Below the pieces are notes generated by a model, which was not told the DNA's origin, searched no databases, and saw only the letters and a list, made by a program, of their open reading frames with translations. The position numbers and the translations under genes were made by a program. A stretch of 64,000 bases of DNA from Microvirga terrae (lineage in GTDB: Bacteria > Pseudomonadota > Alphaproteobacteria > Rhizobiales > Beijerinckiaceae). The DNA lies in assembly GCF_013307435.2 (NCBI RefSeq), contig NZ_CP102845.1, forward strand, positions 2,613,001 through 2,677,000. Direction: 5' to 3'. Below, piece after piece: positions 1 through 64,000 of this stretch (position 1 is the stretch's first letter; every line of letters begins with the position of its first letter).

Positions 1-772
1 TCCGCACGCCCTGGAGTTCCGGATAGTGGGACAGCTCCTCCGCGCTCATGCGCAGAGGTCGCTTCGTCTGGACCACATGCGTGTAGATGCCGACGCCGCT
101 CTCCGCGAGCGCGGAGCTCGAGAATGCACGATACTTGTCCGAGACCGAAACGATGATCGGATTCTCGGGCCAGAGAACGTACGGGATCGTATGGGTCGAG
201 GCCCAATGTGCGCCGATGATCCGCCGCGCCTCCTCCGTAGCATCCCGAAAAATTGTCGCCGGCAGCTCCTCCGAGGCGATCCGCGCACAGGCAGCCGCCA
301 GAGATCTCAGCTGCTCCTGATGCCGGTGCGCCCGAGCCAGAAGGGCCTGACGTTCCTGCTCGACCAGAATGCGGTCCGTGATGTCGTGATGGGCCACGAC
401 CGCATAGACCACGCCGTCGTGGACGAGGCGGGAGGCCTGAAGTTTGAACCAGCGCGTCTCGGTGGGCGAGTGGCAGGGATATTCGAGCGAGAATGTGCTC
501 TTCCCGGCGAGCACGGACCTGATCCCGGCCGCGGCCGCCCGGGCGCAGGGACCGTCCGCCCCGACGGCACGGTCGCATATATCGAGATAGTTGACGCCGT
601 CCCCTATGGCTGCCGGAGCTCCGTTCGCCTCGCCGAAACGGTGCCACGCCCGGTTGACCGCAATGATGGTGCCGGTCGGATCGAGCACCACCACGGGCCC
701 CGTGATGGCGTCCAGGATGCTCTGAGCCGGGGGGACCGCGATTATTCCATTCTGCTCCGACAGCCGGCTCAT
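1..772 (-). CDS. PAS/GAF sensor protein, N-terminal part (cut by window start)
   Basis: The reading frame opens with ATG at 772 and runs without a stop through base 1, so only the first 257 residues are visible. Residues about 15-130 form a PAS domain with a PAC tail (VVVLDPTGTIIAVNRAW near the start, AVVAHHDITDR near the end). A short helical linker follows, then the beginning of what looks like a GAF domain (residues about 160-257). There is no membrane segment or signal peptide, so a cytoplasmic sensor is expected. PAS-GAF proteins of this kind in Hyphomicrobiales usually end in a histidine kinase (often HWE type) or a GGDEF/EAL module, but the output domain lies outside the window. The gene is divergent from the LuxR-type regulator at 1107, which hints at a shared regulatory theme but proves nothing. 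Confidence 0.75.
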   Translation of the reverse strand, partial: MSRLSEQNGIIAVPPAQSILDAITGPVVVLDPTGTIIAVNRAWHRFGEANGAPAAIGDGVNYLDICDRAVGADGPCARAAAAGIRSVLAGKSTFSLEYPCHSPTETRWFKLQASRLVHDGVVYAVVAHHDITDRILVEQERQALLARAHRHQEQLRSLAAACARIASEELPATIFRDATEEARRIIGAHWASTHTIPYVLWPENPIIVSVSDKYRAFSSSALAESGVGIYTHVVQTKRPLRMSAEELSHYPELQGVR

Positions 773-1106
773 CGCACTTCATCTGTGAAGACGGGTTGGA
801 ACAGGGAGGAAACGGCCAATCCGGCGTCCGGTTCATTCGGGGTTGATTTGAATGTCGGTTCGATTCCCGTCTCGGCCCGCCGGGCGCTGCGGCCGACCCG
901 CGATAAGCTCGGCCGTTAGGGTGGGAACTGACCCGATGCGGCGCGCGCTTGATTGAACGAGGCGCGCTTCTTGTGCCTCGTCGGAGGTCTGATACGCCGA
1001 AACCCTTGCCACGCAAGGGTTTCCTTGGAATAATTTCGTCCACGGATGGCTTTCGAGGCCGGGACGCGCCCATTTGGGAAAAGGTCCAGCCCGGGAGGGG
1101 ACACCG
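773..1106. other. divergent intergenic region with a perfect inverted repeat
   Basis: These 334 bases separate the divergent sensor and LuxR genes. Short frames here have no family resemblance. The only clear structure is a perfect 10-bp inverted repeat with a 3-base centre at 1000-1022 (arms AAACCCTTGC and GCAAGGGTTT), about 85 bases upstream of the LuxR start. It has no T-run and no gene reads into it from a convergent direction, so an operator is more likely than a terminator. Confidence 0.6.
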
Positions 1107-2297
1107 ATGGGCGAGGTGCTGGCGCATCGCAGGCTGTCGGAGCTGATCGGGTCAATCTACGATTGCGCCCTCGATCCCGGCCGCTGGGAGGGAACTCTGG
1201 CGGATGTCGCCGAGACCTTCGATTGCGCGGTCGTATCCCTGACCCTGAACGATCTTCACAACAACCGTTTCCTCATCAACAAGGCCTCTGGCTGGGAGCC
1301 GGCCCTGTTGCGCCTGAAATCGGAACGTCATGTGCCCGAGATCAATGCCCGGCTCACCGAGTGGCTCGCCCAGCAATCCTCCATCGACGAGATGTTCGTG
1401 ACCTCGGCCCATCTCTCGCCCGACTACATCCAGGCCTCGCCCTATGTGGAGGAGTGCCTGAAGCCCCAGGGGATCGTGGACATCATGCACATGTTCCTGA
1501 TGCACACGCGGCGGCAGTTCGCCGAGATCGGTCTGGGGCGCCACGCCCGGCAGGGAGTTATCACGGCGCGGGAACTGGAGCTGGGTCGCCTGCTTCTGCC
1601 TCACCTGCGCAAAGCCGTGACGATCAGCGATATCCTGGATGTGAACTCCATCGAGCAGGCTCACATGGCCGAGGCGCTCGACGCGCTCCGGTGTGGTGTC
1701 GTGCTCACCGACGAGCGCGCCGGAATCCTGCACGCGAACCGGTCCGCCGAGCGGATGATGAGCAAGGGGGCTCCCATCCGCAGCGTCCGCCGTGTCCTGG
1801 CGGCAGGCACGTCCGCCGCCAGCCGAGAACTGCGCAGGGCGATTCTGCATGCTGCCCGCAACGAAACGCATTCGGGTGAGGGCAATGCCGCGATCCGCCT
1901 CAACGACGCCGACGAGCCGCCGGCCTATGCGCACGTGCTCCCCATGGTGACGGGAGATCTGCGGACGCGGCTTCAGCCCAACGCGGTCGCGGCGATCTTC
2001 GTCGGCGCCACCGACGAGCAGACCGGCATCGGCCTGCTGGCCAAGGCCTACAACCTGACCGCCGCGGAGGTGAGGATTCTGGAAAGCCTCATGGCGGGAC
2101 ACACCCTGGCCGAGACCGCGCAGCATTTTGGCATCGCCAGGTCGACCGCCAAGACCCATCTGGACCACATCTTCGCCAAGACGGGCGTGTCCCGGCAGAC
2201 CGAGCTGGTCCGGTTGACCATGCAGCTGACCCAGCCGGTCCACGGCCCCTTCGACATGGCCCATCCCTGGCCGCATCAGTTCGGCCCTCCGAGCTAG
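1107..2297 (+). CDS. LuxR-family helix-turn-helix transcriptional regulator
   Basis: A 396-residue protein. The last ~65 residues are a LuxR/GerE-type DNA-binding domain: LTAAEVRILESLMAG, then the recognition region GIARSTAKTHLDHIFAKTG and the tail SRQTELVRL. The first ~310 residues resemble the uncharacterised PAS-like sensory region found in many alphaproteobacterial orphan LuxR proteins (start ...LSELIGSIYDCALDP). No autoinducer-binding signature is evident. The start at 1107 is preferred over an upstream in-frame ATG at 1074 because GGGAGGGG lies 6 bases before it. The gene is divergent from the PAS sensor and convergent with the LysE exporter; the two convergent stop codons share the palindrome CTAG at 2294-2297. 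Ligand and targets are unknown. Confidence 0.85.
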   Translation: MGEVLAHRRLSELIGSIYDCALDPGRWEGTLADVAETFDCAVVSLTLNDLHNNRFLINKASGWEPALLRLKSERHVPEINARLTEWLAQQSSIDEMFVTSAHLSPDYIQASPYVEECLKPQGIVDIMHMFLMHTRRQFAEIGLGRHARQGVITARELELGRLLLPHLRKAVTISDILDVNSIEQAHMAEALDALRCGVVLTDERAGILHANRSAERMMSKGAPIRSVRRVLAAGTSAASRELRRAILHAARNETHSGEGNAAIRLNDADEPPAYAHVLPMVTGDLRTRLQPNAVAAIFVGATDEQTGIGLLAKAYNLTAAEVRILESLMAGHTLAETAQHFGIARSTAKTHLDHIFAKTGVSRQTELVRLTMQLTQPVHGPFDMAHPWPHQFGPPS

Positions 2298-2914
2298 ATC
2301 CTCATCTCCCAGGCATTCGCCGCCATCAGCACGCCGAGAGCACCGAGAATCAGGCCCGACGCCTTGTTGATGAAATTGAGGACCGTCACGTTCAGTTTCG
2401 AGCGCAGGGCCGCGACGCTGCCGCTCACGATCAGCCACCAGGTGACCGACGCCGCGAAGACCCCGGCGATCATCGTGGAGGCGGCGGTAGGCGCGGGCGA
2501 CGCGACGGCCGGCAGGACCGCCGCAAGGAGAGCCGGCGTCAGCGGGTTGAGCAGCGCGCAGGCGACGGCGCTGCAATAGGACGAGAGGGCCCCCTGGTCC
2601 TGCGCGATGGATCCCGCCAACGATACCGTCCGCCGCAGCACGCGGGCGCTGAACCAGAAGAGAAGGCAGGCCGAAACGGCGCAAAGGAACGCCTGGCTCT
2701 CGCCCAGGACCGGGGAGATCGCCGGTCCGACGCCCAGGATCGCGCAGGTCGTGTAGATCACCAGGACCGTCGCGGCCCCGAGCCCCGTGGCGAAGCCCGT
2801 CACGGCTCCGTAGATCAGGGCCCGCTGGATACAGAGCACGCTCATCGGGCCGATCGGCACCGTGATGACGAATCCCACTGTCGCTCCGGAGAGAAATGCC
2901 GATGTGCCCGTCAT
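2294..2914 (-). CDS. LysE/RhtB-family amino acid exporter
   Basis: A 206-residue, very hydrophobic protein with about six membrane segments, the normal size for the LysE/RhtB family of inner-membrane exporters of amino acids and related small molecules. The N-terminal segment carries the family hallmark GFVITVPIGPMSVLCIQRAL, in which the PxGP motif is typical. The C-terminal part ends with FINKASGLILGALGVLMA, also typical. The upstream in-frame start at 3031 would add 39 residues unlike the family; ATG at 2914 (preceded by GGCGAGGC) gives the canonical N-terminus. It stands alone on the minus strand and overlaps the LuxR stop codon by four bases. The substrate cannot be told from sequence. 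Confidence 0.9.
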   Translation of the reverse strand: MTGTSAFLSGATVGFVITVPIGPMSVLCIQRALIYGAVTGFATGLGAATVLVIYTTCAILGVGPAISPVLGESQAFLCAVSACLLFWFSARVLRRTVSLAGSIAQDQGALSSYCSAVACALLNPLTPALLAAVLPAVASPAPTAASTMIAGVFAASVTWWLIVSGSVAALRSKLNVTVLNFINKASGLILGALGVLMAANAWEMRI

Positions 2915-3133
2915 GATCGCGCCTCGCCATGTCGTGTCGAGGCGGATGGTCGTCCCGGTGCGGGCCGGTGGGCGCACCGCCTCATTCAGGAGAAGCGAGG
3001 GTAACGTGGCAAGACCGTGCGCCGCGTCCACCGTTTGGTGGAGACGGGGCCATTCGGGCCGGGGCCAGGATGCGGTCGTCGGGCTTGCCTCGTCCGGCTC
3101 TCAACCGTTTCGGCGAGCGAATGTTCGGGCGGG

Positions 3134-3877
3134 TCAGGCCGGCGGCTGCGGCTCGATGATCTTCCCGTCCTGCGTGAAGTCGTAGATCTTGCCGGTCTCG
3201 GTCCAGGACGGCAGGGCGAGCTTGACGATGTGAGGAGCGAGATCGTCCGGCGTCTTCAGGGTCAGCGGATCCTCGCCGGGCATGGCCGTGCGGCGCATGG
3301 CGGTGCGCAGCGGGCCCGGATTGAGCAGCATGGCCTTGACCGGAGTCGTGGCGGTTTCCGCCGCATAGGTGCGCACCAGCGCCTCGAGGGCCGCCTTCGA
3401 GACCGAATAGACGCCCCAATAGGCGTTGTGCTTGTGAGCGGCCCCGGAGGTGATGAAGATCGCGCGGCCGGCGTCGGACTTACGAAGAAGCGGGTCGAGG
3501 GAGCGGATCAGGCGGTAATTGGCCGTCACGTTGACGGCCATCACCTCGTCCCAGACCGGCTGGTCGATGTGGGTGATGGGGGCCAGTTCGCCGAGCTGGC
3601 CCGCATTGCCGAGCAGGATATCGAGCTTGCCCCAGCGCTCGTAGATGGCGGCCCCAAGGCGGTCGAGGGCGTCGAGGTCCTTCAGGTTGACCGGCACGAG
3701 GGTGGCCGACGAGCCCTTGGCTCGGATCTCGTCGTCGAGGGATTCGAGCGCGCCCTGGGTTCGGGCCAGCGCGATCACGTGCGCGCCGGCCTCCGCGAGC
3801 GCGAGCGCCGCCGCGCGGCCGATGCCGCGCGAGGCGCCGGTGACGACCGCGACGCGGTCCTGAAGAGGCTTGTCCAT
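3134..3877 (-). CDS. SDR-family NAD(P)-dependent oxidoreductase
   Basis: A 247-residue short-chain dehydrogenase/reductase. The cofactor motif TGASRGIG lies at residues 13-20, NAG in the middle (LLGNAGQLGEL), the catalytic Ser in ITSGAA and the YxxxK pair in YSVSKAALE. It belongs to the classical SDR class, cytoplasmic, substrate unknown. The start ATG at 3877 lies 8 bases after the purF stop, so the gene is very probably co-transcribed with purF as the last gene of that operon. This purF-SDR arrangement recurs in Hyphomicrobiales, which suggests a conserved role, but none has been inferred from the sequence. An upstream in-frame start inside purF is discarded. Confidence 0.9.
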   Translation of the reverse strand: MDKPLQDRVAVVTGASRGIGRAAALALAEAGAHVIALARTQGALESLDDEIRAKGSSATLVPVNLKDLDALDRLGAAIYERWGKLDILLGNAGQLGELAPITHIDQPVWDEVMAVNVTANYRLIRSLDPLLRKSDAGRAIFITSGAAHKHNAYWGVYSVSKAALEALVRTYAAETATTPVKAMLLNPGPLRTAMRRTAMPGEDPLTLKTPDDLAPHIVKLALPSWTETGKIYDFTQDGKIIEPQPPA

Positions 3878-3885
3878 GGAATTGC

Positions 3886-5373
3886 TCAGTCGGCTTCGGC
3901 GAGAACGGCGAGACGGCGCGGGGTCGCGACGGTGAGGTCGGTCAGCGGCGTCGGGTAATCGCCCGTGAAGCAATGGTCGGTGAATTGCGGCTGCGCCGGG
4001 TTTCGCCCCGTCTCGCCCATGGCCCGGTAGACGCCCTCGATGGACAGGAAGGCCAGCGAATCCGCCCCGATATACTGGCGCATCTGCTCCAGGTCGTGGG
4101 TGGCGGCGAGCAGCTTTTCCTTCTCCGGCGTATCGATGCCGTAGAAGTCGGGATGGGTGATCGGCGGGCTCGAGATGCGGAAATGCACTTCCTTGGCCCC
4201 CGCCTCTCGCATCATGCGGACGATCTTCACCGAGGTCGTGCCGCGCACGAGGCTGTCGTCGACGAGCACGATGCGCTTGCCGGCGATCGCCGAGCGGTTG
4301 GCCGAGTGCTTCATGCGCACGCCGAGCTCGCGGACGGACTGGGTCGGCTGGATGAAGGTGCGGCCCACGTAATGGTTGCGGATGATGCCGAGCTCGTAGG
4401 GCAGGCCGCAGGTCTGGGCGAAGCCCAGAGCGGCCGGCACGCCGGAATCAGGCACCGGGATCACCACGTCGGCATCGGCGGGCGATTCGAGCGCGAGCTC
4501 GCGGCCCATGCCCTTGCGGACCTCGTAGACGCTGCGGCCATTCACGACCGAGTCGGGACGGGCGAAATAGATGTACTCGAAGATGTCGGGGCGGGACGGC
4601 TGCTCCGGCACGAAACGGAAGGACTCGAGGCCCTCGTCCGAGATGACCACGCATTCGCCGTTCTCGACGTCGCGGATGAAGCGGGCCCCAATGATGTCCA
4701 GCGCGCAGGTCTCGGAAGCCAGGATGTAGCGGCCGTCGAGCTCGCCCAGCACCAGCGGGCGGATGCCGAGCGGATCGCGGGCGCCGATCAGCTTCTTGTT
4801 GGTGAGCGCCACGAGGGCATAGGCCCCCTCGAGCTTCTGGATCGCCTCGACGAAGCGATCGACCACCCGGTCCTTGCGGCTGCGGGCCACGAGGTGGACG
4901 ATCACCTCCGTGTCCGTGGTGGACTGGCAGATGGCACCGTCGCGGATGAGATTGCGGCGCAGCGTCAGGCCGTTGGTCAGGTTGCCGTTATGGGCCACCG
5001 CGAAACCGCCGCCGTCGAGCTCGGCGAACAGCGGCTGCACGTTGCGCAGGACCGTCTCGCCGGTGGTCGAGTAGCGGGTATGGCCGATGGCGGAGAGGCC
5101 TTCCAGGCGCTCGATCGTCGCCCGGTCGGAGAAGTTGTCGCCCACGAGGCCGAGCTTGCGCTCGGAATGGAAGACCGAGCCGTCATAGGACACGATGCCC
5201 GCCGCCTCTTGGCCGCGGTGCTGCAGAGCATGGAGGCCGAGCGCCGTGATGGCGGCCGCGTCTGGGTGTCCGTAGATGCCGAAGACGCCGCATTCTTCGC
5301 GCAGGGTATCGCCGTCGAGGTCGAGGTTCACCTGCTTCGGGGTGACCTGCCACGTCTCTGACAAAGCAGACAT
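3886..5373 (-). CDS. purF: amidophosphoribosyltransferase
   Basis: A 495-residue enzyme for the first committed step of purine synthesis: PRPP + glutamine to 5-phosphoribosylamine + glutamate. The N-terminal class II glutaminase domain follows a 27-residue propeptide; Cys28 in EECGVFGIYG is the nucleophile expected to be exposed by processing. HRGQEAAG and HNGNLTNG are further glutaminase motifs. The C-terminal phosphoribosyltransferase domain has the PRPP loop IVLVDDSLVRGTTS at residues 368-381. Length matches the family. The gene sits in a minus-strand unit cvpA, purF, SDR, the classic alphaproteobacterial order, with 226 bases between cvpA and purF. Confidence 0.97.
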   Translation of the reverse strand: MSALSETWQVTPKQVNLDLDGDTLREECGVFGIYGHPDAAAITALGLHALQHRGQEAAGIVSYDGSVFHSERKLGLVGDNFSDRATIERLEGLSAIGHTRYSTTGETVLRNVQPLFAELDGGGFAVAHNGNLTNGLTLRRNLIRDGAICQSTTDTEVIVHLVARSRKDRVVDRFVEAIQKLEGAYALVALTNKKLIGARDPLGIRPLVLGELDGRYILASETCALDIIGARFIRDVENGECVVISDEGLESFRFVPEQPSRPDIFEYIYFARPDSVVNGRSVYEVRKGMGRELALESPADADVVIPVPDSGVPAALGFAQTCGLPYELGIIRNHYVGRTFIQPTQSVRELGVRMKHSANRSAIAGKRIVLVDDSLVRGTTSVKIVRMMREAGAKEVHFRISSPPITHPDFYGIDTPEKEKLLAATHDLEQMRQYIGADSLAFLSIEGVYRAMGETGRNPAQPQFTDHCFTGDYPTPLTDLTVATPRRLAVLAEAD

Positions 5374-5582
5374 CGATCAAATCCTTGGGATTCGCGCCCC
5401 CACCGGCGCCGCCCTTATGTAGTCGGCATCAGGCCAAACGCCAATGGCCAATCTGACGCTGGCGGAAACGTGATCCGGCCTGCCAGGGCATCGTGCGGAC
5501 CCGCGTCAGTGAGGTCTTGACCCGGTTTTCGCCGACGCGGCCCTCCGGGTCGACGCTCAACGATGCGCCGCCTCGGAGCGGA

Positions 5583-5598
5583 GCATCGGATCCGATGC
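5583..5598. repeat. 16-bp perfect palindrome after cvpA
   Basis: GCATCGGATCCGATGC is a perfect palindrome starting two bases beyond the cvpA stop codon. It lies in the cvpA-purF gap and is followed (minus strand) by GC-rich sequence without a T-run, so it is not a classical intrinsic terminator. It could be a remnant of an intergenic repeat or a protein-binding site. Confidence 0.5.
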
Positions 5599-5599
5599 C

Positions 5600-6205
5600 C
5601 TAGCTGCGCCGCTGAGGGGCGGGCGGAGCCGGCGGGGCTGCCGGGGTGGCCGGTCGCTGCGGATCCGGCTCGGCCGGCTCGGCTTCCGTCGGCGCCTCCT
5701 TGTTGCGCAGGCGCTGGAGCAGGGCTTCGGCGTTTTCCGGCAGCATGGCGATGATGTTGTCGCGGGTGTTCTCCATGGCCGGCCGGGTCCGGGAGGAGGC
5801 CGCCCATTCGGGCTCCTTGCCCTGGAGCAGCCAGCCCAGGAAGGCCCATCCGATCACGCAGATGAGGAAGCCGCGGGCCGCCCCGAAGAACAGCCCGAGC
5901 GTCCGGTCGAGAGCGCCGATGCGGGAATCGAGGATCAGATCGGAGACCTGCACGGTAATGATCGACACGATGATCAGGGTGACGACGAAGATGCCCCCGA
6001 TGGCGGCCACGAGCGCCACCGTGTTGCTGCTGATATATTGCTGCGCGATCGGCAGAGCCGTCGGATGCAGGTACCAGGCCGCGGCCGCCGCGACGACCCA
6101 GGCAACGATCGCGAGCACTTCGCGGGTGAAGCCGCGCACGGCAGCAAGGAGGGCCGAGATCAGAACGATACCGATGACGACGAGGTCCAGAACGGAAACG
6201 GGCAT
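5600..6205 (-). CDS. cvpA: CvpA family membrane protein
   Basis: A 201-residue inner-membrane protein. About four hydrophobic segments occupy residues 5-120 (first: LDLVVIGIVLISALLAAVRG). The tail from about residue 150 is cytoplasmic and Pro/Ala-rich, ending PPAPQRRS. The N-terminal region matches the CvpA/colicin V production family, which is commonly encoded directly before purF and has been linked to envelope integrity in other bacteria. Its exact role is not settled. In many relatives radA directly precedes cvpA; here about 4 kb of other genes lie between. The start at 6205 is the only good ATG. Confidence 0.92.
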   Translation of the reverse strand: MPVSVLDLVVIGIVLISALLAAVRGFTREVLAIVAWVVAAAAAWYLHPTALPIAQQYISSNTVALVAAIGGIFVVTLIIVSIITVQVSDLILDSRIGALDRTLGLFFGAARGFLICVIGWAFLGWLLQGKEPEWAASSRTRPAMENTRDNIIAMLPENAEALLQRLRNKEAPTEAEPAEPDPQRPATPAAPPAPPAPQRRS

Positions 6206-6341
6206 GGGCCGGGCCTACGCAATAGAACAGGAATGGAGCCGCCTTCGCGGGTTCGGAGCCTTGGCTCTATAGCGTTAAGAAAGGCTTTCGTCACCCTTGG
6301 AACGCGCGGCTTGTGCGAAGAGACGTGGGAGCCGGGCTGGA

Positions 6342-7358
6342 TCAGGAAACCTGTACGATCAGCTTGCCGAAATTCCTACCTTCGAGCATTCCGATGAAGG
6401 CCTCGGGCGCGCTGGCGAGACCATCGACGATGTCCTCCTGATACTTGATCCGGCCCTCGGCGACCCATCGTGCCATCTCCCGATAAAAGTCCGGGCGCTG
6501 CGCATGAAACTCGCGCTGGATGAATCCGCGGATCGTCAGGCTCTTGGTGAGCACGTCGCGCATCAAGACCGGCAGACGGTCGGGCCCCTCGAACGGGCCG
6601 GTGCTGTTGTACTGCGCCACGAGCCCGCAGACTGGAATGCGCGCGAACGTGTTCAGCAGGGGAAACACCGCTTCCCACACCCTGCCGCCGACATTCTCGA
6701 AATAAACGTCGATTCCGTTAGGGCAGGCGGCGCGCAGATCTTCCGCGAAGGTCGGGGAATGGTGATCGAGGGCGACGTCGAAGCCGAAGACATCCCGCAC
6801 CAGCGCGCATTTGTCCGGTCCACCGGCGATCCCTACCGCACGGGCGCCCTTGATACGCGCGATCTGGCCGACCGCCGATCCGACGGGGCCGCTCGCCGCG
6901 GCCACCACGACGGTCTCGCCCGGCTTGGGCTGCCCGAGGGTGAGCAGCCCGGCATAGGCGGTGAACCCCGGCATCCCAAGCACCCCCAAGGCGGTCGTGA
7001 CGGGCGCCTTCTGCGGATCCAGCTTGCGCAGGTCGGCACCATCGGACAGGGCGTAGGACTGCCAGCCCGAATAGGACAGGACCCAGTCACCCGCGGCGTA
7101 GTCAGGATGCCGGCTCTCCAGCACCTCGGCCACGGTGCCGCCCTCCATGACCTGCCCGATTTCCACCGAGGCGGCATAGGATTTCGCGGCGCTCATCCGG
7201 CCCCGCATGTAGGGGTCGAGGGAGAGATAGCGGATCCTGAGCAGGACCTGTCCCTCGCCGGGGCTCGGGACAGGCGTTCGCACGAACTCGAAATGATCGG
7301 GCGAAGGGCGTCCGGTCGGACGGGAGGCGAGAAGGACTTGGAGATTCTGCTCTGTCAC
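6342..7358 (-). CDS. CurA-like NADP-dependent oxidoreductase (MDR superfamily)
   Basis: A 338-residue zinc-independent medium-chain reductase of the leukotriene B4 12-hydroxydehydrogenase/curcumin reductase (CurA) type, expected to reduce alpha,beta-unsaturated ketones or aldehydes with NADPH in the cytoplasm. Support: the N-terminal signature LRIRYLSLDPYMRGRM, the nucleotide-binding stretch VVAAASGPVGSAVGQIA, and GIDVYFENVGG, all characteristic of this branch. GTG at 7358, preceded by AGGAG at 9 bases, is chosen over an upstream in-frame start at 7415 because the family N-terminus begins here. The gene is not part of the cvpA-purF core and belongs to the block inserted between radA and cvpA. 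Confidence 0.9.
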   Translation of the reverse strand: MTEQNLQVLLASRPTGRPSPDHFEFVRTPVPSPGEGQVLLRIRYLSLDPYMRGRMSAAKSYAASVEIGQVMEGGTVAEVLESRHPDYAAGDWVLSYSGWQSYALSDGADLRKLDPQKAPVTTALGVLGMPGFTAYAGLLTLGQPKPGETVVVAAASGPVGSAVGQIARIKGARAVGIAGGPDKCALVRDVFGFDVALDHHSPTFAEDLRAACPNGIDVYFENVGGRVWEAVFPLLNTFARIPVCGLVAQYNSTGPFEGPDRLPVLMRDVLTKSLTIRGFIQREFHAQRPDFYREMARWVAEGRIKYQEDIVDGLASAPEAFIGMLEGRNFGKLIVQVS

Positions 7359-7490
7359 GGTGAGACTCCTGCGGCGGGCCGGCTCGGGCGACCGTCTGCC
7401 ATGGCGCGGGGACAACGGGCCCCATAACGGATGGGGTCCCTGTCTCGTTCGTCAAGCCTTCGGAGCCTCTTCGATGCGGGTCTCCAACAT

Positions 7491-7518
7491 GAAAAGCTCC
7501 GGCGGAGACCGCCGGAGC
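7491..7518 (-). terminator. intrinsic terminator downstream of the 288-aa RTX-like gene
   Basis: On the minus strand a perfect 10-bp stem (GCTCCGGCGG / CCGCCGGAGC, 3-base loop) is followed directly by TTTTC. It lies 25 bases after the stop of the gene at 7543-8409, so the RTX gene is probably a separate transcription unit from the reductase gene downstream. Confidence 0.8.
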
Positions 7519-7542
7519 CCGGACTTGGAACGCTTTCGGGTC

Positions 7543-8409
7543 TCAGATGAACAGAATGTCGCTGAAGGCGAGGGCGGCGCCGGGTTTCAGCTTGAGAATC
7601 TCGATCGGCTTGGCGCTGCCGGAACCATCGACATCGAGATACACGGTCCCGCTCTTCTTGCTGTAGACGAGATAGTCGTTTCCGTCCTTGGACGCGGTCC
7701 CGACGGTGAAGAACTTCTTCTCCAGCTTGCCTTCCTTGAAGACCTTGTCGAGCCCGACCGAGGATTTCTTGTCGGGCCTGCCCTTCTTGGCCAAGTCGAG
7801 GACATCGCTCTTTGACGCCTTGACCTTGAAGGTCTTCAGGGCATCGAGATCGAACAGGATCTTGTCCTGTCCGGACTTGAAGTCCTGAATCTGGTCGAAA
7901 TGGCCCTTCTTGAAAGGGGCATCGAACACGAACGTGTCCGCGCCGTCGCCGCCGAAGAGGAAGTCCTTGCCGGCGCCACCATTGAGGGTGTCGTCGCCGG
8001 CAAATCCCTTGAGCCTGTCGTTGCCGGACAGGCCGTTGATGATATCGGCTTCGGCGCTTCCATAGAGCTTGCTGTCGTTGCCGTTGGTGCCGGTCACGAT
8101 TTCCGCACCGTTGGTCACGTTGACCGAAACCGAAACGGGATCCACCGTTGTCGGCGTGACGGAGCTCGTGCTTGTCGCCGTGATCGCGAGCATGAACACG
8201 TTCTGGCTCGCCTCGTAATCGAAAAGACCCGGCGTCTTCACGCGCAGTTCGCTGCCGACGATCTCGAACCGGTCGTCGAGGTCGTCGGAGAGAGCGAACG
8301 TGAAGGTTTCAGCCGATGCGCCGCCGTTGACGGTGAGTGTTGCAATGACTTGGCCGGCCTGCGGGTTCTCCGGCACTTCCAGAATGGGCGAAATGACAAT
8401 GGTAGCCAT
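7543..8409 (-). CDS. RTX/hemolysin-type calcium-binding repeat protein with one cadherin-like domain
   Basis: A 288-residue acidic protein without an N-terminal signal peptide. Residues about 1-100 form a cadherin-like beta-sandwich (ILEVPENPQAGQVIATLTV ... LFDYEASQ). Residues about 105-165 hold glycine/aspartate-rich nonapeptides such as GSAEADIING, GSGND-like LSGNDRLKG and AGDDTLNGGAGKD, the calcium-binding beta-roll of RTX proteins. The C-terminal ~120 residues are a Lys/Asp-rich region ending with the conserved SDILFI. This layout fits a type I secretion substrate with an uncleaved C-terminal signal, so an extracellular location is inferred; no HlyB/HlyD/TolC genes are in the window. It is a paralogue of the 401-residue gene next to it. 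AGGAAA lies before the ATG. Confidence 0.85.
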   Translation of the reverse strand: MATIVISPILEVPENPQAGQVIATLTVNGGASAETFTFALSDDLDDRFEIVGSELRVKTPGLFDYEASQNVFMLAITATSTSSVTPTTVDPVSVSVNVTNGAEIVTGTNGNDSKLYGSAEADIINGLSGNDRLKGFAGDDTLNGGAGKDFLFGGDGADTFVFDAPFKKGHFDQIQDFKSGQDKILFDLDALKTFKVKASKSDVLDLAKKGRPDKKSSVGLDKVFKEGKLEKKFFTVGTASKDGNDYLVYSKKSGTVYLDVDGSGSAKPIEILKLKPGAALAFSDILFI

Positions 8410-8874
8410 GGATTTCCTGTAAAATGGCTCGCGAACTGGTCCGATACTTCTTTCGGGGTACCTTGAACGGGCACCGAGAAGCCACTTTCCTGGACTGGTT
8501 CTAAGGTGTCAATGCGGCCGAAAGGTCTAGTCTCCTGCTCGCTCGGACGCAGGCGTAAAGGCCTTCTGGCGGTCAACTGCCATGCACACCCTGAACCCGC
8601 TGATTTTGTAGATGCATGCAGTGGGGCAGGACCGACGTTTCCCCCTGCGTTTGACTTGCGCGGTGATGGCACAAAGGCACCGGAAATTATGGGATTGTTT
8701 CCTTCTTGCGCGCCTCCTCCGCAGCCACCAACCCTGACCGCGCCGGCGCGGCCCGCTTCGCCGCAGCGGGCCAGTCCGGATGGGTAATGATCCTGCGATG
8801 GGGACAGCACTAGAGCTTCGGCAGACCCGGCGATGTGCAGGGCGCCAGCGGCCGAGGGCGACGCGGCGATTGTC
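8410..8874. other. 465-base gap between the two RTX paralogues
   Basis: I see no convincing gene here on either strand; open frames are shadows with no start signal or family resemblance. It holds the probable promoter of the 288-aa gene (8484-8512) and an 8-bp GC hairpin at 8750-8772 without a T-run, which at best is a weak transcription stop for the 401-aa gene. Confidence 0.6.
8484..8512 (-). promoter_or_regulatory. candidate promoter for the 288-aa RTX-like gene
   Basis: On the minus strand TTGACA (8507-8512) is followed after 17 bases by GAAAGT (8484-8489). The -35 hexamer is perfect, the -10 is weak (3 of 6). The start codon is about 75 bases downstream. Confidence 0.4.
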
Positions 8875-10080
8875 TCAGATGAACAGGAAGTCGTCGGCAC
8901 CGAGCATCGTGCCCGGCTTCACCTTCAGAAGTTCGATGCCTTTGGCTTTGCCGGAGCCGTCCACATCCAGGTAAACAATGCCGCTCTTCCTGTTGTAGAA
9001 GACGTAATCGTTGGAGCCATCGGGGCTGTCCCCTAGCTTCGTGCCGACGTCGAAGAACTTCTTTTGAAGCTTCTGGCCTTTCGTGAAGATCTTGTCGAAG
9101 CCGACGTCCTTCTTGCCGCGCTTGTCGTCAGAGCCATTTTTCGGGAGCCCGTCGCTCGTCTTGGCCCCCTTCGCCTTGAATGCTTTCAAAGCCGAAAGGC
9201 TGATCTGGATGCTATCATCGGCGGAGTTGAAATCCGCGATGTGATCGAAATGCCCTTTCTTCAAGGGAGTATCGAAGACGAATACGTCGTGGCCGTCGCC
9301 GCCGTAGAGCTTGTCCTTGCCGGCGCCGCCGTTGAGCGTGTCGTCACCGGCGAAGCCGTAGAGTGTGTCGTTGCTCGACAGGCCTGTGATCAGGTCCGCT
9401 CCCGCGGTGCCCAGGAAACCGTCGCGCGCTGGCGCGGCGTTCCGGATGTCGACCGCATCGGACACGTCGACGATCAGTTTGGTCGTGTAGGTGTTCCCGT
9501 CGGAATCTTTGACCTCAACCTCGATATGGTGCGACTTTGCCGTCGAGTAGTCGAGCAGAGAGCCGTCCTTTACGACAAGATTGCCGTCCTTGATAGCGAA
9601 GCGTCCGCCGGCGTCGTCCGTCAGGGTATAGGTGAAGGTGTCGTCGTCATCGGGATCGAATGCCCAAAGGGAACCGATCACGGTGCCAGTCTGCGCATGC
9701 TCGACCACGGAACTGTCCGACAGGATGATCTCGGTCGGAGCCGTATTGTCCGTCACCGACACCGTGAGGGTCGTCGTCGCGACGACGGTGCCGAGATCTC
9801 CCGTTGCGGCAATCTTGAACGTGAACCGGTTGAGGGCATCGTTCTCGTAATCGAAGAGGCTGCTGCCGTCGCCGCTGACGTTGTTCCTGACGACCAGCAC
9901 CCAGTTCAGGATGCCTTCCTGGGACATTGGCTTGATTTCGAAGCGGCCGCTGCCCGGATCGATCAATCTGAAGGTGGCGTTCTCGCTGGCACCCTCTCCG
10001 GTAATGCCGATGAAGCCCACGATCGTGCCGACCTGGGGATTCTCGATGACCGTCGAGTTCGAAAGAAAAACCGTCGCCAT
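8875..10080 (-). CDS. RTX/hemolysin-type calcium-binding repeat protein with two cadherin-like domains
   Basis: A 401-residue paralogue of the neighbouring 288-residue protein. It has two cadherin-like domains (residues about 1-110 and 113-215, the second with DDDDTFTYTLTDDAGGRF), then RTX nonapeptides (about 225-280: GTAGADLITG, SSNDTLYG, AGDDTLNGGAGKD, YGGDGHDVFVFD) and a Lys-rich C-terminal region ending DDFLFI. The two proteins match closely from the beta-roll to the end (KKGHFD, KKFF.VGT, SGTVYLDVDGSG or SGIVYLDVDGSG), so the pair arose by tandem duplication with loss or gain of one N-terminal domain. No signal peptide; type I secretion is inferred. GGAGG lies 9 bases before the ATG and a good promoter is visible upstream. 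Confidence 0.86.
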   Translation of the reverse strand: MATVFLSNSTVIENPQVGTIVGFIGITGEGASENATFRLIDPGSGRFEIKPMSQEGILNWVLVVRNNVSGDGSSLFDYENDALNRFTFKIAATGDLGTVVATTTLTVSVTDNTAPTEIILSDSSVVEHAQTGTVIGSLWAFDPDDDDTFTYTLTDDAGGRFAIKDGNLVVKDGSLLDYSTAKSHHIEVEVKDSDGNTYTTKLIVDVSDAVDIRNAAPARDGFLGTAGADLITGLSSNDTLYGFAGDDTLNGGAGKDKLYGGDGHDVFVFDTPLKKGHFDHIADFNSADDSIQISLSALKAFKAKGAKTSDGLPKNGSDDKRGKKDVGFDKIFTKGQKLQKKFFDVGTKLGDSPDGSNDYVFYNRKSGIVYLDVDGSGKAKGIELLKVKPGTMLGADDFLFI

Positions 10081-10148
10081 GTTGCCTCCAGGAACCCGGG
10101 CCCATCACCATGTTCGCCGATGAGATCATCCGGCAGGTCCAATGAGAA

Positions 10149-10176
10149 ATGATACATCATTGCGTTATGTGATCAA
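10149..10176 (-). promoter_or_regulatory. promoter for the 401-aa RTX-like gene, with overlapping palindrome
   Basis: On the minus strand TTGATC (10171-10176), a 16-base spacer and TATCAT (10149-10154) form a good sigma70-like promoter in an AT-rich patch about 70 bases before the start codon. The inverted repeat AATGAT-AC-ATCATT (10148-10161) overlaps the -10 element and is a candidate operator. Confidence 0.55.
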
Positions 10177-10217
10177 GTCGGCCGGTTGGCCTAAGACAGT
10201 TGTCTGGGGACGGGTAA

Positions 10218-11618
10218 TCAGGAGGCCTTGCGCCTGCGCGCCGCGATGCCTGCGACTAGGTCGGTGATATGCCCGATCGAGGATGCCGCGAGAGGCAGTC
10301 TTTCCGGCTTGCCTTTCTCGAGACGCGGCGCCGGGGCAACCGCGCCCGAGAACCCGAGCTTCGCCGCCTCCTTGAGCCGCGCCTGTTCCTGGGCGACTGG
10401 CCGGATGGCCCCGGAGAGGCCCATTTCGCCGAAATAGACCGTGTCGGGCGGGAGCGGATTGCCGGAGAGGGATGAAACCAGAGCCGCTGCGGCTGCAAGG
10501 TCCGCGGCAGGCTCGGTGATGCGCAGGCCCCCGGCGACGTTGAGATAGACGTCGTGCATGCCGAGCTTCAGGCCGCCATGCGCCTCCAGCACGGCGAGAA
10601 CCATGGACAGGCGGCTCTGGTCCCAGCCGACCACGGCGCGACGCGGGGTGCCGAGCGACGACGGGGCCACGAGGGCCTGGATCTCCACGAGGAGCGGGCG
10701 GGTGCCTTCCATGCCGGCAAAGACCGCCGTTCCCGGCGTGGCCATGTCTCGGCCGGCCAGGAACAGCTCGGACGGGTTGGAAACCTCGCGCAGGCCCTGG
10801 TCGGACATCTCGAAGACTCCGATCTCGTCCGTGGGGCCGAAGCGGTTCTTCACCGCGCGCAGGATCCGGAAATGGTGGCCCGTGTCGCCCTCGAACGACA
10901 CCACCGCGTCGACCATGTGCTCGACCACGCGGGGACCGGCGATCTGCCCGTCCTTGGTTACGTGGCCGACCAGGATGACGGCGGTTCCGGTGGTCTTGGC
11001 GAAGCGAATCAGCGCCTGAGCGGAGCCGCGCACCTGGGTGACCGTGCCGGGTGCCGACTCGACCGTCTCGGTCCACATGGTCTGGATCGAGTCGATGATG
11101 GCCAGCGCCGGCGGACGCCCCTGGCTCAAGGTGGCGATGATGTCCTCGACATTGGTCTCGGAGGCGAGCTCGACCGGCGAATGGCCGAGGCCGAGGCGCT
11201 CGGCCCGCAGCCGCACCTGCGCGACCGCCTCCTCGCCCGAGATGTACGCGACCCGTTCGCCCCGGTTGGCCAGCGCGGCGGAAGCCTGCATGAGGAGGGT
11301 CGACTTGCCGATGCCCGGATCGCCGCCGAGCAGGATGATCGAGCCATGCACGAAGCCACCGCCGGTGACCCGGTCGAGCTCGGCGATGCCGGAGGGCGTG
11401 CGCGGCGCCTCCTTGGTCTCTCCCGAAAGGCCCTCGAGCGGAAAGATGCGGCCCTTGGCGCGCGACGGACGGGTCGAGACCGGGCCTGCCATCGGGGACG
11501 CGGAGCCTGCCTCCTCGGCGATGGTGTTCCAGCCGCCGCAGGCCTCGCACTTGCCTTTCCAGCGGTTGTAGACCGCGCCGCATTCCTGGCACACGAAGGA
11601 GGGGTGACGCTTGGCCAT
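10218..11618 (-). CDS. radA: DNA repair protein RadA
   Basis: A 466-residue RecA-like ATPase that promotes branch migration in recombinational repair. The N-terminal zinc finger uses Cys10, Cys13, Cys24 and Cys27. Walker A is GGDPGIGKS at 98-106, and the RadA-specific KNRFG motif is at 257-261. The C-terminal Lon-protease-like domain (from about 290) is present. Full family length. The start codon overlaps the alr stop by one base (TGATG), so the two genes are translationally coupled in a dnaB-alr-radA operon. Confidence 0.97.
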   Translation of the reverse strand: MAKRHPSFVCQECGAVYNRWKGKCEACGGWNTIAEEAGSASPMAGPVSTRPSRAKGRIFPLEGLSGETKEAPRTPSGIAELDRVTGGGFVHGSIILLGGDPGIGKSTLLMQASAALANRGERVAYISGEEAVAQVRLRAERLGLGHSPVELASETNVEDIIATLSQGRPPALAIIDSIQTMWTETVESAPGTVTQVRGSAQALIRFAKTTGTAVILVGHVTKDGQIAGPRVVEHMVDAVVSFEGDTGHHFRILRAVKNRFGPTDEIGVFEMSDQGLREVSNPSELFLAGRDMATPGTAVFAGMEGTRPLLVEIQALVAPSSLGTPRRAVVGWDQSRLSMVLAVLEAHGGLKLGMHDVYLNVAGGLRITEPAADLAAAAALVSSLSGNPLPPDTVYFGEMGLSGAIRPVAQEQARLKEAAKLGFSGAVAPAPRLEKGKPERLPLAASSIGHITDLVAGIAARRRKAS

Positions 11619-12784
11619 CAGCCCTGGCCTCCATGGTAGGCGCGGGCGTAGCGGGACCCGAGACCGGTCAGGATCTCATACCCTATGGTGCCGGCCCGGC
11701 GGCCGACCTCGTCGACGGTGAGATCGCCTCCGATCAGGGTCACGGTGTCGCCGCGCCGGATCTCGTTCTCGGGCACGTCCGTCACGTCGACCGTGATCAG
11801 GTCCATGGAGACGTTGCCGGCGAACGGGCAGGGGCGGCCGGCCACGAGGGTCATGCCGGCGAGCAGCTCGTCGCCGCTTTTGCCACGGGCACTCGCCGCG
11901 CGCGGAAAGCCGTCCGCATATCCGACCGAGAGGGTCGCAATGCGGCGCCTCGCGAGCGCGAGCCAGCGGCCGTTGTAACCGACCGTGTGATCGGCCTCGA
12001 CCCAGCGCAACTGCACGATGCGGGCCTCGAGGCCCACGACCGGCTTCATGGGATTGACCCGATCCGGGGTCGGGTTGCCGCCGTAGAGCGCATAGCCCGG
12101 GCGCACGAGATCGTAGCCGGGCCTGTCGGCGAGGAAGATCCCGGAAGAATTCGGGAGCGATGCGGGAATGCCGGGGAGGGACGACCGCACGGCCTCGAAG
12201 GCCTCGATCTGCTGGCCGTTCAGCGGATTGCCGCTCTCCTCGGCGCTGACGAAATGGCTCATGAGAAGAGTGGTCTCGAAATCCTTCAGCTCCGTCCGGT
12301 CCCTGAGGGTCAGACCCTGAGGAACCGTGAGGCCGAGGCGGTTCATGCCGGTATCCACGTGAATCGCGGCTTTGAGGTTCCGGCGTTGAGCGCGGCAGAA
12401 GCCCGCCCATTCCTCGATTTCCTCGAAGGACCCCAGAACGGGACGCAGGTCGAACTCGGCATAGGTCGGGCCGGTGCCTGAAAACAGGCCGTTCAGCACG
12501 TAGATCGCGGCGCCGGGCGCCGCAGAGCGAACGCGGATCGCCTCGCTCAGATGCGCCACGAAGAACGTGCGACAGCCGGCGCCCGCGAGGGCCGGGACGG
12601 CCTGCTCGATGCCGATGCCGTAGGCGTTCGCCTTGACCACGGCGGCGGTCTCCGCGCCGCTGGCATTGTCACGCAAGGTGCGCCAGTTCGACGCGAGAGC
12701 ATCGAGATCGACGTGGAGGATGCCGCCGGCGGCGGTCTCGGGGATGCTGCCGGCGGCGGTGATGTGGGAGGTGAGCTGGGTCAA
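11618..12784 (-). CDS. alr: alanine racemase, TTG start
   Basis: A 388-residue PLP enzyme that interconverts L- and D-alanine for peptidoglycan. Lys51 in AAVVKANAYGIG binds PLP, and the second-half motif LSVGYADGFPR contains the catalytic Tyr. No ATG or GTG precedes the conserved core GILHVDLDALASNW; the only suitable start is TTG at 12784, which overlaps the dnaB stop as TTGA. This is the classic stop-start coupling arrangement with a rare start codon. The gene lies between dnaB and radA and overlaps both, so it is co-transcribed with them. Confidence 0.95.
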   Translation of the reverse strand: MTQLTSHITAAGSIPETAAGGILHVDLDALASNWRTLRDNASGAETAAVVKANAYGIGIEQAVPALAGAGCRTFFVAHLSEAIRVRSAAPGAAIYVLNGLFSGTGPTYAEFDLRPVLGSFEEIEEWAGFCRAQRRNLKAAIHVDTGMNRLGLTVPQGLTLRDRTELKDFETTLLMSHFVSAEESGNPLNGQQIEAFEAVRSSLPGIPASLPNSSGIFLADRPGYDLVRPGYALYGGNPTPDRVNPMKPVVGLEARIVQLRWVEADHTVGYNGRWLALARRRIATLSVGYADGFPRAASARGKSGDELLAGMTLVAGRPCPFAGNVSMDLITVDVTDVPENEIRRGDTVTLIGGDLTVDEVGRRAGTIGYEILTGLGSRYARAYHGGQG

Positions 12785-14274
12785 TCGCCAATCCGATCGG
12801 GAAGTTTGTCTTCATCCGCAAGGTCGGTGAAGCGGGTGATGTCGGCCTGGAAGGCCAGCTGCACGGTGCCCGTGGGACCGTGACGCTGCTTGCCGATGAT
12901 GACCTCGGCCTTGCCGTGGACCTGATCCATTTCCGACTGCCACTTGAAGTATTCCTCGGTGCCGGGCTTCGGCTCCTTGTTCTTCAGATAGTACTCTTCG
13001 CGGTAAACGAACATCACCACGTCGGCGTCCTGCTCGATCGAGCCCGATTCACGAAGGTCGGCGAGCTGCGGCCTCTTGTCGTCGCGGGCTTCCACCTGAC
13101 GGGAGAGCTGGGACAGGGCGATGAGCGGGACGGCGAGCTCCTTGGCGAGCGCCTTGAGCCCCGTCGTGATCTCGGTGAGCTCCTGCACGCGGTTCTCGCC
13201 CTTTTTGGCGGACCCGGACAGGAGCTGGAGGTAGTCGACGATCAGGATGTCGAGGCCGCGCTGACGCTTCAGGCGCCGGGCGCGGGCGGTGAGCTGCGCG
13301 ATGGAGATGCCGCCGGTCTGGTCGATGTAGAACGGGATCGACTGCATCTCGCGGGCGGCTTCCGTGATCTTGTAGAAATCGTCCTCGCGCATGTCGCCGC
13401 GGCGGATCTTGTAGGACGGCACGCCCGACTGCTCGGCGATGATGCGGGTCGCCAGCTGCTCGGCAGACATTTCGAGGGAGAAGAAGCCCACGATGCCGCC
13501 GTTCACGGTCTTCAGATGGCCGTCCTGCTGCTTCTCCGCCCGGTATGCCTTGGCGATATTGAACGCGATGTTCGTCACGAGCGAGGTCTTGCCCATGGCC
13601 GGGCGCCCGGCCAGGATGATCAGGTCGGAGGGCTGAAGGCCACCGAGAGACTTGTCGAGGTCGATCAGGCCCGTGGAAACGCCGGAAAGCGCCCCTTCTC
13701 GTTTGTAGGCGGCCGCCGCCATGTCGATCGCTGAGGTCAGCGCGTCGGAGAAGCGCTGGAAGCCGCCGTCGGCGCGGCCCGTCTCGGCAATCGCGTAGAG
13801 GCGCCGCTCGGCCTCCTCGATCTGCTCGCGCGGCGAGTTCTCGACCGGCGCGTCGAACGCGTTGTTGACGATGTCCTCGCCGATATTGATGAGGTTGCGG
13901 CGGACCGCCAGGTCATAGATCGTGCGACCGTAATCCTCGGCGTTGATGACCGTGGTCGCCTCGGCGGCGAGACGGGCGAGGTACTGGGACACGGTGATCC
14001 CGCCGAGATCCTGGTCGCCCAGGAAGGTCTTCATGGTGATCGGCGTGGCGATCTTGCCGGCCTTGATCAGGCTCGTCGCCACCTCGTAGATGCGCCGGTG
14101 CAGGTCCTCGATGAAGTGGCCGGCCTCGAGGAAGTCGGAGACCCGGTAATAGGCGTCGTTGTTGACCAGAATCGCACCCAGCAGAGCCTGTTCGGCCTCG
14201 ATGTTGCTGGGGGGCGTCCGAAACTGCGGCTCGGCGGTTTCGAGGCGGGCGATCAGGGCATTGGCGGTGGCCAT
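12781..14274 (-). CDS. dnaB: replicative DNA helicase
   Basis: A 497-residue hexameric helicase that unwinds DNA at the replication fork. The N-terminal primase-interaction domain covers residues about 20-125 (PPSNIEAEQALLGAIL). The RecA-like C-terminal domain has Walker A AGRPAMGKTS (222-231), Walker B in DILIVDYLQLL, and the late motif ELAVPLIALSQLSR. ATG at 14274 is chosen over TTG at 14292: GGAG sits about 9 bases upstream and the N-terminus fits. First gene of dnaB-alr-radA. A bidirectional-looking terminator and one composite repeat separate it from rplI. Confidence 0.97.
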   Translation of the reverse strand: MATANALIARLETAEPQFRTPPSNIEAEQALLGAILVNNDAYYRVSDFLEAGHFIEDLHRRIYEVATSLIKAGKIATPITMKTFLGDQDLGGITVSQYLARLAAEATTVINAEDYGRTIYDLAVRRNLINIGEDIVNNAFDAPVENSPREQIEEAERRLYAIAETGRADGGFQRFSDALTSAIDMAAAAYKREGALSGVSTGLIDLDKSLGGLQPSDLIILAGRPAMGKTSLVTNIAFNIAKAYRAEKQQDGHLKTVNGGIVGFFSLEMSAEQLATRIIAEQSGVPSYKIRRGDMREDDFYKITEAAREMQSIPFYIDQTGGISIAQLTARARRLKRQRGLDILIVDYLQLLSGSAKKGENRVQELTEITTGLKALAKELAVPLIALSQLSRQVEARDDKRPQLADLRESGSIEQDADVVMFVYREEYYLKNKEPKPGTEEYFKWQSEMDQVHGKAEVIIGKQRHGPTGTVQLAFQADITRFTDLADEDKLPDRIGD

Positions 14275-14452
14275 CTGGCGCTCCGGAAACAAGAAAGGGT
14301 TAGAGTCTCTTAGACTGCAATTGGTGTCCTAAAGGTTGCCGGGCGGACACGAAGCCGGGACTCTCCCGATCTGTCCTCGCTGTCCTCGATTCTCACACCG
14401 TTCCTCTCTCTGCGGGCGTCGCAGCTTGACTCTCGCGGTAAGCCTCGAACCC

Positions 14453-14489
14453 AAAAGAAAAACGCTCCCCGTCGAATCGACGGAGAGCG
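14453..14489 (-). terminator. intrinsic terminator of the rpsF-rplI operon
   Basis: On the minus strand a 13-bp stem with one G-T pair (arms at 14477-14489 and 14463-14475) is followed by TTTTTCTTTT. It lies beyond the repeat downstream of rplI and before dnaB, so it should end ribosomal-operon transcripts. Confidence 0.85.
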
Positions 14490-14549
14490 CGATTTTAGAA
14501 CAAATCAAGAACCTGAGCAATCGCTCCAGCTTGGATCTCCACACCTGCC

Positions 14550-14636
14550 GTCATGGCCGGGTTGGTCCCGGTGATCCCGATCGCTCGATGCGCCATGCGT
14601 CTCGGATCGGGATCACCGGCACAGGGCCGGCACTGG
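14550..14636. repeat. composite intergenic repeat, copy 1 (rplI-dnaB)
   Basis: GTCAT, a hairpin of GGCCGGG/CCCGGTG type, then CCCGAT, a spacer, ATCGGGAT and a second hairpin (ACCGGCACAGGGCCGG). Left hairpin is a hybrid of the two stem versions and the right outer end is degraded. Lies in the 3' region of the rplI operon, before its terminator. Confidence 0.85.
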
Positions 14637-14650
14637 CGAGGGGGAGAAGC

Positions 14651-14678
14651 TTCCGGCGGTGTCTCGACCCCGCCGGAA
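14651..14678 (-). terminator. hairpin just downstream of rplI
   Basis: A 9-bp stem (TTCCGGCGG / CCGCCGGAA) 15 bases after the rplI stop, without a clear T-run. It could protect the 3' end of the message or act as a weak terminator ahead of the stronger one at 14453. Confidence 0.45.
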
Positions 14679-14692
14679 CCGACAGCGAACTC

Positions 14693-15259
14693 TCAGAGCT
14701 CCTCGTCGCCGCCGGCCTCGGCCAGAGCAGCGCCGACCTCGAGGCCGAGGTCGTCCAGGTTGGTCTCCTCGCGGGTCGTGACCTGCTCGCCGCGGGCCTG
14801 ACGCTCGGCTTCCTCGGGGCTGCGGGCGACGTTGATCGTCACCTGAACCTCGACCTCCGGATGGAGGGAGACCGGCACGTTGTGCAGGCCGATGGTCTTG
14901 ATCGGCTGGTTGAGGACGATCTGGTTGCGATCGACCGTGAAGCCGTTCTCGGTCATGATCTCGGCGAGGTCGCGGGTCGAGACCGAGCCATAGAGCACGC
15001 CCGTCTCTCCGGACTGGCGCAGGATGATGAAGCTCTGGCCGTTCAGCTTCTCCCCGACGGTCTCGGCTTCCTTGCGGCGCTCGAGGTTACGGGCCTCGAG
15101 CTGGGCGCGCTGGGCCTCGAAGTGCTTCTTGTTGGAATCCGTGGCGCGCAGGGCCTTGCCGCGCGGCAGGAGGAAATTGCGTGCATAGCCGGAGCGGACC
15201 TTCACGGTCTCACCCATCTGACCGAGCTTTGCGACGCGCTCGAGAAGGATCACTTCCAT
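14693..15259 (-). CDS. rplI: 50S ribosomal protein L9
   Basis: A 188-residue protein. The start [17 protein letters not shown] and the following [16 protein letters not shown] are the L9 signature. The C-terminal domain is followed by an acidic tail (AEAGGDEEL) typical of alphaproteobacterial L9, which explains the length above the ~150 of E. coli. ATG at 15259 with AAGGAG 5 bases upstream is clear; a longer frame through the preceding membrane-protein gene is spurious. Last gene of rpsF-rpsR-DUF2232-rplI. Confidence 0.96.
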
Positions 15260-15282
15260 GGTTGTCTCCTTTAGGTTCGTGA

Positions 15283-16245
15283 TCAGGTGGAAAGGGTTGG
15301 CGGTTGGTTCGGACGCGAGCCGAAGCGGCGACGCAGCCCGAAGACGGTGTCGGCAATGCCGAACAGGGCGAGGGCGACCATCAGGATGCCCTGGGTGACG
15401 AAGATCAGCACGTAGAGAGCCGACAGGATGAAGGAACGGCCCGACTTGCCCCGCGTGCGGTCGTGGATCGCCGCGAGGCCCTGGAGGGCGAAGGCCATGA
15501 GGAACGCGCCCGAGAGGGCCATTCCCAGGGCGCCGATGAAGCCCTCGAAGCTGGCCACCACGAGGGAGCCGATCAGGATCAGCCCGGCTGAGCGCGGCAT
15601 CACGAGTTCCGGGACCGACGGCCAGGGGCGCGGCAGACGCTTCGAGGCCTGCACGATCCGGGCGGCCGCCCAGAGATAGAGCGCCAGCACGGTGGCGAAG
15701 CCCTGGGCCGACAGAAAGGGCGTCAGGCGGGCAAAGATGCCGACGAGTTCGTCGCGGGTTTCCGTGTCGAGCGCGCCCGGTCCCGAGGTGCTGAACTGCG
15801 AGTTCACGAAGGCCTCGGCCACAGCACGGGCGTTGTGGTCGAAGGCGCCGAAATCGCCCCCCGTCGAGATCACGCCCGCCGCCATGATGGTGAGCGCGGC
15901 CGTCGCGGCGATCCAGGCGAGAAGCCGGCCGACCGGATACCATTCCATGGTCCCGTCCGCTCCGGGACGCCCGAGAAGGGAAAGATAGGACAGCCACCAG
16001 GCGGGAAGGGCGGTGATGAGGGCGAAGCCCAATCCACTGAGCGGGGACAGGATCAGAGCAATCGCGAGGCCGCCCACGACGGCCGCGACGAGGCCGGACC
16101 GGTGGTCCCAGCCGAGCGACACGATCAGAACGGGGATGGGAGCCAGGAGATACAGCACGGCAGCCAGCGGCGTCGCCTTGACGACCACTGCGGTCAGAAG
16201 GGCCGATACGAGCCCCGCGCCTATGCCTGTCGCAACAAAATTCAT
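15283..16245 (-). CDS. DUF2232 family membrane protein
   Basis: A 320-residue polytopic inner-membrane protein with about eight hydrophobic segments spread over residues 5-300 (first: [22 protein letters not shown] is interrupted by TM borders). Its position between rpsR and rplI is the hallmark of DUF2232 proteins in alphaproteobacteria. No catalytic motif is visible and the function is unknown; the constant location beside ribosomal protein genes suggests a link to growth or cell division, which is only inference. It ends 23 bases before rplI. Confidence 0.85.
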
Positions 16246-16338
16246 CGTCTCGCTGTCCCGCTGCTCATGGCAGGGTTAGGGGTCTGGCCCCAACTGACCC
16301 GGCGGATTCGCACCGCTGGGCGATCTTGGATGAGGGGA

Positions 16339-16361
16339 GCGGGCCGCACGAGGCGGCCCGC
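16339..16361. other. GC hairpin between rpsR and the DUF2232 gene
   Basis: A perfect 9-bp stem (GCGGGCCGC / GCGGCCCGC, 5-base loop) about 10 bases beyond the rpsR stop. There is no T-run, so it more likely marks a processing or attenuation point that separates strong ribosomal-protein expression from the membrane-protein gene downstream. Confidence 0.55.
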
Positions 16362-16372
16362 CGAAGTCTTGC

Positions 16373-16633
16373 TTAGCGGATCACGTAGGGCAGGAGGCCC
16401 AGGAAGCGGGCGCGCTTGATCGCCTGGGCGAGCTCACGCTGCTTCTTGGCCGACACGGCCGTGATGCGGGACGGAACGATCTTGCCGCGCTCGGAGATGT
16501 AGCGGGACAGGAGCTTCGTGTCCTTGTAGTCGATCTTCGGCGCGTTCGGGCCCGAGAACGGGCAGGTCTTGCGACGGCGGAAGAAGGGACGACGGCCGCC
16601 GCCAGCGGCGCCACCGGTTGCACCAAATGCCAT
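16373..16633 (-). CDS. rpsR: 30S ribosomal protein S18
   Basis: An 86-residue basic protein. [12 protein letters not shown] at the start, [19 protein letters not shown] and the end [14 protein letters not shown] are all S18 hallmarks. The N-terminus has a Gly/Ala-rich leader ([15 protein letters not shown]) common in alphaproteobacteria. S18 forms a heterodimer with S6 on the 30S platform; rpsF lies 3 bases upstream. Confidence 0.97.
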
Positions 16634-16636
16634 GAC

Positions 16637-17044
16637 TTACGCCTCCTCGCCTTCGCTGCTGCCGCCTTCGAAGCCGCCGCCGTCGCGCTCACGGCGCTCG
16701 CGGTCCTTGCGCTCGTCGCGGTCGCGCTTCTGCATCATCACGGACGGCTCGGTCTCGAGCTCTTCCACCTTGATGGTCATGAAACGAAGGATGTCTTCGT
16801 TGATGCGCATCTGACGCTCCATCTCGGCCACGGCCGGAGCCGGAGCGTTGAGGTTGAACATCGTGAAATGCGCCTTGCGGTTCTTCTTGATGCGGTAGGC
16901 GAGGGACTTCACGCCCCACATCTCGGTCTTGTCGACGCTGCCGCCGTTCTGCTCGATGACGCCCTTGTACTGGTCGACCATTGCTTCGACCTGCTGCGGG
17001 GTGACATCCTGGCGAGCCATGAAGATATGCTCGTAGAGAGGCAT
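16637..17044 (-). CDS. rpsF: 30S ribosomal protein S6
   Basis: A 135-residue S6. The start [14 protein letters not shown], the middle [18 protein letters not shown] and [18 protein letters not shown] match S6. The C-terminal ~35 residues form a charged tail (Arg/Asp then Gly/Glu-rich), usual in this order and longer than in E. coli. First gene of the rpsF-rpsR-DUF2232-rplI operon; a good promoter is visible about 215 bases upstream, leaving a long untranslated leader. Confidence 0.97.
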
Positions 17045-17257
17045 AGTGGGCCTTTCTCAGGTTTGAGGTTCAAGCCTCGGCACTGTTTTCAAGAGTGTCT
17101 TGGCCGTTTCGCGCGTCCGATCGGCGCCAAGCCCTTCGAGCCTGCAAGGCCCGAGCGGTTGTCGAAGGCGGAGACACGGGACGACGGAGCCGAAACTCCT
17201 GCATGGCCAAGCCATACCGTCCGTTCAGCCCCCGGCCGGAGCGAACGCGAAGCGGGG

Positions 17258-17286
17258 GCTATAGTCGATTTGGACCAGGAAGGCAA
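17258..17286 (-). promoter_or_regulatory. promoter of the rpsF operon
   Basis: On the minus strand TTGCCT (17281-17286), a 17-base spacer and TATAGC (17258-17263). Four of six bases match in each hexamer and the spacing is ideal. Predicted transcript start near 17251, giving a leader of about 205 bases before rpsF. Confidence 0.55.
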
Positions 17287-17312
17287 GGGATGTCCGGCCA
17301 CGGGCCGACAAC

Positions 17313-17399
17313 GTCATCAGCCCTCGTGCCGGTGATCCCGGCAACCCCGAAACGCCGCGCTCTTTCGACCGGGATAGCCGGCACAGGGCCGGCCATGAC
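17313..17399. repeat. composite intergenic repeat, copy 2 (rpsF-pdxJ)
   Basis: GTCATCAGCC...GCCGGTGATCCCGG, spacer, ACCGGGAT and AGCCGGCACAGGGCCGGCC then ATGAC. 87 bp. It lies between two divergent genes, upstream of the rpsF promoter. Confidence 0.88.
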
Positions 17400-17506
17400 A
17401 ACGAGGGGGCCCTCCCAAGCCGCCGCTCGGACGATTTGCCGTTGATAGCGCATCCGCGGACCGATGGAACCCTGGTCAACGGATCCCCTTAGGCTAAAAC
17501 ACCCTT

Positions 17507-18265
17507 ATGAAAGCTCCTCCTCTCCGCCTCGGCGTCAACATCGACCACGTCGCCACCGTCCGGAATGCCCGCGGCGGCCATCACCCGGATCCGGTCCGGG
17601 CCGCGCATCTCGCCGTCCTGGCCGGTGCGGACGGCATCACGGCCCATCTGCGCGAGGACCGGCGCCATATCCGCGACCAGGACATGGAACGGCTCAAGCG
17701 CCAGCTCTTCGTGCCGCTGAATTTCGAGATGGCCGCCACTTCGGAGATGGTCGCGATCGCGACCCGCATTCATCCCCACGCGGCCTGTCTCGTGCCGGAG
17801 AAGCGGGAGGAACGCACCACCGAAGGGGGCCTCGACATCATCGGCGCCCATACCCATCTGCGTCCGGTGATTCAGGAACTGAAAGCCGAGGGCATTCGGG
17901 TGTCCCTCTTCGTCGAGCCGGAGATCGCCGTCATGGATGCCGCCTGCGACCTGCAGGCGCCGGTGGTCGAACTCCATACGGGAACCTATTGCGAGGCCGT
18001 CGCCGAGGGCGACCAGGCCCGGATCGCCCATGAGCTGGAGCGGCTGCAGCGCGCCGCCGAGCACGGCGCGAGGATCGGCCTCGAGATCCATGCCGGGCAC
18101 GGCCTCGCCCTCGACTCGGTCCGACCCGTTGCGGCAATTCCTCAGATCGTGGAGCTCAACATCGGCCATTCCCTCATCGGTGAGGCCATCTTCGTCGGCC
18201 TCGACGAGGCGGTCAGGGCCATGAGGGCGGCGATGGACGAGGGCCGGGCACAGGTGCCGGCGTGA
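17507..18265 (+). CDS. pdxJ: pyridoxine 5'-phosphate synthase
   Basis: A 252-residue TIM-barrel enzyme that condenses 1-deoxy-D-xylulose 5-phosphate with 3-amino-1-hydroxyacetone 1-phosphate to give pyridoxine 5'-phosphate, the ring-closing step of the DXP-dependent vitamin B6 pathway. Motifs: [17 protein letters not shown] at the N-terminus, [13 protein letters not shown], and [16 protein letters not shown]... near the end (family signature GHGL). It overlaps acpS by four bases (GTGA). First gene of pdxJ-acpS-lepB-rnc-era; no clear Shine-Dalgarno precedes the ATG. Confidence 0.97.
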
Positions 18266-18660
18266 TTCTCGGCATCGGGTCCGATTTGTGCGACATCCGG
18301 CGCATCGAGAAATCGCTCGAGCGCTTCGGCGACCGCTTCACCCATCGCATCTACACCGAGGGGGAGCGGGCGAGGAGCGACCGCCGGGCGGCCCGGGCGC
18401 CTTCCTATGCCCGCCGCTTCGCCGCCAAGGAGGCCTGCGCCAAGGCCCTGGGAACGGGCCTGAGCCACGGGGTCTTCTGGCGCGACATGGAGGTGGTCAA
18501 CCTTCCCACCGGACGGCCCACCATGCGACTGACGGGGGGCGCCCTGGAGCGTCTCGAGGCCATGACGCCGGCCGGCCACAGGGCGGTGGTGCATGTCTCC
18601 CTGACCGACGATCCGCCCATGGCGCAAGCGTTCGTGATCATCGAGGCGCTTCCGGCCTGA
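18262..18660 (+). CDS. acpS: holo-[acyl-carrier-protein] synthase
   Basis: A 132-residue phosphopantetheinyl transferase that converts apo-ACP to holo-ACP using coenzyme A. The metal-binding Asp lies in [13 protein letters not shown] and the second acidic site in [16 protein letters not shown], both diagnostic. GTG start at 18262 overlaps the pdxJ stop (GTGA). Its place between pdxJ and lepB is conserved in alphaproteobacteria. Confidence 0.96.
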
Positions 18661-18758
18661 GCGGGCCGCGTTGCGGCAGGACGCCGCTTGGGTTAGAGCA
18701 TGGCCGCCGCGGAACGGGCTCCGATCCGCGGCACCGACTGCAGTAAGGATTGATTCTT

Positions 18759-18803
18759 TCGAGAGTGGTTTGCCTCTGGGGCTGAGGTGCAAACCCCTCT
18801 CGA
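18759..18803 (+). other. long hairpin in the acpS-lepB gap, upstream of lepB-rnc-era
   Basis: Arms 18759-18773 and 18789-18803 are complementary over 15 positions with a single T/C mismatch; the 15-base loop can add three inner pairs. No T-run follows, and the structure ends 60 bases before the lepB start. A long irregular RNA duplex in this place fits an RNase III processing site in the mRNA that carries rnc, by analogy with the rnc leader of E. coli. That role is inferred. Confidence 0.65.
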
Positions 18804-18863
18804 CCTGCCACACGGACGAGGACGGCTCCGGCCGCCGGAGTCCAAGAGCATAGGTCGACAGAC

Positions 18864-19640
18864 GTGAGCGAAAAAAGCAGCAAGTACGTGGGTAGCAGCG
18901 CGAAGAACGAAGAAGGCGGCATCTGGGAGACCATCAAGGTCATCGTCCAGGCCCTTCTGATCGCGGTCGTCGTGCGCACCGTGCTCTTCCAGCCCTTCAA
19001 CATTCCGTCGGGATCCCTCATCCCGACCCTTCTCATCGGCGACTACCTGTTCGTCTCCAAGTATTCCTACGGCTACTCGAAGCACTCGATCCCGTTCAGC
19101 CCGGGCCTCTTCTCCGGCCGCATCTTCGGGTCCGAGCCGAAGCGGGGCGAGATCGCCGTGTTCAAGCTGCCCAAGGACAACTCGACCGACTACATCAAGC
19201 GCGTGATCGGCCTGCCGGGGGACAAGATCCAGGTGATCGGCGGCGTGCTGCACATCAACGGCCAGCCGGTCCAGCGCGAGCGGGTGGAGGATTACAAGAC
19301 AACCGACCTCTACGGCCGCACGATCTCGGTGCCGCAGTACCGGGAGACGCTACCCGGCGGCGTCGCGCATTTCGTCATCGAACGGGACGGCGACCGCGGG
19401 TACTGGGACAACACCAACGTCTACACGGTGCAGCCCGGCCATTTCTTCATGATGGGCGACAACCGGGACAACTCGACGGATTCCCGGGACGAGGCCAGCG
19501 TCGGGCAGGTGCCGTTCGAGAATCTGGTGGGTCGCGCGGAGATCATCTTCTTCTCGATCGACGAGAGCGCCTCCCTGTGGCGTCCGTGGGAATGGCCGCA
19601 GAAGATCCGCTGGAACCGTCTCTTCGAGCGGATCCGGTAA
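18864..19640 (+). CDS. lepB: signal peptidase I
   Basis: A 258-residue membrane protease that removes Sec and Tat signal peptides. One N-terminal membrane anchor (residues about 24-42), then catalytic Ser51 in PSGSLIPTL and Lys112 in DYIKRVIGLPGD; GDNRDNSTDSR is the conserved late box. The residue after the catalytic Ser is Leu instead of the usual Met. Start is GTG at 18864 with a weak ribosome site. The rnc gene starts 3 bases after the stop, so lepB and rnc are co-transcribed. Confidence 0.95.
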   Translation: MSEKSSKYVGSSAKNEEGGIWETIKVIVQALLIAVVVRTVLFQPFNIPSGSLIPTLLIGDYLFVSKYSYGYSKHSIPFSPGLFSGRIFGSEPKRGEIAVFKLPKDNSTDYIKRVIGLPGDKIQVIGGVLHINGQPVQRERVEDYKTTDLYGRTISVPQYRETLPGGVAHFVIERDGDRGYWDNTNVYTVQPGHFFMMGDNRDNSTDSRDEASVGQVPFENLVGRAEIIFFSIDESASLWRPWEWPQKIRWNRLFERIR

Positions 19641-19643
19641 GCC

Positions 19644-20354
19644 GTGAAACGTCGCAAGCCGAACCTCGACGAGCTTCTGAAGAGGCTCGACTACCGCTTT
19701 GAAAAACCGGAACTCCTCGACGAGGCGCTGACCCATGTCAGCGCCCCGCAGGCCGCCGGCCAGAGCTATCAGAGGCTGGAATTCCTCGGGGATCGCGTCC
19801 TCGGCCTCTCCATCGCCGAGCTGCTCTACAGTACCTTTCCCGGCGCCCCCGAGGGCGAACTCTCCCGGCGCCTCGCGGAGCTGGTGCGGCGCGAAAGCTG
19901 CGCCGAGGTGGCGATCGCCTGGGACGTGGGGCCCCATCTCAAGCTCGGCGCCGGCGAGGCGCATTCGGGAGAGCGCCGCAACCAGACGATCCTGGCGGAC
20001 GTCTGCGAGGCGATCATCGGGGCCGTCTTCCTCGACGGCGGCTACGAGGCCGCCAGGAGCCTTGTTGAGCGCTCGTTCCGGACCCTGCTCGCGGCGCCCC
20101 GGCGCCCCCTCCGCGACCCGAAGAGTGCTCTGCAGGAATGGGCACAGGGCAGAGGCCTGCCACCGCCGACCTATACTATCGCCGAGCAGTCTGGCCCGGA
20201 CCACGCGCCGAAGTTCCGCATCATGGTGACGGTGAAGGGAACCGAGGGCGAATTCGGCCAAGGCGCTTCGAAGCGCGTCGCGGAACAGGCGGCGGCGCGA
20301 AGCCTTCTCTTGAGAGAGGGCGTCTGGACGGAGGAAGAGCATGGAACAGCCTGA
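19644..20354 (+). CDS. rnc: ribonuclease III
   Basis: A 236-residue double-strand-specific RNase for rRNA and mRNA processing. The catalytic signature RLEFLGDRVLGLSIAELL is near residue 50, and the second acidic cluster is in LADVCEAIIGAVFLDGG. The C-terminal dsRNA-binding domain starts at about 165 (DPKSALQEWAQGRGLPPPTY). GTG start; the 3' end overlaps era by 14 bases, so translation of the two is coupled. Confidence 0.97.
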   Translation: MKRRKPNLDELLKRLDYRFEKPELLDEALTHVSAPQAAGQSYQRLEFLGDRVLGLSIAELLYSTFPGAPEGELSRRLAELVRRESCAEVAIAWDVGPHLKLGAGEAHSGERRNQTILADVCEAIIGAVFLDGGYEAARSLVERSFRTLLAAPRRPLRDPKSALQEWAQGRGLPPPTYTIAEQSGPDHAPKFRIMVTVKGTEGEFGQGASKRVAEQAAARSLLLREGVWTEEEHGTA

Positions 20355-21255
20355 GCAAACCACCACGAAGGCCGGTTTCGTCGCTCTCATCGGGGCGCCC
20401 AACGCGGGCAAGTCGACCCTCCTGAACTCGCTCGTCGGGTCGAAGGTCTCCATCGTGTCGCGCAAGGTGCAGACGACCCGCGCCCTGGTGCGCGGCATCG
20501 CCATCGAGGGCGACGCGCAGATCGTGTTCGTGGACACGCCCGGCATCTTCAAGCCGAAGCGCCGCCTCGACCGCGCCATGGTCACGTCGGCCTGGGGCGG
20601 CGCGGGCGACGCGGACGTGATCGCCCTTCTGCTCGACGTGCGCAAAGGCATCGACGAGGAGGCCGAGGCCATCCTCGACAAGCTCCCTGAGCTGAAGCGC
20701 CCGAAGGTGCTGATCCTCAACAAGATCGACCTGATCGAACGCTCGAAGCTTCTCGAGCTCGCCTCCAGGCTGAACGAAAAGGTGCCCTTCGCTCATACCT
20801 TCATGATCTCGGCCCTGAAGGGTGACGGCATCCAGACCCTGAAACGGCAGCTCGCCGAGATGATGCCGGAGGGGCCCTGGCTCTATCCGGAAGACCAGAT
20901 CTCCGATGCGCCGCTGCGGATGCTTGCCGCCGAGATCACCCGGGAGAAGATCTACGAGCGGCTTCACGAGGAACTGCCCTACCAGTCCACGGTCGAGACC
21001 GACCAGTGGCAAATGCGCCCCGACGGCTCGGTGCGCATCGAGCAGACCGTGTTCGTGGAGCGCGACAGCCAGCGCAAGATCGTGCTCGGCAAGGGCGGCC
21101 AGACCATCAAGGCCATCGGCCAGGCGGCCCGCAAGGAGATCGCCGAGATCGCCGAGAGCCCCGTACACCTCTTCATCTTCGTGAAGGTGCGCGAGAACTG
21201 GAGCGACGATCCCGAGCGCTACCGGGAGATGGGCCTGGAGTTCCCGCGGGGTTAA
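20341..21255 (+). CDS. era: GTPase Era
   Basis: A 304-residue essential GTPase that binds 16S rRNA and assists 30S assembly. G1 is [12 protein letters not shown] (residues about 18-29), G3 is DTPGIF, G4 is NKID, and the C-terminal KH domain carries [20 protein letters not shown]. Preceded by rnc, usually followed by recO; here the next gene downstream is a convergent chemoreceptor whose stop codon overlaps (TTAA at 21252-21255), and recO is 6 kb further on. Confidence 0.97.
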
Positions 21256-23012
21256 GCCTTGTAGGCCGTCCTCAGCCCGCCCCAGTGGCGTCCGAGGACG
21301 CGGATCGGGGCATCGACCTCCTGCATCATGACGATCTTGCCGCCGCCCATGTCGCGGGCATAGGCCTGCACGATGAAGGGCCGGGTGGACCGGGCCGCCG
21401 TGATGCCGGCCCGGTCGTCGAAGATGCGCCGGTTGCGGGCGTTGGCGGCGTTCCACACCGGGTCGGACGGACGTTGGGGCTGCGAATAGAGCCTGTTGTG
21501 GACCGGGATGTAGCCGTTGCGGTCGATGGCGAGGCAGAACGCCATCGCCGGGTCGGAGGCCAGAACCTTCTCCAGGATCGGCGGCAGGATCCGCTCGAAG
21601 ACGGGAAGATACGCGGTGGCGTATTGGACCGGATCGGTGCCGGGAACCGGCCTGTACTGCGTGTCGAAGACCGCTTCCCGCGGCACCATGCCGTCCGATA
21701 CGGCCCGCTCGATGACCGCCTCGACCTGGCGGGCGGTGTCCTGCGCCAGCAGGATGCGCGGCGCATAGGCCGCTTCCACCTGGGCGATGAAGCCGTCGAT
21801 GCGGGCGCGGGTCTCGTCATCGCATCGCTCGAACGCACCATGGATGCCCATGGTGCTCGTCGCCACGACGCGCAATCCGGCTTGGCCGATCTGCGCGACC
21901 TCGATTGCGCCGATCTCGCCGGGTTCGACGCGCAGGTCGCCGGTTGCGGCCAGCAGGACGCCGCCCTGGCTGATGTCGATCAGACGCGTCGAGGCGCCGC
22001 GTGTGCCGATCCGCAGGGTCGCCGGGCGGTCGACGGGCAGGCGGTCCGAACGCCGCCGGTCGCCGAGCTCGCTCTGGCGCATCACCGTGACGAAGCGCTG
22101 CCCCAAGGCCTTCGCCAGCCCGTCGGCGGTCTTCGTCGCCCGGTCGGCCTGGTGGGCCCTGCGGCCGGCCTCGAGGGAGATGCCGTCCACGTCCCCCGCG
22201 CACGCGCTGACCTTGCCGACACTGGAGGACGTCAGGCCCGCCAGGCGGGATGCTTCACCGATGGCCGCATTCTGCTCGCCGACCGCATGGCGGACCGTCT
22301 CGAAGACCGGGCCGACCCCCTGGATCACCTCCACCACCTCGGCGACCGCGCCGGTCGAGGCCTGCGCCGTCTCGCGCAGGTGGTCGATCCGCCGGCGGAT
22401 GTCGTCGGCCGCGCGTGCCGTCTGGGTGGAAAGGGCCTTCACCTCGGACGCCACGACGGCAAATCCCTTGCCGGCCTCGCCCGCGCGCGCCGCCTCGATG
22501 GTGGCGTTCAGCGCTAGCAGGTTGGTCTGCCGGGCCACCGTCGAGATGGTGTCGACGATCCCGACGATCTCCGCGGTGGCGGCGGAGAGCTGCGTGATGA
22601 GGTCGCTCGCCTTGCGGGCCGCCTCGACGGCGTTGTCGATCCGCTGGCTGGCATGATCCATCGCGCGGCCGATTTCGGCCGACGTGACGGCGAGCTCTTC
22701 CGTCGAGGAGGCTAGCGAGAGGGTCTCTTCGGAGGCGGTCCGGCCCGACGCGGCGAGCTCTCCGGCATGGGTCCGGATGGCCGCGAGGTCCTTCTCGACC
22801 GCCGCGACGTCCGCGGCCGCGACCGCGATGGCCTGCGTGACGCCGTCGATCGCTTTCAGGACGTCGGATTCCAGCGAATCCAGAATGTCCGGGTCGAGAC
22901 GGTTCTCGCGCACGGCTGCCGCCGCATGTCCTTCCGGGATCATCGGAACGACGTTGTCCGAAGAATCCGTGTGTGAAGCGCGCCGCAATAGACCCAACAT
23001 CGCTGCCCCCAT
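21252..23012 (-). CDS. soluble methyl-accepting chemotaxis protein with a PilZ domain
   Basis: A 586-residue protein without membrane segments. Residues about 45-300 are an MCP signalling helical hairpin with the CheA/CheW tip ([19 protein letters not shown], then [15 protein letters not shown]). Residues about 318-400 look like a PilZ c-di-GMP-binding domain: RRRSDR at 319-324 and DISQGG at 346-351 fit the RxxxR and D/NxSxxG motifs. The C-terminal ~170 residues ([30 protein letters not shown]) match the C-terminal region common to many alphaproteobacterial cytoplasmic chemoreceptors. The order signalling-PilZ-sensor suggests c-di-GMP input to chemotaxis. Start uncertain between ATG at 23012 and at 23000 (GGGGG just before the latter). 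No che genes are near. Confidence 0.85.
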
Positions 23013-23337
23013 GCCTTATGTTCTTGACCAAACGTCACGCTAAAAGGTTAAAGAAGGCAGAATACTTGAGGGATCTTCTCCTAAGGTCTTAGACGACCAG
23101 TATTGCGTTCGCCGCTTTACGATCGACCTGTGCGGAGAGGGATAAATTCTGGCATTCCGCAAGACGTCCCACAATCCTTTGAAACATGTTAGTTTTCATG
23201 GATTTCGCACATCGTCTCAACGCAACCAGATCAGCCGTAAGGCTTTATCCTCAAAGGATAGTAGGAAGGCGCGTTGCATCCGGTGAAACCTTCCAGAAGT
23301 AGCCCACCAGTGTCGACGTCGACGTTCCGGGGAGGCC
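23013..23337. other. divergent MCP-cyclase intergenic region
   Basis: 325 bases, AT-richer than the surroundings, between divergent genes; promoters for both should lie here but I could not place hexamers with confidence. A 6-bp inverted repeat (TATCCT-CAA-AGGATA, 23246-23260) lies about 80 bases before the cyclase start. No gene or longer repeat is seen. Confidence 0.55.
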
Positions 23338-25113
23338 ATGAGCAGCTCTTCCGATCAGACGGCGCAAAGACGTCTCGCTGCTGTCCTCGCCGCGGATGTG
23401 GTGGGCTATTCAGATCTCATGTCCAGAGACGAGGAGGGTACGCTGGCCCGACTGCGGGACCTGCGGCGCCAGGTGATCGAGCCGCAGATCCGGTCGCATC
23501 GGGGACGCCTGGTGAAAACCATCGGGGACGGGTTCCTGTGCGAGTTCTCGAGCCCCATCGAGGCGGTCCGCTGTGCCGTCGACCTCCAGGAGGCGGTTGC
23601 TCAGGCGTCCGACGGCGAGCACGCCAAGCCCCTTCAGCTTCGGATCGGGATTAATCTCGGCGACATCATCATCGAGGATGACGGCGACATCTTCGGCGAT
23701 GGTGTCAATGTCGCGTCGCGGCTGCAGAAGATGGCTCTGCCGGGTGGGATCTGCCTCTCCGGCAAGGTCCATGAAGAGGTGAGGGACCGGCTCCCGTACC
23801 AGTTCGAGGATCACGGCGAGCATCGCTTCAAGAACATCGGACGGCTCATCCGGGTCTATTGCCTCCTGGCGGGACTGGATCCCTCCGTGACGTCGCGCGA
23901 GGCGCGCTCCACGGCCGCGTCGCTGGACAGGCCCTCCATCGCGGTTCTGCCGTTCATCAACCTCAGCAAGGACCCGGAGCAGGAATACTTCGCGGACGGA
24001 ATCGTCGAGGACATTATCGCGGCCCTGTCGCGGTTCAGGTCCTTTTTCGTGGTCGCCCGCAACTCCACCTTCGCGTACAAGGGCCGGAACGTGAGCGTCC
24101 AGCAGATCGGGCGCGACCTCGGGGTGCGCTACGTGCTCGAGGGCAGCGTCAGGCGCTCCGGTGACAAGATCCGGATCACCGCCCAGCTGGTCGATTCCGT
24201 CAGCGGCATGCATCTCTGGGCGGAGCACTACGACGGGGTGATGGCCGACGTGTTCGACCTTCAGGACCAGATCACGACGAGCGTCGTCGGATCCATCCAG
24301 CCCTCCATCCGGGCGGCCGAGATCGAGCGCGCGCGGCGCAAGCGTCCCGAGAGCCTCGACGCCTACGACCTCGTCATGCGCGCCCTGCCTTATGTCTGGG
24401 CCCTGGAATTCGACGCCAACAAGGAGGCGACGCGGCTCATCGACAAGGCCCTTCTCCTCGACCCGGGCTATCCGCTCGCCCTGTCGCTGGCCGCCTGGTG
24501 CCGAGGGCAGCGGATCGTCTACAACTGGTCGAAGAACGTGCCGGAGGACAAGCGCGAGACCCTGCGTCAGGCGCAGGCCGCGGCGGCGATCGCCCACGAC
24601 GACCCGTTCATCCTGACGGTGCTCGGCGCCGCCCTGACGATCACCCGGGAGTACCAGCGCGCCGAATCGCTTCTGGAGCGGGCCCTCGCGCTCGACCCGA
24701 ACTCGGCCTGGGCCTGGAACCGCAGCGGATGGCTCCACAACTACCGGCACGATCCGGAGGTCGGGATCCAGCATTTCGAGCACTCGCTGCGTCTCAGTCC
24801 GTTCGATCCCATGGCGTTCAACTGCGACATGGGGATCGGCTGCGCCCATTTCATCGCGAAGCGATACGATCTTGCCGCGCAATGGCAGGAAAAGGGGTGG
24901 CGGACAAAGCCCAGCGCCACCTGGGTCCACCGGACCCTCGCGCCCGCCTATGCTCTGGCGGGCGATCTCGACAAGGCCCGGGAGAGTGTCGGCGAACTCC
25001 TGAAGCACTATCCCGGGATCACGATCTCGCAGATCATCGAGGCCATGGCGTTCAGCCAGGAAACCATGGGCCGCTTCGCGGAAGGGCTGCGCCTGGCCGG
25101 TCTGCCGGAATGA
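23338..25113 (+). CDS. class III adenylate/guanylate cyclase with TolB-like and TPR regions
   Basis: A 591-residue cytoplasmic protein. Residues about 10-185 are a class III nucleotide cyclase domain with the metal-binding Asp20 (AADVVGYS) and Asp64 (TIGDGFLCEF), and the transition-state residues Asn124 and Arg128 (FGDGVNVASRLQ), so catalytic activity is plausible. Residues about 195-320 resemble the TolB N-terminal fold often fused to such cyclases (RPSIAVLPFINLS, YFADGIVEDIIAALSRF, VRYVLEGSVRRSG). From about 330 to the end the chain is helical with TPR-like repeats (SLLERALALDPNSAWAWN). Such cyclase-TolB-TPR proteins are expanded in Hyphomicrobiales; the signal sensed is unknown. GGGGAGGCC precedes the ATG. 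Divergent from the MCP gene. Confidence 0.88.
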   Translation: MSSSSDQTAQRRLAAVLAADVVGYSDLMSRDEEGTLARLRDLRRQVIEPQIRSHRGRLVKTIGDGFLCEFSSPIEAVRCAVDLQEAVAQASDGEHAKPLQLRIGINLGDIIIEDDGDIFGDGVNVASRLQKMALPGGICLSGKVHEEVRDRLPYQFEDHGEHRFKNIGRLIRVYCLLAGLDPSVTSREARSTAASLDRPSIAVLPFINLSKDPEQEYFADGIVEDIIAALSRFRSFFVVARNSTFAYKGRNVSVQQIGRDLGVRYVLEGSVRRSGDKIRITAQLVDSVSGMHLWAEHYDGVMADVFDLQDQITTSVVGSIQPSIRAAEIERARRKRPESLDAYDLVMRALPYVWALEFDANKEATRLIDKALLLDPGYPLALSLAAWCRGQRIVYNWSKNVPEDKRETLRQAQAAAAIAHDDPFILTVLGAALTITREYQRAESLLERALALDPNSAWAWNRSGWLHNYRHDPEVGIQHFEHSLRLSPFDPMAFNCDMGIGCAHFIAKRYDLAAQWQEKGWRTKPSATWVHRTLAPAYALAGDLDKARESVGELLKHYPGITISQIIEAMAFSQETMGRFAEGLRLAGLPE

Positions 25114-25126
25114 CGATCCCAAAATG

Positions 25127-25154
25127 AAACCGGGAGGATCGTGTCCTCCCGGTT
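25127..25154 (-). terminator. terminator between the convergent cyclase and OmpA-like genes
   Basis: Perfect 11-bp stem (AACCGGGAGGA / TCCTCCCGGTT, 5-base loop). On the minus strand it is followed by TTCATTTTGG, so it should end OmpA-gene transcripts; on the plus strand the T content after it is lower, but the stem may work in both directions. Confidence 0.8.
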
Positions 25155-25161
25155 CGGTCTC

Positions 25162-27084
25162 TTACTGCTGGTTCTGGCCCTGAAGCAGCGGGGTGATCCG
25201 GCGCATGGCCACGCGGCGGTTCTGCCGCTCGGCCCCTTGCGTATCCACCTTCAGGTATTGCTCGCCATAGCCTTGCGTCGTCAGGTTCTCGGCAGGGATC
25301 TGGAAGCGTTCGGTGAGAATGGTCGCAACCGTCTCCGCCCGCCGATCGGAGAGGGTGAGATTGTCCTCGTCCGCGCCGACGGCATCGGTATGGCCTTCGA
25401 TCAGGAAGATCTCGTTGGGATTTCGCGACAGGGCGGAGCGGATCGCCTGGGCGATGCCCGTGAGCGCGCCCGCCTGGTCTCCCGCCAGCTCCCAGGAGCC
25501 GAACTCGAATGTGACCGTATCCACGTCGACCCGGCGCATGCGCTCGCGCAGCGGTTGGCTGCGGCGAACCTCGTCGAGGGTATAGGATCGCTCGATCCGC
25601 TCGACGGGCGGTGCGGTGAAGGCTTCGACGAGGTCGTCCTGGGACGCATCCTCGACGTCCACGATGTACTGCTCGCGCGGGATGCGGACGACCGGCGGCG
25701 GCAGCCGCACGACCTCCTCCTCGACATACCCGTAGCCGGGGCGCCGCTGGATGCCGCTGCGACGGTTCTCGATGAGGACGGTCTCGCGGCCGGCCGGCTC
25801 GCGCCGCGCGCGGCGGATGAGATTCCCGTCCGCGTCCCGAACGGTGACGATCTCGGAGCCGTCGGGACGGCGCACGATGGTCACCTCTTCGTCCGCGCCG
25901 CGCCGTTCGGTGCGGATGTCGGCATCCCGGTAAGTCCGGCGGAAACGTTCGGTCTCATCGTTGCGGATGATGACCTGGTTGCCCTCGCGGATGATCGTGC
26001 GGTTGCCCGGCTCCTGGATGATGACGCGATCGCCTTCCCGCCGCTCGCGGCGCTGGCTGCGCAGATCCTCGATGCGGACGCGCGACGGGTCGAGCGGCTC
26101 GGCGCGGCCGGGAGCCGCCTGCTGGGGCCCGAAGCGGCCGGGCACCTGCTGGGCCGCCGGAGGAGTGCCGGGAATCGGCGGTTGAGCGCGTGTTGCCGGT
26201 GCGGGAGCCGCCGGGGCGGGAGCCGCCGGGGCGGGGGCTGCCTGAGCAGGGGCTGCAGGAGCCGGGGCAGGCGGCGCGGCCGGTGCGGCGGTCGGCGCCG
26301 GCGGAGCCGCGGGAGGCGCCTCGGGGGCGCCGGGCTGCGCCTGTCCGGGACGCTGACCGCGTGGACGCTCGGCATTGTCCGGGCTGCCGGGGCGCCCGGG
26401 CCGGTCGCGCTCGGCCGGACGGGCTGCATCCGGAGCCGGACGCTGCTGGGCCGGCGCCGGGGGAGCTGTCTGCTGGGCGGCCGGAGGTGGGGCCGCGGGA
26501 GGCGCCGGTGGTGTCGCCGGCTGAGCGGCCGGCGCAGGCGGAGTTGGACGGGTCTGGCCGGCGGGAGCCTGCGGCCGCGGACGCTCCGCCGGCGGCTGCT
26601 CGCGCTCCTGCGCGGCGGGACGTTGGGGACGTGCCGGGGCCTCGGCCGGCGCCTGTCGCCGCTCTGCGGGAGCCTCATCCGAAGGAGGCCGCTGGGCCGG
26701 TCGGGCCGGCGCGGCGTCCGGCACTGCCCGCTCGGCGGGCGGGCCCGGCTCGCGGCGGGGACGCTGCCCACCCGGGCCCTCGTCGGATCCAGGGCCGCCC
26801 GGGCCTGCTCCGCGGCCCGGACGCGGGCCCCGTTCTTCGGAAGCACCGGGGCCGCCCTGATCCTGTCCGCCCTGGCGGCGCTCCTGGCCGGGGCGCTGGC
26901 CGCGCTCGCCGTCGGGCCCCTGCCGCCGCGGCCGGGCGCCAGGCGGAAGCTCCTCGTCGGCCGACGGGCCGGCCTGTGCCAGGACGAGAGGCGTCGCGGG
27001 TGCGGGCTGGAGCGCCGACACGTGGGCCGGGAGCAGCATCAGGGGCAGGGCGGTACTCGCAAGAAACAGACGGGAGAGCTTCAT
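25162..27084 (-). CDS. OmpA-family protein with a long Pro/Ala-rich region
   Basis: A 640-residue exported protein. Residues 1-25 are a Sec signal peptide (KLSRLFLASTALPLMLLPAHVSA). Residues about 40-330 are extreme low complexity, rich in Pro, Ala, Gln and Arg (runs such as PAAPPAPTAAPAAPPAPAP). A charged stretch with YVEEEV and repeated D/R/I motifs spans about 340-500, and residues about 525-630 form an OmpA C-terminal peptidoglycan-binding domain (IEGHTDAVGADEDN, LSDRRAETVATIL, GYGEQYL). This fits a periplasmic or outer-membrane-anchored protein that tethers envelope layers across the periplasm. ATG at 27084 with GAGG upstream is chosen; 43 extra residues in frame upstream lack a signal peptide. 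No neighbour points to a more exact role. Confidence 0.88.
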   Translation of the reverse strand: MKLSRLFLASTALPLMLLPAHVSALQPAPATPLVLAQAGPSADEELPPGARPRRQGPDGERGQRPGQERRQGGQDQGGPGASEERGPRPGRGAGPGGPGSDEGPGGQRPRREPGPPAERAVPDAAPARPAQRPPSDEAPAERRQAPAEAPARPQRPAAQEREQPPAERPRPQAPAGQTRPTPPAPAAQPATPPAPPAAPPPAAQQTAPPAPAQQRPAPDAARPAERDRPGRPGSPDNAERPRGQRPGQAQPGAPEAPPAAPPAPTAAPAAPPAPAPAAPAQAAPAPAAPAPAAPAPATRAQPPIPGTPPAAQQVPGRFGPQQAAPGRAEPLDPSRVRIEDLRSQRRERREGDRVIIQEPGNRTIIREGNQVIIRNDETERFRRTYRDADIRTERRGADEEVTIVRRPDGSEIVTVRDADGNLIRRARREPAGRETVLIENRRSGIQRRPGYGYVEEEVVRLPPPVVRIPREQYIVDVEDASQDDLVEAFTAPPVERIERSYTLDEVRRSQPLRERMRRVDVDTVTFEFGSWELAGDQAGALTGIAQAIRSALSRNPNEIFLIEGHTDAVGADEDNLTLSDRRAETVATILTERFQIPAENLTTQGYGEQYLKVDTQGAERQNRRVAMRRITPLLQGQNQQ

Positions 27085-27278
27085 GATCCTCAATTCACCG
27101 TTGGGCGCAGTTAAGTCATCGACAATGACAGGGTGCCGGGTTGGTTCCGAAAAAAGCGGGATTCCGCTTGTGAAACAGAATTTTAGAAGTTCGCCTATAG
27201 GGTTGAAGACCATGGATGAATGCCGTCTGAATGCCTACATCAGGAGGACGGAGTCCGGCCGAACGGACCCTTTCCTCC

Positions 27279-27313
27279 GTCATGGCCGGGCTTGTCCCGG
27301 CCATCCTGATCGG
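27279..27313. repeat. half copy of the composite intergenic repeat (OmpA-recO)
   Basis: Only the left hairpin is present: GTCATGGCCGGG, CTTGT, CCCGGCCATCCTGATCGGG. The second hairpin and the closing ATGAC are missing. It lies between divergent genes. Confidence 0.8.
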
Positions 27314-27371
27314 GTGAGGCAGGGGACTGGCCGGCTTCCTGGAAAGACACGCGACGAAGGCAGCCGAACCG

Positions 27372-28103
27372 GTGCAATGGACTGACGAAGGCGTCGTTCT
27401 CGGCGTCCGCAAACATGGGGAGACGAGCGTCATCCTGGAGCTGATGACGCGTGAGCACGGCCGGCATCTCGGCCTCGTGCACGGCGGCCGCTCGAAGAGC
27501 CTTCAGGCCGTCCTCCAGCCGGGAAACACCGTGCAGGCGACTTGGCGGGCCAGGCTCGACGAGCATCTCGGGACCTATCAGGTCGAGGGCATCAACCTGC
27601 GGGCCGCGCGCCTCATGGGATCCTCCATGGCCCTCTACGGCCTCGCCACCCTGGCGCATCTCCTGCGCTACTTCCCGGAGCGGGACCCGCATTTCGCCCT
27701 TTTCGAGACCCTGACCGTGCTGGTGGATCACCTGGATGATCCCGATCTCGCGCCGGCGCTCTTCGTGAGATTCGAGCTCGCCATGCTGACCGAGCTCGGC
27801 TTCGGGCTCGACCTCACGTCCTGCGCGGCCACCGGTTCCGAGCGGAACCTCACCTACGTGTCGCCCCGGAGCGGGCGGGCGGTCTCGGCGGCGGCCGGGG
27901 AGCCGTACAAGGACCGGCTGCTCAAGCTGCCGGGCTTCCTGATCGGCCAGTCCCGGTCCAACCGTCCCGGCGAGGAGGAGATCCGGGCCGGATTTGCCCT
28001 GACGGATTTCTTCCTGCATCAGAACGTGTTCGACCCGCAGGGGCAGCGGGCTCCGGACGAGAGGGCGCGTTTCGTCGCACTGGCCACGGCTGGGGACGAA
28101 TGA
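27372..28103 (+). CDS. recO: DNA repair protein RecO
   Basis: A 243-residue recombination mediator that, with RecR, loads RecA on SSB-coated DNA. The OB-fold N-terminus (MQWTDEGVVLGVRKHGETSVIL) and the following GRHLGLVHGGRSK are typical of alphaproteobacterial RecO; a C-terminal helical domain follows (FELAMLTELGFGLDLTSCA). GTG at 27372 is the only start matching the family N-terminus. In related genomes recO normally follows era; here 6 kb of other genes intervene. parC starts 66 bases downstream. Confidence 0.95.
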   Translation: MQWTDEGVVLGVRKHGETSVILELMTREHGRHLGLVHGGRSKSLQAVLQPGNTVQATWRARLDEHLGTYQVEGINLRAARLMGSSMALYGLATLAHLLRYFPERDPHFALFETLTVLVDHLDDPDLAPALFVRFELAMLTELGFGLDLTSCAATGSERNLTYVSPRSGRAVSAAAGEPYKDRLLKLPGFLIGQSRSNRPGEEEIRAGFALTDFFLHQNVFDPQGQRAPDERARFVALATAGDE

Positions 28104-28169
28104 GGTTTGTTTCTGTTATGTTCCCTTTTCAGATGATAAGAAGCGATTCGCAATTGAGGATTTCGAGGA

Positions 28170-30416
28170 ATGGGTAAGCCGGTCAATCCACCGTCCGGGG
28201 GCGAGATCGAGAACATCAATCTCAAGGACGCCCTTGAGGAGCGCTATCTCGCCTATGCGCTCTCCACGATCATGCACCGGGCGCTGCCGGACGCGCGCGA
28301 CGGGCTGAAGCCGGTTCACCGGCGCATCCTGCACGCCATGCGGCTCCTGCGCCTCGACCCGAAATCGGCGCCGAAGAAATGCGCCCGCATCGTCGGCGAC
28401 GTGATGGGTCAGTTCCACCCGCACGGCGACCAGTCGATCTACGACGCCCTGGTGCGCATGGCGCAGGATTTCGCCCAGCGCTACCCGCTGGCGGACGGGC
28501 AGGGCAATTTCGGCAACATCGACGGCGATAACGCGGCGGCCATGCGCTACACCGAGGCGCGCATGACCGAGGTCGCGCGCCTGCTGCTGGAGGGCATCGA
28601 CGAGAACGCGGTCGATTTCCGCGAGACCTACGACCAGACCAACGAGGAGCCGGTGGTGCTCCCGGCGGCGTTCCCGAACCTGCTCGCCAACGGCTCGCAA
28701 GGAATCGCGGTCGGCATGGCGACGTCGATCCCGCCGCACAATGCGGCCGAGCTCTGCGACGCGGCCCTCCATCTCATCGCCAAGCCGACCGCGACCTCCG
28801 AGCAGCTGATGCAGTTCGTGCCAGGGCCGGACCTGCCGACCGGCGGCATCATCGTCGACACGCCGACCGCCATGGCCGAGACCTACCGGACCGGCCGCGG
28901 CTCGTTCCGCGTGCGCGCCCGCTGGGCCAAGGAGGACCTCGGCCGCGGCAACTGGCAGATCGTCGTCACCGAGATCCCGTATTCGGTGCCGAAGTCGCGC
29001 CTGATCGAGAAGATCGCCGAACTCTTGCAGGAGAAGAAGCTGCCGCTCCTGGCCGACGTGCGCGACGAATCCGCCGAGGACATCCGCGTGGTGCTGGAGC
29101 CCCGGGCGAAAACCGTCGATCCGATCATCCTGATGGAGTCGCTCTTCAAGCTCACCGAGCTCGAGAGCCGCATCCCGATGAACGTGAACGTGCTCGCCGG
29201 CGGCAAGGTGCCGAAGGTGCTCAGCCTCGCCGAATGCCTGCGCGAATGGCTCGACCATCGCCGCGAGGTGCTGATCCGCCGCTCGGGCTTCCGCCTGGCG
29301 GCCATCGACCGCCGGTTGGAAATCCTGGGCGGCCTGCTCATCGTCTATCTCGACCTCGACCGGGTGATCAAGATCATCCGCGAGGAGGACGAGCCCAAGG
29401 TCGAGCTGATGCGCGTCTTCCAGCTCACCGAGGTCCAGGCCAACGCCATCCTCGACACGCGCCTGCGCAGCTTGCGCAAGCTCGAGGAGATGGAGCTCAA
29501 GCGCGAGCAGAAGAACCTGCAGGACGAGAAGGCCAAGATCGAGGAGCTTCTCGGCTCCGAGAAGGTGCAGTGGAAGACGATCTCGGCCGAGATCAAGGAG
29601 GTCCGCAAGACCTTCGGGCCGGACACGGCTCTGGGCCGCCGCCGCACCTCCTTCGCCGAGGCGCCCGACACCTCCGACATCGACTTCGCCGAGGCGATGA
29701 TCGAGCGCGAGCCGATCACCGTGATCGTGTCCCAGAAGGGCTGGATCCGCGCCATGAAGGGCCACCAGGCCGATCTCTCGGGCGTTCAGTTCAAGGGCGA
29801 CGACGCGCTGAAAGTGGCGTTCTTCGCCGAGACCACGTCGAAGATCGTCGTGGTGGCGGATAACGGGCGCTTCTTCACCCTCGAGGCCTCCAAGCTCCCG
29901 GGCGGGCGCGGCTTCGGCGATCCGATCCGCCTCATGGTCGACCTGGAGGAGGGCGCCGACTTCATCGCGGCCTTCCCGTACCGGGCCGGCGGCAAGCTGC
30001 TCGTGGCGGCGACCGACGGGCGCGGCTTCGTGGTGCCCACCGACGAGATCACGGCGAACACCCGCAAGGGCAAGCAGATCCTCAACCTCGACGCGCCGGC
30101 CAAAATGGTCGTGTGCACGGAGGCCGAGGGCGATCACGTGGCGATCATCGGCGAGAACCGCAAGCTCCTGGTCTTCCCGGCGAAGCAGGTGCCCGAGATG
30201 ACCCGCGGCAAGGGCGTGCGCCTCCAGCGCTACAAGGACGGCGGCGTCTCCGACGCCAAGGTCTTCAAGCTGAAGGAAGGCCTGACCTGGAAGGACACGG
30301 CCGGCCGCACCTGGACGGTCGCCAAGGAGGACCTGCGCGACTGGATGGGCGACCGCACCGAGGCCGGCCGTCTGCCGCCCAAGGGCTTCCCGAAGTCGAA
30401 CCGGTTCGGGGAATAG
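28170..30416 (+). CDS. parC: DNA topoisomerase IV subunit A
   Basis: A 748-residue type IIA topoisomerase subunit for decatenation of daughter chromosomes. The catalytic Tyr is Tyr127 in AMRYTEARM. The quinolone-resistance region [15 protein letters not shown] (84-98) and the early box [17 protein letters not shown] are present. The C-terminal beta-pinwheel domain runs from about 510. Length and the parC-type C-terminus distinguish it from GyrA. GAGGA lies 1-6 bases before the ATG. Follows recO in the conserved order. Confidence 0.97.
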
Positions 30417-30434
30417 GCGGCAATCCGTTTCGAC

Positions 30435-30522
30435 GTCATGGCCGGGCCCCTCCCGTCTATCTCGATCCGGACGACGCGTCGCCTCGGAAGATCGGGATCA
30501 CCGGCACAGGGCCGGTGATGAC
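30435..30522. repeat. composite intergenic repeat, copy 3 (parC-wrbA)
   Basis: 88 bp between convergent genes. The left hairpin has decayed (GCCGGGCCCCTCCCGTC), the right one is intact (GATCACCGGCACAGGGCCGGTGATGAC has both arms). It is positioned to act as a 3'-end stem-loop for both transcripts. Confidence 0.85.
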
Positions 30523-30573
30523 GTGGAGGGTATGATCCTCGTCGACCCTGACCTGTCAGGACGAGGCCGGTGA

Positions 30574-31269
30574 TCACATGCCGGAGCCCTCGAGGCCGCC
30601 TTCGGTCCCGCCCGTGGTTTCGGTCGGGTTGTCCAAGTCCGGCGGGACTGGACCGCGCTCGCCGGCGCCGCGTTCGAGCCGGGCGGCGATCTCGGCCACA
30701 TGGCGGCCCTGAAAGCGGGCGCCGCCGAGCTCGTTCTCGCTCGGCTGGCGCGAGCCGTCCCCGCCCGCGAGGGTGGTCGCCCCGTAGGGCGTGCCGCCCG
30801 TGACCTCGTCCATCTTGGTCTGGCCCGGATAGGAATAGGGCAGGCCGACGATGACCATGCCGTGATGCAGGAGCGTGGTGTGGAACGACGTGATCGTCGT
30901 CTCCTGCCCGCCGTGCTGCGTGGCCGTCGAGGCGAAAACGCTGCCGACCTTGCCGACCAGCGCGCCCTTCACCCACAGGCCGCCGGTCTGGTCGAGGAAA
31001 TTGCGCATCTGGGCGGCCATATTGCCGTAGCGGGTCGGCGTGCCGAAGATGATGGCGTCGTAGTCGCCGAGCTCATTCGGGCTGGCGACCGGCGCCTCCT
31101 GGTCGATCTTCATGCCCGACTTGCGGGCGATCTCCTCCGGCACCAGCTCGGGCACGCGCTTGACCGTCACCTCGGCGCCCGCGACCGAGCGGGCACCCTC
31201 CGCGACGGCCCGGGCCATTGTCTCGATATGGCCGTAGGAGGAGTAGTAGAGGACCAGGATCTTGGCCAT
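30574..31269 (-). CDS. wrbA: NAD(P)H:quinone oxidoreductase WrbA
   Basis: A 231-residue flavodoxin-like FMN enzyme for two-electron reduction of quinones. The start [18 protein letters not shown] holds the FMN phosphate loop, and [19 protein letters not shown] with GLW is the WrbA signature. The canonical protein ends after HVAEIAARL at about residue 200; here about 30 further residues ([29 protein letters not shown] without the first residues) form a flexible Pro/Gly/Thr tail not seen in typical WrbA. Cytoplasmic. Divergent from a small exported-protein gene. Confidence 0.93.
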
Positions 31270-31470
31270 GGCGCACCTTCCGTTTCGTAAGGATTATGCA
31301 ACGAACAAGGCGCGGGAGGGGTTGTTCCGGATTTATCCGCCGCCCCCTCCGTCCGGAGGGCTCGCGCGGCCGGATATGCCTTTAAGGAAGGATGCCGCTC
31401 TGCGGTGCGATGTCGGCTCACGCGCGTCCCCGGGGCGCGATGGCCAAACGCCTTTCCGGAAGGAGATTCC

Positions 31471-31752
31471 ATGATCGTTCGATTGCTCGTGATGGCCGGC
31501 CTTGCGGGCGCCTCCCTGGCGGCCGGCACTTCGGCGATGGCTCAGTCCATGCCCCTCGGTCCGATGATGAACGCTGCCGGCCGCGCCCAGCAGGCGGGCA
31601 CCCCGGCCTCGAGCCCCGAACCCGGCCGGGTCATCGGCAGCGGGCCCGGACAAGGTCGTGCCCTGCCGTCCCGCCCGGCTTCCTCGCGGCCCTTCAGCGA
31701 CAAGCCGGCGCGGCGGAAGCACCCCGTCAACATATCCCGCGACAACGGCTGA
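31471..31752 (+). CDS. small exported protein of unknown function
   Basis: A 93-residue protein with AAGGAG ideally placed before the ATG. Residues 1-24 are a signal peptide (VRLLVMAGLAGASLAAGTSA, cleavage after AMA). The mature part of about 69 residues is rich in Pro, Gly, Ser and Arg, without cysteines, and ends RRKHPVNISRDNG. I do not recognise a family. The gene stands alone between divergent wrbA and convergent bpt. Signal peptide and ribosome site argue that it is real; function is unknown. Confidence 0.7.
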   Translation: MIVRLLVMAGLAGASLAAGTSAMAQSMPLGPMMNAAGRAQQAGTPASSPEPGRVIGSGPGQGRALPSRPASSRPFSDKPARRKHPVNISRDNG

Positions 31753-31821
31753 CGATCAGACGGGAAAGCCGCTGCCGCGCGGCGACCGCCTGCCGAACCA
31801 CCGACAGGCTGGTCGCAGGTG

Positions 31822-32568
31822 TCAACCGACCCGCACCCAGCCGTGCGCCATGAGCCGCTCCTGCGGCTTGAAACGGGCCTTGTAGCCCATCTTCTTCGAG
31901 CCCTCGACCCAGTAGCCGAGATAGAGATAGGGCAGGCCCATCGCCTTCGCGCGGCGGATGTGGTCGAGGATCATGAAGGTGCCGAGGCTGTGGTCCTGCA
32001 TCTCCGGATCGTAGAACGAGTAGACCATGGAGAGGCCGTCGCTCATCTCGTCGGTGAGGCTCACCGCGATGAGGTCGCCCGCGCCGCGCCCCGTGAGGGC
32101 GCTGTCGATCCCCCGCCGGCGGTATTCGATCACCTTCGTGTCCACGTGGCTGTCCTCGACCATCATGGAATAATCGAGCACCGTCATGTCGGCCATGCCG
32201 CCGTCGGAGTGGCGCGTGTCCACGTAGCGGCGGAAGAGCGAATACTGCTCCGAGGACGGACGGTTGGGCAGGGGCTGGCCGATCAGATCGGCATTGTCCT
32301 TGAGGACGCGCCGCAGGTTCCCGGAGGGCTCGAAATCGTCGACCACCACGCGCACCGACACGCAGGCCCGGCACGCGTCGCAGGCGGGCCGGTAGGCGAT
32401 CGTCTGGGATCGCCGGAAGCCGCCTTGAGTGAGAATCTCATTCAGCTCCCGGCCGCGTCGTCCCACGATGTGCGTGAAGACCTTGCGCTCCTCCTTGCCC
32501 GGCAGGTAGGGGCATGCGGACGGGGAGGTGAGATAGAATTGCGGTGCGTCGCGGGGCTGGCTCGTCAA
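31822..32568 (-). CDS. bpt: aspartate/glutamate leucyltransferase (N-end rule), TTG start
   Basis: A 248-residue aminoacyl-tRNA-protein transferase that adds Leu to proteins with N-terminal Asp or Glu, creating a degron for ClpAP/ClpS. The family start [19 protein letters not shown], the cysteine cluster [12 protein letters not shown] and the core [20 protein letters not shown] are diagnostic of the Bpt/ATE group. The only start giving the usual N-terminus is TTG at 32568. The product is cytoplasmic. A composite repeat lies upstream, then the RDD gene on the same strand; bpt and RDD genes are often neighbours in this order. Confidence 0.93.
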
Positions 32569-32712
32569 TCGGGAAAGCCTTGTGGAGAAACCTTGAGCGC
32601 TTCATCAACGCCCAAGGATAACATTGGTGTCCGGGCCGTCCAGGAAAAGAGGGCGAATGTCACAGGCGTTTGATGTCGCGCGGCTCCTGCGCGCTTCATG
32701 TTTCCCTTCGAT

Positions 32713-32801
32713 GTCATCAACGGCCTTGTGCCGGTGATCCCGATCATGTCGAGCGCCGTACCCCGGACGATCGGGATGGCCGGGACAAGCCCGGCCATGA
32801 C
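32713..32801. repeat. composite intergenic repeat, copy 4 (RDD-bpt)
   Basis: 89 bp, nearly ideal: GTCATCAACGGCCTTGTGCC with GGTGATCCCGATC, spacer, GATCGGGATGGCCGGG, ACAAG, CCCGGCCATGAC. Here the left hairpin is the CACCGG/CCGGTG version and the right the GGCCGGG/CCCGGCC version, reversed compared with copies at 36006 and 44925. Confidence 0.92.
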
Positions 32802-32832
32802 GTGGCAGGTTCGATGCGCTTCCGTCCCTGTC

Positions 32833-33315
32833 TTAAGCCCGCACCACCATCATGCCCGTGAGCAGGTCGCGGATGAAGCGGCGGTCGTCGCGCACGAAGC
32901 CGACGAGCACGTCGCAGGCCCAGAGCAGGAAGGTCGAGACCGCCACGTAGAAGAACAGCGCGTGCACGGCGGCGGCGAGCGGCGAGGCGCCCCGGCCGGT
33001 GCGCGGGTCGATCACGCGAAGCCCCATGTACCGCATGCCGACCGTCGCCTGCGAGGAGCCCCCGATGGTGACCGCGTTGTACACGATGAAGATCAGCGCC
33101 GTGAGCGGCAGGGCGAAGAACAGCCCCCAGCCGAGGCCGAGCGTGATGATCCCGAGGAAGAAGATCCCAATGGAGATCAGCACGACCCAGAGGGCGATGA
33201 CGACGAGGTCGATCAGGTAGGCCCAGAAGCGCCGGGAGATCACGCCTTCCGTCAGACGGGTGTCGAGCTCGTAGGACGGATAGTTCAGCGTCGGCGGGTA
33301 AGGTCGGTTGACCAT
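32833..33315 (-). CDS. RDD family membrane protein
   Basis: A 160-residue inner-membrane protein. The RDD signature starts at ISRRFWAYLIDLVVIALW, with the Arg and Asp that name the family. Three or four membrane segments follow, and GMRYMGLRVIDPRTGR is the conserved cytoplasmic box; it ends RRFIRDLLTGMMVVRA. Function is not established for most members; some relatives act in ion or amino-acid transport. It starts 10 bases after the ilvA stop, so the two are probably co-transcribed. Confidence 0.88.
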   Translation of the reverse strand: MVNRPYPPTLNYPSYELDTRLTEGVISRRFWAYLIDLVVIALWVVLISIGIFFLGIITLGLGWGLFFALPLTALIFIVYNAVTIGGSSQATVGMRYMGLRVIDPRTGRGASPLAAAVHALFFYVAVSTFLLWACDVLVGFVRDDRRFIRDLLTGMMVVRA

Positions 33316-33325
33316 CGTTCTCTCC

Positions 33326-34567
33326 TCAGAAGGCGGCCTCGGGCAGGCTGCGGGACTCGATCCGCTGCGGGGCGAGTCCCTCCGCCGCCAGCGCCTCGAA
33401 CACCTCCAATGTATGTTGTCTGTCGCGCGTTTCGATAGTGATGTCGATGGAAACGCCCTTGGCCGGCACGTCCAGGAACAGGCGGCCGTGCGAAACCTCC
33501 AGGATGTTGGCCCCGAGGCTCCCCAGAAGGCTCGCCACGCGGCCGAGCAGTCCCGGCCTGTCGTTCGACGTGATGCGGAACGACGTGATGCGGTCGTCCC
33601 GCTCCAGTTCGCGCACCATCACGGAGGCGAGGATCCGCGCGTCGATGTTGCCGCCGCAGAGCACGAGGCCGACCCGCTTGCCCTTGAACAGCTCGGGCTG
33701 CGCCATCATGGCGGCGAGGCCCGCCGCGCCCGCACCCTCGGCCATCGTCCGCTGGAGGGTCGCATAGGCGTTGACGGCGCGCTCGATCAGCGGCTCCTCG
33801 ACCGGGATGATGGTGGACACCAGATCGCGCACGATGGGCAGGGGGAGCTGGCCCACGGTCTTGACCGCGATGCCTTCGGCCAGCGTGGCGCCCCCGATGG
33901 GGCGGTGCTCGCCGAGGATCGCATTGCGGAAGGACGGGTAGAGGGCCGCCTCCACGCCGACGATCTCGATGCCGGGCCGGAGCGCCTTCGCGGCCACCGC
34001 GATTCCCGAGATCAGCCCGCCGCCCCCGATGGGGACCACGATCTGGTCGAGATCGGGCGCGTCGGCGAGCATCTCGAGCGCGATGGTGCCCTGGCCGGCC
34101 ATGACCTTGGGATCGTCGTAGGGATGGACGAAGACCAGGCCCTCCTGGTCGGCGATCTCGCGGGCGCGGGCGGCCGATTCGTAGAGCGTCTCGCCCTCCA
34201 GGATGACCCGCGCCCCGTAGGAGCGGGTGTTCTCGGCCTTCACCAGGGGCGTGCCCTCCGGCATCACGATGGTGGCCGGGATGCCGAGGCGGCGCGCGTG
34301 ATAGGCGACCGCCTGGGCGTGGTTGCCGGCCGACATGGCGATGACGCCGCGGCGGCGCTCGTCCGGATCGAGGCTCTCGAGCTTGGTGGCGGCGCCGCGC
34401 TCCTTGAAGGAGCCGGTGGGCTGCATGTTCTCGTGCTTCACGCAAACGGTCGCGCCGGTGAGCTGCGACAGGCGCGGGGCGGGCACCAGGGGCGTGCGCA
34501 GGACCTGACCCCGGATCGTCTCCGCCGCGCGCTCCACGTCCTCGATGGTGATGGCGTACTCGGCCAC
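33326..34567 (-). CDS. ilvA: threonine ammonia-lyase
   Basis: A 413-residue PLP enzyme: threonine to 2-oxobutanoate and ammonia, first step of isoleucine synthesis or threonine catabolism. Lys55 in PTGSFKERGA binds PLP; the glycine loop is IGGGGLISG. A C-terminal ACT-like regulatory domain of about 80 residues follows (TSFRITSNDRPGLLGRVASL), so this is the short ~410-residue form. GTG at 34567 with GGAGGA five bases upstream is preferred to ATG at 34588. The RDD gene follows, a LivH-type permease gene precedes, suggesting a branched-chain amino-acid theme. Confidence 0.93.
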   Translation of the reverse strand: MAEYAITIEDVERAAETIRGQVLRTPLVPAPRLSQLTGATVCVKHENMQPTGSFKERGAATKLESLDPDERRRGVIAMSAGNHAQAVAYHARRLGIPATIVMPEGTPLVKAENTRSYGARVILEGETLYESAARAREIADQEGLVFVHPYDDPKVMAGQGTIALEMLADAPDLDQIVVPIGGGGLISGIAVAAKALRPGIEIVGVEAALYPSFRNAILGEHRPIGGATLAEGIAVKTVGQLPLPIVRDLVSTIIPVEEPLIERAVNAYATLQRTMAEGAGAAGLAAMMAQPELFKGKRVGLVLCGGNIDARILASVMVRELERDDRITSFRITSNDRPGLLGRVASLLGSLGANILEVSHGRLFLDVPAKGVSIDITIETRDRQHTLEVFEALAAEGLAPQRIESRSLPEAAF

Positions 34568-34597
34568 GTTGTCCTCCGAAAATCTCATTATACGCCC

Positions 34598-36010
34598 TTA
34601 GACGGGCCTTGGTGTCGGATCCCTGAATCCCAGCAGGCCACCGGGCCGAAAGACCAGGAACACGACCAGGGCCACGTAGAGGGCCATGTCGCGCGCCTCG
34701 ATGGGGAGATACGCCGACCAGAGGGTCTCGAACAAGCCCACGGCGAATCCGCCGAGCATCGCGCCGGGGATCGACCCGATGCCGCCGATGATCGCCGCGA
34801 TCAGGGCCTTGAGGCCGTACTGGAAGCCGCCGGCGAAGCCCAGGCCGCCGTATTGCGCGACGATCAGCATGCCGGACAGGCCCGCCATGGCGCCGGCGAG
34901 CGCCAGCGTCTGGACGAGAAGCCGTGGGCCATCGACGCCCATGAGCGCCGCCGCCTTGGGGTCGTCCGCATAGGCCCGCCAGGACCGGCCGAACCGCGTC
35001 GCCTGCACGAGCCAGAGGAGGGCGAGAGCCGCCACGAGGCCGATTCCGGCCGTGATCACGGTGATCGGCGTCAGGCTGACGATGAACTCGCCCGCGCGCA
35101 CGAGGGGCCAGGCCTGGGACCAGATCGGCGGCAGCCAGACCGTCACCGGGCTCTGCACGAGGCGCAGGTATTCCATCAGGAAGAGCGAAAATCCGACCGT
35201 GGCGATCAGGCTCGGCTGCGGGCTGGCACTGACGACGCGTCCGATGGTGAAGTAGCCCCCGACCGCGCTGTGGATGGCGCCGGCGAAGAGAGCGGCGGCG
35301 AGCCCCGCTGCGAGGCCGAGCACCGGGGAGCTGGCGCCGAAGCCGAGCACCACCGAGGCGCCCGCGATGGTCGCGGCCGAACCGACCGCCGCCAGCTCGC
35401 CGAAGGCCAGGTTGATCCGCCCGCTCAGCCCGAACACCAGGGCGAAGGCCACCGACAGCAGGGCGTAGATGGCCGTTCGCGGCAGGCTCACCAGGATCTG
35501 CTGCAGCCAATAGGCGGCACCCTCGGGGATCTCGATCACGTTGGCGCCGAGCGGGCTGCCCGGATCGCCGGCCGAGCCCTCCGGGGTGTCGAGATAATAG
35601 CGCTTGAGCAGGTAGAGGCTGGCGCCGGACAAGGGGCCTTCCTCGGTGGCGAGGCCCTCCAGCTCCGCCTTCTTGGCCGACAGCCCTTCGGCCACGAACT
35701 GGCAGATCGCGAAGCGCTGGAGAATCGGCCGGTCGGGAAACTGCGCCAGATACTCGACCCGCAGGCTCCGCGGAGCGGGCCCCGCCTGGATCCGCTCGAC
35801 GGTGATCGCCGCGCCGGGATTGAGCGCCGGCAGGACCGAGCGGCAGACCCGCGCCTGCTCGGCGTCGGTGGAGATTCCGCAGGCAGAGAGAAGGCAGAGG
35901 CCGAGCAGGAGGGAGGCGAGGCGGGCCAGATTCAGGAAGGGTGTGAAGAGCGGGAGGATCCTGCGGCTCTCATCCGGAACGTGCTCCCGGCAGTCGTGTT
36001 CTCCCGTCAT
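34598..36010 (-). CDS. LivH-type branched-chain amino acid ABC permease with an N-terminal extension
   Basis: About 470 residues. The C-terminal ~300 residues are a LivH/BPD_transp_2 permease: YALLSVAFALVFGLSGRINLAFGELA is its first part, then GGFQYGLKALIAAIIGGIGS and the end FRPGGLLGFRDP. Before it lies an extra ~110-residue segment that begins with a hydrophobic stretch and lipobox-like LLSACG, followed by a soluble region (AITVERIQAGPAPRSLRVEY). No LivM, ATPase or binding-protein gene is adjacent, so it is an orphan subunit. Start uncertain: the ATG at 36010 is part of the outer end of a composite repeat, and downstream only CTG codons precede the hydrophobic stretch. Sits upstream of ilvA. 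Confidence 0.8.
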   Translation of the reverse strand: MTGEHDCREHVPDESRRILPLFTPFLNLARLASLLLGLCLLSACGISTDAEQARVCRSVLPALNPGAAITVERIQAGPAPRSLRVEYLAQFPDRPILQRFAICQFVAEGLSAKKAELEGLATEEGPLSGASLYLLKRYYLDTPEGSAGDPGSPLGANVIEIPEGAAYWLQQILVSLPRTAIYALLSVAFALVFGLSGRINLAFGELAAVGSAATIAGASVVLGFGASSPVLGLAAGLAAALFAGAIHSAVGGYFTIGRVVSASPQPSLIATVGFSLFLMEYLRLVQSPVTVWLPPIWSQAWPLVRAGEFIVSLTPITVITAGIGLVAALALLWLVQATRFGRSWRAYADDPKAAALMGVDGPRLLVQTLALAGAMAGLSGMLIVAQYGGLGFAGGFQYGLKALIAAIIGGIGSIPGAMLGGFAVGLFETLWSAYLPIEARDMALYVALVVFLVFRPGGLLGFRDPTPRPV

Positions 36011-36093
36011 GGCCGGGCTTGTCCCGGCCATCCCGATTGTTTGAAACCCTGCGCTCTTCGCATCGAGATCACCGGCACAAGGCCGGTGATGAC
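36006..36093. repeat. composite intergenic repeat, copy 5 (LivH-hemB)
   Basis: 88 bp, nearly ideal: GTCATGGCCGGG, CTTGT, CCCGGCCATCCCGAT, spacer, ATCGAGATCACCGG, CACAAGG, CCGGTGATGAC. Its left outer end, read on the minus strand, is the ATGAC that serves as the only upstream ATG of the permease gene. Confidence 0.92.
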
Positions 36094-36198
36094 ATGGCAG
36101 GGATCGTTGCCGGACCTCATCGGTCACGCTCACGTCCTGAGCCAGTCTCTGAGACGCCTTGAGCCCGACACGGAACGCCCCCCGGATGTGACGGGCGA

Positions 36199-37632
<1,434 letters not shown>

Positions 37633-38685
37633 ATGGACGAGAGCGTCGACGTGCTCTGCGAGCGGCAGGGCGAGGCGGGCCTCATCACGCTCAACCGTCC
37701 GAAGGCGCTCAACGCCCTGACGCTCGGCATGGTGCGCGAGATGCGCCGGGCGCTCGATTCCTGGGCGCAGGACCCGGCGGTGACGCGGGTGATCGTCCAG
37801 GGGGCGGGCGACAAGGCCTTCTGCGCCGGGGGCGACATCCGGCAGCTCACCGAGGACCTCAAGGCCGGCCGGCGCGAGGACGCGCTCGCCTTCTGGCGCG
37901 AGGAGTACCAGCTCAACATCGTCATCAAGCGCTACCCGAAGCCCTACCTGTCCCTTATCGACGGGATCTGCATGGGCGGCGGCGTCGGCGTGTCCCTGCA
38001 CGGCACCCACCGGGTGGCGGGCGACCGCTACCTCTTCGCCATGCCGGAGGTCGGGATCGGGTTCTTCCCCGACGTGGGCGCCACCTACGCGCTGCCGCGC
38101 CTGCCGGGCCGGACCGGCATGTATCTCGCCCTCACGGGCGATCGCGTGAAGCGGGAGGACGCCGTGATGCTGGGCCTGGCCACCCATGCGGTGCCGAGCG
38201 GCAACATTCCGGGCCTGCGCGACGCGCTGATCGCGGGCGACCGCGTCGAGGCGGCCCTGTCGCAGGTCGCGACCGATCCCGGCCCGGCGCCCCTGGAAGG
38301 CGAGCGGGAGACCATCGATACCTGCTTCTCGGGCGGCAGCGTGGCCGAGATCCTGGCGCGCCTGGATCAGGCGGCCGCAGGCGGCTCCGCGCTCGCGGCC
38401 AAAGCCGCGTCCGGCATGCGGACGAAGTCGCCCACAAGCCTGAACCTGGCCTTCGAGCAGGTGCGCCGGGGCGCCGCGATGGATTTCGAGGAGGCCATGC
38501 GGACCGAGTTCCGAATCGTCTCGCGCATCGGCGACGGCCACGACTTTTTCGAAGGCGTGCGGGCGGTCCTGATCGACAAGGACAACCGGCCCGGCTGGCA
38601 GCCCGCCGCCCTCGACCAGGTGGACGGGGCCGTGATCGAGCAACACTTCGCCAGCCTGGGCGACCGGGACCTGGAGGTCGCCTGA
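37633..38685 (+). CDS. 3-hydroxyisobutyryl-CoA hydrolase (enoyl-CoA hydratase superfamily)
   Basis: A 350-residue crotonase-fold protein. The oxyanion-hole segment is KAFCAGGDIRQL, and MGGGVGVSLHGTHRVA is the helix that follows the conserved GGG. The MPEVGIGFFPDVGATYALPRL stretch (with catalytic Glu) and the length of 350 separate the HIBCH branch from ordinary enoyl-CoA hydratases of about 260. Role: release of 3-hydroxyisobutyrate in valine breakdown. AAGGAG is well placed before the ATG. A small membrane-protein gene overlaps its stop codon by one base. Confidence 0.9.
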   Translation: MDESVDVLCERQGEAGLITLNRPKALNALTLGMVREMRRALDSWAQDPAVTRVIVQGAGDKAFCAGGDIRQLTEDLKAGRREDALAFWREEYQLNIVIKRYPKPYLSLIDGICMGGGVGVSLHGTHRVAGDRYLFAMPEVGIGFFPDVGATYALPRLPGRTGMYLALTGDRVKREDAVMLGLATHAVPSGNIPGLRDALIAGDRVEAALSQVATDPGPAPLEGERETIDTCFSGGSVAEILARLDQAAAGGSALAAKAASGMRTKSPTSLNLAFEQVRRGAAMDFEEAMRTEFRIVSRIGDGHDFFEGVRAVLIDKDNRPGWQPAALDQVDGAVIEQHFASLGDRDLEVA

Positions 38686-39146
38686 TGCCCCGCACCGGAA
38701 CCCAGCCGCCGTCGACCCCGGCCACCCGGGAGTACCTCTCCGACCGGATCGAGGAGCGGCCGGTCGCCAGCTCCATCATGCGCTGGGGCTTCGTGCTGAC
38801 CTGGTTCATGCGGGTCCTGGCGATCCTATGGATCATGAAGGGCCTGAGCGCCTGGGCGGTGATCCTCGGCATCTGGACCCCGGTCGGGCAGTTCGAGGCC
38901 CGGTCGACCGGCTACCAGGCCACCATGATCTACTTCGCGCTGATCGACCTAGTCGCGGCGGTGGGCCTGTGGATGGCCAGCACCTGGGGCGGCATCATGT
39001 GGCTCCTCGCCGTGATGAGCCACCTGATTCTCGCCGCCTTCTTCCCGGGGATCGTCTCGGGCGGGGTCGTCACCGTGGCGTTCTTCCTGACCCTGATGGC
39101 GGTCTATCTTGCGGTCTCGTGGCTCGCCGCGCGGGAAAACCACTGA
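38685..39146 (+). CDS. small four-helix membrane protein, possibly DUF6163
   Basis: A 153-residue protein with four membrane segments (about residues 35-55, 75-95, 100-120 and 125-147) and a polar N-terminal tail of ~30 residues. The fold and location fit the DUF6163 family known from Hyphomicrobiales, though I cannot check this. No catalytic motif. The start overlaps the preceding hydrolase stop (TGATG), so translation is coupled. An internal membrane function is all that can be said. Confidence 0.75.
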   Translation: MPRTGTQPPSTPATREYLSDRIEERPVASSIMRWGFVLTWFMRVLAILWIMKGLSAWAVILGIWTPVGQFEARSTGYQATMIYFALIDLVAAVGLWMASTWGGIMWLLAVMSHLILAAFFPGIVSGGVVTVAFFLTLMAVYLAVSWLAARENH

Positions 39147-39405
39147 CCGGGCGGTCCGGCCAAGCTCCTCACGCAGAAGTGTATCCCCAAGAGCACAGTT
39201 CAAAGTTACATGTGGCCGGAAGGCGGTTGCGGAGCGCCAGGAACCGGGAGCGGGTCGGTTTGCCATAAAACGGCCCCGATGTTCCTCGTTTTCGATACCG
39301 TTCTTTAATCCTATCCCGGCACTTATCGCTGGGAAGGGGGCTGTTGCGGGCATTCGCCCGCCGCTCCCGCCGTCGGAAACATCTAACCGGGAAGAGCCTG
39401 CGCTC

Positions 39406-40677
39406 ATGTTCTCTCGCCGTACCCTCCTGACCGGATCGCTCGCCCTGATCTTCACGCCGGCTACCGGGGCCCTGGCCCAGCAATTCGCCCAGAGCCAGGC
39501 CGAGTGGTCGCAGAACTACGAGGCCGTGTCGCGCACCCGCGTGCAGCGCACCTCGACCCCCATGCTGTCCGCCGACGCGCTCGCCGCCACCGAGCAGATG
39601 ATCGAGTACTACCGCAACATCGCGGCCCGCGGCGGCTGGCAGCCCGTCCAGGGCGTCCAGGGCCTGCGGGTCGGCTCGAAGAGCCCGGCCGTGGTGGCCC
39701 TGCGCCAGCGCCTCATCATCACCGGCGACCTCGACCAGGCGGCCGGCGAATCGCCGATCTTCGATTCCTACGTCGAGTCCGCCGTGCGCCGCTTCCAGGC
39801 CCGCCACGGCATCAGCTCCACGGGCACCATCACGGCCCCGACGGTCGCCGCCATGAACGTGCCGGCCGACGTGCGCATCCGCCAGCTCGAGATCAACGTG
39901 GCCCGCCTGCGCACCCTCGTGGGCTCCGGGCTTCCCAACCGCTATGCGGTGGCCAACATCCCGGCCGCCCTGGTGGAGACCGTGGAGGGCGGCGTCGTCC
40001 ACACCCGCCACGCCGCCGGCGTCGGCAAGATCGATCGGCAGTCGCCGCTCCTCAACTCCAAGGTGGTCGAGGTCAACTTCAACCCGTTCTGGACGGCCCC
40101 CGCCTCGGTGGTGAAGAAGGACCTCATCCCCAAGATGCAGAAGGAGCCGAACTACCTGGCCGAGAACCGGATCCGCATCTTCAATTCGGCCGGCCAGGAG
40201 GTCCAGTCCAGCCAGATCAACTGGTTCTCGGACGAGGCGACCCGCTACCGCTTCCGCCAGGATCCGGGCGGCGACCTGAACTCCATGGGGTTCGTGCGCA
40301 TCAACATCCCGAACCAGCACGGCGTCTACATGCACGACACGCCCTCCAAGGGCATCTTCGGCGACGATTTCCGCTTCGTGTCCTCGGGCTGCATCCGCAT
40401 CCAGAACGTGCGCGACTACATCGAGTGGCTCCTGAAGGACACCCCGGGCTGGAGCCGCGAGCAGATCGACGCCACCTTCAAGTCCGGCGAGCGCATCGAC
40501 GCACGCCTGGCGCAGCCGGTGCCGATCCACTGGATCTACATGACCGCCTGGGCGACCCCGGACGGCCTCGTCCAGTTCCGCGACGACATCTACAACAAGG
40601 ACGGCCTCGGCAACGCGATCCCGGTCGCAAGCCGCACCCCGACCGAGCCGGACCAGGAGATGTTCCTGCAGAACTGA
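39406..40677 (+). CDS. L,D-transpeptidase with twin-arginine signal and peptidoglycan-binding domain
   Basis: A 423-residue exported enzyme that forms 3-3 peptidoglycan cross-links or attaches envelope proteins to peptidoglycan. The N-terminus MFSRRTLLTGSLALIF has a Tat-like twin arginine, with cleavage after ALA at about 24. A PG_binding_1-type domain covers about residues 85-155 (SPAVVALRQRLIITGDLD). The YkuD catalytic domain has His in YMHDTPSKGIFG and the nucleophile Cys in RFVSSGCIRI; the overall layout is that of YcbB/LdtD-like enzymes. The long upstream extension in frame is rejected because it lacks the signal. A strong terminator follows. Confidence 0.92.
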   Translation: MFSRRTLLTGSLALIFTPATGALAQQFAQSQAEWSQNYEAVSRTRVQRTSTPMLSADALAATEQMIEYYRNIAARGGWQPVQGVQGLRVGSKSPAVVALRQRLIITGDLDQAAGESPIFDSYVESAVRRFQARHGISSTGTITAPTVAAMNVPADVRIRQLEINVARLRTLVGSGLPNRYAVANIPAALVETVEGGVVHTRHAAGVGKIDRQSPLLNSKVVEVNFNPFWTAPASVVKKDLIPKMQKEPNYLAENRIRIFNSAGQEVQSSQINWFSDEATRYRFRQDPGGDLNSMGFVRINIPNQHGVYMHDTPSKGIFGDDFRFVSSGCIRIQNVRDYIEWLLKDTPGWSREQIDATFKSGERIDARLAQPVPIHWIYMTAWATPDGLVQFRDDIYNKDGLGNAIPVASRTPTEPDQEMFLQN

Positions 40678-40727
40678 GGCAGGGCAGGCGACTTCCCACG
40701 CCTCCAGCACAGCCTCATGACGATCCC

Positions 40728-40757
40728 ATCGCCGGCCTTCGGGCCGGCGATTTCGTT
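40728..40757 (+). terminator. intrinsic terminator of the L,D-transpeptidase gene
   Basis: Perfect 10-bp stem ATCGCCGGCC / GGCCGGCGAT closed by a TTCG tetraloop and followed by TTCGTTT. Fifty bases after the stop codon. Confidence 0.85.
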
Positions 40758-40808
40758 TGCGGGGCACATCGGTCGAGCGACTTTCGGAGAGACCCTGACA
40801 CCCGCCGC

Positions 40809-40896
40809 GTCATCACCGGGCTTGTCCCGGTGATCTCGATTGTTTGGAATGCCACGCCTTTCCGATCGGGATGGCCGGCCCAGAGCCGGCCATGAC
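40809..40896. repeat. composite intergenic repeat, copy 7 (ldt-glyA)
   Basis: 88 bp: GTCATCACCGGG, CTTGT, CCCGGTGATCTCGAT, spacer, ATCGGGATGGCCGGC, CCAGA, GCCGGCCATGAC. Both stems are intact but carry different compensated versions. Confidence 0.92.
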
Positions 40897-41104
40897 GGGG
40901 TAGGGCGGTGCGAACCAGGCGCTGCCTCTCCGAAGCGCCGCGCTTCGCCCGCCCGAGATGCCCGGCGCCCCGTTGCATGCTCGGCGCCGGACGGGCATGT
41001 CTCCCGTGCGGGTTGGCGCGGTCAAGGCAGCCATGGTAAAGGCCTGGGCCATAGCGGATCGAGCGGCCCGTTCCAGCCGGGCCCCCAGGAAGACGAGGTG
41101 ACCC

Positions 41105-42409
41105 ATGAGCGCGAGTGAAGCGGCACGCAACCATCTGTCCAACAGCTTTTTCTCGGCGAGCCTCGCTGACAGCGATCCCGAGATCGCCCGCGCCATCGGG
41201 CTCGAGCTCGGCCGCCAGCGCGACGAGATCGAGCTGATCGCCTCCGAGAACATCGTGTCCCGGGCCGTCCTGGAGGCTCAAGGATCCGTCATGACCAACA
41301 AGTACGCGGAAGGCTATCCGGGCCGCCGCTACTATGGCGGCTGCCAGTTCGTCGACATGGCCGAGGAACTCGCCATCGAGCGCGCCAAGCGCCTGTTCGA
41401 GTGCCGCTTCGCCAACGTGCAGGCCAATTCCGGCTCCCAGGCCAACCAGGCCGTGTTCATGGCCCTGATGAAGCCCGGCGACACCTTCATGGGCCTCGAC
41501 CTCGCCTGCGGCGGCCACCTGACCCACGGCTCGCCCGTGAACATGTCGGGCAAGTGGTTCAACGTGGTGAGCTACAAGGTGCGCGAGAGCGACCAGATCA
41601 TCGACATGGACGAGGTCGCCGAGCTCGCACGGACCCACAAGCCGAAGGTGATCGTGGCCGGCGGCTCTGCCTATTCCCGGTTCTGGGACTTCGCCCGCTT
41701 CCGGGAGATCGCCGACGAGGTCGGGGCCTTCTTCATGGTCGACATCGCGCATTTCGCCGGCCTCGTGGCGGGCGGCGCGCATCCGTCGCCCTTCCCCCAC
41801 GCCCACGTGGTCACCACCACGACCCACAAGACCCTGCGCGGCCCGCGCGGCGGCATGATCCTGACCAACGACGAGGACATCGCCAAGAAGGTCAATTCGG
41901 CGATCTTCCCCGGTCTCCAGGGCGGCCCGCTCATGCACGTGATCGCGGCGAAAGCCGTGGCGTTCGGCGAGGCCCTGCGGCCCGAGTTCAAGCTCTATGC
42001 CCGCTCCGTGGTCGACAACGCCAAGGTGCTGGCCGACACGATGCTCGCGGGCGGCTACGCCATCGTGGCGGGCGGCACGGACAACCACCTGATGCTGGTC
42101 GACCTGCGCCCCAAGACGCTCACGGGCAAGGCGGCCGAAGCGGCGCTCGGCCGCGCCCACATCACCTGCAACAAGAACGGCGTGCCCTTCGACCCCGAGA
42201 AGCCGATGGTCACCTCGGGCATCCGCCTGGGGACGCCGGCCGCCACCTCGCGCGGCTTCGGCGTGGCCGAGTTCAGGAAGGTGGGCGAGCTGATCGTCGA
42301 GACCCTGGACGGGCTCGCCGCCCATGGGGACGAGGCCAACGCGGCGGTCGAGGAATCGGTCAAGCACCGCGTCCACGAGCTGACCCGCCGGTTCCCGATC
42401 TACGCGTGA
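41105..42409 (+). CDS. glyA: serine hydroxymethyltransferase
   Basis: A 434-residue PLP enzyme: serine + tetrahydrofolate to glycine + 5,10-methylene-THF, central to one-carbon metabolism. Lys242 in [16 protein letters not shown] binds [19 protein letters not shown] and IASENI are further signatures. Full length and complete. First gene of the conserved glyA-nrdR-ribD-ribE-ribH-nusB-thiL series, but a composite repeat and 176 bases separate it from nrdR. Confidence 0.97.
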
Positions 42410-42447
42410 TCGGGCCATCGGAGCGCGGCCGGATGCTTCCTTCCACG

Positions 42448-42534
42448 GCATCACCGAGCTTGTTCCGGTGATGCCGGTGCGAAGAGCGCTGCGCTTCACC
42501 ATATCGGGATGGCCGGGACGGGCCCGGCCATGAC
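42448..42534. repeat. composite intergenic repeat, copy 8 (glyA-nrdR)
   Basis: 87 bp: GCATCACCGAG, CTTGT, TCCGGTGATGCCGG, spacer, ATATCGGGATGGCCGGG, ACGGG, CCCGGCCATGAC. The left half is partly degraded, the right half is intact. Lies between two co-oriented genes. Confidence 0.9.
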
Positions 42535-42585
42535 GAAGTGGATTGTCCAGAAGATCCCTGACTTCGAATTTCGGATAGAAGGCTG

Positions 42586-43089
42586 ATGCGCTGCCCCTAT
42601 TGCGGGAGCCTGGACACCCAGGTGAAGGATTCCCGCCCCACGGACGATTCCTCGTCCATCCGCCGTCGCCGCATCTGCCCGGATTGCGGCGGCCGCTTCA
42701 CGACCTTCGAGCGCGTGCAGCTGCGCGAGCTGACGGTGCTGAAGCGCTCAGGGAGGCGGGTGCCGTTCGACCGGGACAAGCTCCAGCAATCCGTCGAGGT
42801 GGCGCTGCGCAAGCGGCCCGTCGATCCGGAGCGGGTCGAGCGGATGATCAACGGCATCGTGCGCCAGCTCGAGAGCATGAGCGACGGCGAGGTGCCGAGC
42901 GAGACCGTGGGCGAGCTCGTCATGGAGGGCCTGAAGGGCCTCGACGACGTGGCCTATGTGCGCTTCGCCTCCGTGTACAAGAATTTTCGCGAGGCCAAGG
43001 ATTTCGAGGAGATCCTCGGCAAGCTGGCGGAAGGCGAGGACGACCTGCCGCCTCCGCCCAAGAAGAAGCGTGCGCCGAGCGAGCCATGA
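42586..43089 (+). CDS. nrdR: transcriptional repressor NrdR
   Basis: A 167-residue ATP/dATP-sensing repressor of ribonucleotide reductase genes. The zinc ribbon uses Cys3, Cys6, Cys31 and Cys34 ([17 protein letters not shown]). The ATP-cone follows ([16 protein letters not shown]). The C-terminal ~20 residues are acidic then Pro/Lys-rich. The stop overlaps the ribD start (ATGA), so nrdR and ribD are coupled. Confidence 0.97.
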
Positions 43090-44234
43090 CCCCCGCCGGG
43101 GCCGAGCGGCCGTCCCCTGACCGGATTCTGCGCGACGAGCACTTCATGCGCCTGGCGATCGCCCTGGGCGGGCGCCACCTCGGGCTGACCTGGCCGAACC
43201 CGTCGGTAGGCGCCGTGCTGGTCGACGAAAGCGGCGATTCTCCCATGATCCTGGCTCAGGGCGTCACCCAGGCCGGCGGCCGGCCCCATGCGGAGCGCAT
43301 CGCCCTCGAAGCGGCCGGCGAGCGGGCCCGCGGCGCCACCCTCTACGTGACCCTGGAGCCCTGCGCGGCCCGCAGCAGCCACAGCCACGGCCCCTCCTGC
43401 AGCGACCTCATCGTGGCGGCGGGCATCGGCCGGCTGGTGGTGAGCGTGCCGGATCCGAGCCCCTTCGCGGCCGGGCAGGGTCCGGAGCGCTTCGGCCGCG
43501 CCGGGATTCCCCTGTCGACCGGCTGTCTCGCGCCCGAGGGCGCGCGGCTCCATGGCGGGCACATCACCCGCGTGACCAGGGGCCGCCCGGCCGTCACGGT
43601 GAAGCTCGCCCGCAGCACCGAGGGCTTTGCCGGCGCGCGCCGCGGCCCGCGGCTGATGCTCACCGGCGAGGCGGCCAACGGCCGGGTGCACCTGATGCGC
43701 GCTCACGCGGACGCCATCATGGTCGGGGTCGGGACGGTTCTGGCCGACGATCCGCTGCTGAATGTGCGCCTGCCGGGCCTGGAGGGCCGCTCGCCGGTGC
43801 GAATCGTGGTCGATTCCCGCCTGCGCACGCCGCCGACCGCCCGCCTCGTGGCCGGCGCCGGGATGATTCCGACCTGGATCGTCACCACCGTCGACGCGCC
43901 GGTGGAGCCGGAGCGGGCGCTGGCAGCGCGCGGCGTCGAGATCCTGCGCGTCTCGTCCGACGCGAACGGCCGCGTCCACCTGCCCGAGGCCCTGCAGCTC
44001 CTCGGCACGCGGGGCCTGACGGGCGTGTTCTGCGAGGGCGGACCGGACCTGGCGGATGCGCTGGCCAGGTCCGACCTCGTCGACGAGCTGGTCCTGATCA
44101 CCGGCCGCTCGGCACGGGGGCAGGGCGACGTGCCGGCCCTCGGCCCGGCCCTTCAGGACCGGATGGATTTCTTGAACCCCTGGGCCGAGGAGCAGATCGG
44201 CCCCGACCTTTTCATGTTCTGGGAGAGACCCTGA
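43086..44234 (+). CDS. ribD: bifunctional riboflavin biosynthesis deaminase/reductase
   Basis: A 382-residue enzyme of riboflavin synthesis: deamination of the pyrimidine then NADPH reduction of the ribosyl side chain. The deaminase domain (1-150) has [14 protein letters not shown] and a zinc loop starting [14 protein letters not shown], then PSC; the loop between the two cysteines is 11 residues against the usual 8. The reductase domain (about 165-380) has [16 protein letters not shown] and [14 protein letters not shown]. It begins inside the nrdR stop and ends inside the ribE start, so the whole nrdR-ribD-ribE stretch is translationally coupled. Confidence 0.94.
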
Positions 44235-44869
44235 TGTTCACGGGTATCGTCACCGATGTCGGTGAGATCGCAACCGCCGAGGGATCCCAAGGAACCCTGA
44301 AGCGCCTGCGGATCCATGCGTCCTACGACCCCGCCACGATCGCGCTCGGCGCTTCGATCGCGTGCGGCGGGCCGTGCCTGACCGTCGTGGCTTTCGGCCC
44401 GCGGGAGGGCGGCTGCTGGTTCGACGTGGATGCCGCGGCCGAAACCCTGGAGCGCACCACCGTGGGGGCCTGGGAAGCCGGCACCCGGGTCAACCTGGAG
44501 CGTTCCCTGAAGATCGGCGACGAGCTCGGCGGCCATATCGTGACAGGGCACGTGGACGGCATCGCCACCATCGTGGCCAAGGAGGCGATCACCGCCGGCG
44601 ACGACCCGTGGGGCCCGACGGCGCGCTTCACCATCAAGGCGCCCCATGGGCTCGCCCCGTTCATCGCCGAGAAGGGCTCCGTCTGCCTCGACGGCACGTC
44701 GCTCACCGTGAACTCCGTCAGCGACGACCTGTTCTCCGTGTTGATCATTCCGCACACGCTGGCGGTCACCACCTGGGGCGACCGGCAGGTCGGCGACAGG
44801 CTCAACCTCGAGGTCGATCTCATGGCCCGCTACGCGGCCCGGCTTGCGGATGCGCGCCGGGCGGAGTAG
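44234..44869 (+). CDS. ribE: riboflavin synthase alpha chain
   Basis: A 211-residue protein with two tandem lumazine-binding domains; it dismutates two 6,7-dimethyl-8-ribityllumazine into riboflavin. [12 protein letters not shown] starts the first domain and HIVTGHVDGIATI the second; CLDGTSLTVNSV is a conserved later box. ATG overlaps the ribD stop (TGATG). No FMN riboswitch is visible upstream. A composite repeat separates it from ribH. Confidence 0.96.
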   Translation: MFTGIVTDVGEIATAEGSQGTLKRLRIHASYDPATIALGASIACGGPCLTVVAFGPREGGCWFDVDAAAETLERTTVGAWEAGTRVNLERSLKIGDELGGHIVTGHVDGIATIVAKEAITAGDDPWGPTARFTIKAPHGLAPFIAEKGSVCLDGTSLTVNSVSDDLFSVLIIPHTLAVTTWGDRQVGDRLNLEVDLMARYAARLADARRAE

Positions 44870-44924
44870 GGACGTTCAACGTTTCCCTCTTGAGTGAAGG
44901 GCGCCGGGCGCCATCGCTTCCCAC

Positions 44925-45013
44925 GTCATGGCCGGGCTTGTCCCGGCCATCCCGATCGCGTGGAGCGCGACGCCGTTCTTCATCGGGATCACCGGCACAA
45001 GGCCGGTGATGAC
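44925..45013. repeat. composite intergenic repeat, copy 9 (ribE-ribH)
   Basis: 89 bp, ideal copy: GTCATGGCCGGG, CTTGT, CCCGGCCATCCCGATC, spacer, ATCGGGATCACCGG, CACAAGG, CCGGTGATGAC. It sits inside the rib gene series, 60 bases before the ribH start. Confidence 0.94.
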
Positions 45014-45074
45014 GAGACGGTCCAATTTCCAGCCCTCCTCAGGCTGTTCACGAAAGATCTTTGCAGAGTCCGCC

Positions 45075-45563
45075 ATGGTCGCCCCATCCGACAAGCCCAA
45101 AAGCCCCCGTCCGCCGGTTCCCGGCGCCCGCATCCTGGTCGTGGAGGCCCGCTTCTACGACGACATCGCCGACGAGCTCCTGCGGGGCGCGAAGGGCGCC
45201 GTCGAGGCCGCGCAGGCCAGTATGGACGTGCTGACTCTTGACGGCGCCCTTGAGATCCCGGCCACCATCGCGATCGCCCTCGACGCCGCTGAGAGGGCCG
45301 GCCGGCCCTACGACGCCGCCGTGGCGCTGGGCTGCGTGATCCGCGGCGAGACGGGTCATTACGACATCGTGGCGGGCGAGAGCGCCCGCGCCCTGATGGA
45401 TCTCTCCGTCGAGCGCCGCATTCCCCTGGCCAACGGCATCCTGACGGTCGAGAATGATCAGCAGGCCTGGACCCGGGCGAGCGTGAATGAATTGAATAAG
45501 GGCGGTGGAGCGGTGGACGCGGCTCTGGCCGTCCTGCGCATCAAGAAGACATTGGAGGCCTGA
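45075..45563 (+). CDS. ribH: 6,7-dimethyl-8-ribityllumazine synthase
   Basis: A 162-residue enzyme making the immediate riboflavin precursor. [20 protein letters not shown] starts the fold, [20 protein letters not shown] is the central signature, and [13 protein letters not shown] contains conserved residues. The true start is the ATG at 45075 (MVAPSDK); an in-frame extension to 44928 runs through the composite repeat and encodes the repeat-derived string [10 protein letters not shown], which is not protein. The next gene nusB starts 2 bases after the stop. Confidence 0.95.
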
Positions 45564-45565
45564 TC

Positions 45566-46048
45566 ATGACGAAGCCAGCAGAGCGCTCGGCCGCTCGCCT
45601 CGCTGCCGTCCAGGCTCTCTATCAGATGGACGTGTCGGGCAAGACCGTGCTGGACGCGCTTGCCGAGTTCGAAACCTTCTGGATCGGCCGCGAGGTCGAG
45701 GGTATCGAATTCCAGCCCTCCGACAACACGTTCTTCCGTGACATCCTCTCGGGCGTGGTCAAGAACCAGCGCGAGATCGACGTGAAGATCGACAACGCGC
45801 TTGCGACCGACTGGCCCTTGAAGCGGGTCGAGGCGGTGCTGCGCGCCATCCTGCGCGCCGGCGGCTACGAGCTGATGTTCCGCAAGGACGTCCCGGCCCG
45901 CGTGGTCATCACCGAATACGTGGACGTGACCCACGGCTTCTACGGCGAGGACGAGCCGGGCCTCGTGAACGCCGTGCTCGACAAGGTCGCCCGCGACGTC
46001 CGTCCGGGCGAGCTCGAGAAGAAGGCGGCCGGGCAGGGCAAGCGCTAG
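45566..46048 (+). CDS. nusB: transcription antitermination protein NusB
   Basis: A 160-residue all-helical protein that with NusE binds boxA of rRNA transcripts. RSAARLAAVQALYQMDVSGK opens the fold, DWPLKRVEAVLRAILRAGGYEL is the core, and VVITEYVDVTHGFYGEDEPG the signature near the end. GGAGG precedes the ATG; the gene follows ribH by 2 bases in the conserved rib-nusB-thiL order. Confidence 0.97.
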   Translation: MTKPAERSAARLAAVQALYQMDVSGKTVLDALAEFETFWIGREVEGIEFQPSDNTFFRDILSGVVKNQREIDVKIDNALATDWPLKRVEAVLRAILRAGGYELMFRKDVPARVVITEYVDVTHGFYGEDEPGLVNAVLDKVARDVRPGELEKKAAGQGKR

Positions 46049-46075
46049 CACGATGCGGGCGAGGGCAGCTGCGTG

Positions 46076-47065
46076 ATGGGTTCGAACGGCCGCCCCTCGG
46101 AAGACAGCCTGATCGCCCGCTTCTTCGCCCCCATGGCCGGCGAGGGCGGCCTTGGCCTCACGGACGACGCCGCTCGCCTGACGCCCGGGCCTGGCCACGA
46201 TCTCGTCCTCACGGTCGATGCGCTCGTGGAGCGCGTGCATTTCCTGCCCGAAGACGCGCCGGGCTCCATCGCCCGCAAGGCGCTCGGCGTCAACGTGTCG
46301 GATCTCGCCGCCAAGGGGGCCGACCCCGCCGGGTTCCTGCTGAGTCTCGCTCTCCCCGGCGACTGGACCGAGAGCTGGCTCGCCGCCTTCGCGGCCGGCC
46401 TCGCGGAGGCGTCCCGCGATTTCGGCTGTCCGCTCCTCGGCGGCGACACGGTCAAGACCAGGGGGCCGCTGACCCTGTCGGTCACGGCCGTCGGGCAGGT
46501 CCCGTCCGGTCGCATGGTGCTGCGCACGACGGCCAGGGCCGGCGACCTGGTCTGCGTGACCGGCACCATCGGCGACGCGGCGCTCGGCCTGAAGCTCCGG
46601 GCCGACCCGGCCTGGGCCGCAGCGCTGACGCCGGACGAGAGAGCCCATCTGGCCGACCGCTATCTCCACCCCCAGCCCCGCCATGCCCTGGCGACAGCCC
46701 TCCGCGATCATGCCGGCGCCGCCATGGACCTGTCCGACGGCCTTGCGGGCGATCTCGCCAAGATGATGCAGGCGAGCGGCGTCAGCGCCCTGGTCGACCT
46801 GGACCGGGTGCCGCTCTCGCCGGCGGCCGCGAAGGCCGTCGAGACATTACCCGATCTGCTGGACCTCGCCGTGACGGGCGGGGACGACTACGAGATTCTC
46901 TGCACCGTCCCGGAAAAGAATCTCGACACTCTCCGGAAAGAGGCCGATAGGGTCGGCCTGTCCCTGTCCGTCATCGGCCGAGTCGTCTCCGGACATGATC
47001 GGCCGGTCTTTCGGATGAACGGTCTCGAAAGACGCTACGATGTCGGCTCCTACCAGCATTTCTGA
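46076..47065 (+). CDS. thiL: thiamine-monophosphate kinase
   Basis: A 329-residue ATP-dependent kinase converting thiamine phosphate to thiamine diphosphate. LTDDAARLTPGPGHDLVLTV near the N-terminus (metal-binding Asp), NVSDLAAKGADPAGFLLSL and PLLGGDTVKTRGPLTLSVTA are diagnostic of the PurM-like fold. The ATG at 46076 directly follows an in-frame GTG, so the start may be one codon earlier. The last ~25 bases overlap the following MFS gene. Confidence 0.95.
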   Translation: MGSNGRPSEDSLIARFFAPMAGEGGLGLTDDAARLTPGPGHDLVLTVDALVERVHFLPEDAPGSIARKALGVNVSDLAAKGADPAGFLLSLALPGDWTESWLAAFAAGLAEASRDFGCPLLGGDTVKTRGPLTLSVTAVGQVPSGRMVLRTTARAGDLVCVTGTIGDAALGLKLRADPAWAAALTPDERAHLADRYLHPQPRHALATALRDHAGAAMDLSDGLAGDLAKMMQASGVSALVDLDRVPLSPAAAKAVETLPDLLDLAVTGGDDYEILCTVPEKNLDTLRKEADRVGLSLSVIGRVVSGHDRPVFRMNGLERRYDVGSYQHF

Positions 47066-48269
47066 TACTTCCTTCCAGACATCATCCAGCGATGCCGTCG
47101 CGAAACACAACGCGGTGGTTCTGGCCGTCGCAATGGCGCTTGGTGGCTCGAGTCCGGCCATCGTCGTGTCCCTTGGCGGACTGGTCGGTCAGTCGCTTGC
47201 ATGGAACAGGGATCTGGCCACGCTCCCCGTGAGCCTTCTCAATCTCGGCCTGGCCCTGGGCACCATTCCGGCCGCCATGCTGATGCGAAAGGCAGGACGG
47301 CGCATCGGATACATCGTCGGGGCGGGCACCGGGGTGGCCGGCGGCTGCCTGGCGGCCTTCGGCATCGCCTCGTTCAGCTTCGTCCTGTTCTGCCTCGGGA
47401 CCCTGATCATCGGCAGCTACGGCTCCTTCAACCAGAGCTACCGCTTCGCCGCGACGGATGCAGCCACGGAGAGATTCAAGCCGAAAGCTATCTCCTGGGT
47501 CATGACGGGCGGCCTCGCGGCCGGGGTGATCGGCCCACAGACGGTGATCTGGACCCGGGACGCCGTCCAGGCCGCTCCGTTCGCGGGAGCCTTTCTGGCG
47601 CAGGCAACCCTCGCCCTGTTGTCGATGGTCGTGGTCTCGTTCCTGCGACCGGCGCCGGTCGGCGTGACGTCCACGAAGGCTGCCGGCCGGCCCCTGATCG
47701 AGATCGTGCGGCAGCCCCGGTTCATCGTGGCGGCGGTGACGGGGCTCGTCTCCTATAGCCTCATGACCTTCGTCATGACGGCCGCCCCCCTGGCGATGAT
47801 CGGTTGCGGACATTCCGTTGGGGTCGCTGCACTCGGCATCCAGTGGCATATCCTGGCCATGTTCGGGCCGAGCTTCTTCACGGGCCGCCTGATCGCCCGG
47901 TTCGGGAAGCGGCCGGTGACGGCCGTGGGTCTGGTGCTCATCGCTCTCTCGGCCCTCATCGGCTTGTCCGGGATCGGGGTTCCACATTTCTGGACGGCGC
48001 TCATCCTCCTCGGACTTGGATGGAATTTCGGCTTCATCGGCGCGACCGCCATGGTGACGGATTGCTACCGGCCGGAGGAGCGCGCCAAGGTCCAGGCCGC
48101 CAACGACTTCCTCATCTTCGGATCTGTGGCCGCCGCATCCTTCTCGTCGGGTAAGCTTTTGAGCGCCGGTGGCTGGGAGAGCGTCAACTGGCTGGTCTTC
48201 CCACCGGTCGCCGTCGCACTACTTCTGCTAGCTTGGCAGCAGAAGACGAAGGCCATCGCACCCGCTTAA
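47040..48269 (+). CDS. MFS transporter
   Basis: A 409-residue inner-membrane protein with about 12 hydrophobic segments. The typical loop between helices 2 and 3 reads AAMLMRKAGRRIGY, and the second half repeats it (GRLIARFGKRPVTAVG). After an N-terminal polar stretch of ~20 residues it resembles MFS proteins annotated as hypothetical or sugar/drug exporters; the substrate is unknown. It overlaps thiL by 26 bases, so it is read from the same transcript, though no functional link to thiamine is evident. Confidence 0.88.
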   Translation: MSAPTSISDTSFQTSSSDAVAKHNAVVLAVAMALGGSSPAIVVSLGGLVGQSLAWNRDLATLPVSLLNLGLALGTIPAAMLMRKAGRRIGYIVGAGTGVAGGCLAAFGIASFSFVLFCLGTLIIGSYGSFNQSYRFAATDAATERFKPKAISWVMTGGLAAGVIGPQTVIWTRDAVQAAPFAGAFLAQATLALLSMVVVSFLRPAPVGVTSTKAAGRPLIEIVRQPRFIVAAVTGLVSYSLMTFVMTAAPLAMIGCGHSVGVAALGIQWHILAMFGPSFFTGRLIARFGKRPVTAVGLVLIALSALIGLSGIGVPHFWTALILLGLGWNFGFIGATAMVTDCYRPEERAKVQAANDFLIFGSVAAASFSSGKLLSAGGWESVNWLVFPPVAVALLLLAWQQKTKAIAPA

Positions 48270-48366
48270 AGTATAAAGGCCTTCCTGTGAGTTGCGCCCG
48301 CAGGATCGTTGCGGACTGCCCGGTTTTTTGCCACCAAATATAACGTTCGCTGGGGGTAGGGGCCGG

Positions 48367-48390
48367 TCAAGGCCAGGAAACGGGCCTTGA
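48367..48390 (+). other. hairpin in the hppA leader
   Basis: Perfect 8-bp stem TCAAGGCC / GGCCTTGA with loop AGGAAACG, ending 35 bases before the hppA start. It lies after a T6 run at 48324-48329 and could affect translation or stability of the leader. No known riboswitch class is recognised. Confidence 0.4.
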
Positions 48391-48425
48391 GGAGCGGCTT
48401 TCTGCTTTCCCATAACAAGGATGGC

Positions 48426-50552
48426 ATGATGGCACTCACCCTAATTATCTTGGGCGGCCTTCTTTCGATCGCCTATGGCTTCTGGGCCATTAGCGATGTG
48501 ATGAAGCGGGACGCCGGTTCTCAGCGCATGCAGGAAATCGCCGGGGCGATTGCCGAGGGCGCGAAAGCCTATCTCCGCAGGCAGTATTTCACGATTGCGA
48601 TCGTCGGCGTCGTCCTGTTCGTCATCATCGCCTATCTTCTGGGTATTCGCGTTGCCATCGGGTTCGCCATCGGGGCCATCCTGTCCGGGGCCGCAGGCTT
48701 CATCGGCATGAACGTGTCGGTGCGGTCCAACGTCCGCACGGCTCAGGCTGCCACACAGTCCCTGGGCGGCGGCCTCGACGTCGCCTTCAAGGCCGGCGCC
48801 GTCACCGGCATGCTGGTGGCCGGCCTCGCGCTCCTGGGCGTGGCGCTGTACTACGGCTATCTCACCCGGGTCGCGGGCCTGAATCCCTCCGACCGCGTGG
48901 TCATCGACAGCCTCGTGGCGCTCGGCTTCGGCGCCTCCCTGATCTCGATCTTCGCCCGTCTTGGGGGCGGTATCTTCACCAAGGGTGCCGACGTGGGCGG
49001 CGATCTCGTGGGCAAGGTCGAGGCCGGCATTCCGGAGGATGATCCGCGCAATCCGGCGACCATCGCCGACAACGTCGGCGACAACGTCGGCGACTGCGCC
49101 GGCATGGCGGCCGACCTGTTCGAGACCTATGCGGTCACCGTGGTTGCCACCATGGTTCTGGCGGCGATCTTCTTCGCCGGCCAGCCGGCTCTCGACACCA
49201 TGCTGTTGTATCCGATGGCCATCGGGGCGGCCTGCATCGTCACCTCGATCATCGGCACCTTCTTCGTGAAGCTCGGCCAGAACGAGTCGATCATGGGGGC
49301 CCTCTACAAGGGGCTCATCGCGACCGGCATCCTGTCGGCCGCGGCGATCGCCGCCGTGACCTGGCAGATGATCGGTTTCGGTCCGATTGCCGGGGCCAAC
49401 TTCACCGGCCAGGCCCTGTTCTGGTGTGCGATCGTCGGTCTGGCCGTGACGGCGCTCATCGTGGTGATCACCGAGTACTACACAGGTGTCGGCTTCCGTC
49501 CCGTGAGGTCCATCGCCCAGTCGTCGGTGACTGGGCACGGGACGAACGTGATCCAAGGCCTTGCCGTGTCCCTCGAGTCCACGGCGCTTCCGACTATCGC
49601 GATCATTGCCGGCATCATCGTGGCCTTCAAGCTCGCGGGTCTCTTCGGCATCGCCATCGCGGTCACGGCCATGCTGGCCCTCGCCGGAATGATCGTCGCC
49701 CTCGATGCCTTCGGCCCGGTGACGGACAATGCCGGCGGCATCGCCGAAATGGCAGGCCTGCCGAAGGAGGTCCGCAAGTCCACGGACGCTCTCGATGCGG
49801 TCGGCAACACCACGAAGGCCGTGACGAAGGGTTATGCCATCGGATCTGCCGGTCTTGGCGCCTTGGTGCTGTTCGCCGCCTATACCTCGGACCTGAACTA
49901 CTTCACGCAGAACGCGGCACAGTACCCCTATTTTCAGGGCGTCGCGCCAAACTTTTCCCTGACGAACCCTTACGTGGTGGTAGGTCTCCTGTTCGGCGGC
50001 CTCATCCCGTTCCTGTTCGGCGGCATTGCCATGACGGCAGTCGGCCGGGCAGCAGGGGCGGTGGTGGAGGAAGTGCGCCGCCAGTTCCGGGAGCGGCCAG
50101 GGATCATGGCCGGGACCGACCGCCCCGATTACGGCCGCGCCGTCGACATGCTGACCCGCGCCGCCATCAAGGAGATGATCGTTCCGTCGCTCCTGCCGGT
50201 GCTGGCGCCGATCGTGACATACTTCGTGGTCTACTGGGTCGCCGGCAAGTCCGAGGCCTTCTCGGCCGTGGGCGCCATGCTCCTCGGCGTCATCGTAACG
50301 GGCCTGTTCGTCGCCATCTCGATGACGTCGGGTGGCGGCGCCTGGGATAATGCCAAGAAGTCGTTCGAGGACGGCTTCACGGATGCCTCGGGCACGACCC
50401 ATCACAAGGGATCGGATGCTCACAAGGCTTCCGTCACGGGTGACACCGTCGGCGACCCCTACAAGGACACGGCGGGGCCCGCCGTGAACCCGGCGATCAA
50501 GATCACCAACATCATCGCCCTGCTGCTCCTCGCGATCCTCGCGCACTCTTGA
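48426..50552 (+). CDS. hppA: membrane-bound, K+-independent H+-translocating pyrophosphatase
   Basis: About 708 residues with ~16 membrane segments. It hydrolyses pyrophosphate to pump protons. The substrate site is [20 protein letters not shown] followed by [20 protein letters not shown], and the C-terminal site includes DNAKK. The stretch [17 protein letters not shown] carries Lys and Thr where K+-dependent enzymes have Ala and Gly, so it belongs to the K+-independent class. ATG at 48426 (or the adjacent 48429) follows AAGGA; a TTG start at 48387 adds 13 unlikely residues. A strong terminator follows the gene. Confidence 0.96.
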
Positions 50553-50574
50553 GGACGGCAAGGCGGGACCTTGG

Positions 50575-50606
50575 AAAGCCGCGGCCTGCGCCGCGGCTTT
50601 TCTCTT
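50575..50606 (+). terminator. intrinsic terminator of hppA
   Basis: Perfect 11-bp stem AAAGCCGCGGC / GCCGCGGCTTT with a CTGC tetraloop, then TCTCTT. 22 bases after the stop codon. Confidence 0.9.
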
Positions 50607-50624
50607 AGCGCGCCCTCAAAGAAA

Positions 50625-50648
50625 ATGGCCGGGGCAAAGCCCGGCCAT
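50625..50648 (-). terminator. repeat-like hairpin serving as terminator of the BamE gene
   Basis: ATGGCCGGG and CCCGGCCAT (6-base loop) match one half of the composite intergenic repeat. On the minus strand it is followed by TTTCTTTG, and it lies 25 bases after the bamE stop, so it works as an intrinsic terminator. Either the hairpin is a domesticated repeat half or the resemblance is convergent. Confidence 0.7.
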
Positions 50649-50673
50649 CTTGAATTCGCTTGCAGCCGTGCGA

Positions 50674-51126
50674 TCAGCTGAATGGGTTGAAGTTGCCCAC
50701 GCCCTTGAAGATCTGGCCGAGGAAGTTGGATTCTTCGCCGCCGGCCGGGGTGGTGCGGCTGATGAAGTCGAAGACCCTGCCGTCCTGAAGGCCGTAAAGG
50801 GCGACACGCTCGACCCGCAGGCCCTGATCGAAATAGACGGCGGTGACCTGCTGATCGACCACCTGCTCGCCCATGAACTGCAGGGTACGGCGCGATTTCT
50901 GGCTGATATAATACCAGTTGCGATTGCCCACCGTGGACACCGTCGACGGCGATCCGAGGGTCTGAAGGACCTGATCGGCGCTCATTCCCTTCTTCACCGA
51001 CGCGATGGCACGTTCATCCACGACATAGCCGCGCTGGAATTCTTCGCCCACCGTGCAGGCGGCCAGGGACGAGGCGAGTACGGTGGCAGTAGCCAAGCGT
51101 ACCAAAAGAGTATGATATCGACGCAT
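50674..51126 (-). CDS. bamE: BamE (SmpA/OmlA) family outer membrane lipoprotein
   Basis: A 150-residue lipoprotein subunit of the outer-membrane beta-barrel assembly machine. Signal peptide ends in lipobox SLAACTVG with Cys24. The fold's signature is VKKGMSADQVLQTLGSPST followed by WYYISQK, exactly as in SmpA/OmlA proteins. The C-terminal segment ends GQIFKGVGNFNPFS. Divergent from the cytochrome chaperone gene; the 102-base gap carries a perfect inverted repeat. Confidence 0.92.
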   Translation of the reverse strand: MRRYHTLLVRLATATVLASSLAACTVGEEFQRGYVVDERAIASVKKGMSADQVLQTLGSPSTVSTVGNRNWYYISQKSRRTLQFMGEQVVDQQVTAVYFDQGLRVERVALYGLQDGRVFDFISRTTPAGGEESNFLGQIFKGVGNFNPFS

Positions 51127-51183
51127 CGTACGGTTCTTCCAGGAATGCGGCGCGGATGAGCTTGCGCCTACGGATCGTGATGG

Positions 51184-51200
51184 CGTAACCCGAGGTTACG
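51184..51200. promoter_or_regulatory. inverted repeat in the bamE-chaperone divergent gap
   Basis: Perfect 7-bp arms CGTAACC / GGTTACG with a 3-base centre. On the minus strand a TTGTCA (51205-51210) lies just upstream of it, so the repeat falls in the spacer region of a possible bamE promoter; the -10 is weak. Candidate operator. Confidence 0.45.
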
Positions 51201-51228
51201 ATTTTGACAAGCTTGGAAGGGCAAAGCC

Positions 51229-51759
51229 GTGATCGTCAGTCTCTTCGGCAAAGATCCCCGGCGAACCATGATCGCGACCCTCTACAAGAGAATCGCGACG
51301 GGATCGCGCAGCCCGGGGCTTTATGCGGCACTTGGCGTCCCGGATACCCTCGAAGGGCGGTTCGAAGCCCTGTCGCTGCATATGGTGATGATCCTGCGCG
51401 CCCTTCGCGCACTCCCGTCCCCGGCCGACGAGGTCGCCAAGGACCTGACGGACGCCTTCTTCCGCGACATGGACGCGTCCCTGCGGGAAATGGGCGTCGG
51501 CGACACGGTCGTGCCGAAGCGGATGAAGAAGGTCGCGGAGTCCTTCTACGGCCGCGCCCATGCCTATGACGCGCCACTGAATGTGTCCGACGAGGCCGGT
51601 CTGGCCGTTGCCCTCGGGCGCAACGTATACGGCAGCGAGGCACCGGCCACCCCCCTGGCGCGTTATGCCCTTGCAGCCGACCAGGGGCTGAGGGCGCTGG
51701 ACCTGGACACGCTCCTCAAGACGGGTCCCGTCTTCCCGGAGCCCGAGACCTTTGCTTAA
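51229..51759 (+). CDS. ubiquinol-cytochrome c chaperone family protein
   Basis: A 176-residue cytoplasmic protein resembling the bacterial relatives of Cbp3, the mitochondrial cytochrome bc1 assembly factor. ALSLHMVMILRALR and DAFFRDMDASLREMGVGD are the recognised core, followed by PKRMKKVAESFYGRAHAYD. Start is GTG at 51229 with GGAAGG upstream. It is directly followed by the DUF177 gene and then plsX-fabH in the order typical of Hyphomicrobiales. Role in respiratory complex assembly is inferred from the family. Confidence 0.88.
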   Translation: MIVSLFGKDPRRTMIATLYKRIATGSRSPGLYAALGVPDTLEGRFEALSLHMVMILRALRALPSPADEVAKDLTDAFFRDMDASLREMGVGDTVVPKRMKKVAESFYGRAHAYDAPLNVSDEAGLAVALGRNVYGSEAPATPLARYALAADQGLRALDLDTLLKTGPVFPEPETFA

Positions 51760-51771
51760 GGAGGCAACCTG

Positions 51772-52287
51772 ATGACACCCGACACCGTGGGGCCTTTGTC
51801 GCGGCTCATCGACGTCATGAAGATCCCGCCCCGAGGGCAGGACGTGCAGGTGGAGGCGACCGCCGAGGAATGCGCCGCGCTGGCCCGGGATTTCGGCTTA
51901 CCCGGAATCCAGGCTCTCTCGGGAGACTACCAGCTCCAGGCGTCCGCCAAGGGGATCCATGTGACGGGCCTGGTCCGGGCTGCGATCACGCAGATCTGCG
52001 TGATGACCCTCGACCCCTTCGATTCGACAATTGAGGAGGAGGTCGAAGTGGACTTCGCCGAATCTTCGGGGATGCCGGCGGAGCCCCCGACCGATATCAA
52101 CGAATATGAGCCGCCGGACGAGATCGTGAACGGCCAGATCGACCTTGGCGCGCTGACCGCAGAGTTCCTGGCCCTCGGGCTGGACCCCTATCCTCGCAAG
52201 CCCGGCGTTGACTTCAGCTATCGGGATCCTGCGGACGAGAAGGATTCCCCGTTCGCCGCCTTGAACAAGCTGAAGGGACCGGAGTAG
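51772..52287 (+). CDS. YceD/DUF177 family protein
   Basis: A 171-residue cytoplasmic acidic protein. The core ITQICVMTLDPFDSTIEEEVEVDF and the later LGALTAEFLALGLDPYPRKPG match the DUF177/YceD family, which in many bacteria lies before rpmF-plsX and in plants is linked to 23S rRNA accumulation. Here it precedes plsX without rpmF between. Strong AAGGAGG before the ATG. Function in this organism is not known. Confidence 0.88.
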   Translation: MTPDTVGPLSRLIDVMKIPPRGQDVQVEATAEECAALARDFGLPGIQALSGDYQLQASAKGIHVTGLVRAAITQICVMTLDPFDSTIEEEVEVDFAESSGMPAEPPTDINEYEPPDEIVNGQIDLGALTAEFLALGLDPYPRKPGVDFSYRDPADEKDSPFAALNKLKGPE

Positions 52288-52418
52288 GGACTGGCGGCCG
52301 TGGCGGTCAGGGCATCGATCGGGTTGACGTCGCCAATCCAGAATTCAGTTGCGATGAGGCTGCAAACCGCTATTTTCCGCCCCCTGTTGAATGACTTATA
52401 AAGAAAGAACAATCGTTC

Positions 52419-53453
52419 ATGCCGAAGCCGGTGCGTATTTCGCTTGACGCGATGGGGGGCGATCACGGGCCCCCGGTCGTGATCCCAGGCGCAGCCTTGG
52501 CCTTGGAGCGCCATCCCGATCTTCGCTTCCTGATGTTCGGAAATGAGACAGTTGTTGCGCCTCTCCTGAAGGCTCATCCCAAGCTGAAGGACGCCACCGA
52601 GCTTCGCCATACGGAGATCGCGATCGCGATGGACGAGAAGCCCAGCCAGGCGATCCGGATGGGACGAGGAAAGTCGTCCATGTGGCGCGCCGTCCAGGCC
52701 GTCCGGGACGGAGAGGCGGATGCGGCCGTCTCGGCCGGCAATACCGGGGCGCTGATGGCGACCGCCAAGGTATGCCTCAAGACCATGGCGCATATCGAAC
52801 GCCCGGCAATTGCATGCATGTGGCCGACAATGCGGGGCGAGAGCATCGTGCTCGACGTCGGCGCGACCATCGGGGCGGATGCCGGGCATCTTGTCGACAT
52901 GGCAATCATGGGGGCCGCCATGGCGCGCATCGTCTTCGACCTCGATCGCCCGTCTGTTGGGCTCCTCAATGTGGGCACGGAAGAGATCAAGGGGATCGAG
53001 GCTGTGAAGGAAGCCAGCCGGATCTTGAAGGAATCGAACCCTCCGCACCTCGACTACCGGGGCTTCGTCGAAGGCGACGATCTCGGCAAGGGGACGGTCG
53101 ACGTGGTCGTGACCGAGGGGTTCACGGGCAACATTGCCTTGAAAACGGCCGAGGGAACGGCCAAGCAGATCGCCCAGTACCTGCGCTCGGCCATGAGCCG
53201 GACCCTGATGGCGAAGATCGGCTATCTGTTTGCGAAACAAGCCTTTAACGCTCTTCGGGACAAGATGGACCCGCGCAAGGTCAATGGCGGCGTCTTCCTC
53301 GGTCTGGAGGGGGTCGTCGTCAAGAGCCATGGCGGGACGGACGATCTCGGCTTCGCCAGCGCCATCGACGTGGCCTACGACATGGCGCATTTTGAACTGA
53401 TGAACACAATCCGGAGCATGTTGGATCATGATCCGGTCGGCCAACCGGCCTGA
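52419..53453 (+). CDS. plsX: phosphate acyltransferase PlsX
   Basis: A 344-residue enzyme that makes acyl-phosphate from acyl-ACP, first step of phosphatidic acid synthesis in the PlsX/PlsY route. [19 protein letters not shown] at the start, [15 protein letters not shown] in the middle and [14 protein letters not shown] are signatures. The ribosome site is poor. fabH begins 12 bases downstream, so the two are co-transcribed. Confidence 0.97.
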
Positions 53454-53465
53454 GGAAGGCGCATC

Positions 53466-54443
53466 TTGAAACGCACCCGTTCCGTCGTACGCGGCATCGG
53501 CTCCTATCTGCCGAGGCGCAAGCTGACAAACCAGGATCTCGAGAAGCTGGTCGAAACCTCGCACGAGTGGATCGTGCAGAGGACTGGCATTGAGGAGCGC
53601 CACATCGCCGAAGATGACGAGACCACATCCGTTCTGGGGATCAAAGCCGCCGAAGCGGCCCTGGCCGATGCGGGGCTCACCGCCAACGATATCGATCTCG
53701 TCATCTGTGCCACCTCGACGCCGGACTATACCTTTCCGTCGACCGCCACGATGATCCAGACCGGAATCGGCATGACACACGGAGCGGCCTTCGACCTCCA
53801 GGCCGTTTGCACAGGGTTCGTCTATGCCGTCGCAACAGCGGACAAGTTCCTTCAGTCCGGCTCGCACAGGCGTGCGCTCGTGATCGGCGCCGAGACTTTC
53901 TCCCGCATCCTCGACTGGAACGACCGCACGACCTGCGTGCTGTTCGGCGACGGGGCGGGGGCGATCGTCCTCGAGGCCCAGGAGGGGGAGGGCACGTCAG
54001 CCGATCGCGGCGTGCTGACGTCCCATCTCCGTTCCGACGGCCGCTACCGGGACAAGCTCTACGTCGACGGTGGACCGGGCTCGACGAAGACCACTGGCGT
54101 GCTGAAGATGGAGGGCCGAGAGGTCTTCAAGTTCGCAGTCGGGATGGTGGCGGATGTGGTGCAGGATGCCTTCAAGGCGACGGGGACGAGCGCCGAGGAG
54201 CTCAAGTGGTTCGTTCCCCACCAGGCCAACAAGCGCATCATCACGGCCAGTGCAGACAAGCTCGGAATCGCTCCCGAGAAGGTTGTCATTACCGTGGACC
54301 GGCACGGCAATACGTCGGCGGCTTCAATTCCCTTGGCCCTGGATGCCGCAAGAAGAGACGGGCGCATCCAGGATGGGGATCTCGTGATGATCGAAGCGAT
54401 CGGTGGCGGGTTTACCTGGGGAAGCGCTTTGATCCGCTGGTAG
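53466..54443 (+). CDS. fabH: beta-ketoacyl-ACP synthase III, TTG start
   Basis: A 325-residue initiating condensing enzyme of fatty acid synthesis (acyl-CoA + malonyl-ACP). The catalytic triad is Cys115 ([11 protein letters not shown]), His252 ([11 protein letters not shown]) and Asn282 ([10 protein letters not shown]). Start codon is TTG at 53466, preceded by GAGGAAGG; no ATG lies near the conserved start [11 protein letters not shown]. Follows plsX directly and precedes ihfA, a conserved order. Confidence 0.96.
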
Positions 54444-54569
54444 CGCGGACGGGCACCCACTCCGGTGGTATCCGGTATTTTGGACCTTGGCGGTTGACCG
54501 TAGGGAGCCATCTGCATAGCGTCGTCCGGGACGACAAGACCAACGAACTCATTCGCGCTGGGGAGCTCA

Positions 54570-54881
54570 ATGGCTGGCAAGACGATAACGAGAGCGGATC
54601 TGAGCGAGGCCGTCTATCAGAAGGTTGGACTCTCGCGGACCGAATCGGCTGAACTGGTGGAGCGGGTGCTGGCTGAAATCTGCGACAGCCTGGCCGCCGG
54701 CGAGACGGTGAAGCTCTCCTCGTTCGGCTCGTTCATCGTGCGCAGCAAAGGCGAGCGCGTCGGCCGCAATCCCAAGACCGGTGTCGAGGTCCCAATCGAT
54801 CCCCGTCGCGTGATGGTGTTCAAGCCCTCGAACGTCTTGAAGGCTCATATCAACGGTGAGACCTTCGAAGGCGAGGATTGA
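54570..54881 (+). CDS. ihfA: integration host factor subunit alpha
   Basis: A 103-residue HU/IHF-fold DNA-bending protein. Begins [19 protein letters not shown]; the beta-arm signature [17 protein letters not shown] contains the intercalating Pro. The residues and the fabH-ihfA-merR order identify the alpha subunit. GGGGAG precedes the ATG. Confidence 0.96.
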
Positions 54882-54888
54882 TCCGATT

Positions 54889-55401
54889 ATGACGAGCGGC
54901 GTCATGGACAAGAGCCCCGACGCATTCCGCACGATTAGCGAGGTTGCCGAGGACCTCGACGTCCCTCAGCATGTGCTGCGCTTTTGGGAAACCCGATTCA
55001 ATCATATCAAGCCTCTCAAGCGCGGCGGCGGGCGTCGCTATTATCGTCCGGACGATGTCGATCTGCTCAAAGGTATTCGGCAGCTCCTCTATGGAGAGGG
55101 CTACACGATCAAGGGTGTTCAGCGGATCCTGAAGGAAGAAGGGGTTCGCTTCGTCCAGGGTGTCGGCCGGGGGGAACAGAGCGTTCCGGCCCTCCAGACG
55201 GAACCGGCACAAGACGCCGAGGCGGGTGAGGTCGCAGACGGCGGCCAATCTTACGAGGAAGAGGGGGCCTTGATGCCTCCCCAGCACGGGCTCTCTTCCG
55301 AGGCTCTCCGCGGATTGCGGGCAGCCCTCGACGATCTCTATGAATGTGACCGCGTGCTCGCATCTCTGAAAACGTCAGGTGAAGCGCCAGCTGGAGAATA
55401 A
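54889..55401 (+). CDS. MerR-family transcriptional regulator
   Basis: A 170-residue regulator, or 165 if the second ATG at 54904 is used. The winged helix-turn-helix is [20 protein letters not shown] with WETRF following and [14 protein letters not shown]. There is no conserved cysteine pattern for metal sensing. The middle (residues about 85-125) is acidic and unstructured, and a short helix ends the chain. It begins 7 bases after ihfA; this pairing is nearly constant in alphaproteobacteria but its targets are not known. Confidence 0.9.
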
Positions 55402-55493
55402 CCCGGTCTTGGCCATTCTCCCGCCCTTTGGAGCCGCGGCACCCAAAGGGAATCGGTTTCGGGCAGGCATGCCGAAATGAGTGCATTGAACCC

Positions 55494-55521
55494 TTGACAG
55501 GGGTCGGGGGCACCCTTAAAC
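55494..55521 (+). promoter_or_regulatory. promoter of tRNA-Asp
   Basis: TTGACA (55494-55499) and TTAAAC (55516-55521) with 16 bases between; the mature tRNA starts 30 bases further on. The -35 element is perfect and the -10 fits moderately. Confidence 0.6.
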
Positions 55522-55551
55522 CGCACCCACACCGCTTCGGCGGTCCATTGC

Positions 55552-55628
55552 GCGGGCGTAGCTCAGTCGGTTAGAGTGCCGGCCTGTCACGCCGGAGGTC
55601 GCGGGTTCGAGCCCCGTCGCCCGCGCCA
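55552..55628 (+). tRNA. tRNA-Asp (anticodon GTC)
   Basis: 77 bases including an encoded CCA. Acceptor arms GCGGGCG (55552-55558) and CGCCCGC (55618-55624) pair fully, the D-arm has AGCTCAGT-CGGTTAGAGT, the anticodon loop reads CTGTCAC (GTC), and the T-arm holds GGTTCGAGCC. Discriminator base G at 55625. Confidence 0.97.
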
Positions 55629-55812
55629 CTTTCCTCATTAAATCGCCAGTGTCTCAGGGGCCGCGATCAGCGGATCCTCGATCTGCTCCGTCCGGTCAAT
55701 GGCGCTCAAGCTCCGAGGAAGCGGCACTTTTCCCCTCCGGGCGCATTCTCCACACGGTATTGAGACGTTTGGCGAAGCTGGGCGTTATCGAAAGGCAGGT
55801 GAGAGGTCGCGT

Positions 55813-56241
55813 ATGGTGACGTCCAGATGGTTCACAAGCTTCTCCAACTGGGTGGCCCAGGTGGCGGGGCGACCCATGACCTTTGGCCTATGCCTCGTCG
55901 TAATCCTGTTATGGGGCGTCAGCGGACCCCTGTTCGGGTTCTCCGACACTTGGCAACTGATCGTGAACACCGGGACCACCATCGTGACCTTCCTGATGGT
56001 GTTCCTGATCCAGAATACCCAGAATCGCGATGGCGCGGCCATTCAGGCCAAGCTTGACGAATTGATCCGGGCCAGCGCGGCCCAGAACGTGTTCATCGGT
56101 ATCGAACACCTGACCCAGGAAGAGCTCGACAAGATTCGAGCCAAGTGCGAGGCCAAGGCCAGAGCGGAGGCCGCTGCCGGCCAGGCAGAGGCCGCAGCCA
56201 ACCGAAAGGCTGCAAGCGCAGCGGAAAGGGCCACGTCGTAG
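55813..56241 (+). CDS. low-affinity iron permease-like small membrane protein
   Basis: A 142-residue protein. Two membrane segments span residues about 22-40 (FGLCLVVILLWGVSGPLFG) and 48-70 (IVNTGTTIVTFLMVFLIQN). The boxes FSDTWQLIVNTGTTIVTF and FLIQNTQNRDGAAIQAKLDELI are the signature of the low-affinity iron permease/DUF family found in many bacteria, where transport has not been proved. The tail from about 110 is Ala/Lys/Glu-rich and helical. Start at 55813 (MVTSRW) is chosen over a longer frame. It stands alone between tRNA-Asp and nuoA. Confidence 0.78.
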   Translation: MVTSRWFTSFSNWVAQVAGRPMTFGLCLVVILLWGVSGPLFGFSDTWQLIVNTGTTIVTFLMVFLIQNTQNRDGAAIQAKLDELIRASAAQNVFIGIEHLTQEELDKIRAKCEAKARAEAAAGQAEAAANRKAASAAERATS

Positions 56242-56414
56242 TTTGGAATGGTTCTTTTTGCGGCAGTGCAAACACTTGTCAGCGAAAGGGAACTCAGCTA
56301 AGCCAACCGCGCAATCAGCGTGTTGTCGCAGGGGCTTTTGTCGGGCCTTTCTGAGGCCTAAATGCGTTTCAGATTGCCGGCCGTGGGCCGAGCTCAGTTC
56401 GTTCTAGGTGTCGT

Positions 56415-56780
56415 ATGACGAATCTCCTCGCCGACTACCTGCCTCTCGTAATCTTCATTGGCGTGTCGCTCCTGATCGGGGTCGCGCTGCTCGTGGCGCC
56501 CTTCATCGTCGCCTACAGTCGTCCGGATACCGAGAAGCTGTCCGCCTACGAATGCGGGTTCAACGCCTTCGACGATGCCCGCATGAAGTTCGACGTGCGG
56601 TTCTATCTCGTCGCCATCCTATTCATCATTTTCGACCTCGAAGTTGCATTCCTGTTCCCGTGGGCCATTACCTTCGGGAACCTGGGCTGGTTCGGATTCA
56701 TCTCCATGATGATCTTCCTCGGCGTGCTGACGGTCGGATTCATTTACGAGTGGAAGAAGGGGGCCCTGGAATGGGACTGA
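56415..56780 (+). CDS. nuoA: NADH-quinone oxidoreductase subunit A
   Basis: A 121-residue, three-helix membrane subunit of complex I (respiratory NADH to quinone, proton pumping). [21 protein letters not shown] is split by the conserved Cys loop; the final helix is followed by [11 protein letters not shown]. First gene of nuoABCDEFGH; its end overlaps nuoB by 10 bases. The 173-base region before it holds no convincing promoter. Confidence 0.97.
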
Positions 56781-57355
56781 TCTCCGAGACCCAGTCGACC
56801 CTGGTCGCTCCCGCGCCGCGTGGCATCATTGACCCGAATACGGGCAAGCCGGCCGGTTCGACGGATCCTTATTTCGTTTCGATCAACGAGGAGTTGTCCG
56901 ACAAGGGGTTCCTCGTCACCTCGACCGAGGACCTCATCACCTGGGCGCGCACGGGCTCGCTCATGTGGATGACCTTCGGCTTGGCCTGTTGCGCCGTCGA
57001 GATGATGCAGATGTCCATGCCGCGATATGACGCCGAGCGGTTCGGCTTCGCTCCGCGCGCGTCACCGCGTCAGTCCGACGTGATGATCGTGGCCGGCACC
57101 CTCACGAACAAGATGGCCCCCGCCCTCCGCAAGGTCTACGACCAGATGCCGGAGCCGCGTTACGTCATCTCCATGGGCTCCTGCGCCAACGGCGGCGGCT
57201 ACTACCATTATTCCTATTCCGTGGTTCGTGGCTGCGACCGGATCGTTCCGGTCGACATCTACGTGCCGGGCTGTCCGCCGACCGCCGAGGCACTCCTGTA
57301 CGGGGTTCTGCTTCTGCAGAAGAAGATACGCCGCACCGGCACCATCGAGCGCTGA
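56771..57355 (+). CDS. nuoB: NADH-quinone oxidoreductase subunit B
   Basis: A 194-residue subunit that carries the terminal [4Fe-4S] cluster N2. Ligands Cys73 and Cys74 (LACCAVEMM), Cys138 ([10 protein letters not shown]) and Cys168 (VPGCPP) are all present. About 40 residues before the core are an extension usual in alphaproteobacteria. Peripheral arm, near the quinone site. The ATG overlaps the nuoA end. Confidence 0.97.
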
Positions 57356-57370
57356 GCATAAGGTCATTGC

Positions 57371-57973
57371 ATGAGTGCTGATCTCCAAGCCCTGAGCGAT
57401 TACATCGCCTCATCCCTCGGCGAGGCGGTGGAGAGCCGGGCCATTGCCTTCGACGAGCTGACGATCGTGGTCCGCCGCGAGGATATCATTCGCGTGGCGA
57501 CCTTCCTGCGGGACGACCCGCAATGCCGCTTCGTCTGCTTCATCGATATCTGCGGTGCCGATTATCCGGCCCGCGAGATGCGGTTCGACGTGGTCTATCA
57601 TTTCCTTGCGCCGCACCATAACCGCCGTATCCGCGTGAAGGTGGAAGCGGACGAAGTGACGCCTGTGCCATCGCTCGTCAGCCTCTGGCCGGCGGCGAAC
57701 TGGTTCGAGCGCGAGGCTTACGATCTCTACGGGATCCTGTTCTCTGGTCATCCAGACCTCCGCCGGATCCTCACGGACTACGGGTTTGAGGGCCATCCCC
57801 TGCGCAAGGACTTCCCGATGACCGGCTACGTCGAGGTTCGCTATGACGACGGGCAGGGACGCGTGGTCTATGAGCCGGTGAAGCTCAATCAGGAATTCCG
57901 TAACTTCGACTTCCTGTCGCCGTGGGAGGGCACTGATTACGTGCTGCCCGGCGACGAGAAGGCCAAGGCATAA
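57371..57973 (+). CDS. nuoC: NADH-quinone oxidoreductase subunit C
   Basis: A 200-residue subunit of the peripheral arm, 30-kDa family. The signature [20 protein letters not shown] lies at about 103-122, and [20 protein letters not shown] follows. It is separate from nuoD, not fused as in E. coli. Starts 15 bases after nuoB. Confidence 0.97.
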
Positions 57974-57991
57974 GGAGCGGAGAGGCGACCC

Positions 57992-59182
57992 ATGGGCGAG
58001 CATAACATCCGCAACTTCACCATCAATTTCGGTCCGCAGCACCCGGCGGCCCACGGCGTCCTGCGCCTCGTGCTGGAGCTCGACGGCGAGGTCGTCGAGC
58101 GCGTTGACCCGCATATCGGCCTCCTGCATCGCGGCACCGAGAAGCTGATCGAGTACAAGACCTACGTTCAGGCGAATCCCTATTTCGATCGCCTTGACTA
58201 TGTCGCGCCTTTGAACCAGGAGCACGCCTATTGCATGGCGGTCGAGAAGCTCCTTGGCATCGAGATCCCCCGCCGCGCCGAGTTGATCCGCGTCCTCTAC
58301 TCAGAAATTGGGCGCCTTCTCTCTCACCTCCTCAACGTGACCACGCAGGCGATGGACGTCGGCGCGCTCACGCCGCCCCTCTGGGGCTTCGAGGAGCGCG
58401 AGAAGCTCATGATCTTCTATGAGCGGATTTCCGGCTCGCGCATGCATGCCAACTACTTCCGTCCCGGCGGCGTGAACATGGATATCCAGCCGGAGCTGAT
58501 CGACGATATCGAGGCCTTTTGCGACCCATTTCTGCAAGTTCTCGACGATCTTGACACCCTCGTCATCGGCAACCGCATCTTCAAGCAGCGTAACGTCGAC
58601 ATCGGCGTGCTCACGCTGGACGATTGTTGGAAGTGGGGCTTCTCGGGGGCTATCGTTCGCAGTTGCGGCGTCGCCTGGGATTTGCGCAAGTCACAGCCAT
58701 ACTCGCTCTACGAGGAGATGGAATTCGACATCCCCGTGGGCAAGAACGGCGACAACTACGACCGCCAGGTCATCCGCATGGAGGAGATGCGCCAGTCCGT
58801 GCGGATCATGCGTCAGTGCCTGAACAAGCTGCGGGCTCCGGACGGGCAGGGTCCGGTCTCGACCCTCGACGGCAAGGTTGCACCACCTTCGCGTAAGGAC
58901 ATGAAGCGCTCGATGGAAGCGCTGATCCATCACTTCAAGCTCTACACGGAAGGCTTCCACGTACCCGCAGGCGAGGTCTATGTGGCCGTGGAGGCTCCGA
59001 AGGGCGAGTTCGGCGTCTACCTCGTTTCGGACGGCACCAACAAGCCGTATCGTTGCAAGGTGCGCGCTCCGGGTTTTGCCCATCTTCAGGGCATGGACTT
59101 CATGTGCCGTGGCCACATGCTGGCCGACGTGGCGGGCGTTCTGGGTTCCATCGACATCGTGTTCGGCGAGGTCGATCGTTAA
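57992..59182 (+). CDS. nuoD: NADH-quinone oxidoreductase subunit D
   Basis: A 396-residue 49-kDa-family subunit lining the quinone cavity with Nuo[20 protein letters not shown] near the N-terminus includes the conserved His of the quinone-binding loop, and [16 protein letters not shown] follows. Ends FGEVDR. Strong GGAGCGG upstream. 116 bases separate it from nuoE, with a degenerate repeat-like hairpin near 59254-59278. Confidence 0.97.
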
Positions 59183-59298
59183 AGCATAAGCCGCCCCGGT
59201 CGCGGGGCGGATATCCACGCTCTTAAGGCGTGCTGGAGAAGTTCAAGTCGCGAATGGCCGGGCCTTATGCCCGTCCATGGCGATGAGGAGAAGAGTGT

Positions 59299-60357
59299 AT
59301 GGCCGTTCGCAAGCTCGCGCCTGAAGACATGCAGCCCGAGAGCTTCGTCCTCTCCACAGAGACCGAAGCTTTCGCGGAGAAGGAAATCGCCAAGTATCCG
59401 CCCGGCCGGCAGGCCTCTGCCGTCATTGCTCTCCTGGGCAAGGCTCAGGAGCAGGCGGGCGGCTGGCTGCCCCGTAAGGCCATCGAAGCCGTCGCAGCCA
59501 AGCTCGACATGCCGGTGATCCGTGTCATGGAGGTGGCAACGTTCTACACGATGTTCAACCTCGAGCCGGTTGGAAAGTACTTCATCCAGTTCTGTGGGAC
59601 GACGCCATGCGTCCTGCGTGGTGCCGGCGAGATTAAAAAGGTGCTGGAGCGCCGCATCGGCGATCAGAACCATGTGACTGCCGACGGCAACTTCTCCTGG
59701 CTCGAGGTCGAATGCTTGGGCGCCTGCTCGAACGCCCCGATGGTGCAGATCAACGACGACTATTACGAGGACTTGACCACCGAGAACTTCGAGAAGCTCC
59801 TCGATGACCTCGCAGCAGGCCGTCCTGTGAAGGTCGGTTCCCAGATCGGCCGCAACCGGTCCGAGCCGTTCGAGGCCGTGAACACCCTTCAGGATCCGGC
59901 TCTCTACGACGGTTCCGTGGTCGGCGCCTGGCGCAAGCGTTTCGAGGAGCAGGCCAAGGCTGCCGAGACGGCCGAGCCCGCCGCCGCCATGGCGTCCATT
60001 CCGCAGGATGTGAAGGCCGCCAAGCCGACCGCCGGACGCCCGATCGAGAGCGATGCGGCCGACACCCCGGCCAAGCGCGCCAAGGAAGGCGAGACGCCGA
60101 TCAACCCGACCGACCAAAAAGAAGCCGCCGATCCCTCGACGGCCACGAAGGGCCGGTCGCACACCGAGGCCGAGCCGAGGCCGGCCCCGCAGAGCGGAAA
60201 GTCCTATGTGGCGTCGCCCAAGAAAGAAGGCGAAGCCGTGCCGAGCAGCCCGACGACGCCAGTCGCCGGTACGCCGCCCGCGCAAGCCGAGAGCCGCCGC
60301 GACGGAAGCGAGAGCAAGCCGGACGTGATCGTCGACAAAGACAACAAGTCGTCCTGA
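59299..60357 (+). CDS. nuoE: NADH-quinone oxidoreductase subunit E with a long C-terminal tail
   Basis: A 352-residue 24-kDa-family subunit. The [2Fe-2S] cluster ligands are Cys99 and Cys104 (CGTTPC) and Cys139 and Cys143 (ECLGACSNAP). The conserved part ends near residue 220. The last ~130 residues are a low-complexity, Pro/Ala/Lys/Glu-rich segment (ETPINPTDQKEAADPS), longer than the ~170-240-residue NuoE of many bacteria though similar tails occur in alphaproteobacteria. nuoF starts 14 bases downstream. Confidence 0.95.
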   Translation: MAVRKLAPEDMQPESFVLSTETEAFAEKEIAKYPPGRQASAVIALLGKAQEQAGGWLPRKAIEAVAAKLDMPVIRVMEVATFYTMFNLEPVGKYFIQFCGTTPCVLRGAGEIKKVLERRIGDQNHVTADGNFSWLEVECLGACSNAPMVQINDDYYEDLTTENFEKLLDDLAAGRPVKVGSQIGRNRSEPFEAVNTLQDPALYDGSVVGAWRKRFEEQAKAAETAEPAAAMASIPQDVKAAKPTAGRPIESDAADTPAKRAKEGETPINPTDQKEAADPSTATKGRSHTEAEPRPAPQSGKSYVASPKKEGEAVPSSPTTPVAGTPPAQAESRRDGSESKPDVIVDKDNKSS

Positions 60358-60371
60358 TGGAGTGATCGGGA

Positions 60372-61673
60372 ATGCTTCAGGACAAAGATCGTATCTTCAC
60401 CAACCTCTATGGGTTCCACTCGCCGGACCTCCAGGCCGCGAAGATGCGCGGCGCCTGGGACGGAACGAAGTTCCTCCTCGAGCAGGGCCGTGACTGGATC
60501 ATCAACGAGATGAAGGCGTCGGGGCTGCGCGGTCGCGGCGGCGCCGGCTTCCCCACCGGCCTGAAATGGTCGTTCATGCCCAAGCAGTCGGACGGCCGTC
60601 CGCATTACCTGGTCGTGAACGCCGACGAGTCCGAGCCGGGAACCTGTAAGGACCGGGAGATCATGCGGAACGATCCGCATCTCCTCGTCGAGGGCTGTCT
60701 CATCGCGTCCTTCGCCATGGGAGCCCACGCGGCCTACATCTATATCCGCGGAGAATACGTGGCCGAGCGCCACGCCCTGCAGCGGGCGGTGGACGAGGCC
60801 TATGAGGCCAGGCTCATCGGCAAGGACAATATCCACGGCTATCCCTTCGACCTCTACGTCCACCACGGCGCAGGCGCTTATATCTGCGGCGAGGAGACGG
60901 CGCTCATCGAGAGCATGGAAGGCAAGAAGGGCATGCCGCGCCTGAAGCCGCCGTTCCCGGCCAATATGGGCCTCTACGGCTGCCCGACGACGGTCAACAA
61001 TGTCGAGTCGATCGCTGTGGCGGGCACGATCCTGCGCCGCGGCGCCTCGTGGTTCTCCAGTATCGGCCGCCCAAACAATGTCGGAACCAAGTTGTTCTGC
61101 GTGTCTGGTCACGTGAACAAGCCCTGCAACGTGGAAGAGGCCATGGGCCTGACCTTCCGCGAACTGATCGACCGCCATTGCGGCGGCATCCGCGGCGGCT
61201 GGGACAACCTGCTCGGCGTCATTCCCGGCGGTTCGTCCGTCCCGATCGTCCCGGCCGAGCAGATTGCCGATGCCTACATGGATTTCGACACGCTTCGGAA
61301 CCTGAAGTCAGGTCTCGGCACTGCGGCCGTGATCGTGATGGACAAGTCCACCGACATCGTCCGAGCGATTGCCCGTATCTCGTACTTCTACAAGCACGAG
61401 AGCTGCGGCCAGTGCACGCCCTGCCGCGAGGGCACGGGCTGGATGTGGCGCGTGCTCACCCGCATGGCCGAGGGCCGCGCCCAGAAGCGCGAGATCGACA
61501 TGCTGCTCGAAGTCTCGACCCAGATCGAAGGCCACACCATCTGCGCGCTTGGCGACGCCGCGGCTTGGCCGGTTCAGGGTCTGATCCGCCACTTCCGTCA
61601 CGAGATCGAGAAGCGGATCGACGATTACGCGGCAAACCCGCATTCCGAATCCGTCCTGATCGCGGCGGAGTGA
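60372..61673 (+). CDS. nuoF: NADH-quinone oxidoreductase subunit F
   Basis: A 433-residue 51-kDa-family subunit that binds NADH and FMN and carries [4Fe-4S] N3. FMN loop: [20 protein letters not shown] loop: [19 protein letters not shown]. Cluster ligands in [11 protein letters not shown] and a later Cys in [13 protein letters not shown]. Full length. The nuoG start lies 8 bases after the stop. Confidence 0.97.
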
Positions 61674-61681
61674 GATTGAAG

Positions 61682-63760
61682 ATGGCGAAAATCATCGTTG
61701 ATGGCGTCGAGGTCGACGTTCCCGCGGAATATACGCTGCTCCAGGCCGCCGAAGCGGCCGGAGCGGAGATTCCGCGCTTCTGCTACCACGAACGGCTTTC
61801 TATTGCCGGCAATTGCCGCATGTGCCTCGTCGAGGTGAAGGGGGCTCCGAAGCCGGTCGCGTCCTGCGCCTGGGGCGTGCGCGACTGCCGTCCCGGCCCG
61901 AACGGCGAGCCGCCGGAAATTTCCACCAAGTCTCCGACGGTGAAGAAGGCTCGGGAAGGGGTGATGGAGTTCCTCCTCATCAACCACCCGCTCGATTGCC
62001 CGATCTGCGACCAGGGCGGCCAGTGCGACCTGCAGGACCAGGCTATGGCCTACGGCGTCGACACCAGCCGGTACCACGAGAACAAGCGTGCGGTGACGGA
62101 CAAGTATCTCGGTCCGTTGGTGCGCACCTCCATGAACCGCTGCATCCACTGCACCCGTTGCGTGCGCTTCTCCGCCGAGGTGGCGGGCGTGCCAGACCTG
62201 GGCGCCCTCTGGCGCGGCGAGGACATGGAAATCACGAGCTATCTCGAGCGTGCCTTGGGCTCTGAACTCCAGGCCAACGTCGCGGACCTCTGCCCGGTCG
62301 GTGCGCTCACCCATAAGCCGGAAGCCTTCCACTATCGGCCGTGGGAGCTCACCAAGACGGATTCCGTCGACGTGATGGACGCAGTCGGCTCGTCGATCCG
62401 TGTCGATTCCCGTGGTCGTGAGGTCATGCGCATCCTGCCGCGCGTGAACGAAGCAGTGAACGAGGAGTGGATCACGGACAAGACCCGACAGATCGTCGAT
62501 GGCCTGCGCCTGCAGCGCCTGGATCGTCCCTTCGTGCGTGAGAACGGTCGCCTGCGTCCCGCATCCTGGCAAGAAGCCTTCGCGACCATCGCCAGTCGGG
62601 TGAAGGGTACGGATCCGAAGCGCATCGGCGCCATCGTAGGTGATCTTGCCGCCGTGGAAGAGATGTATGCGCTGAAGCTCCTCATGCAGAGCCTCGGCGT
62701 CACCAATATCGACGCCCGTCAGGACGGATCGGTCCTGACACCGGCTTATGGGCGCGGCTCCTATCTCTTCAACAGCACCATCACGGGCATCGAGGATGCG
62801 GACGCGATCCTGATCGTGGGATCCAACCCCCGGATCGAAGCATCGCTCGTCAACGTGCGGATCCGCAAGCGCTGGCGCATGGCCCCGCCGCCGATCGCCA
62901 TGATCGGCGAGCACGCCGACCTGACCTATCCCTACGAGTATCTCGGCGCGGGGCCCGAGACGCTGGCCGATTTGGCCGGCGGTCGTCACAGCTTCATCGA
63001 GAAGCTTCGTGCGGCGGAGCGTCCGCTGATCATCGTGGGGCAGGGCGCTCTGTCCCGTCCCGACGGGCTGGCCGTTCTCTCGGCAGCCGCGCAACTCGCC
63101 CGCGACGTCGGCGCCGTCAAGGATGGCTGGAGCGGTTTCTCGGTCCTGCACACAGCCGCCTCCCGCGTCGGTGCACTCGACCTCGGAATGGTCCCCGGAG
63201 AGTGGGGTCTGAACGCTCAGACCATGGTGCAGGGCGAAGTGGACGTGCTGTTCAATCTCGGCGCAGACGAGATTGACATCGCCCCCGGAGCCTTCGTGAT
63301 CTACCAGGGCACCCATGGTGACCGCGGCGCCCATCGCGCAGACGTGATCCTGCCGGGCGCCACATACACGGAAAAGTCTGGGACCTACGTGAACACGGAG
63401 GGGCGGGTGCAGCTCGCCAATCGGGCCGCTTTCGCGCCCGGCGAGGCTCGTGAGGACTGGGCCATTCTGCGTGCGCTCTCCGACGTGCTGGGCCATCGCC
63501 TGCCGTTCGACTCGCTCAATGCTCTGCGGGCGAAACTCTATGCCCATTACCCGCACCTTGCGGCCGTCGACACGGTCCAGGCGGCCGACGGGTTTGCCGC
63601 CGTTCAAGCCCTTGCCGGTCTTGGCGGAACCCTCGGACGCGAGCCGTTCGCGAGTCCGGTGAAGGACTTCTATCTGACGAACCCGATTGCCCGCGCCTCC
63701 GGCGTCATGGCCGAGTGCTCGGCGCTCGCCCGTGAGCTGAAGCTCGAGGCGGCTGAGTAA
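61682..63760 (+). CDS. nuoG: NADH-quinone oxidoreductase subunit G
   Basis: A 692-residue 75-kDa-family subunit. The N-terminal ferredoxin-like part has [2Fe-2S] ligands in [20 protein letters not shown], then [19 protein letters not shown] (N5-type region) and [12 protein letters not shown] for [4Fe-4S] clusters. A molybdopterin-oxidoreductase-like domain without a cofactor fills the rest. ATG at 61682 gives the family start ([14 protein letters not shown]); the frame's much longer upstream extension lies over nuoF and is spurious. Confidence 0.97.
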
Positions 63761-63771
63761 GAGGAACGATC

Positions 63772-64000
63772 ATGGAATTTGGTGACATCCTCGTCGCAGT
63801 CGCGATCATGCTGGGCAAGAGCCTGCTCATGCTCGTGGCTCTGCTCATCTTCATCGCCTATGCGCTCTATGCGGACCGCAAGGTCTGGGCGGCCGTCCAG
63901 CTTCGTCGCGGCCCCAACGTGGTCGGTCCCTGGGGGCTGCTCCAGTCCTTCGCGGACCTGCTCAAGTTCGTCCTGAAGGAGCCGGTGATCCCGGCGCCGG
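63772..64000 (+). CDS. nuoH: NADH-quinone oxidoreductase subunit H, N-terminal part (cut by window end)
   Basis: The first 76 residues of the membrane subunit that forms the quinone tunnel. The first membrane segment is followed by [20 protein letters not shown] and [15 protein letters not shown], the unmistakable NuoH signature. ATG at 63772 follows GAGGAACG. It starts 11 bases after nuoG. The rest of the operon lies beyond the window. Confidence 0.95.

Follow-up and report, generated by a model that had tools for sequence, protein, structure and literature searches.

In the genome of Microvirga terrae, a family of ~90-bp units fits a known bacterial kind, the head-to-head heterodimers of CGTC-tagged REPs. 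These units are probably copied whole and in either orientation, with their heterotypy, i.e. the combination of two unlike hairpins (A and B) in one unit, inherited from founders and perhaps reinforced. Among 113 paired units found in 1.664 Mb of the genome, with head-to-head pairing alone counted, none is A-A or B-B; 110 are A/B, two have a decayed B hairpin and one is chimeric. The orientations divide into 57 AB and 55 BA, and a further 63 halves stand solo.

Within the window, the whole 64-kb stretch of DNA that was analysed, all nine units of the preliminary description are present at the coordinates and with the plan it gave. Eight of them carry one A (GG/CC) and one B (CA/TG) hairpin, a rule on which that description had made no comment; the typing of units 2, 3 and 6 allows for decayed letters. 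The ninth, unit 1 (14549..14638, + strand), is decayed, and both of its hairpins (7/9 and 6/9 pairs) are chimeric between A and B. Unit 2 (17312..17400, -, B-A) has a deletion in hairpin 1 (B), which retains 2/9 pairs, and the pooled profile scored it as no more than a half. A half copy with an A hairpin only (27278..27311, +) was absent from the earlier list. Hairpin 1 is damaged, with 7/9 pairs, in unit 3 (30434..30523, +, A-B); it has 8/9 pairs in unit 4 (32712..32802, -, B-A) and 7/9 in unit 8 (42446..42535, -, B-A). Unit 6 (37423..37512, +, A-B) has GATC instead of CGTC as its left tag and 8/9 pairs in hairpin 2. Unit 5 (36005..36094, +, A-B) has both hairpins at 9/9 and a predicted RNA fold that is an extended hairpin (z -4.2), and unit 7 (40808..40897, -, B-A), also at 9/9 in both, is predicted to fold as a cloverleaf (z -4.7). 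The stems of unit 9 (44924..45014, +, A-B), which served as query, are all fully paired. The claim that base pairs are kept was not confirmed: four of the nine units have one or more damaged hairpins, and only three have both at 9/9 Watson-Crick pairs, counted in gapless register. An Rfam scan of the window gave a tRNA as the sole match over the gathering score.

Further copies extend well beyond the window. With a pooled half-unit profile, 864 kb yielded 134 sites at a score of at least 16, and one Markov-1 random copy of those 864 kb yielded none; the C1 stretches were chosen after BLAST match positions had been seen and are not a random sample. A structural scanner recovered 39 units vs 57 by profile; it had no matches in 1.1 Mb of Markov-1 sequence and, in real sequence, gave some odd ones (e.g. 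L079 2566, L214 6431 and L228 7683). Each unit consists of a CGTC tag, a 9-bp hairpin, a short arm, a 24-25-base spacer that is closed by the short arms and has a partly palindromic core, the other hairpin and GACG. Across 57 units, each tag letter occurs in 82-98% of left tags and 91-98% of right tags. The first stem pair is AT in all 57 A hairpins and in 50 of the B hairpins, and the second is TA in 55 and 54, respectively. The loop has five bases (CTTGT in 121/226), and the tail, CCC(GAT), pairs across the spacer. Conservation falls off at the CGTC and GACG tags, being weak for ~11 further bases outside, and flank pairing beyond the tag showed no clear excess over column composition in the 57 units. 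Constancy of length holds within the genome, where GTCAT..ATGAC spans 88 bp (28 units) or 89 bp (27) in 55/57 and the spacer is 24 (n=53) or 25 (n=49) bases in 102/113, but not across the order, where spacers run from 6 to 51 bases (two doubtful matches, 63 and 85, excluded). Matching of loops between the halves, pointed out earlier for copy 6, is near the rate of chance across the set (41/113 identical vs 37.3 expected; 937 of 5000 shuffles reach 41).

The closest relatives in kind are the CGTC-tagged REPs, for which the main text of Di Nocera et al. (2013, PMC3733652) describes a CGTC tag, an 8-9 bp stem starting with AT pairs, a 4-5 base loop, a short unpaired tail that is mostly CCA, a mostly head-to-head dimeric arrangement and no associated transposase. 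The Microvirga units share with these the tag, the AT first pairs, a 9-bp stem, a 5-base loop, the placing of the tags on the outside, the predominance of heterodimers and an intergenic location near 3' ends; by description, rather than by figure consensus, CGTC-3 is the nearest subfamily. As for a transposase, the search covered the Y1 family and gave no match. They differ from the repeats of that text in their CCC(GAT) tail, where most of those repeats have CCA, in their near-fixed spacer of 24-25 bases with its partly palindromic core, and in the lack of any like-hairpin unit among 113. A CCA tail does occur in many units of other genomes, and Microvirga was not found in the main text of PMC3733652. 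Br-REP1 with its flanking palindromes in Bradyrhizobium japonicum, as described in the text of PMC5082802, similarly comprises three stem-loops in a row within overlapping 3' UTRs; its central stem-loop, compared without alignment, differs in sequence from the spacer here. Of the earlier label 'BIME/REP-type', REP is supported in kind, and BIME in the Escherichia coli sense applies by analogy only. The BIMEs of E. coli likewise join different hairpin types in opposite orientation but have another tag and other stems. The RIME elements of Rhizobium, ~100-bp and intergenic with two large palindromes, are alike in description. A text search of the literature with the hairpin core sequence gave no paper, and a non-exhaustive literature search found no later work on the heterodimer rule.

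The preliminary description was correct that either stem version can be found on either side. What it called hairpin interchange, however, is mainly a single A-spacer-B unit in both orientations, mostly by inversion of the whole unit: two pairs of nearly identical copies (87/90 and 86/91 positions matching) lie in opposite orientation, with hairpins and spacer concordant. These copies sit in different flanks (18-21/60 identical vs ~18 for random pairs), which supports copying of the unit as a whole. A third near-identical pair, 4259031/1605919, has 33/60 left-flank bases in common, so its flanks are not unrelated, and the closest pair of all, 1432302/1440139, belongs to a more extensive duplication in which the flanks are shared too. 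The insertion event itself is unobserved, because no consistent target-site duplication, the criterion for MITEs, appeared among 57 units (the largest excess in 112 offset-length tests being three four-letter matches at offset 15, with 0.48 expected) and no clean empty site emerged from the listed comparisons of 55 RibD loci and part of the window, where flanks are too diverged. In M. sesbaniae, a three-unit array lies downstream of a pyrophosphatase gene; the array is absent in the window. An older rearrangement may lie behind the hairpin order in addition to whole-unit inversion. There is no simple coupling between the orientation of the spacer and the order of the hairpins: across 54 units, the order of the spacer arms is independent of A/B order (p 1.0), with coupling in one subfamily (6/5000 permutations) and none in a larger one (1179/5000), although the two spacer subfamilies agree with each other (3/5000).

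The whole ~90-bp unit would thus be copied in either orientation, probably by an activity other than a Y1/RAYT transposase of this genome, and heterotypy would pass from founder units to their copies. Reinforcement may come from the instability of the alternative, as two like hairpins would make the unit a nearly perfect palindrome of ~90 bp that is easily lost; predicted RNA folding of typed consensus sequences gives -60.5 kcal/mol for A-B vs -88.1 for A-A and -83.7 for B-B. It is nearly as probable as not that heterotypy is a pure founder effect, heterotypic units having been amplified whole with no selection against like hairpins. That reading draws on the movement of near-identical copies as wholes and on the class with reversed inner pairs, which is one coherent spacer subfamily. 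The anti-correlation of the inner stem pairs (16,49;21,12; p 3e-4), once a candidate proof of selection, may for this reason be founder history; in 37 other Microvirga units the inner-pair classes number 27, 5, 2 and 1, plus two odd units.

Comparison across the order bears on the founder effect in both directions. Model R2 matches 193/297 genomes in 86/118 genera, counting the best 14 matches per genome (105 in the count on which the copy-rich class of Microvirga below rests), and other genera were sampled at or around the top model matches, not at random. In two genomes of another genus (G118 and G146), like-hairpin units are near random expectation (4/20 vs 6.6 by random pairing), as a founder effect would allow, and heterotypy is therefore not required everywhere. 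Against it, heterotypy also prevails among the units of other genera, whose stem pairs are different, and in a second pair of genomes (G058 and G221), again sampled at or around top model matches, 0/22 are like-hairpin vs 7.8 expected at random (1/22 vs 8.7 by the outer two pairs alone). Each genus may nonetheless have had its own founder. One damaged M. sesbaniae copy scores B-B. Spacer length was considered as a cause of heterotypy on account of a like-hairpin unit with a 50-base spacer (L094) and was rejected, since the other eight like-hairpin matches, in loci of other genomes, among which L170 and L191 are one unit, have spacers of 22-26 bases.

In IS200/IS605 elements, the left and right ends differ. 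By analogy, a mobilizing enzyme might require two unlike hairpins as left and right ends, which would suit both the strict one-of-each rule in 113 units and the fall in conservation at the tags; yet this is unlikely, given that related genera do have like-hairpin units and that no parent element was found: solo halves face each other across 90-5000 bp in three cases, of which one encloses no called gene and the others two and four. A further reading, with the units as non-autonomous cargo of an undescribed, RAYT-independent copying system that needs or strongly prefers unlike ends, heterotypy being its mechanistic signature rather than a relic, is distinctly unlikely. It is very unlikely that heterotypy shields units from cleavage of long hairpins by SbcCD, as suggested in the main text of PMC3733652, which puts the minimum SbcCD stem between 8 and 16 bp. 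In 99/113 units, indeed, no perfect run between the halves exceeds 8 bases, vs 46% for random partners, but SbcD (TIGR00619) exceeded its curated cut-off in 0/25 Microvirga genomes, as opposed to 4/16 others, which argues against SbcCD as the reason and removes the best-known palindrome-cutting nuclease from the account of palindrome loss. Weaker matches in some genomes, covering the first ~92 positions at up to ~62 bits, make a related nuclease possible, and a search for SbcC found 0/8 over cut-off, with the control itself passing in just 1/14 genomes. Finally, a classical RAYT-driven REP/BIME system, despite a resemblance in architecture (inverted hairpins in pairs, many copies, intergenic location) and Y1_Tnp matches in 11/41 genomes, including 5 of 14 Microvirga genomes with at least 90 model matches, is highly improbable, because the tag is CGTC rather than the GTAG of REP/RAYT systems, the unit-bearing genome has no Y1_Tnp match, nor do nine of those 14 copy-rich Microvirga genomes, the Microvirga genome G007 has Y1_Tnp with no model match, and six Y1 loci (1.7-3.4 kb each) contain no CGTC halves.

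The units lie a short way 3' of stop codons, where they may insert or may survive. According to a simple coding-score caller made for the analysis, 112/113 units are not contained within a called gene, intergenic sequence being 20% of the total, and the median distance is 38 bp to gene 3' ends vs 129.5 to 5' ends. With unit-bearing gaps included in the background, divergent gaps hold 9 units vs 27.2 expected by bases (p 1.3e-5) and convergent gaps 39 vs 21.7 (p 1e-4). In transcripts, a unit is predicted to adopt either a cloverleaf or a single long, imperfect hairpin, and it may in this way shape the 3' ends of mRNAs or protect them. As to the proposed selection on structure, pair covariation across the order is strong in 19 diverse units, most of them picked by the structural model (change on both sides at 17/28 pairs; 89 both-side-change cells vs 25.3 shuffled); among oriented units of this genome, 3/28 pairs show such change (88/500 shuffles reach 3). 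Wobble counts are not decisive: in same-direction gaps, G-U exceeds A-C on the sense strand (68 vs 51; 40 : 25 in the first 34 units), compared with 29 vs 31 in convergent gaps (8 : 13 in the earlier count), and units are oriented 37 : 27 relative to transcription. Support for an RNA role is weak.

Both the preference for unlike hairpins, an excess of heterodimers already reported and unexplained in 2013, and what moves the CGTC repeats are questions left open in the main text of PMC3733652. On the second, the absence of a Y1 transposase match in this genome argues against a RAYT as the mover. On the first, the Microvirga genome provides a strict case of heterotypy, which may be tested by setting it beside a genus of the same order that does have like-hairpin units.

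All nine units that the preliminary description had claimed are present in the window where it placed them, at ~90 bp each, together with a half unit, i.e. one hairpin alone (27278-27311). The typical plan is CGTC, hairpin, CCCGAT, spacer, ATCGGG, hairpin and GACG, with two hairpin types, A (GG..CC) and B (CA..TG). The units have no match in Rfam at gathering thresholds. Based on tag, stem, loop and head-to-head pairing, all of which match the CGTC repeats as described in PMC3733652, they are filed with that family. The host genome is 6.13 Mb. RibD of the window shares 91% identity with the Microvirga sesbaniae protein, and the closest loci come from Microvirga.

The pooled half-unit profile separates sharply, giving 134 sites at score 16 against none in random sequence, and further copies were indeed found: the 1.664 Mb of the genome covered, window included, hold 113 units as pairs and another 63 halves on their own. 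With typing by at least three of four outer letters, 55 paired units are A-B and 55 B-A; the other three comprise two with an A and a decayed partner and one chimera (window 14549), and no A-A or B-B unit occurs among the 113. The near-constant length proposed earlier holds in this genome, the spacers being of 24 (53 units), 25 (49), 23 (7) and 22 bases (2), with single cases of 13 and 1. Density is uneven, at 38, 33 and 23 units per 400 kb, 11 per 340 kb, eight in the window (where 17312 scores only as a half) and none in 60 kb of the own-genome stretch C2, these stretches having been picked with prior knowledge of some match positions. C2 1-60000 has a low called coding fraction (0.517).

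Matches to model R1 occur in 32 of 41 genomes, including this one; within the order, model R2 matches 193 of 297 genomes and 86 of 118 genera. Protein similarity was used to collect 56 RibD loci, in which 31 of 33 paired units are A/B; of the other two, one has an unclear side and one, a damaged M. sesbaniae copy, is B-B and has a gap of 15 bases. By structural scanner, like-hairpin units number 0/39 in the own sequence, 1/29 and 0/24 in two sets of loci, and 4/30 in a further set, which shares some units with the per-genome counts of 3/11 (G118), 1/9 (G146), 0/13 (G058), 0/9 (G221), 0/4 (G236) and 0/1 (G043).

The covariation that had been proposed is seen across 19 diverse units, with changes on both sides in 17 of 28 pairs (10.0 shuffled) and 97.7% of cells pairing, in a sample biased toward pairing as a structural model supplied most of the units; within this genome 3 of 28 pairs show it, against 1.6 shuffled (36 oriented units). 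Of four window units folded, three are predicted to favour a long imperfect hairpin and one a cloverleaf (z -4.2 to -5.3). The predicted typed consensus folds have -60.5 kcal/mol for A-B and -88.1 or -83.7 for like hairpins. In 99 of 113 units no perfect run between the two halves exceeds 8 bases; with random partners the share is 46%.

The hairpin interchange put forward earlier largely dissolves, as its two arrangements collapse to one when oriented by hairpin order. Two pairs of distant units are nearly identical, 4078382/1605919 at 87/90 positions and 4259504/1465282 at 86/91. Because each is concordant in hairpins and spacer, has its members in opposite genomic orientation, and has flanks (18-21/60 identical) not above random pairs, they represent whole-unit copying. 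In one more near-identical pair the left flanks agree in part (33/60), and the closest pair of all belongs to a larger duplication. Spacer pairs scoring at least 14 agree with hairpin order in 75 cases and are flipped in 37, the spacer core itself being partly palindromic; the best flipped pair is among the top eleven. Spacer arms are of two types, their order independent of A/B order (10,17;9,18). In the first set, 25-base spacers are coupled to hairpin order (11/5000 permutations), unlike those of 24 bases (3105/5000); one spacer subfamily is coupled (6/5000), the larger is uncoupled (1179/5000), and the two agree with each other (3/5000). The older history is thus more complicated, and may have included rare module exchange or several founders.

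By our own gene caller, a single unit of the 113 falls wholly inside a called gene, and 112 do not. The exception, window 44924-45014, lies at the doubtful start of a lumazine synthase gene; the match to the gene's family sets in past the unit, at residue 67, and gene callers may set this start inside the repeat. The ATG within its GTCATGG is in frame with the gene. Gaps holding units are same-direction (64), convergent (39) or divergent (9); of 142 neighbouring 3' ends, 97 are no more than 60 bp from a unit, the 3' end is closer than the 5' end in 53 of the 64 same-direction gaps, and units are oriented 37 : 27 with respect to transcription. At the M. sesbaniae RibD locus (L106), two units (9150-9400) stand where the window has one (42446), and a three-unit array (17430-17900), absent from the window, lies downstream of a pyrophosphatase gene; an A-half-like hairpin follows that gene in both (window ~50624-50650). 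At ~7.1-7.9 kb, a place that presumably corresponds to the gap before the serine hydroxymethyltransferase gene, a unit or half unit recurs in 12 of the 56 RibD loci (L106, L107, L113, L114, L116, L117, L120, L124, L125, L130, L136 and L139).

For the suggested RAYT gene, this genome gives no Y1_Tnp match; such matches occur in 11 of 41 genomes, including five of the 14 Microvirga with at least 90 units and one Microvirga without any. CGTC repeats are described in PMC3733652 as lacking an associated transposase. SbcD passes the cut-off in none of 25 Microvirga (none of eight in a separate search) and in four of 16 other genomes; a few of the 25 have partial matches near 60 bits. A search for SbcC, with none of eight over its cut-off, carries no weight, as its control passes in 1 of 14 genomes. 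According to PMC3733652, whose main text does not mention Microvirga, CGTC-2 and CGTC-3 are mostly heterodimers, for which an obvious explanation is lacking and protection from SbcCD is proposed. To that account are added the strictness of the one-of-each rule in the M. terrae genome, evidence that units are copied whole and in either orientation, a genus, Microvirga, without recognisable SbcD, and a contrasting genus with like-hairpin units.
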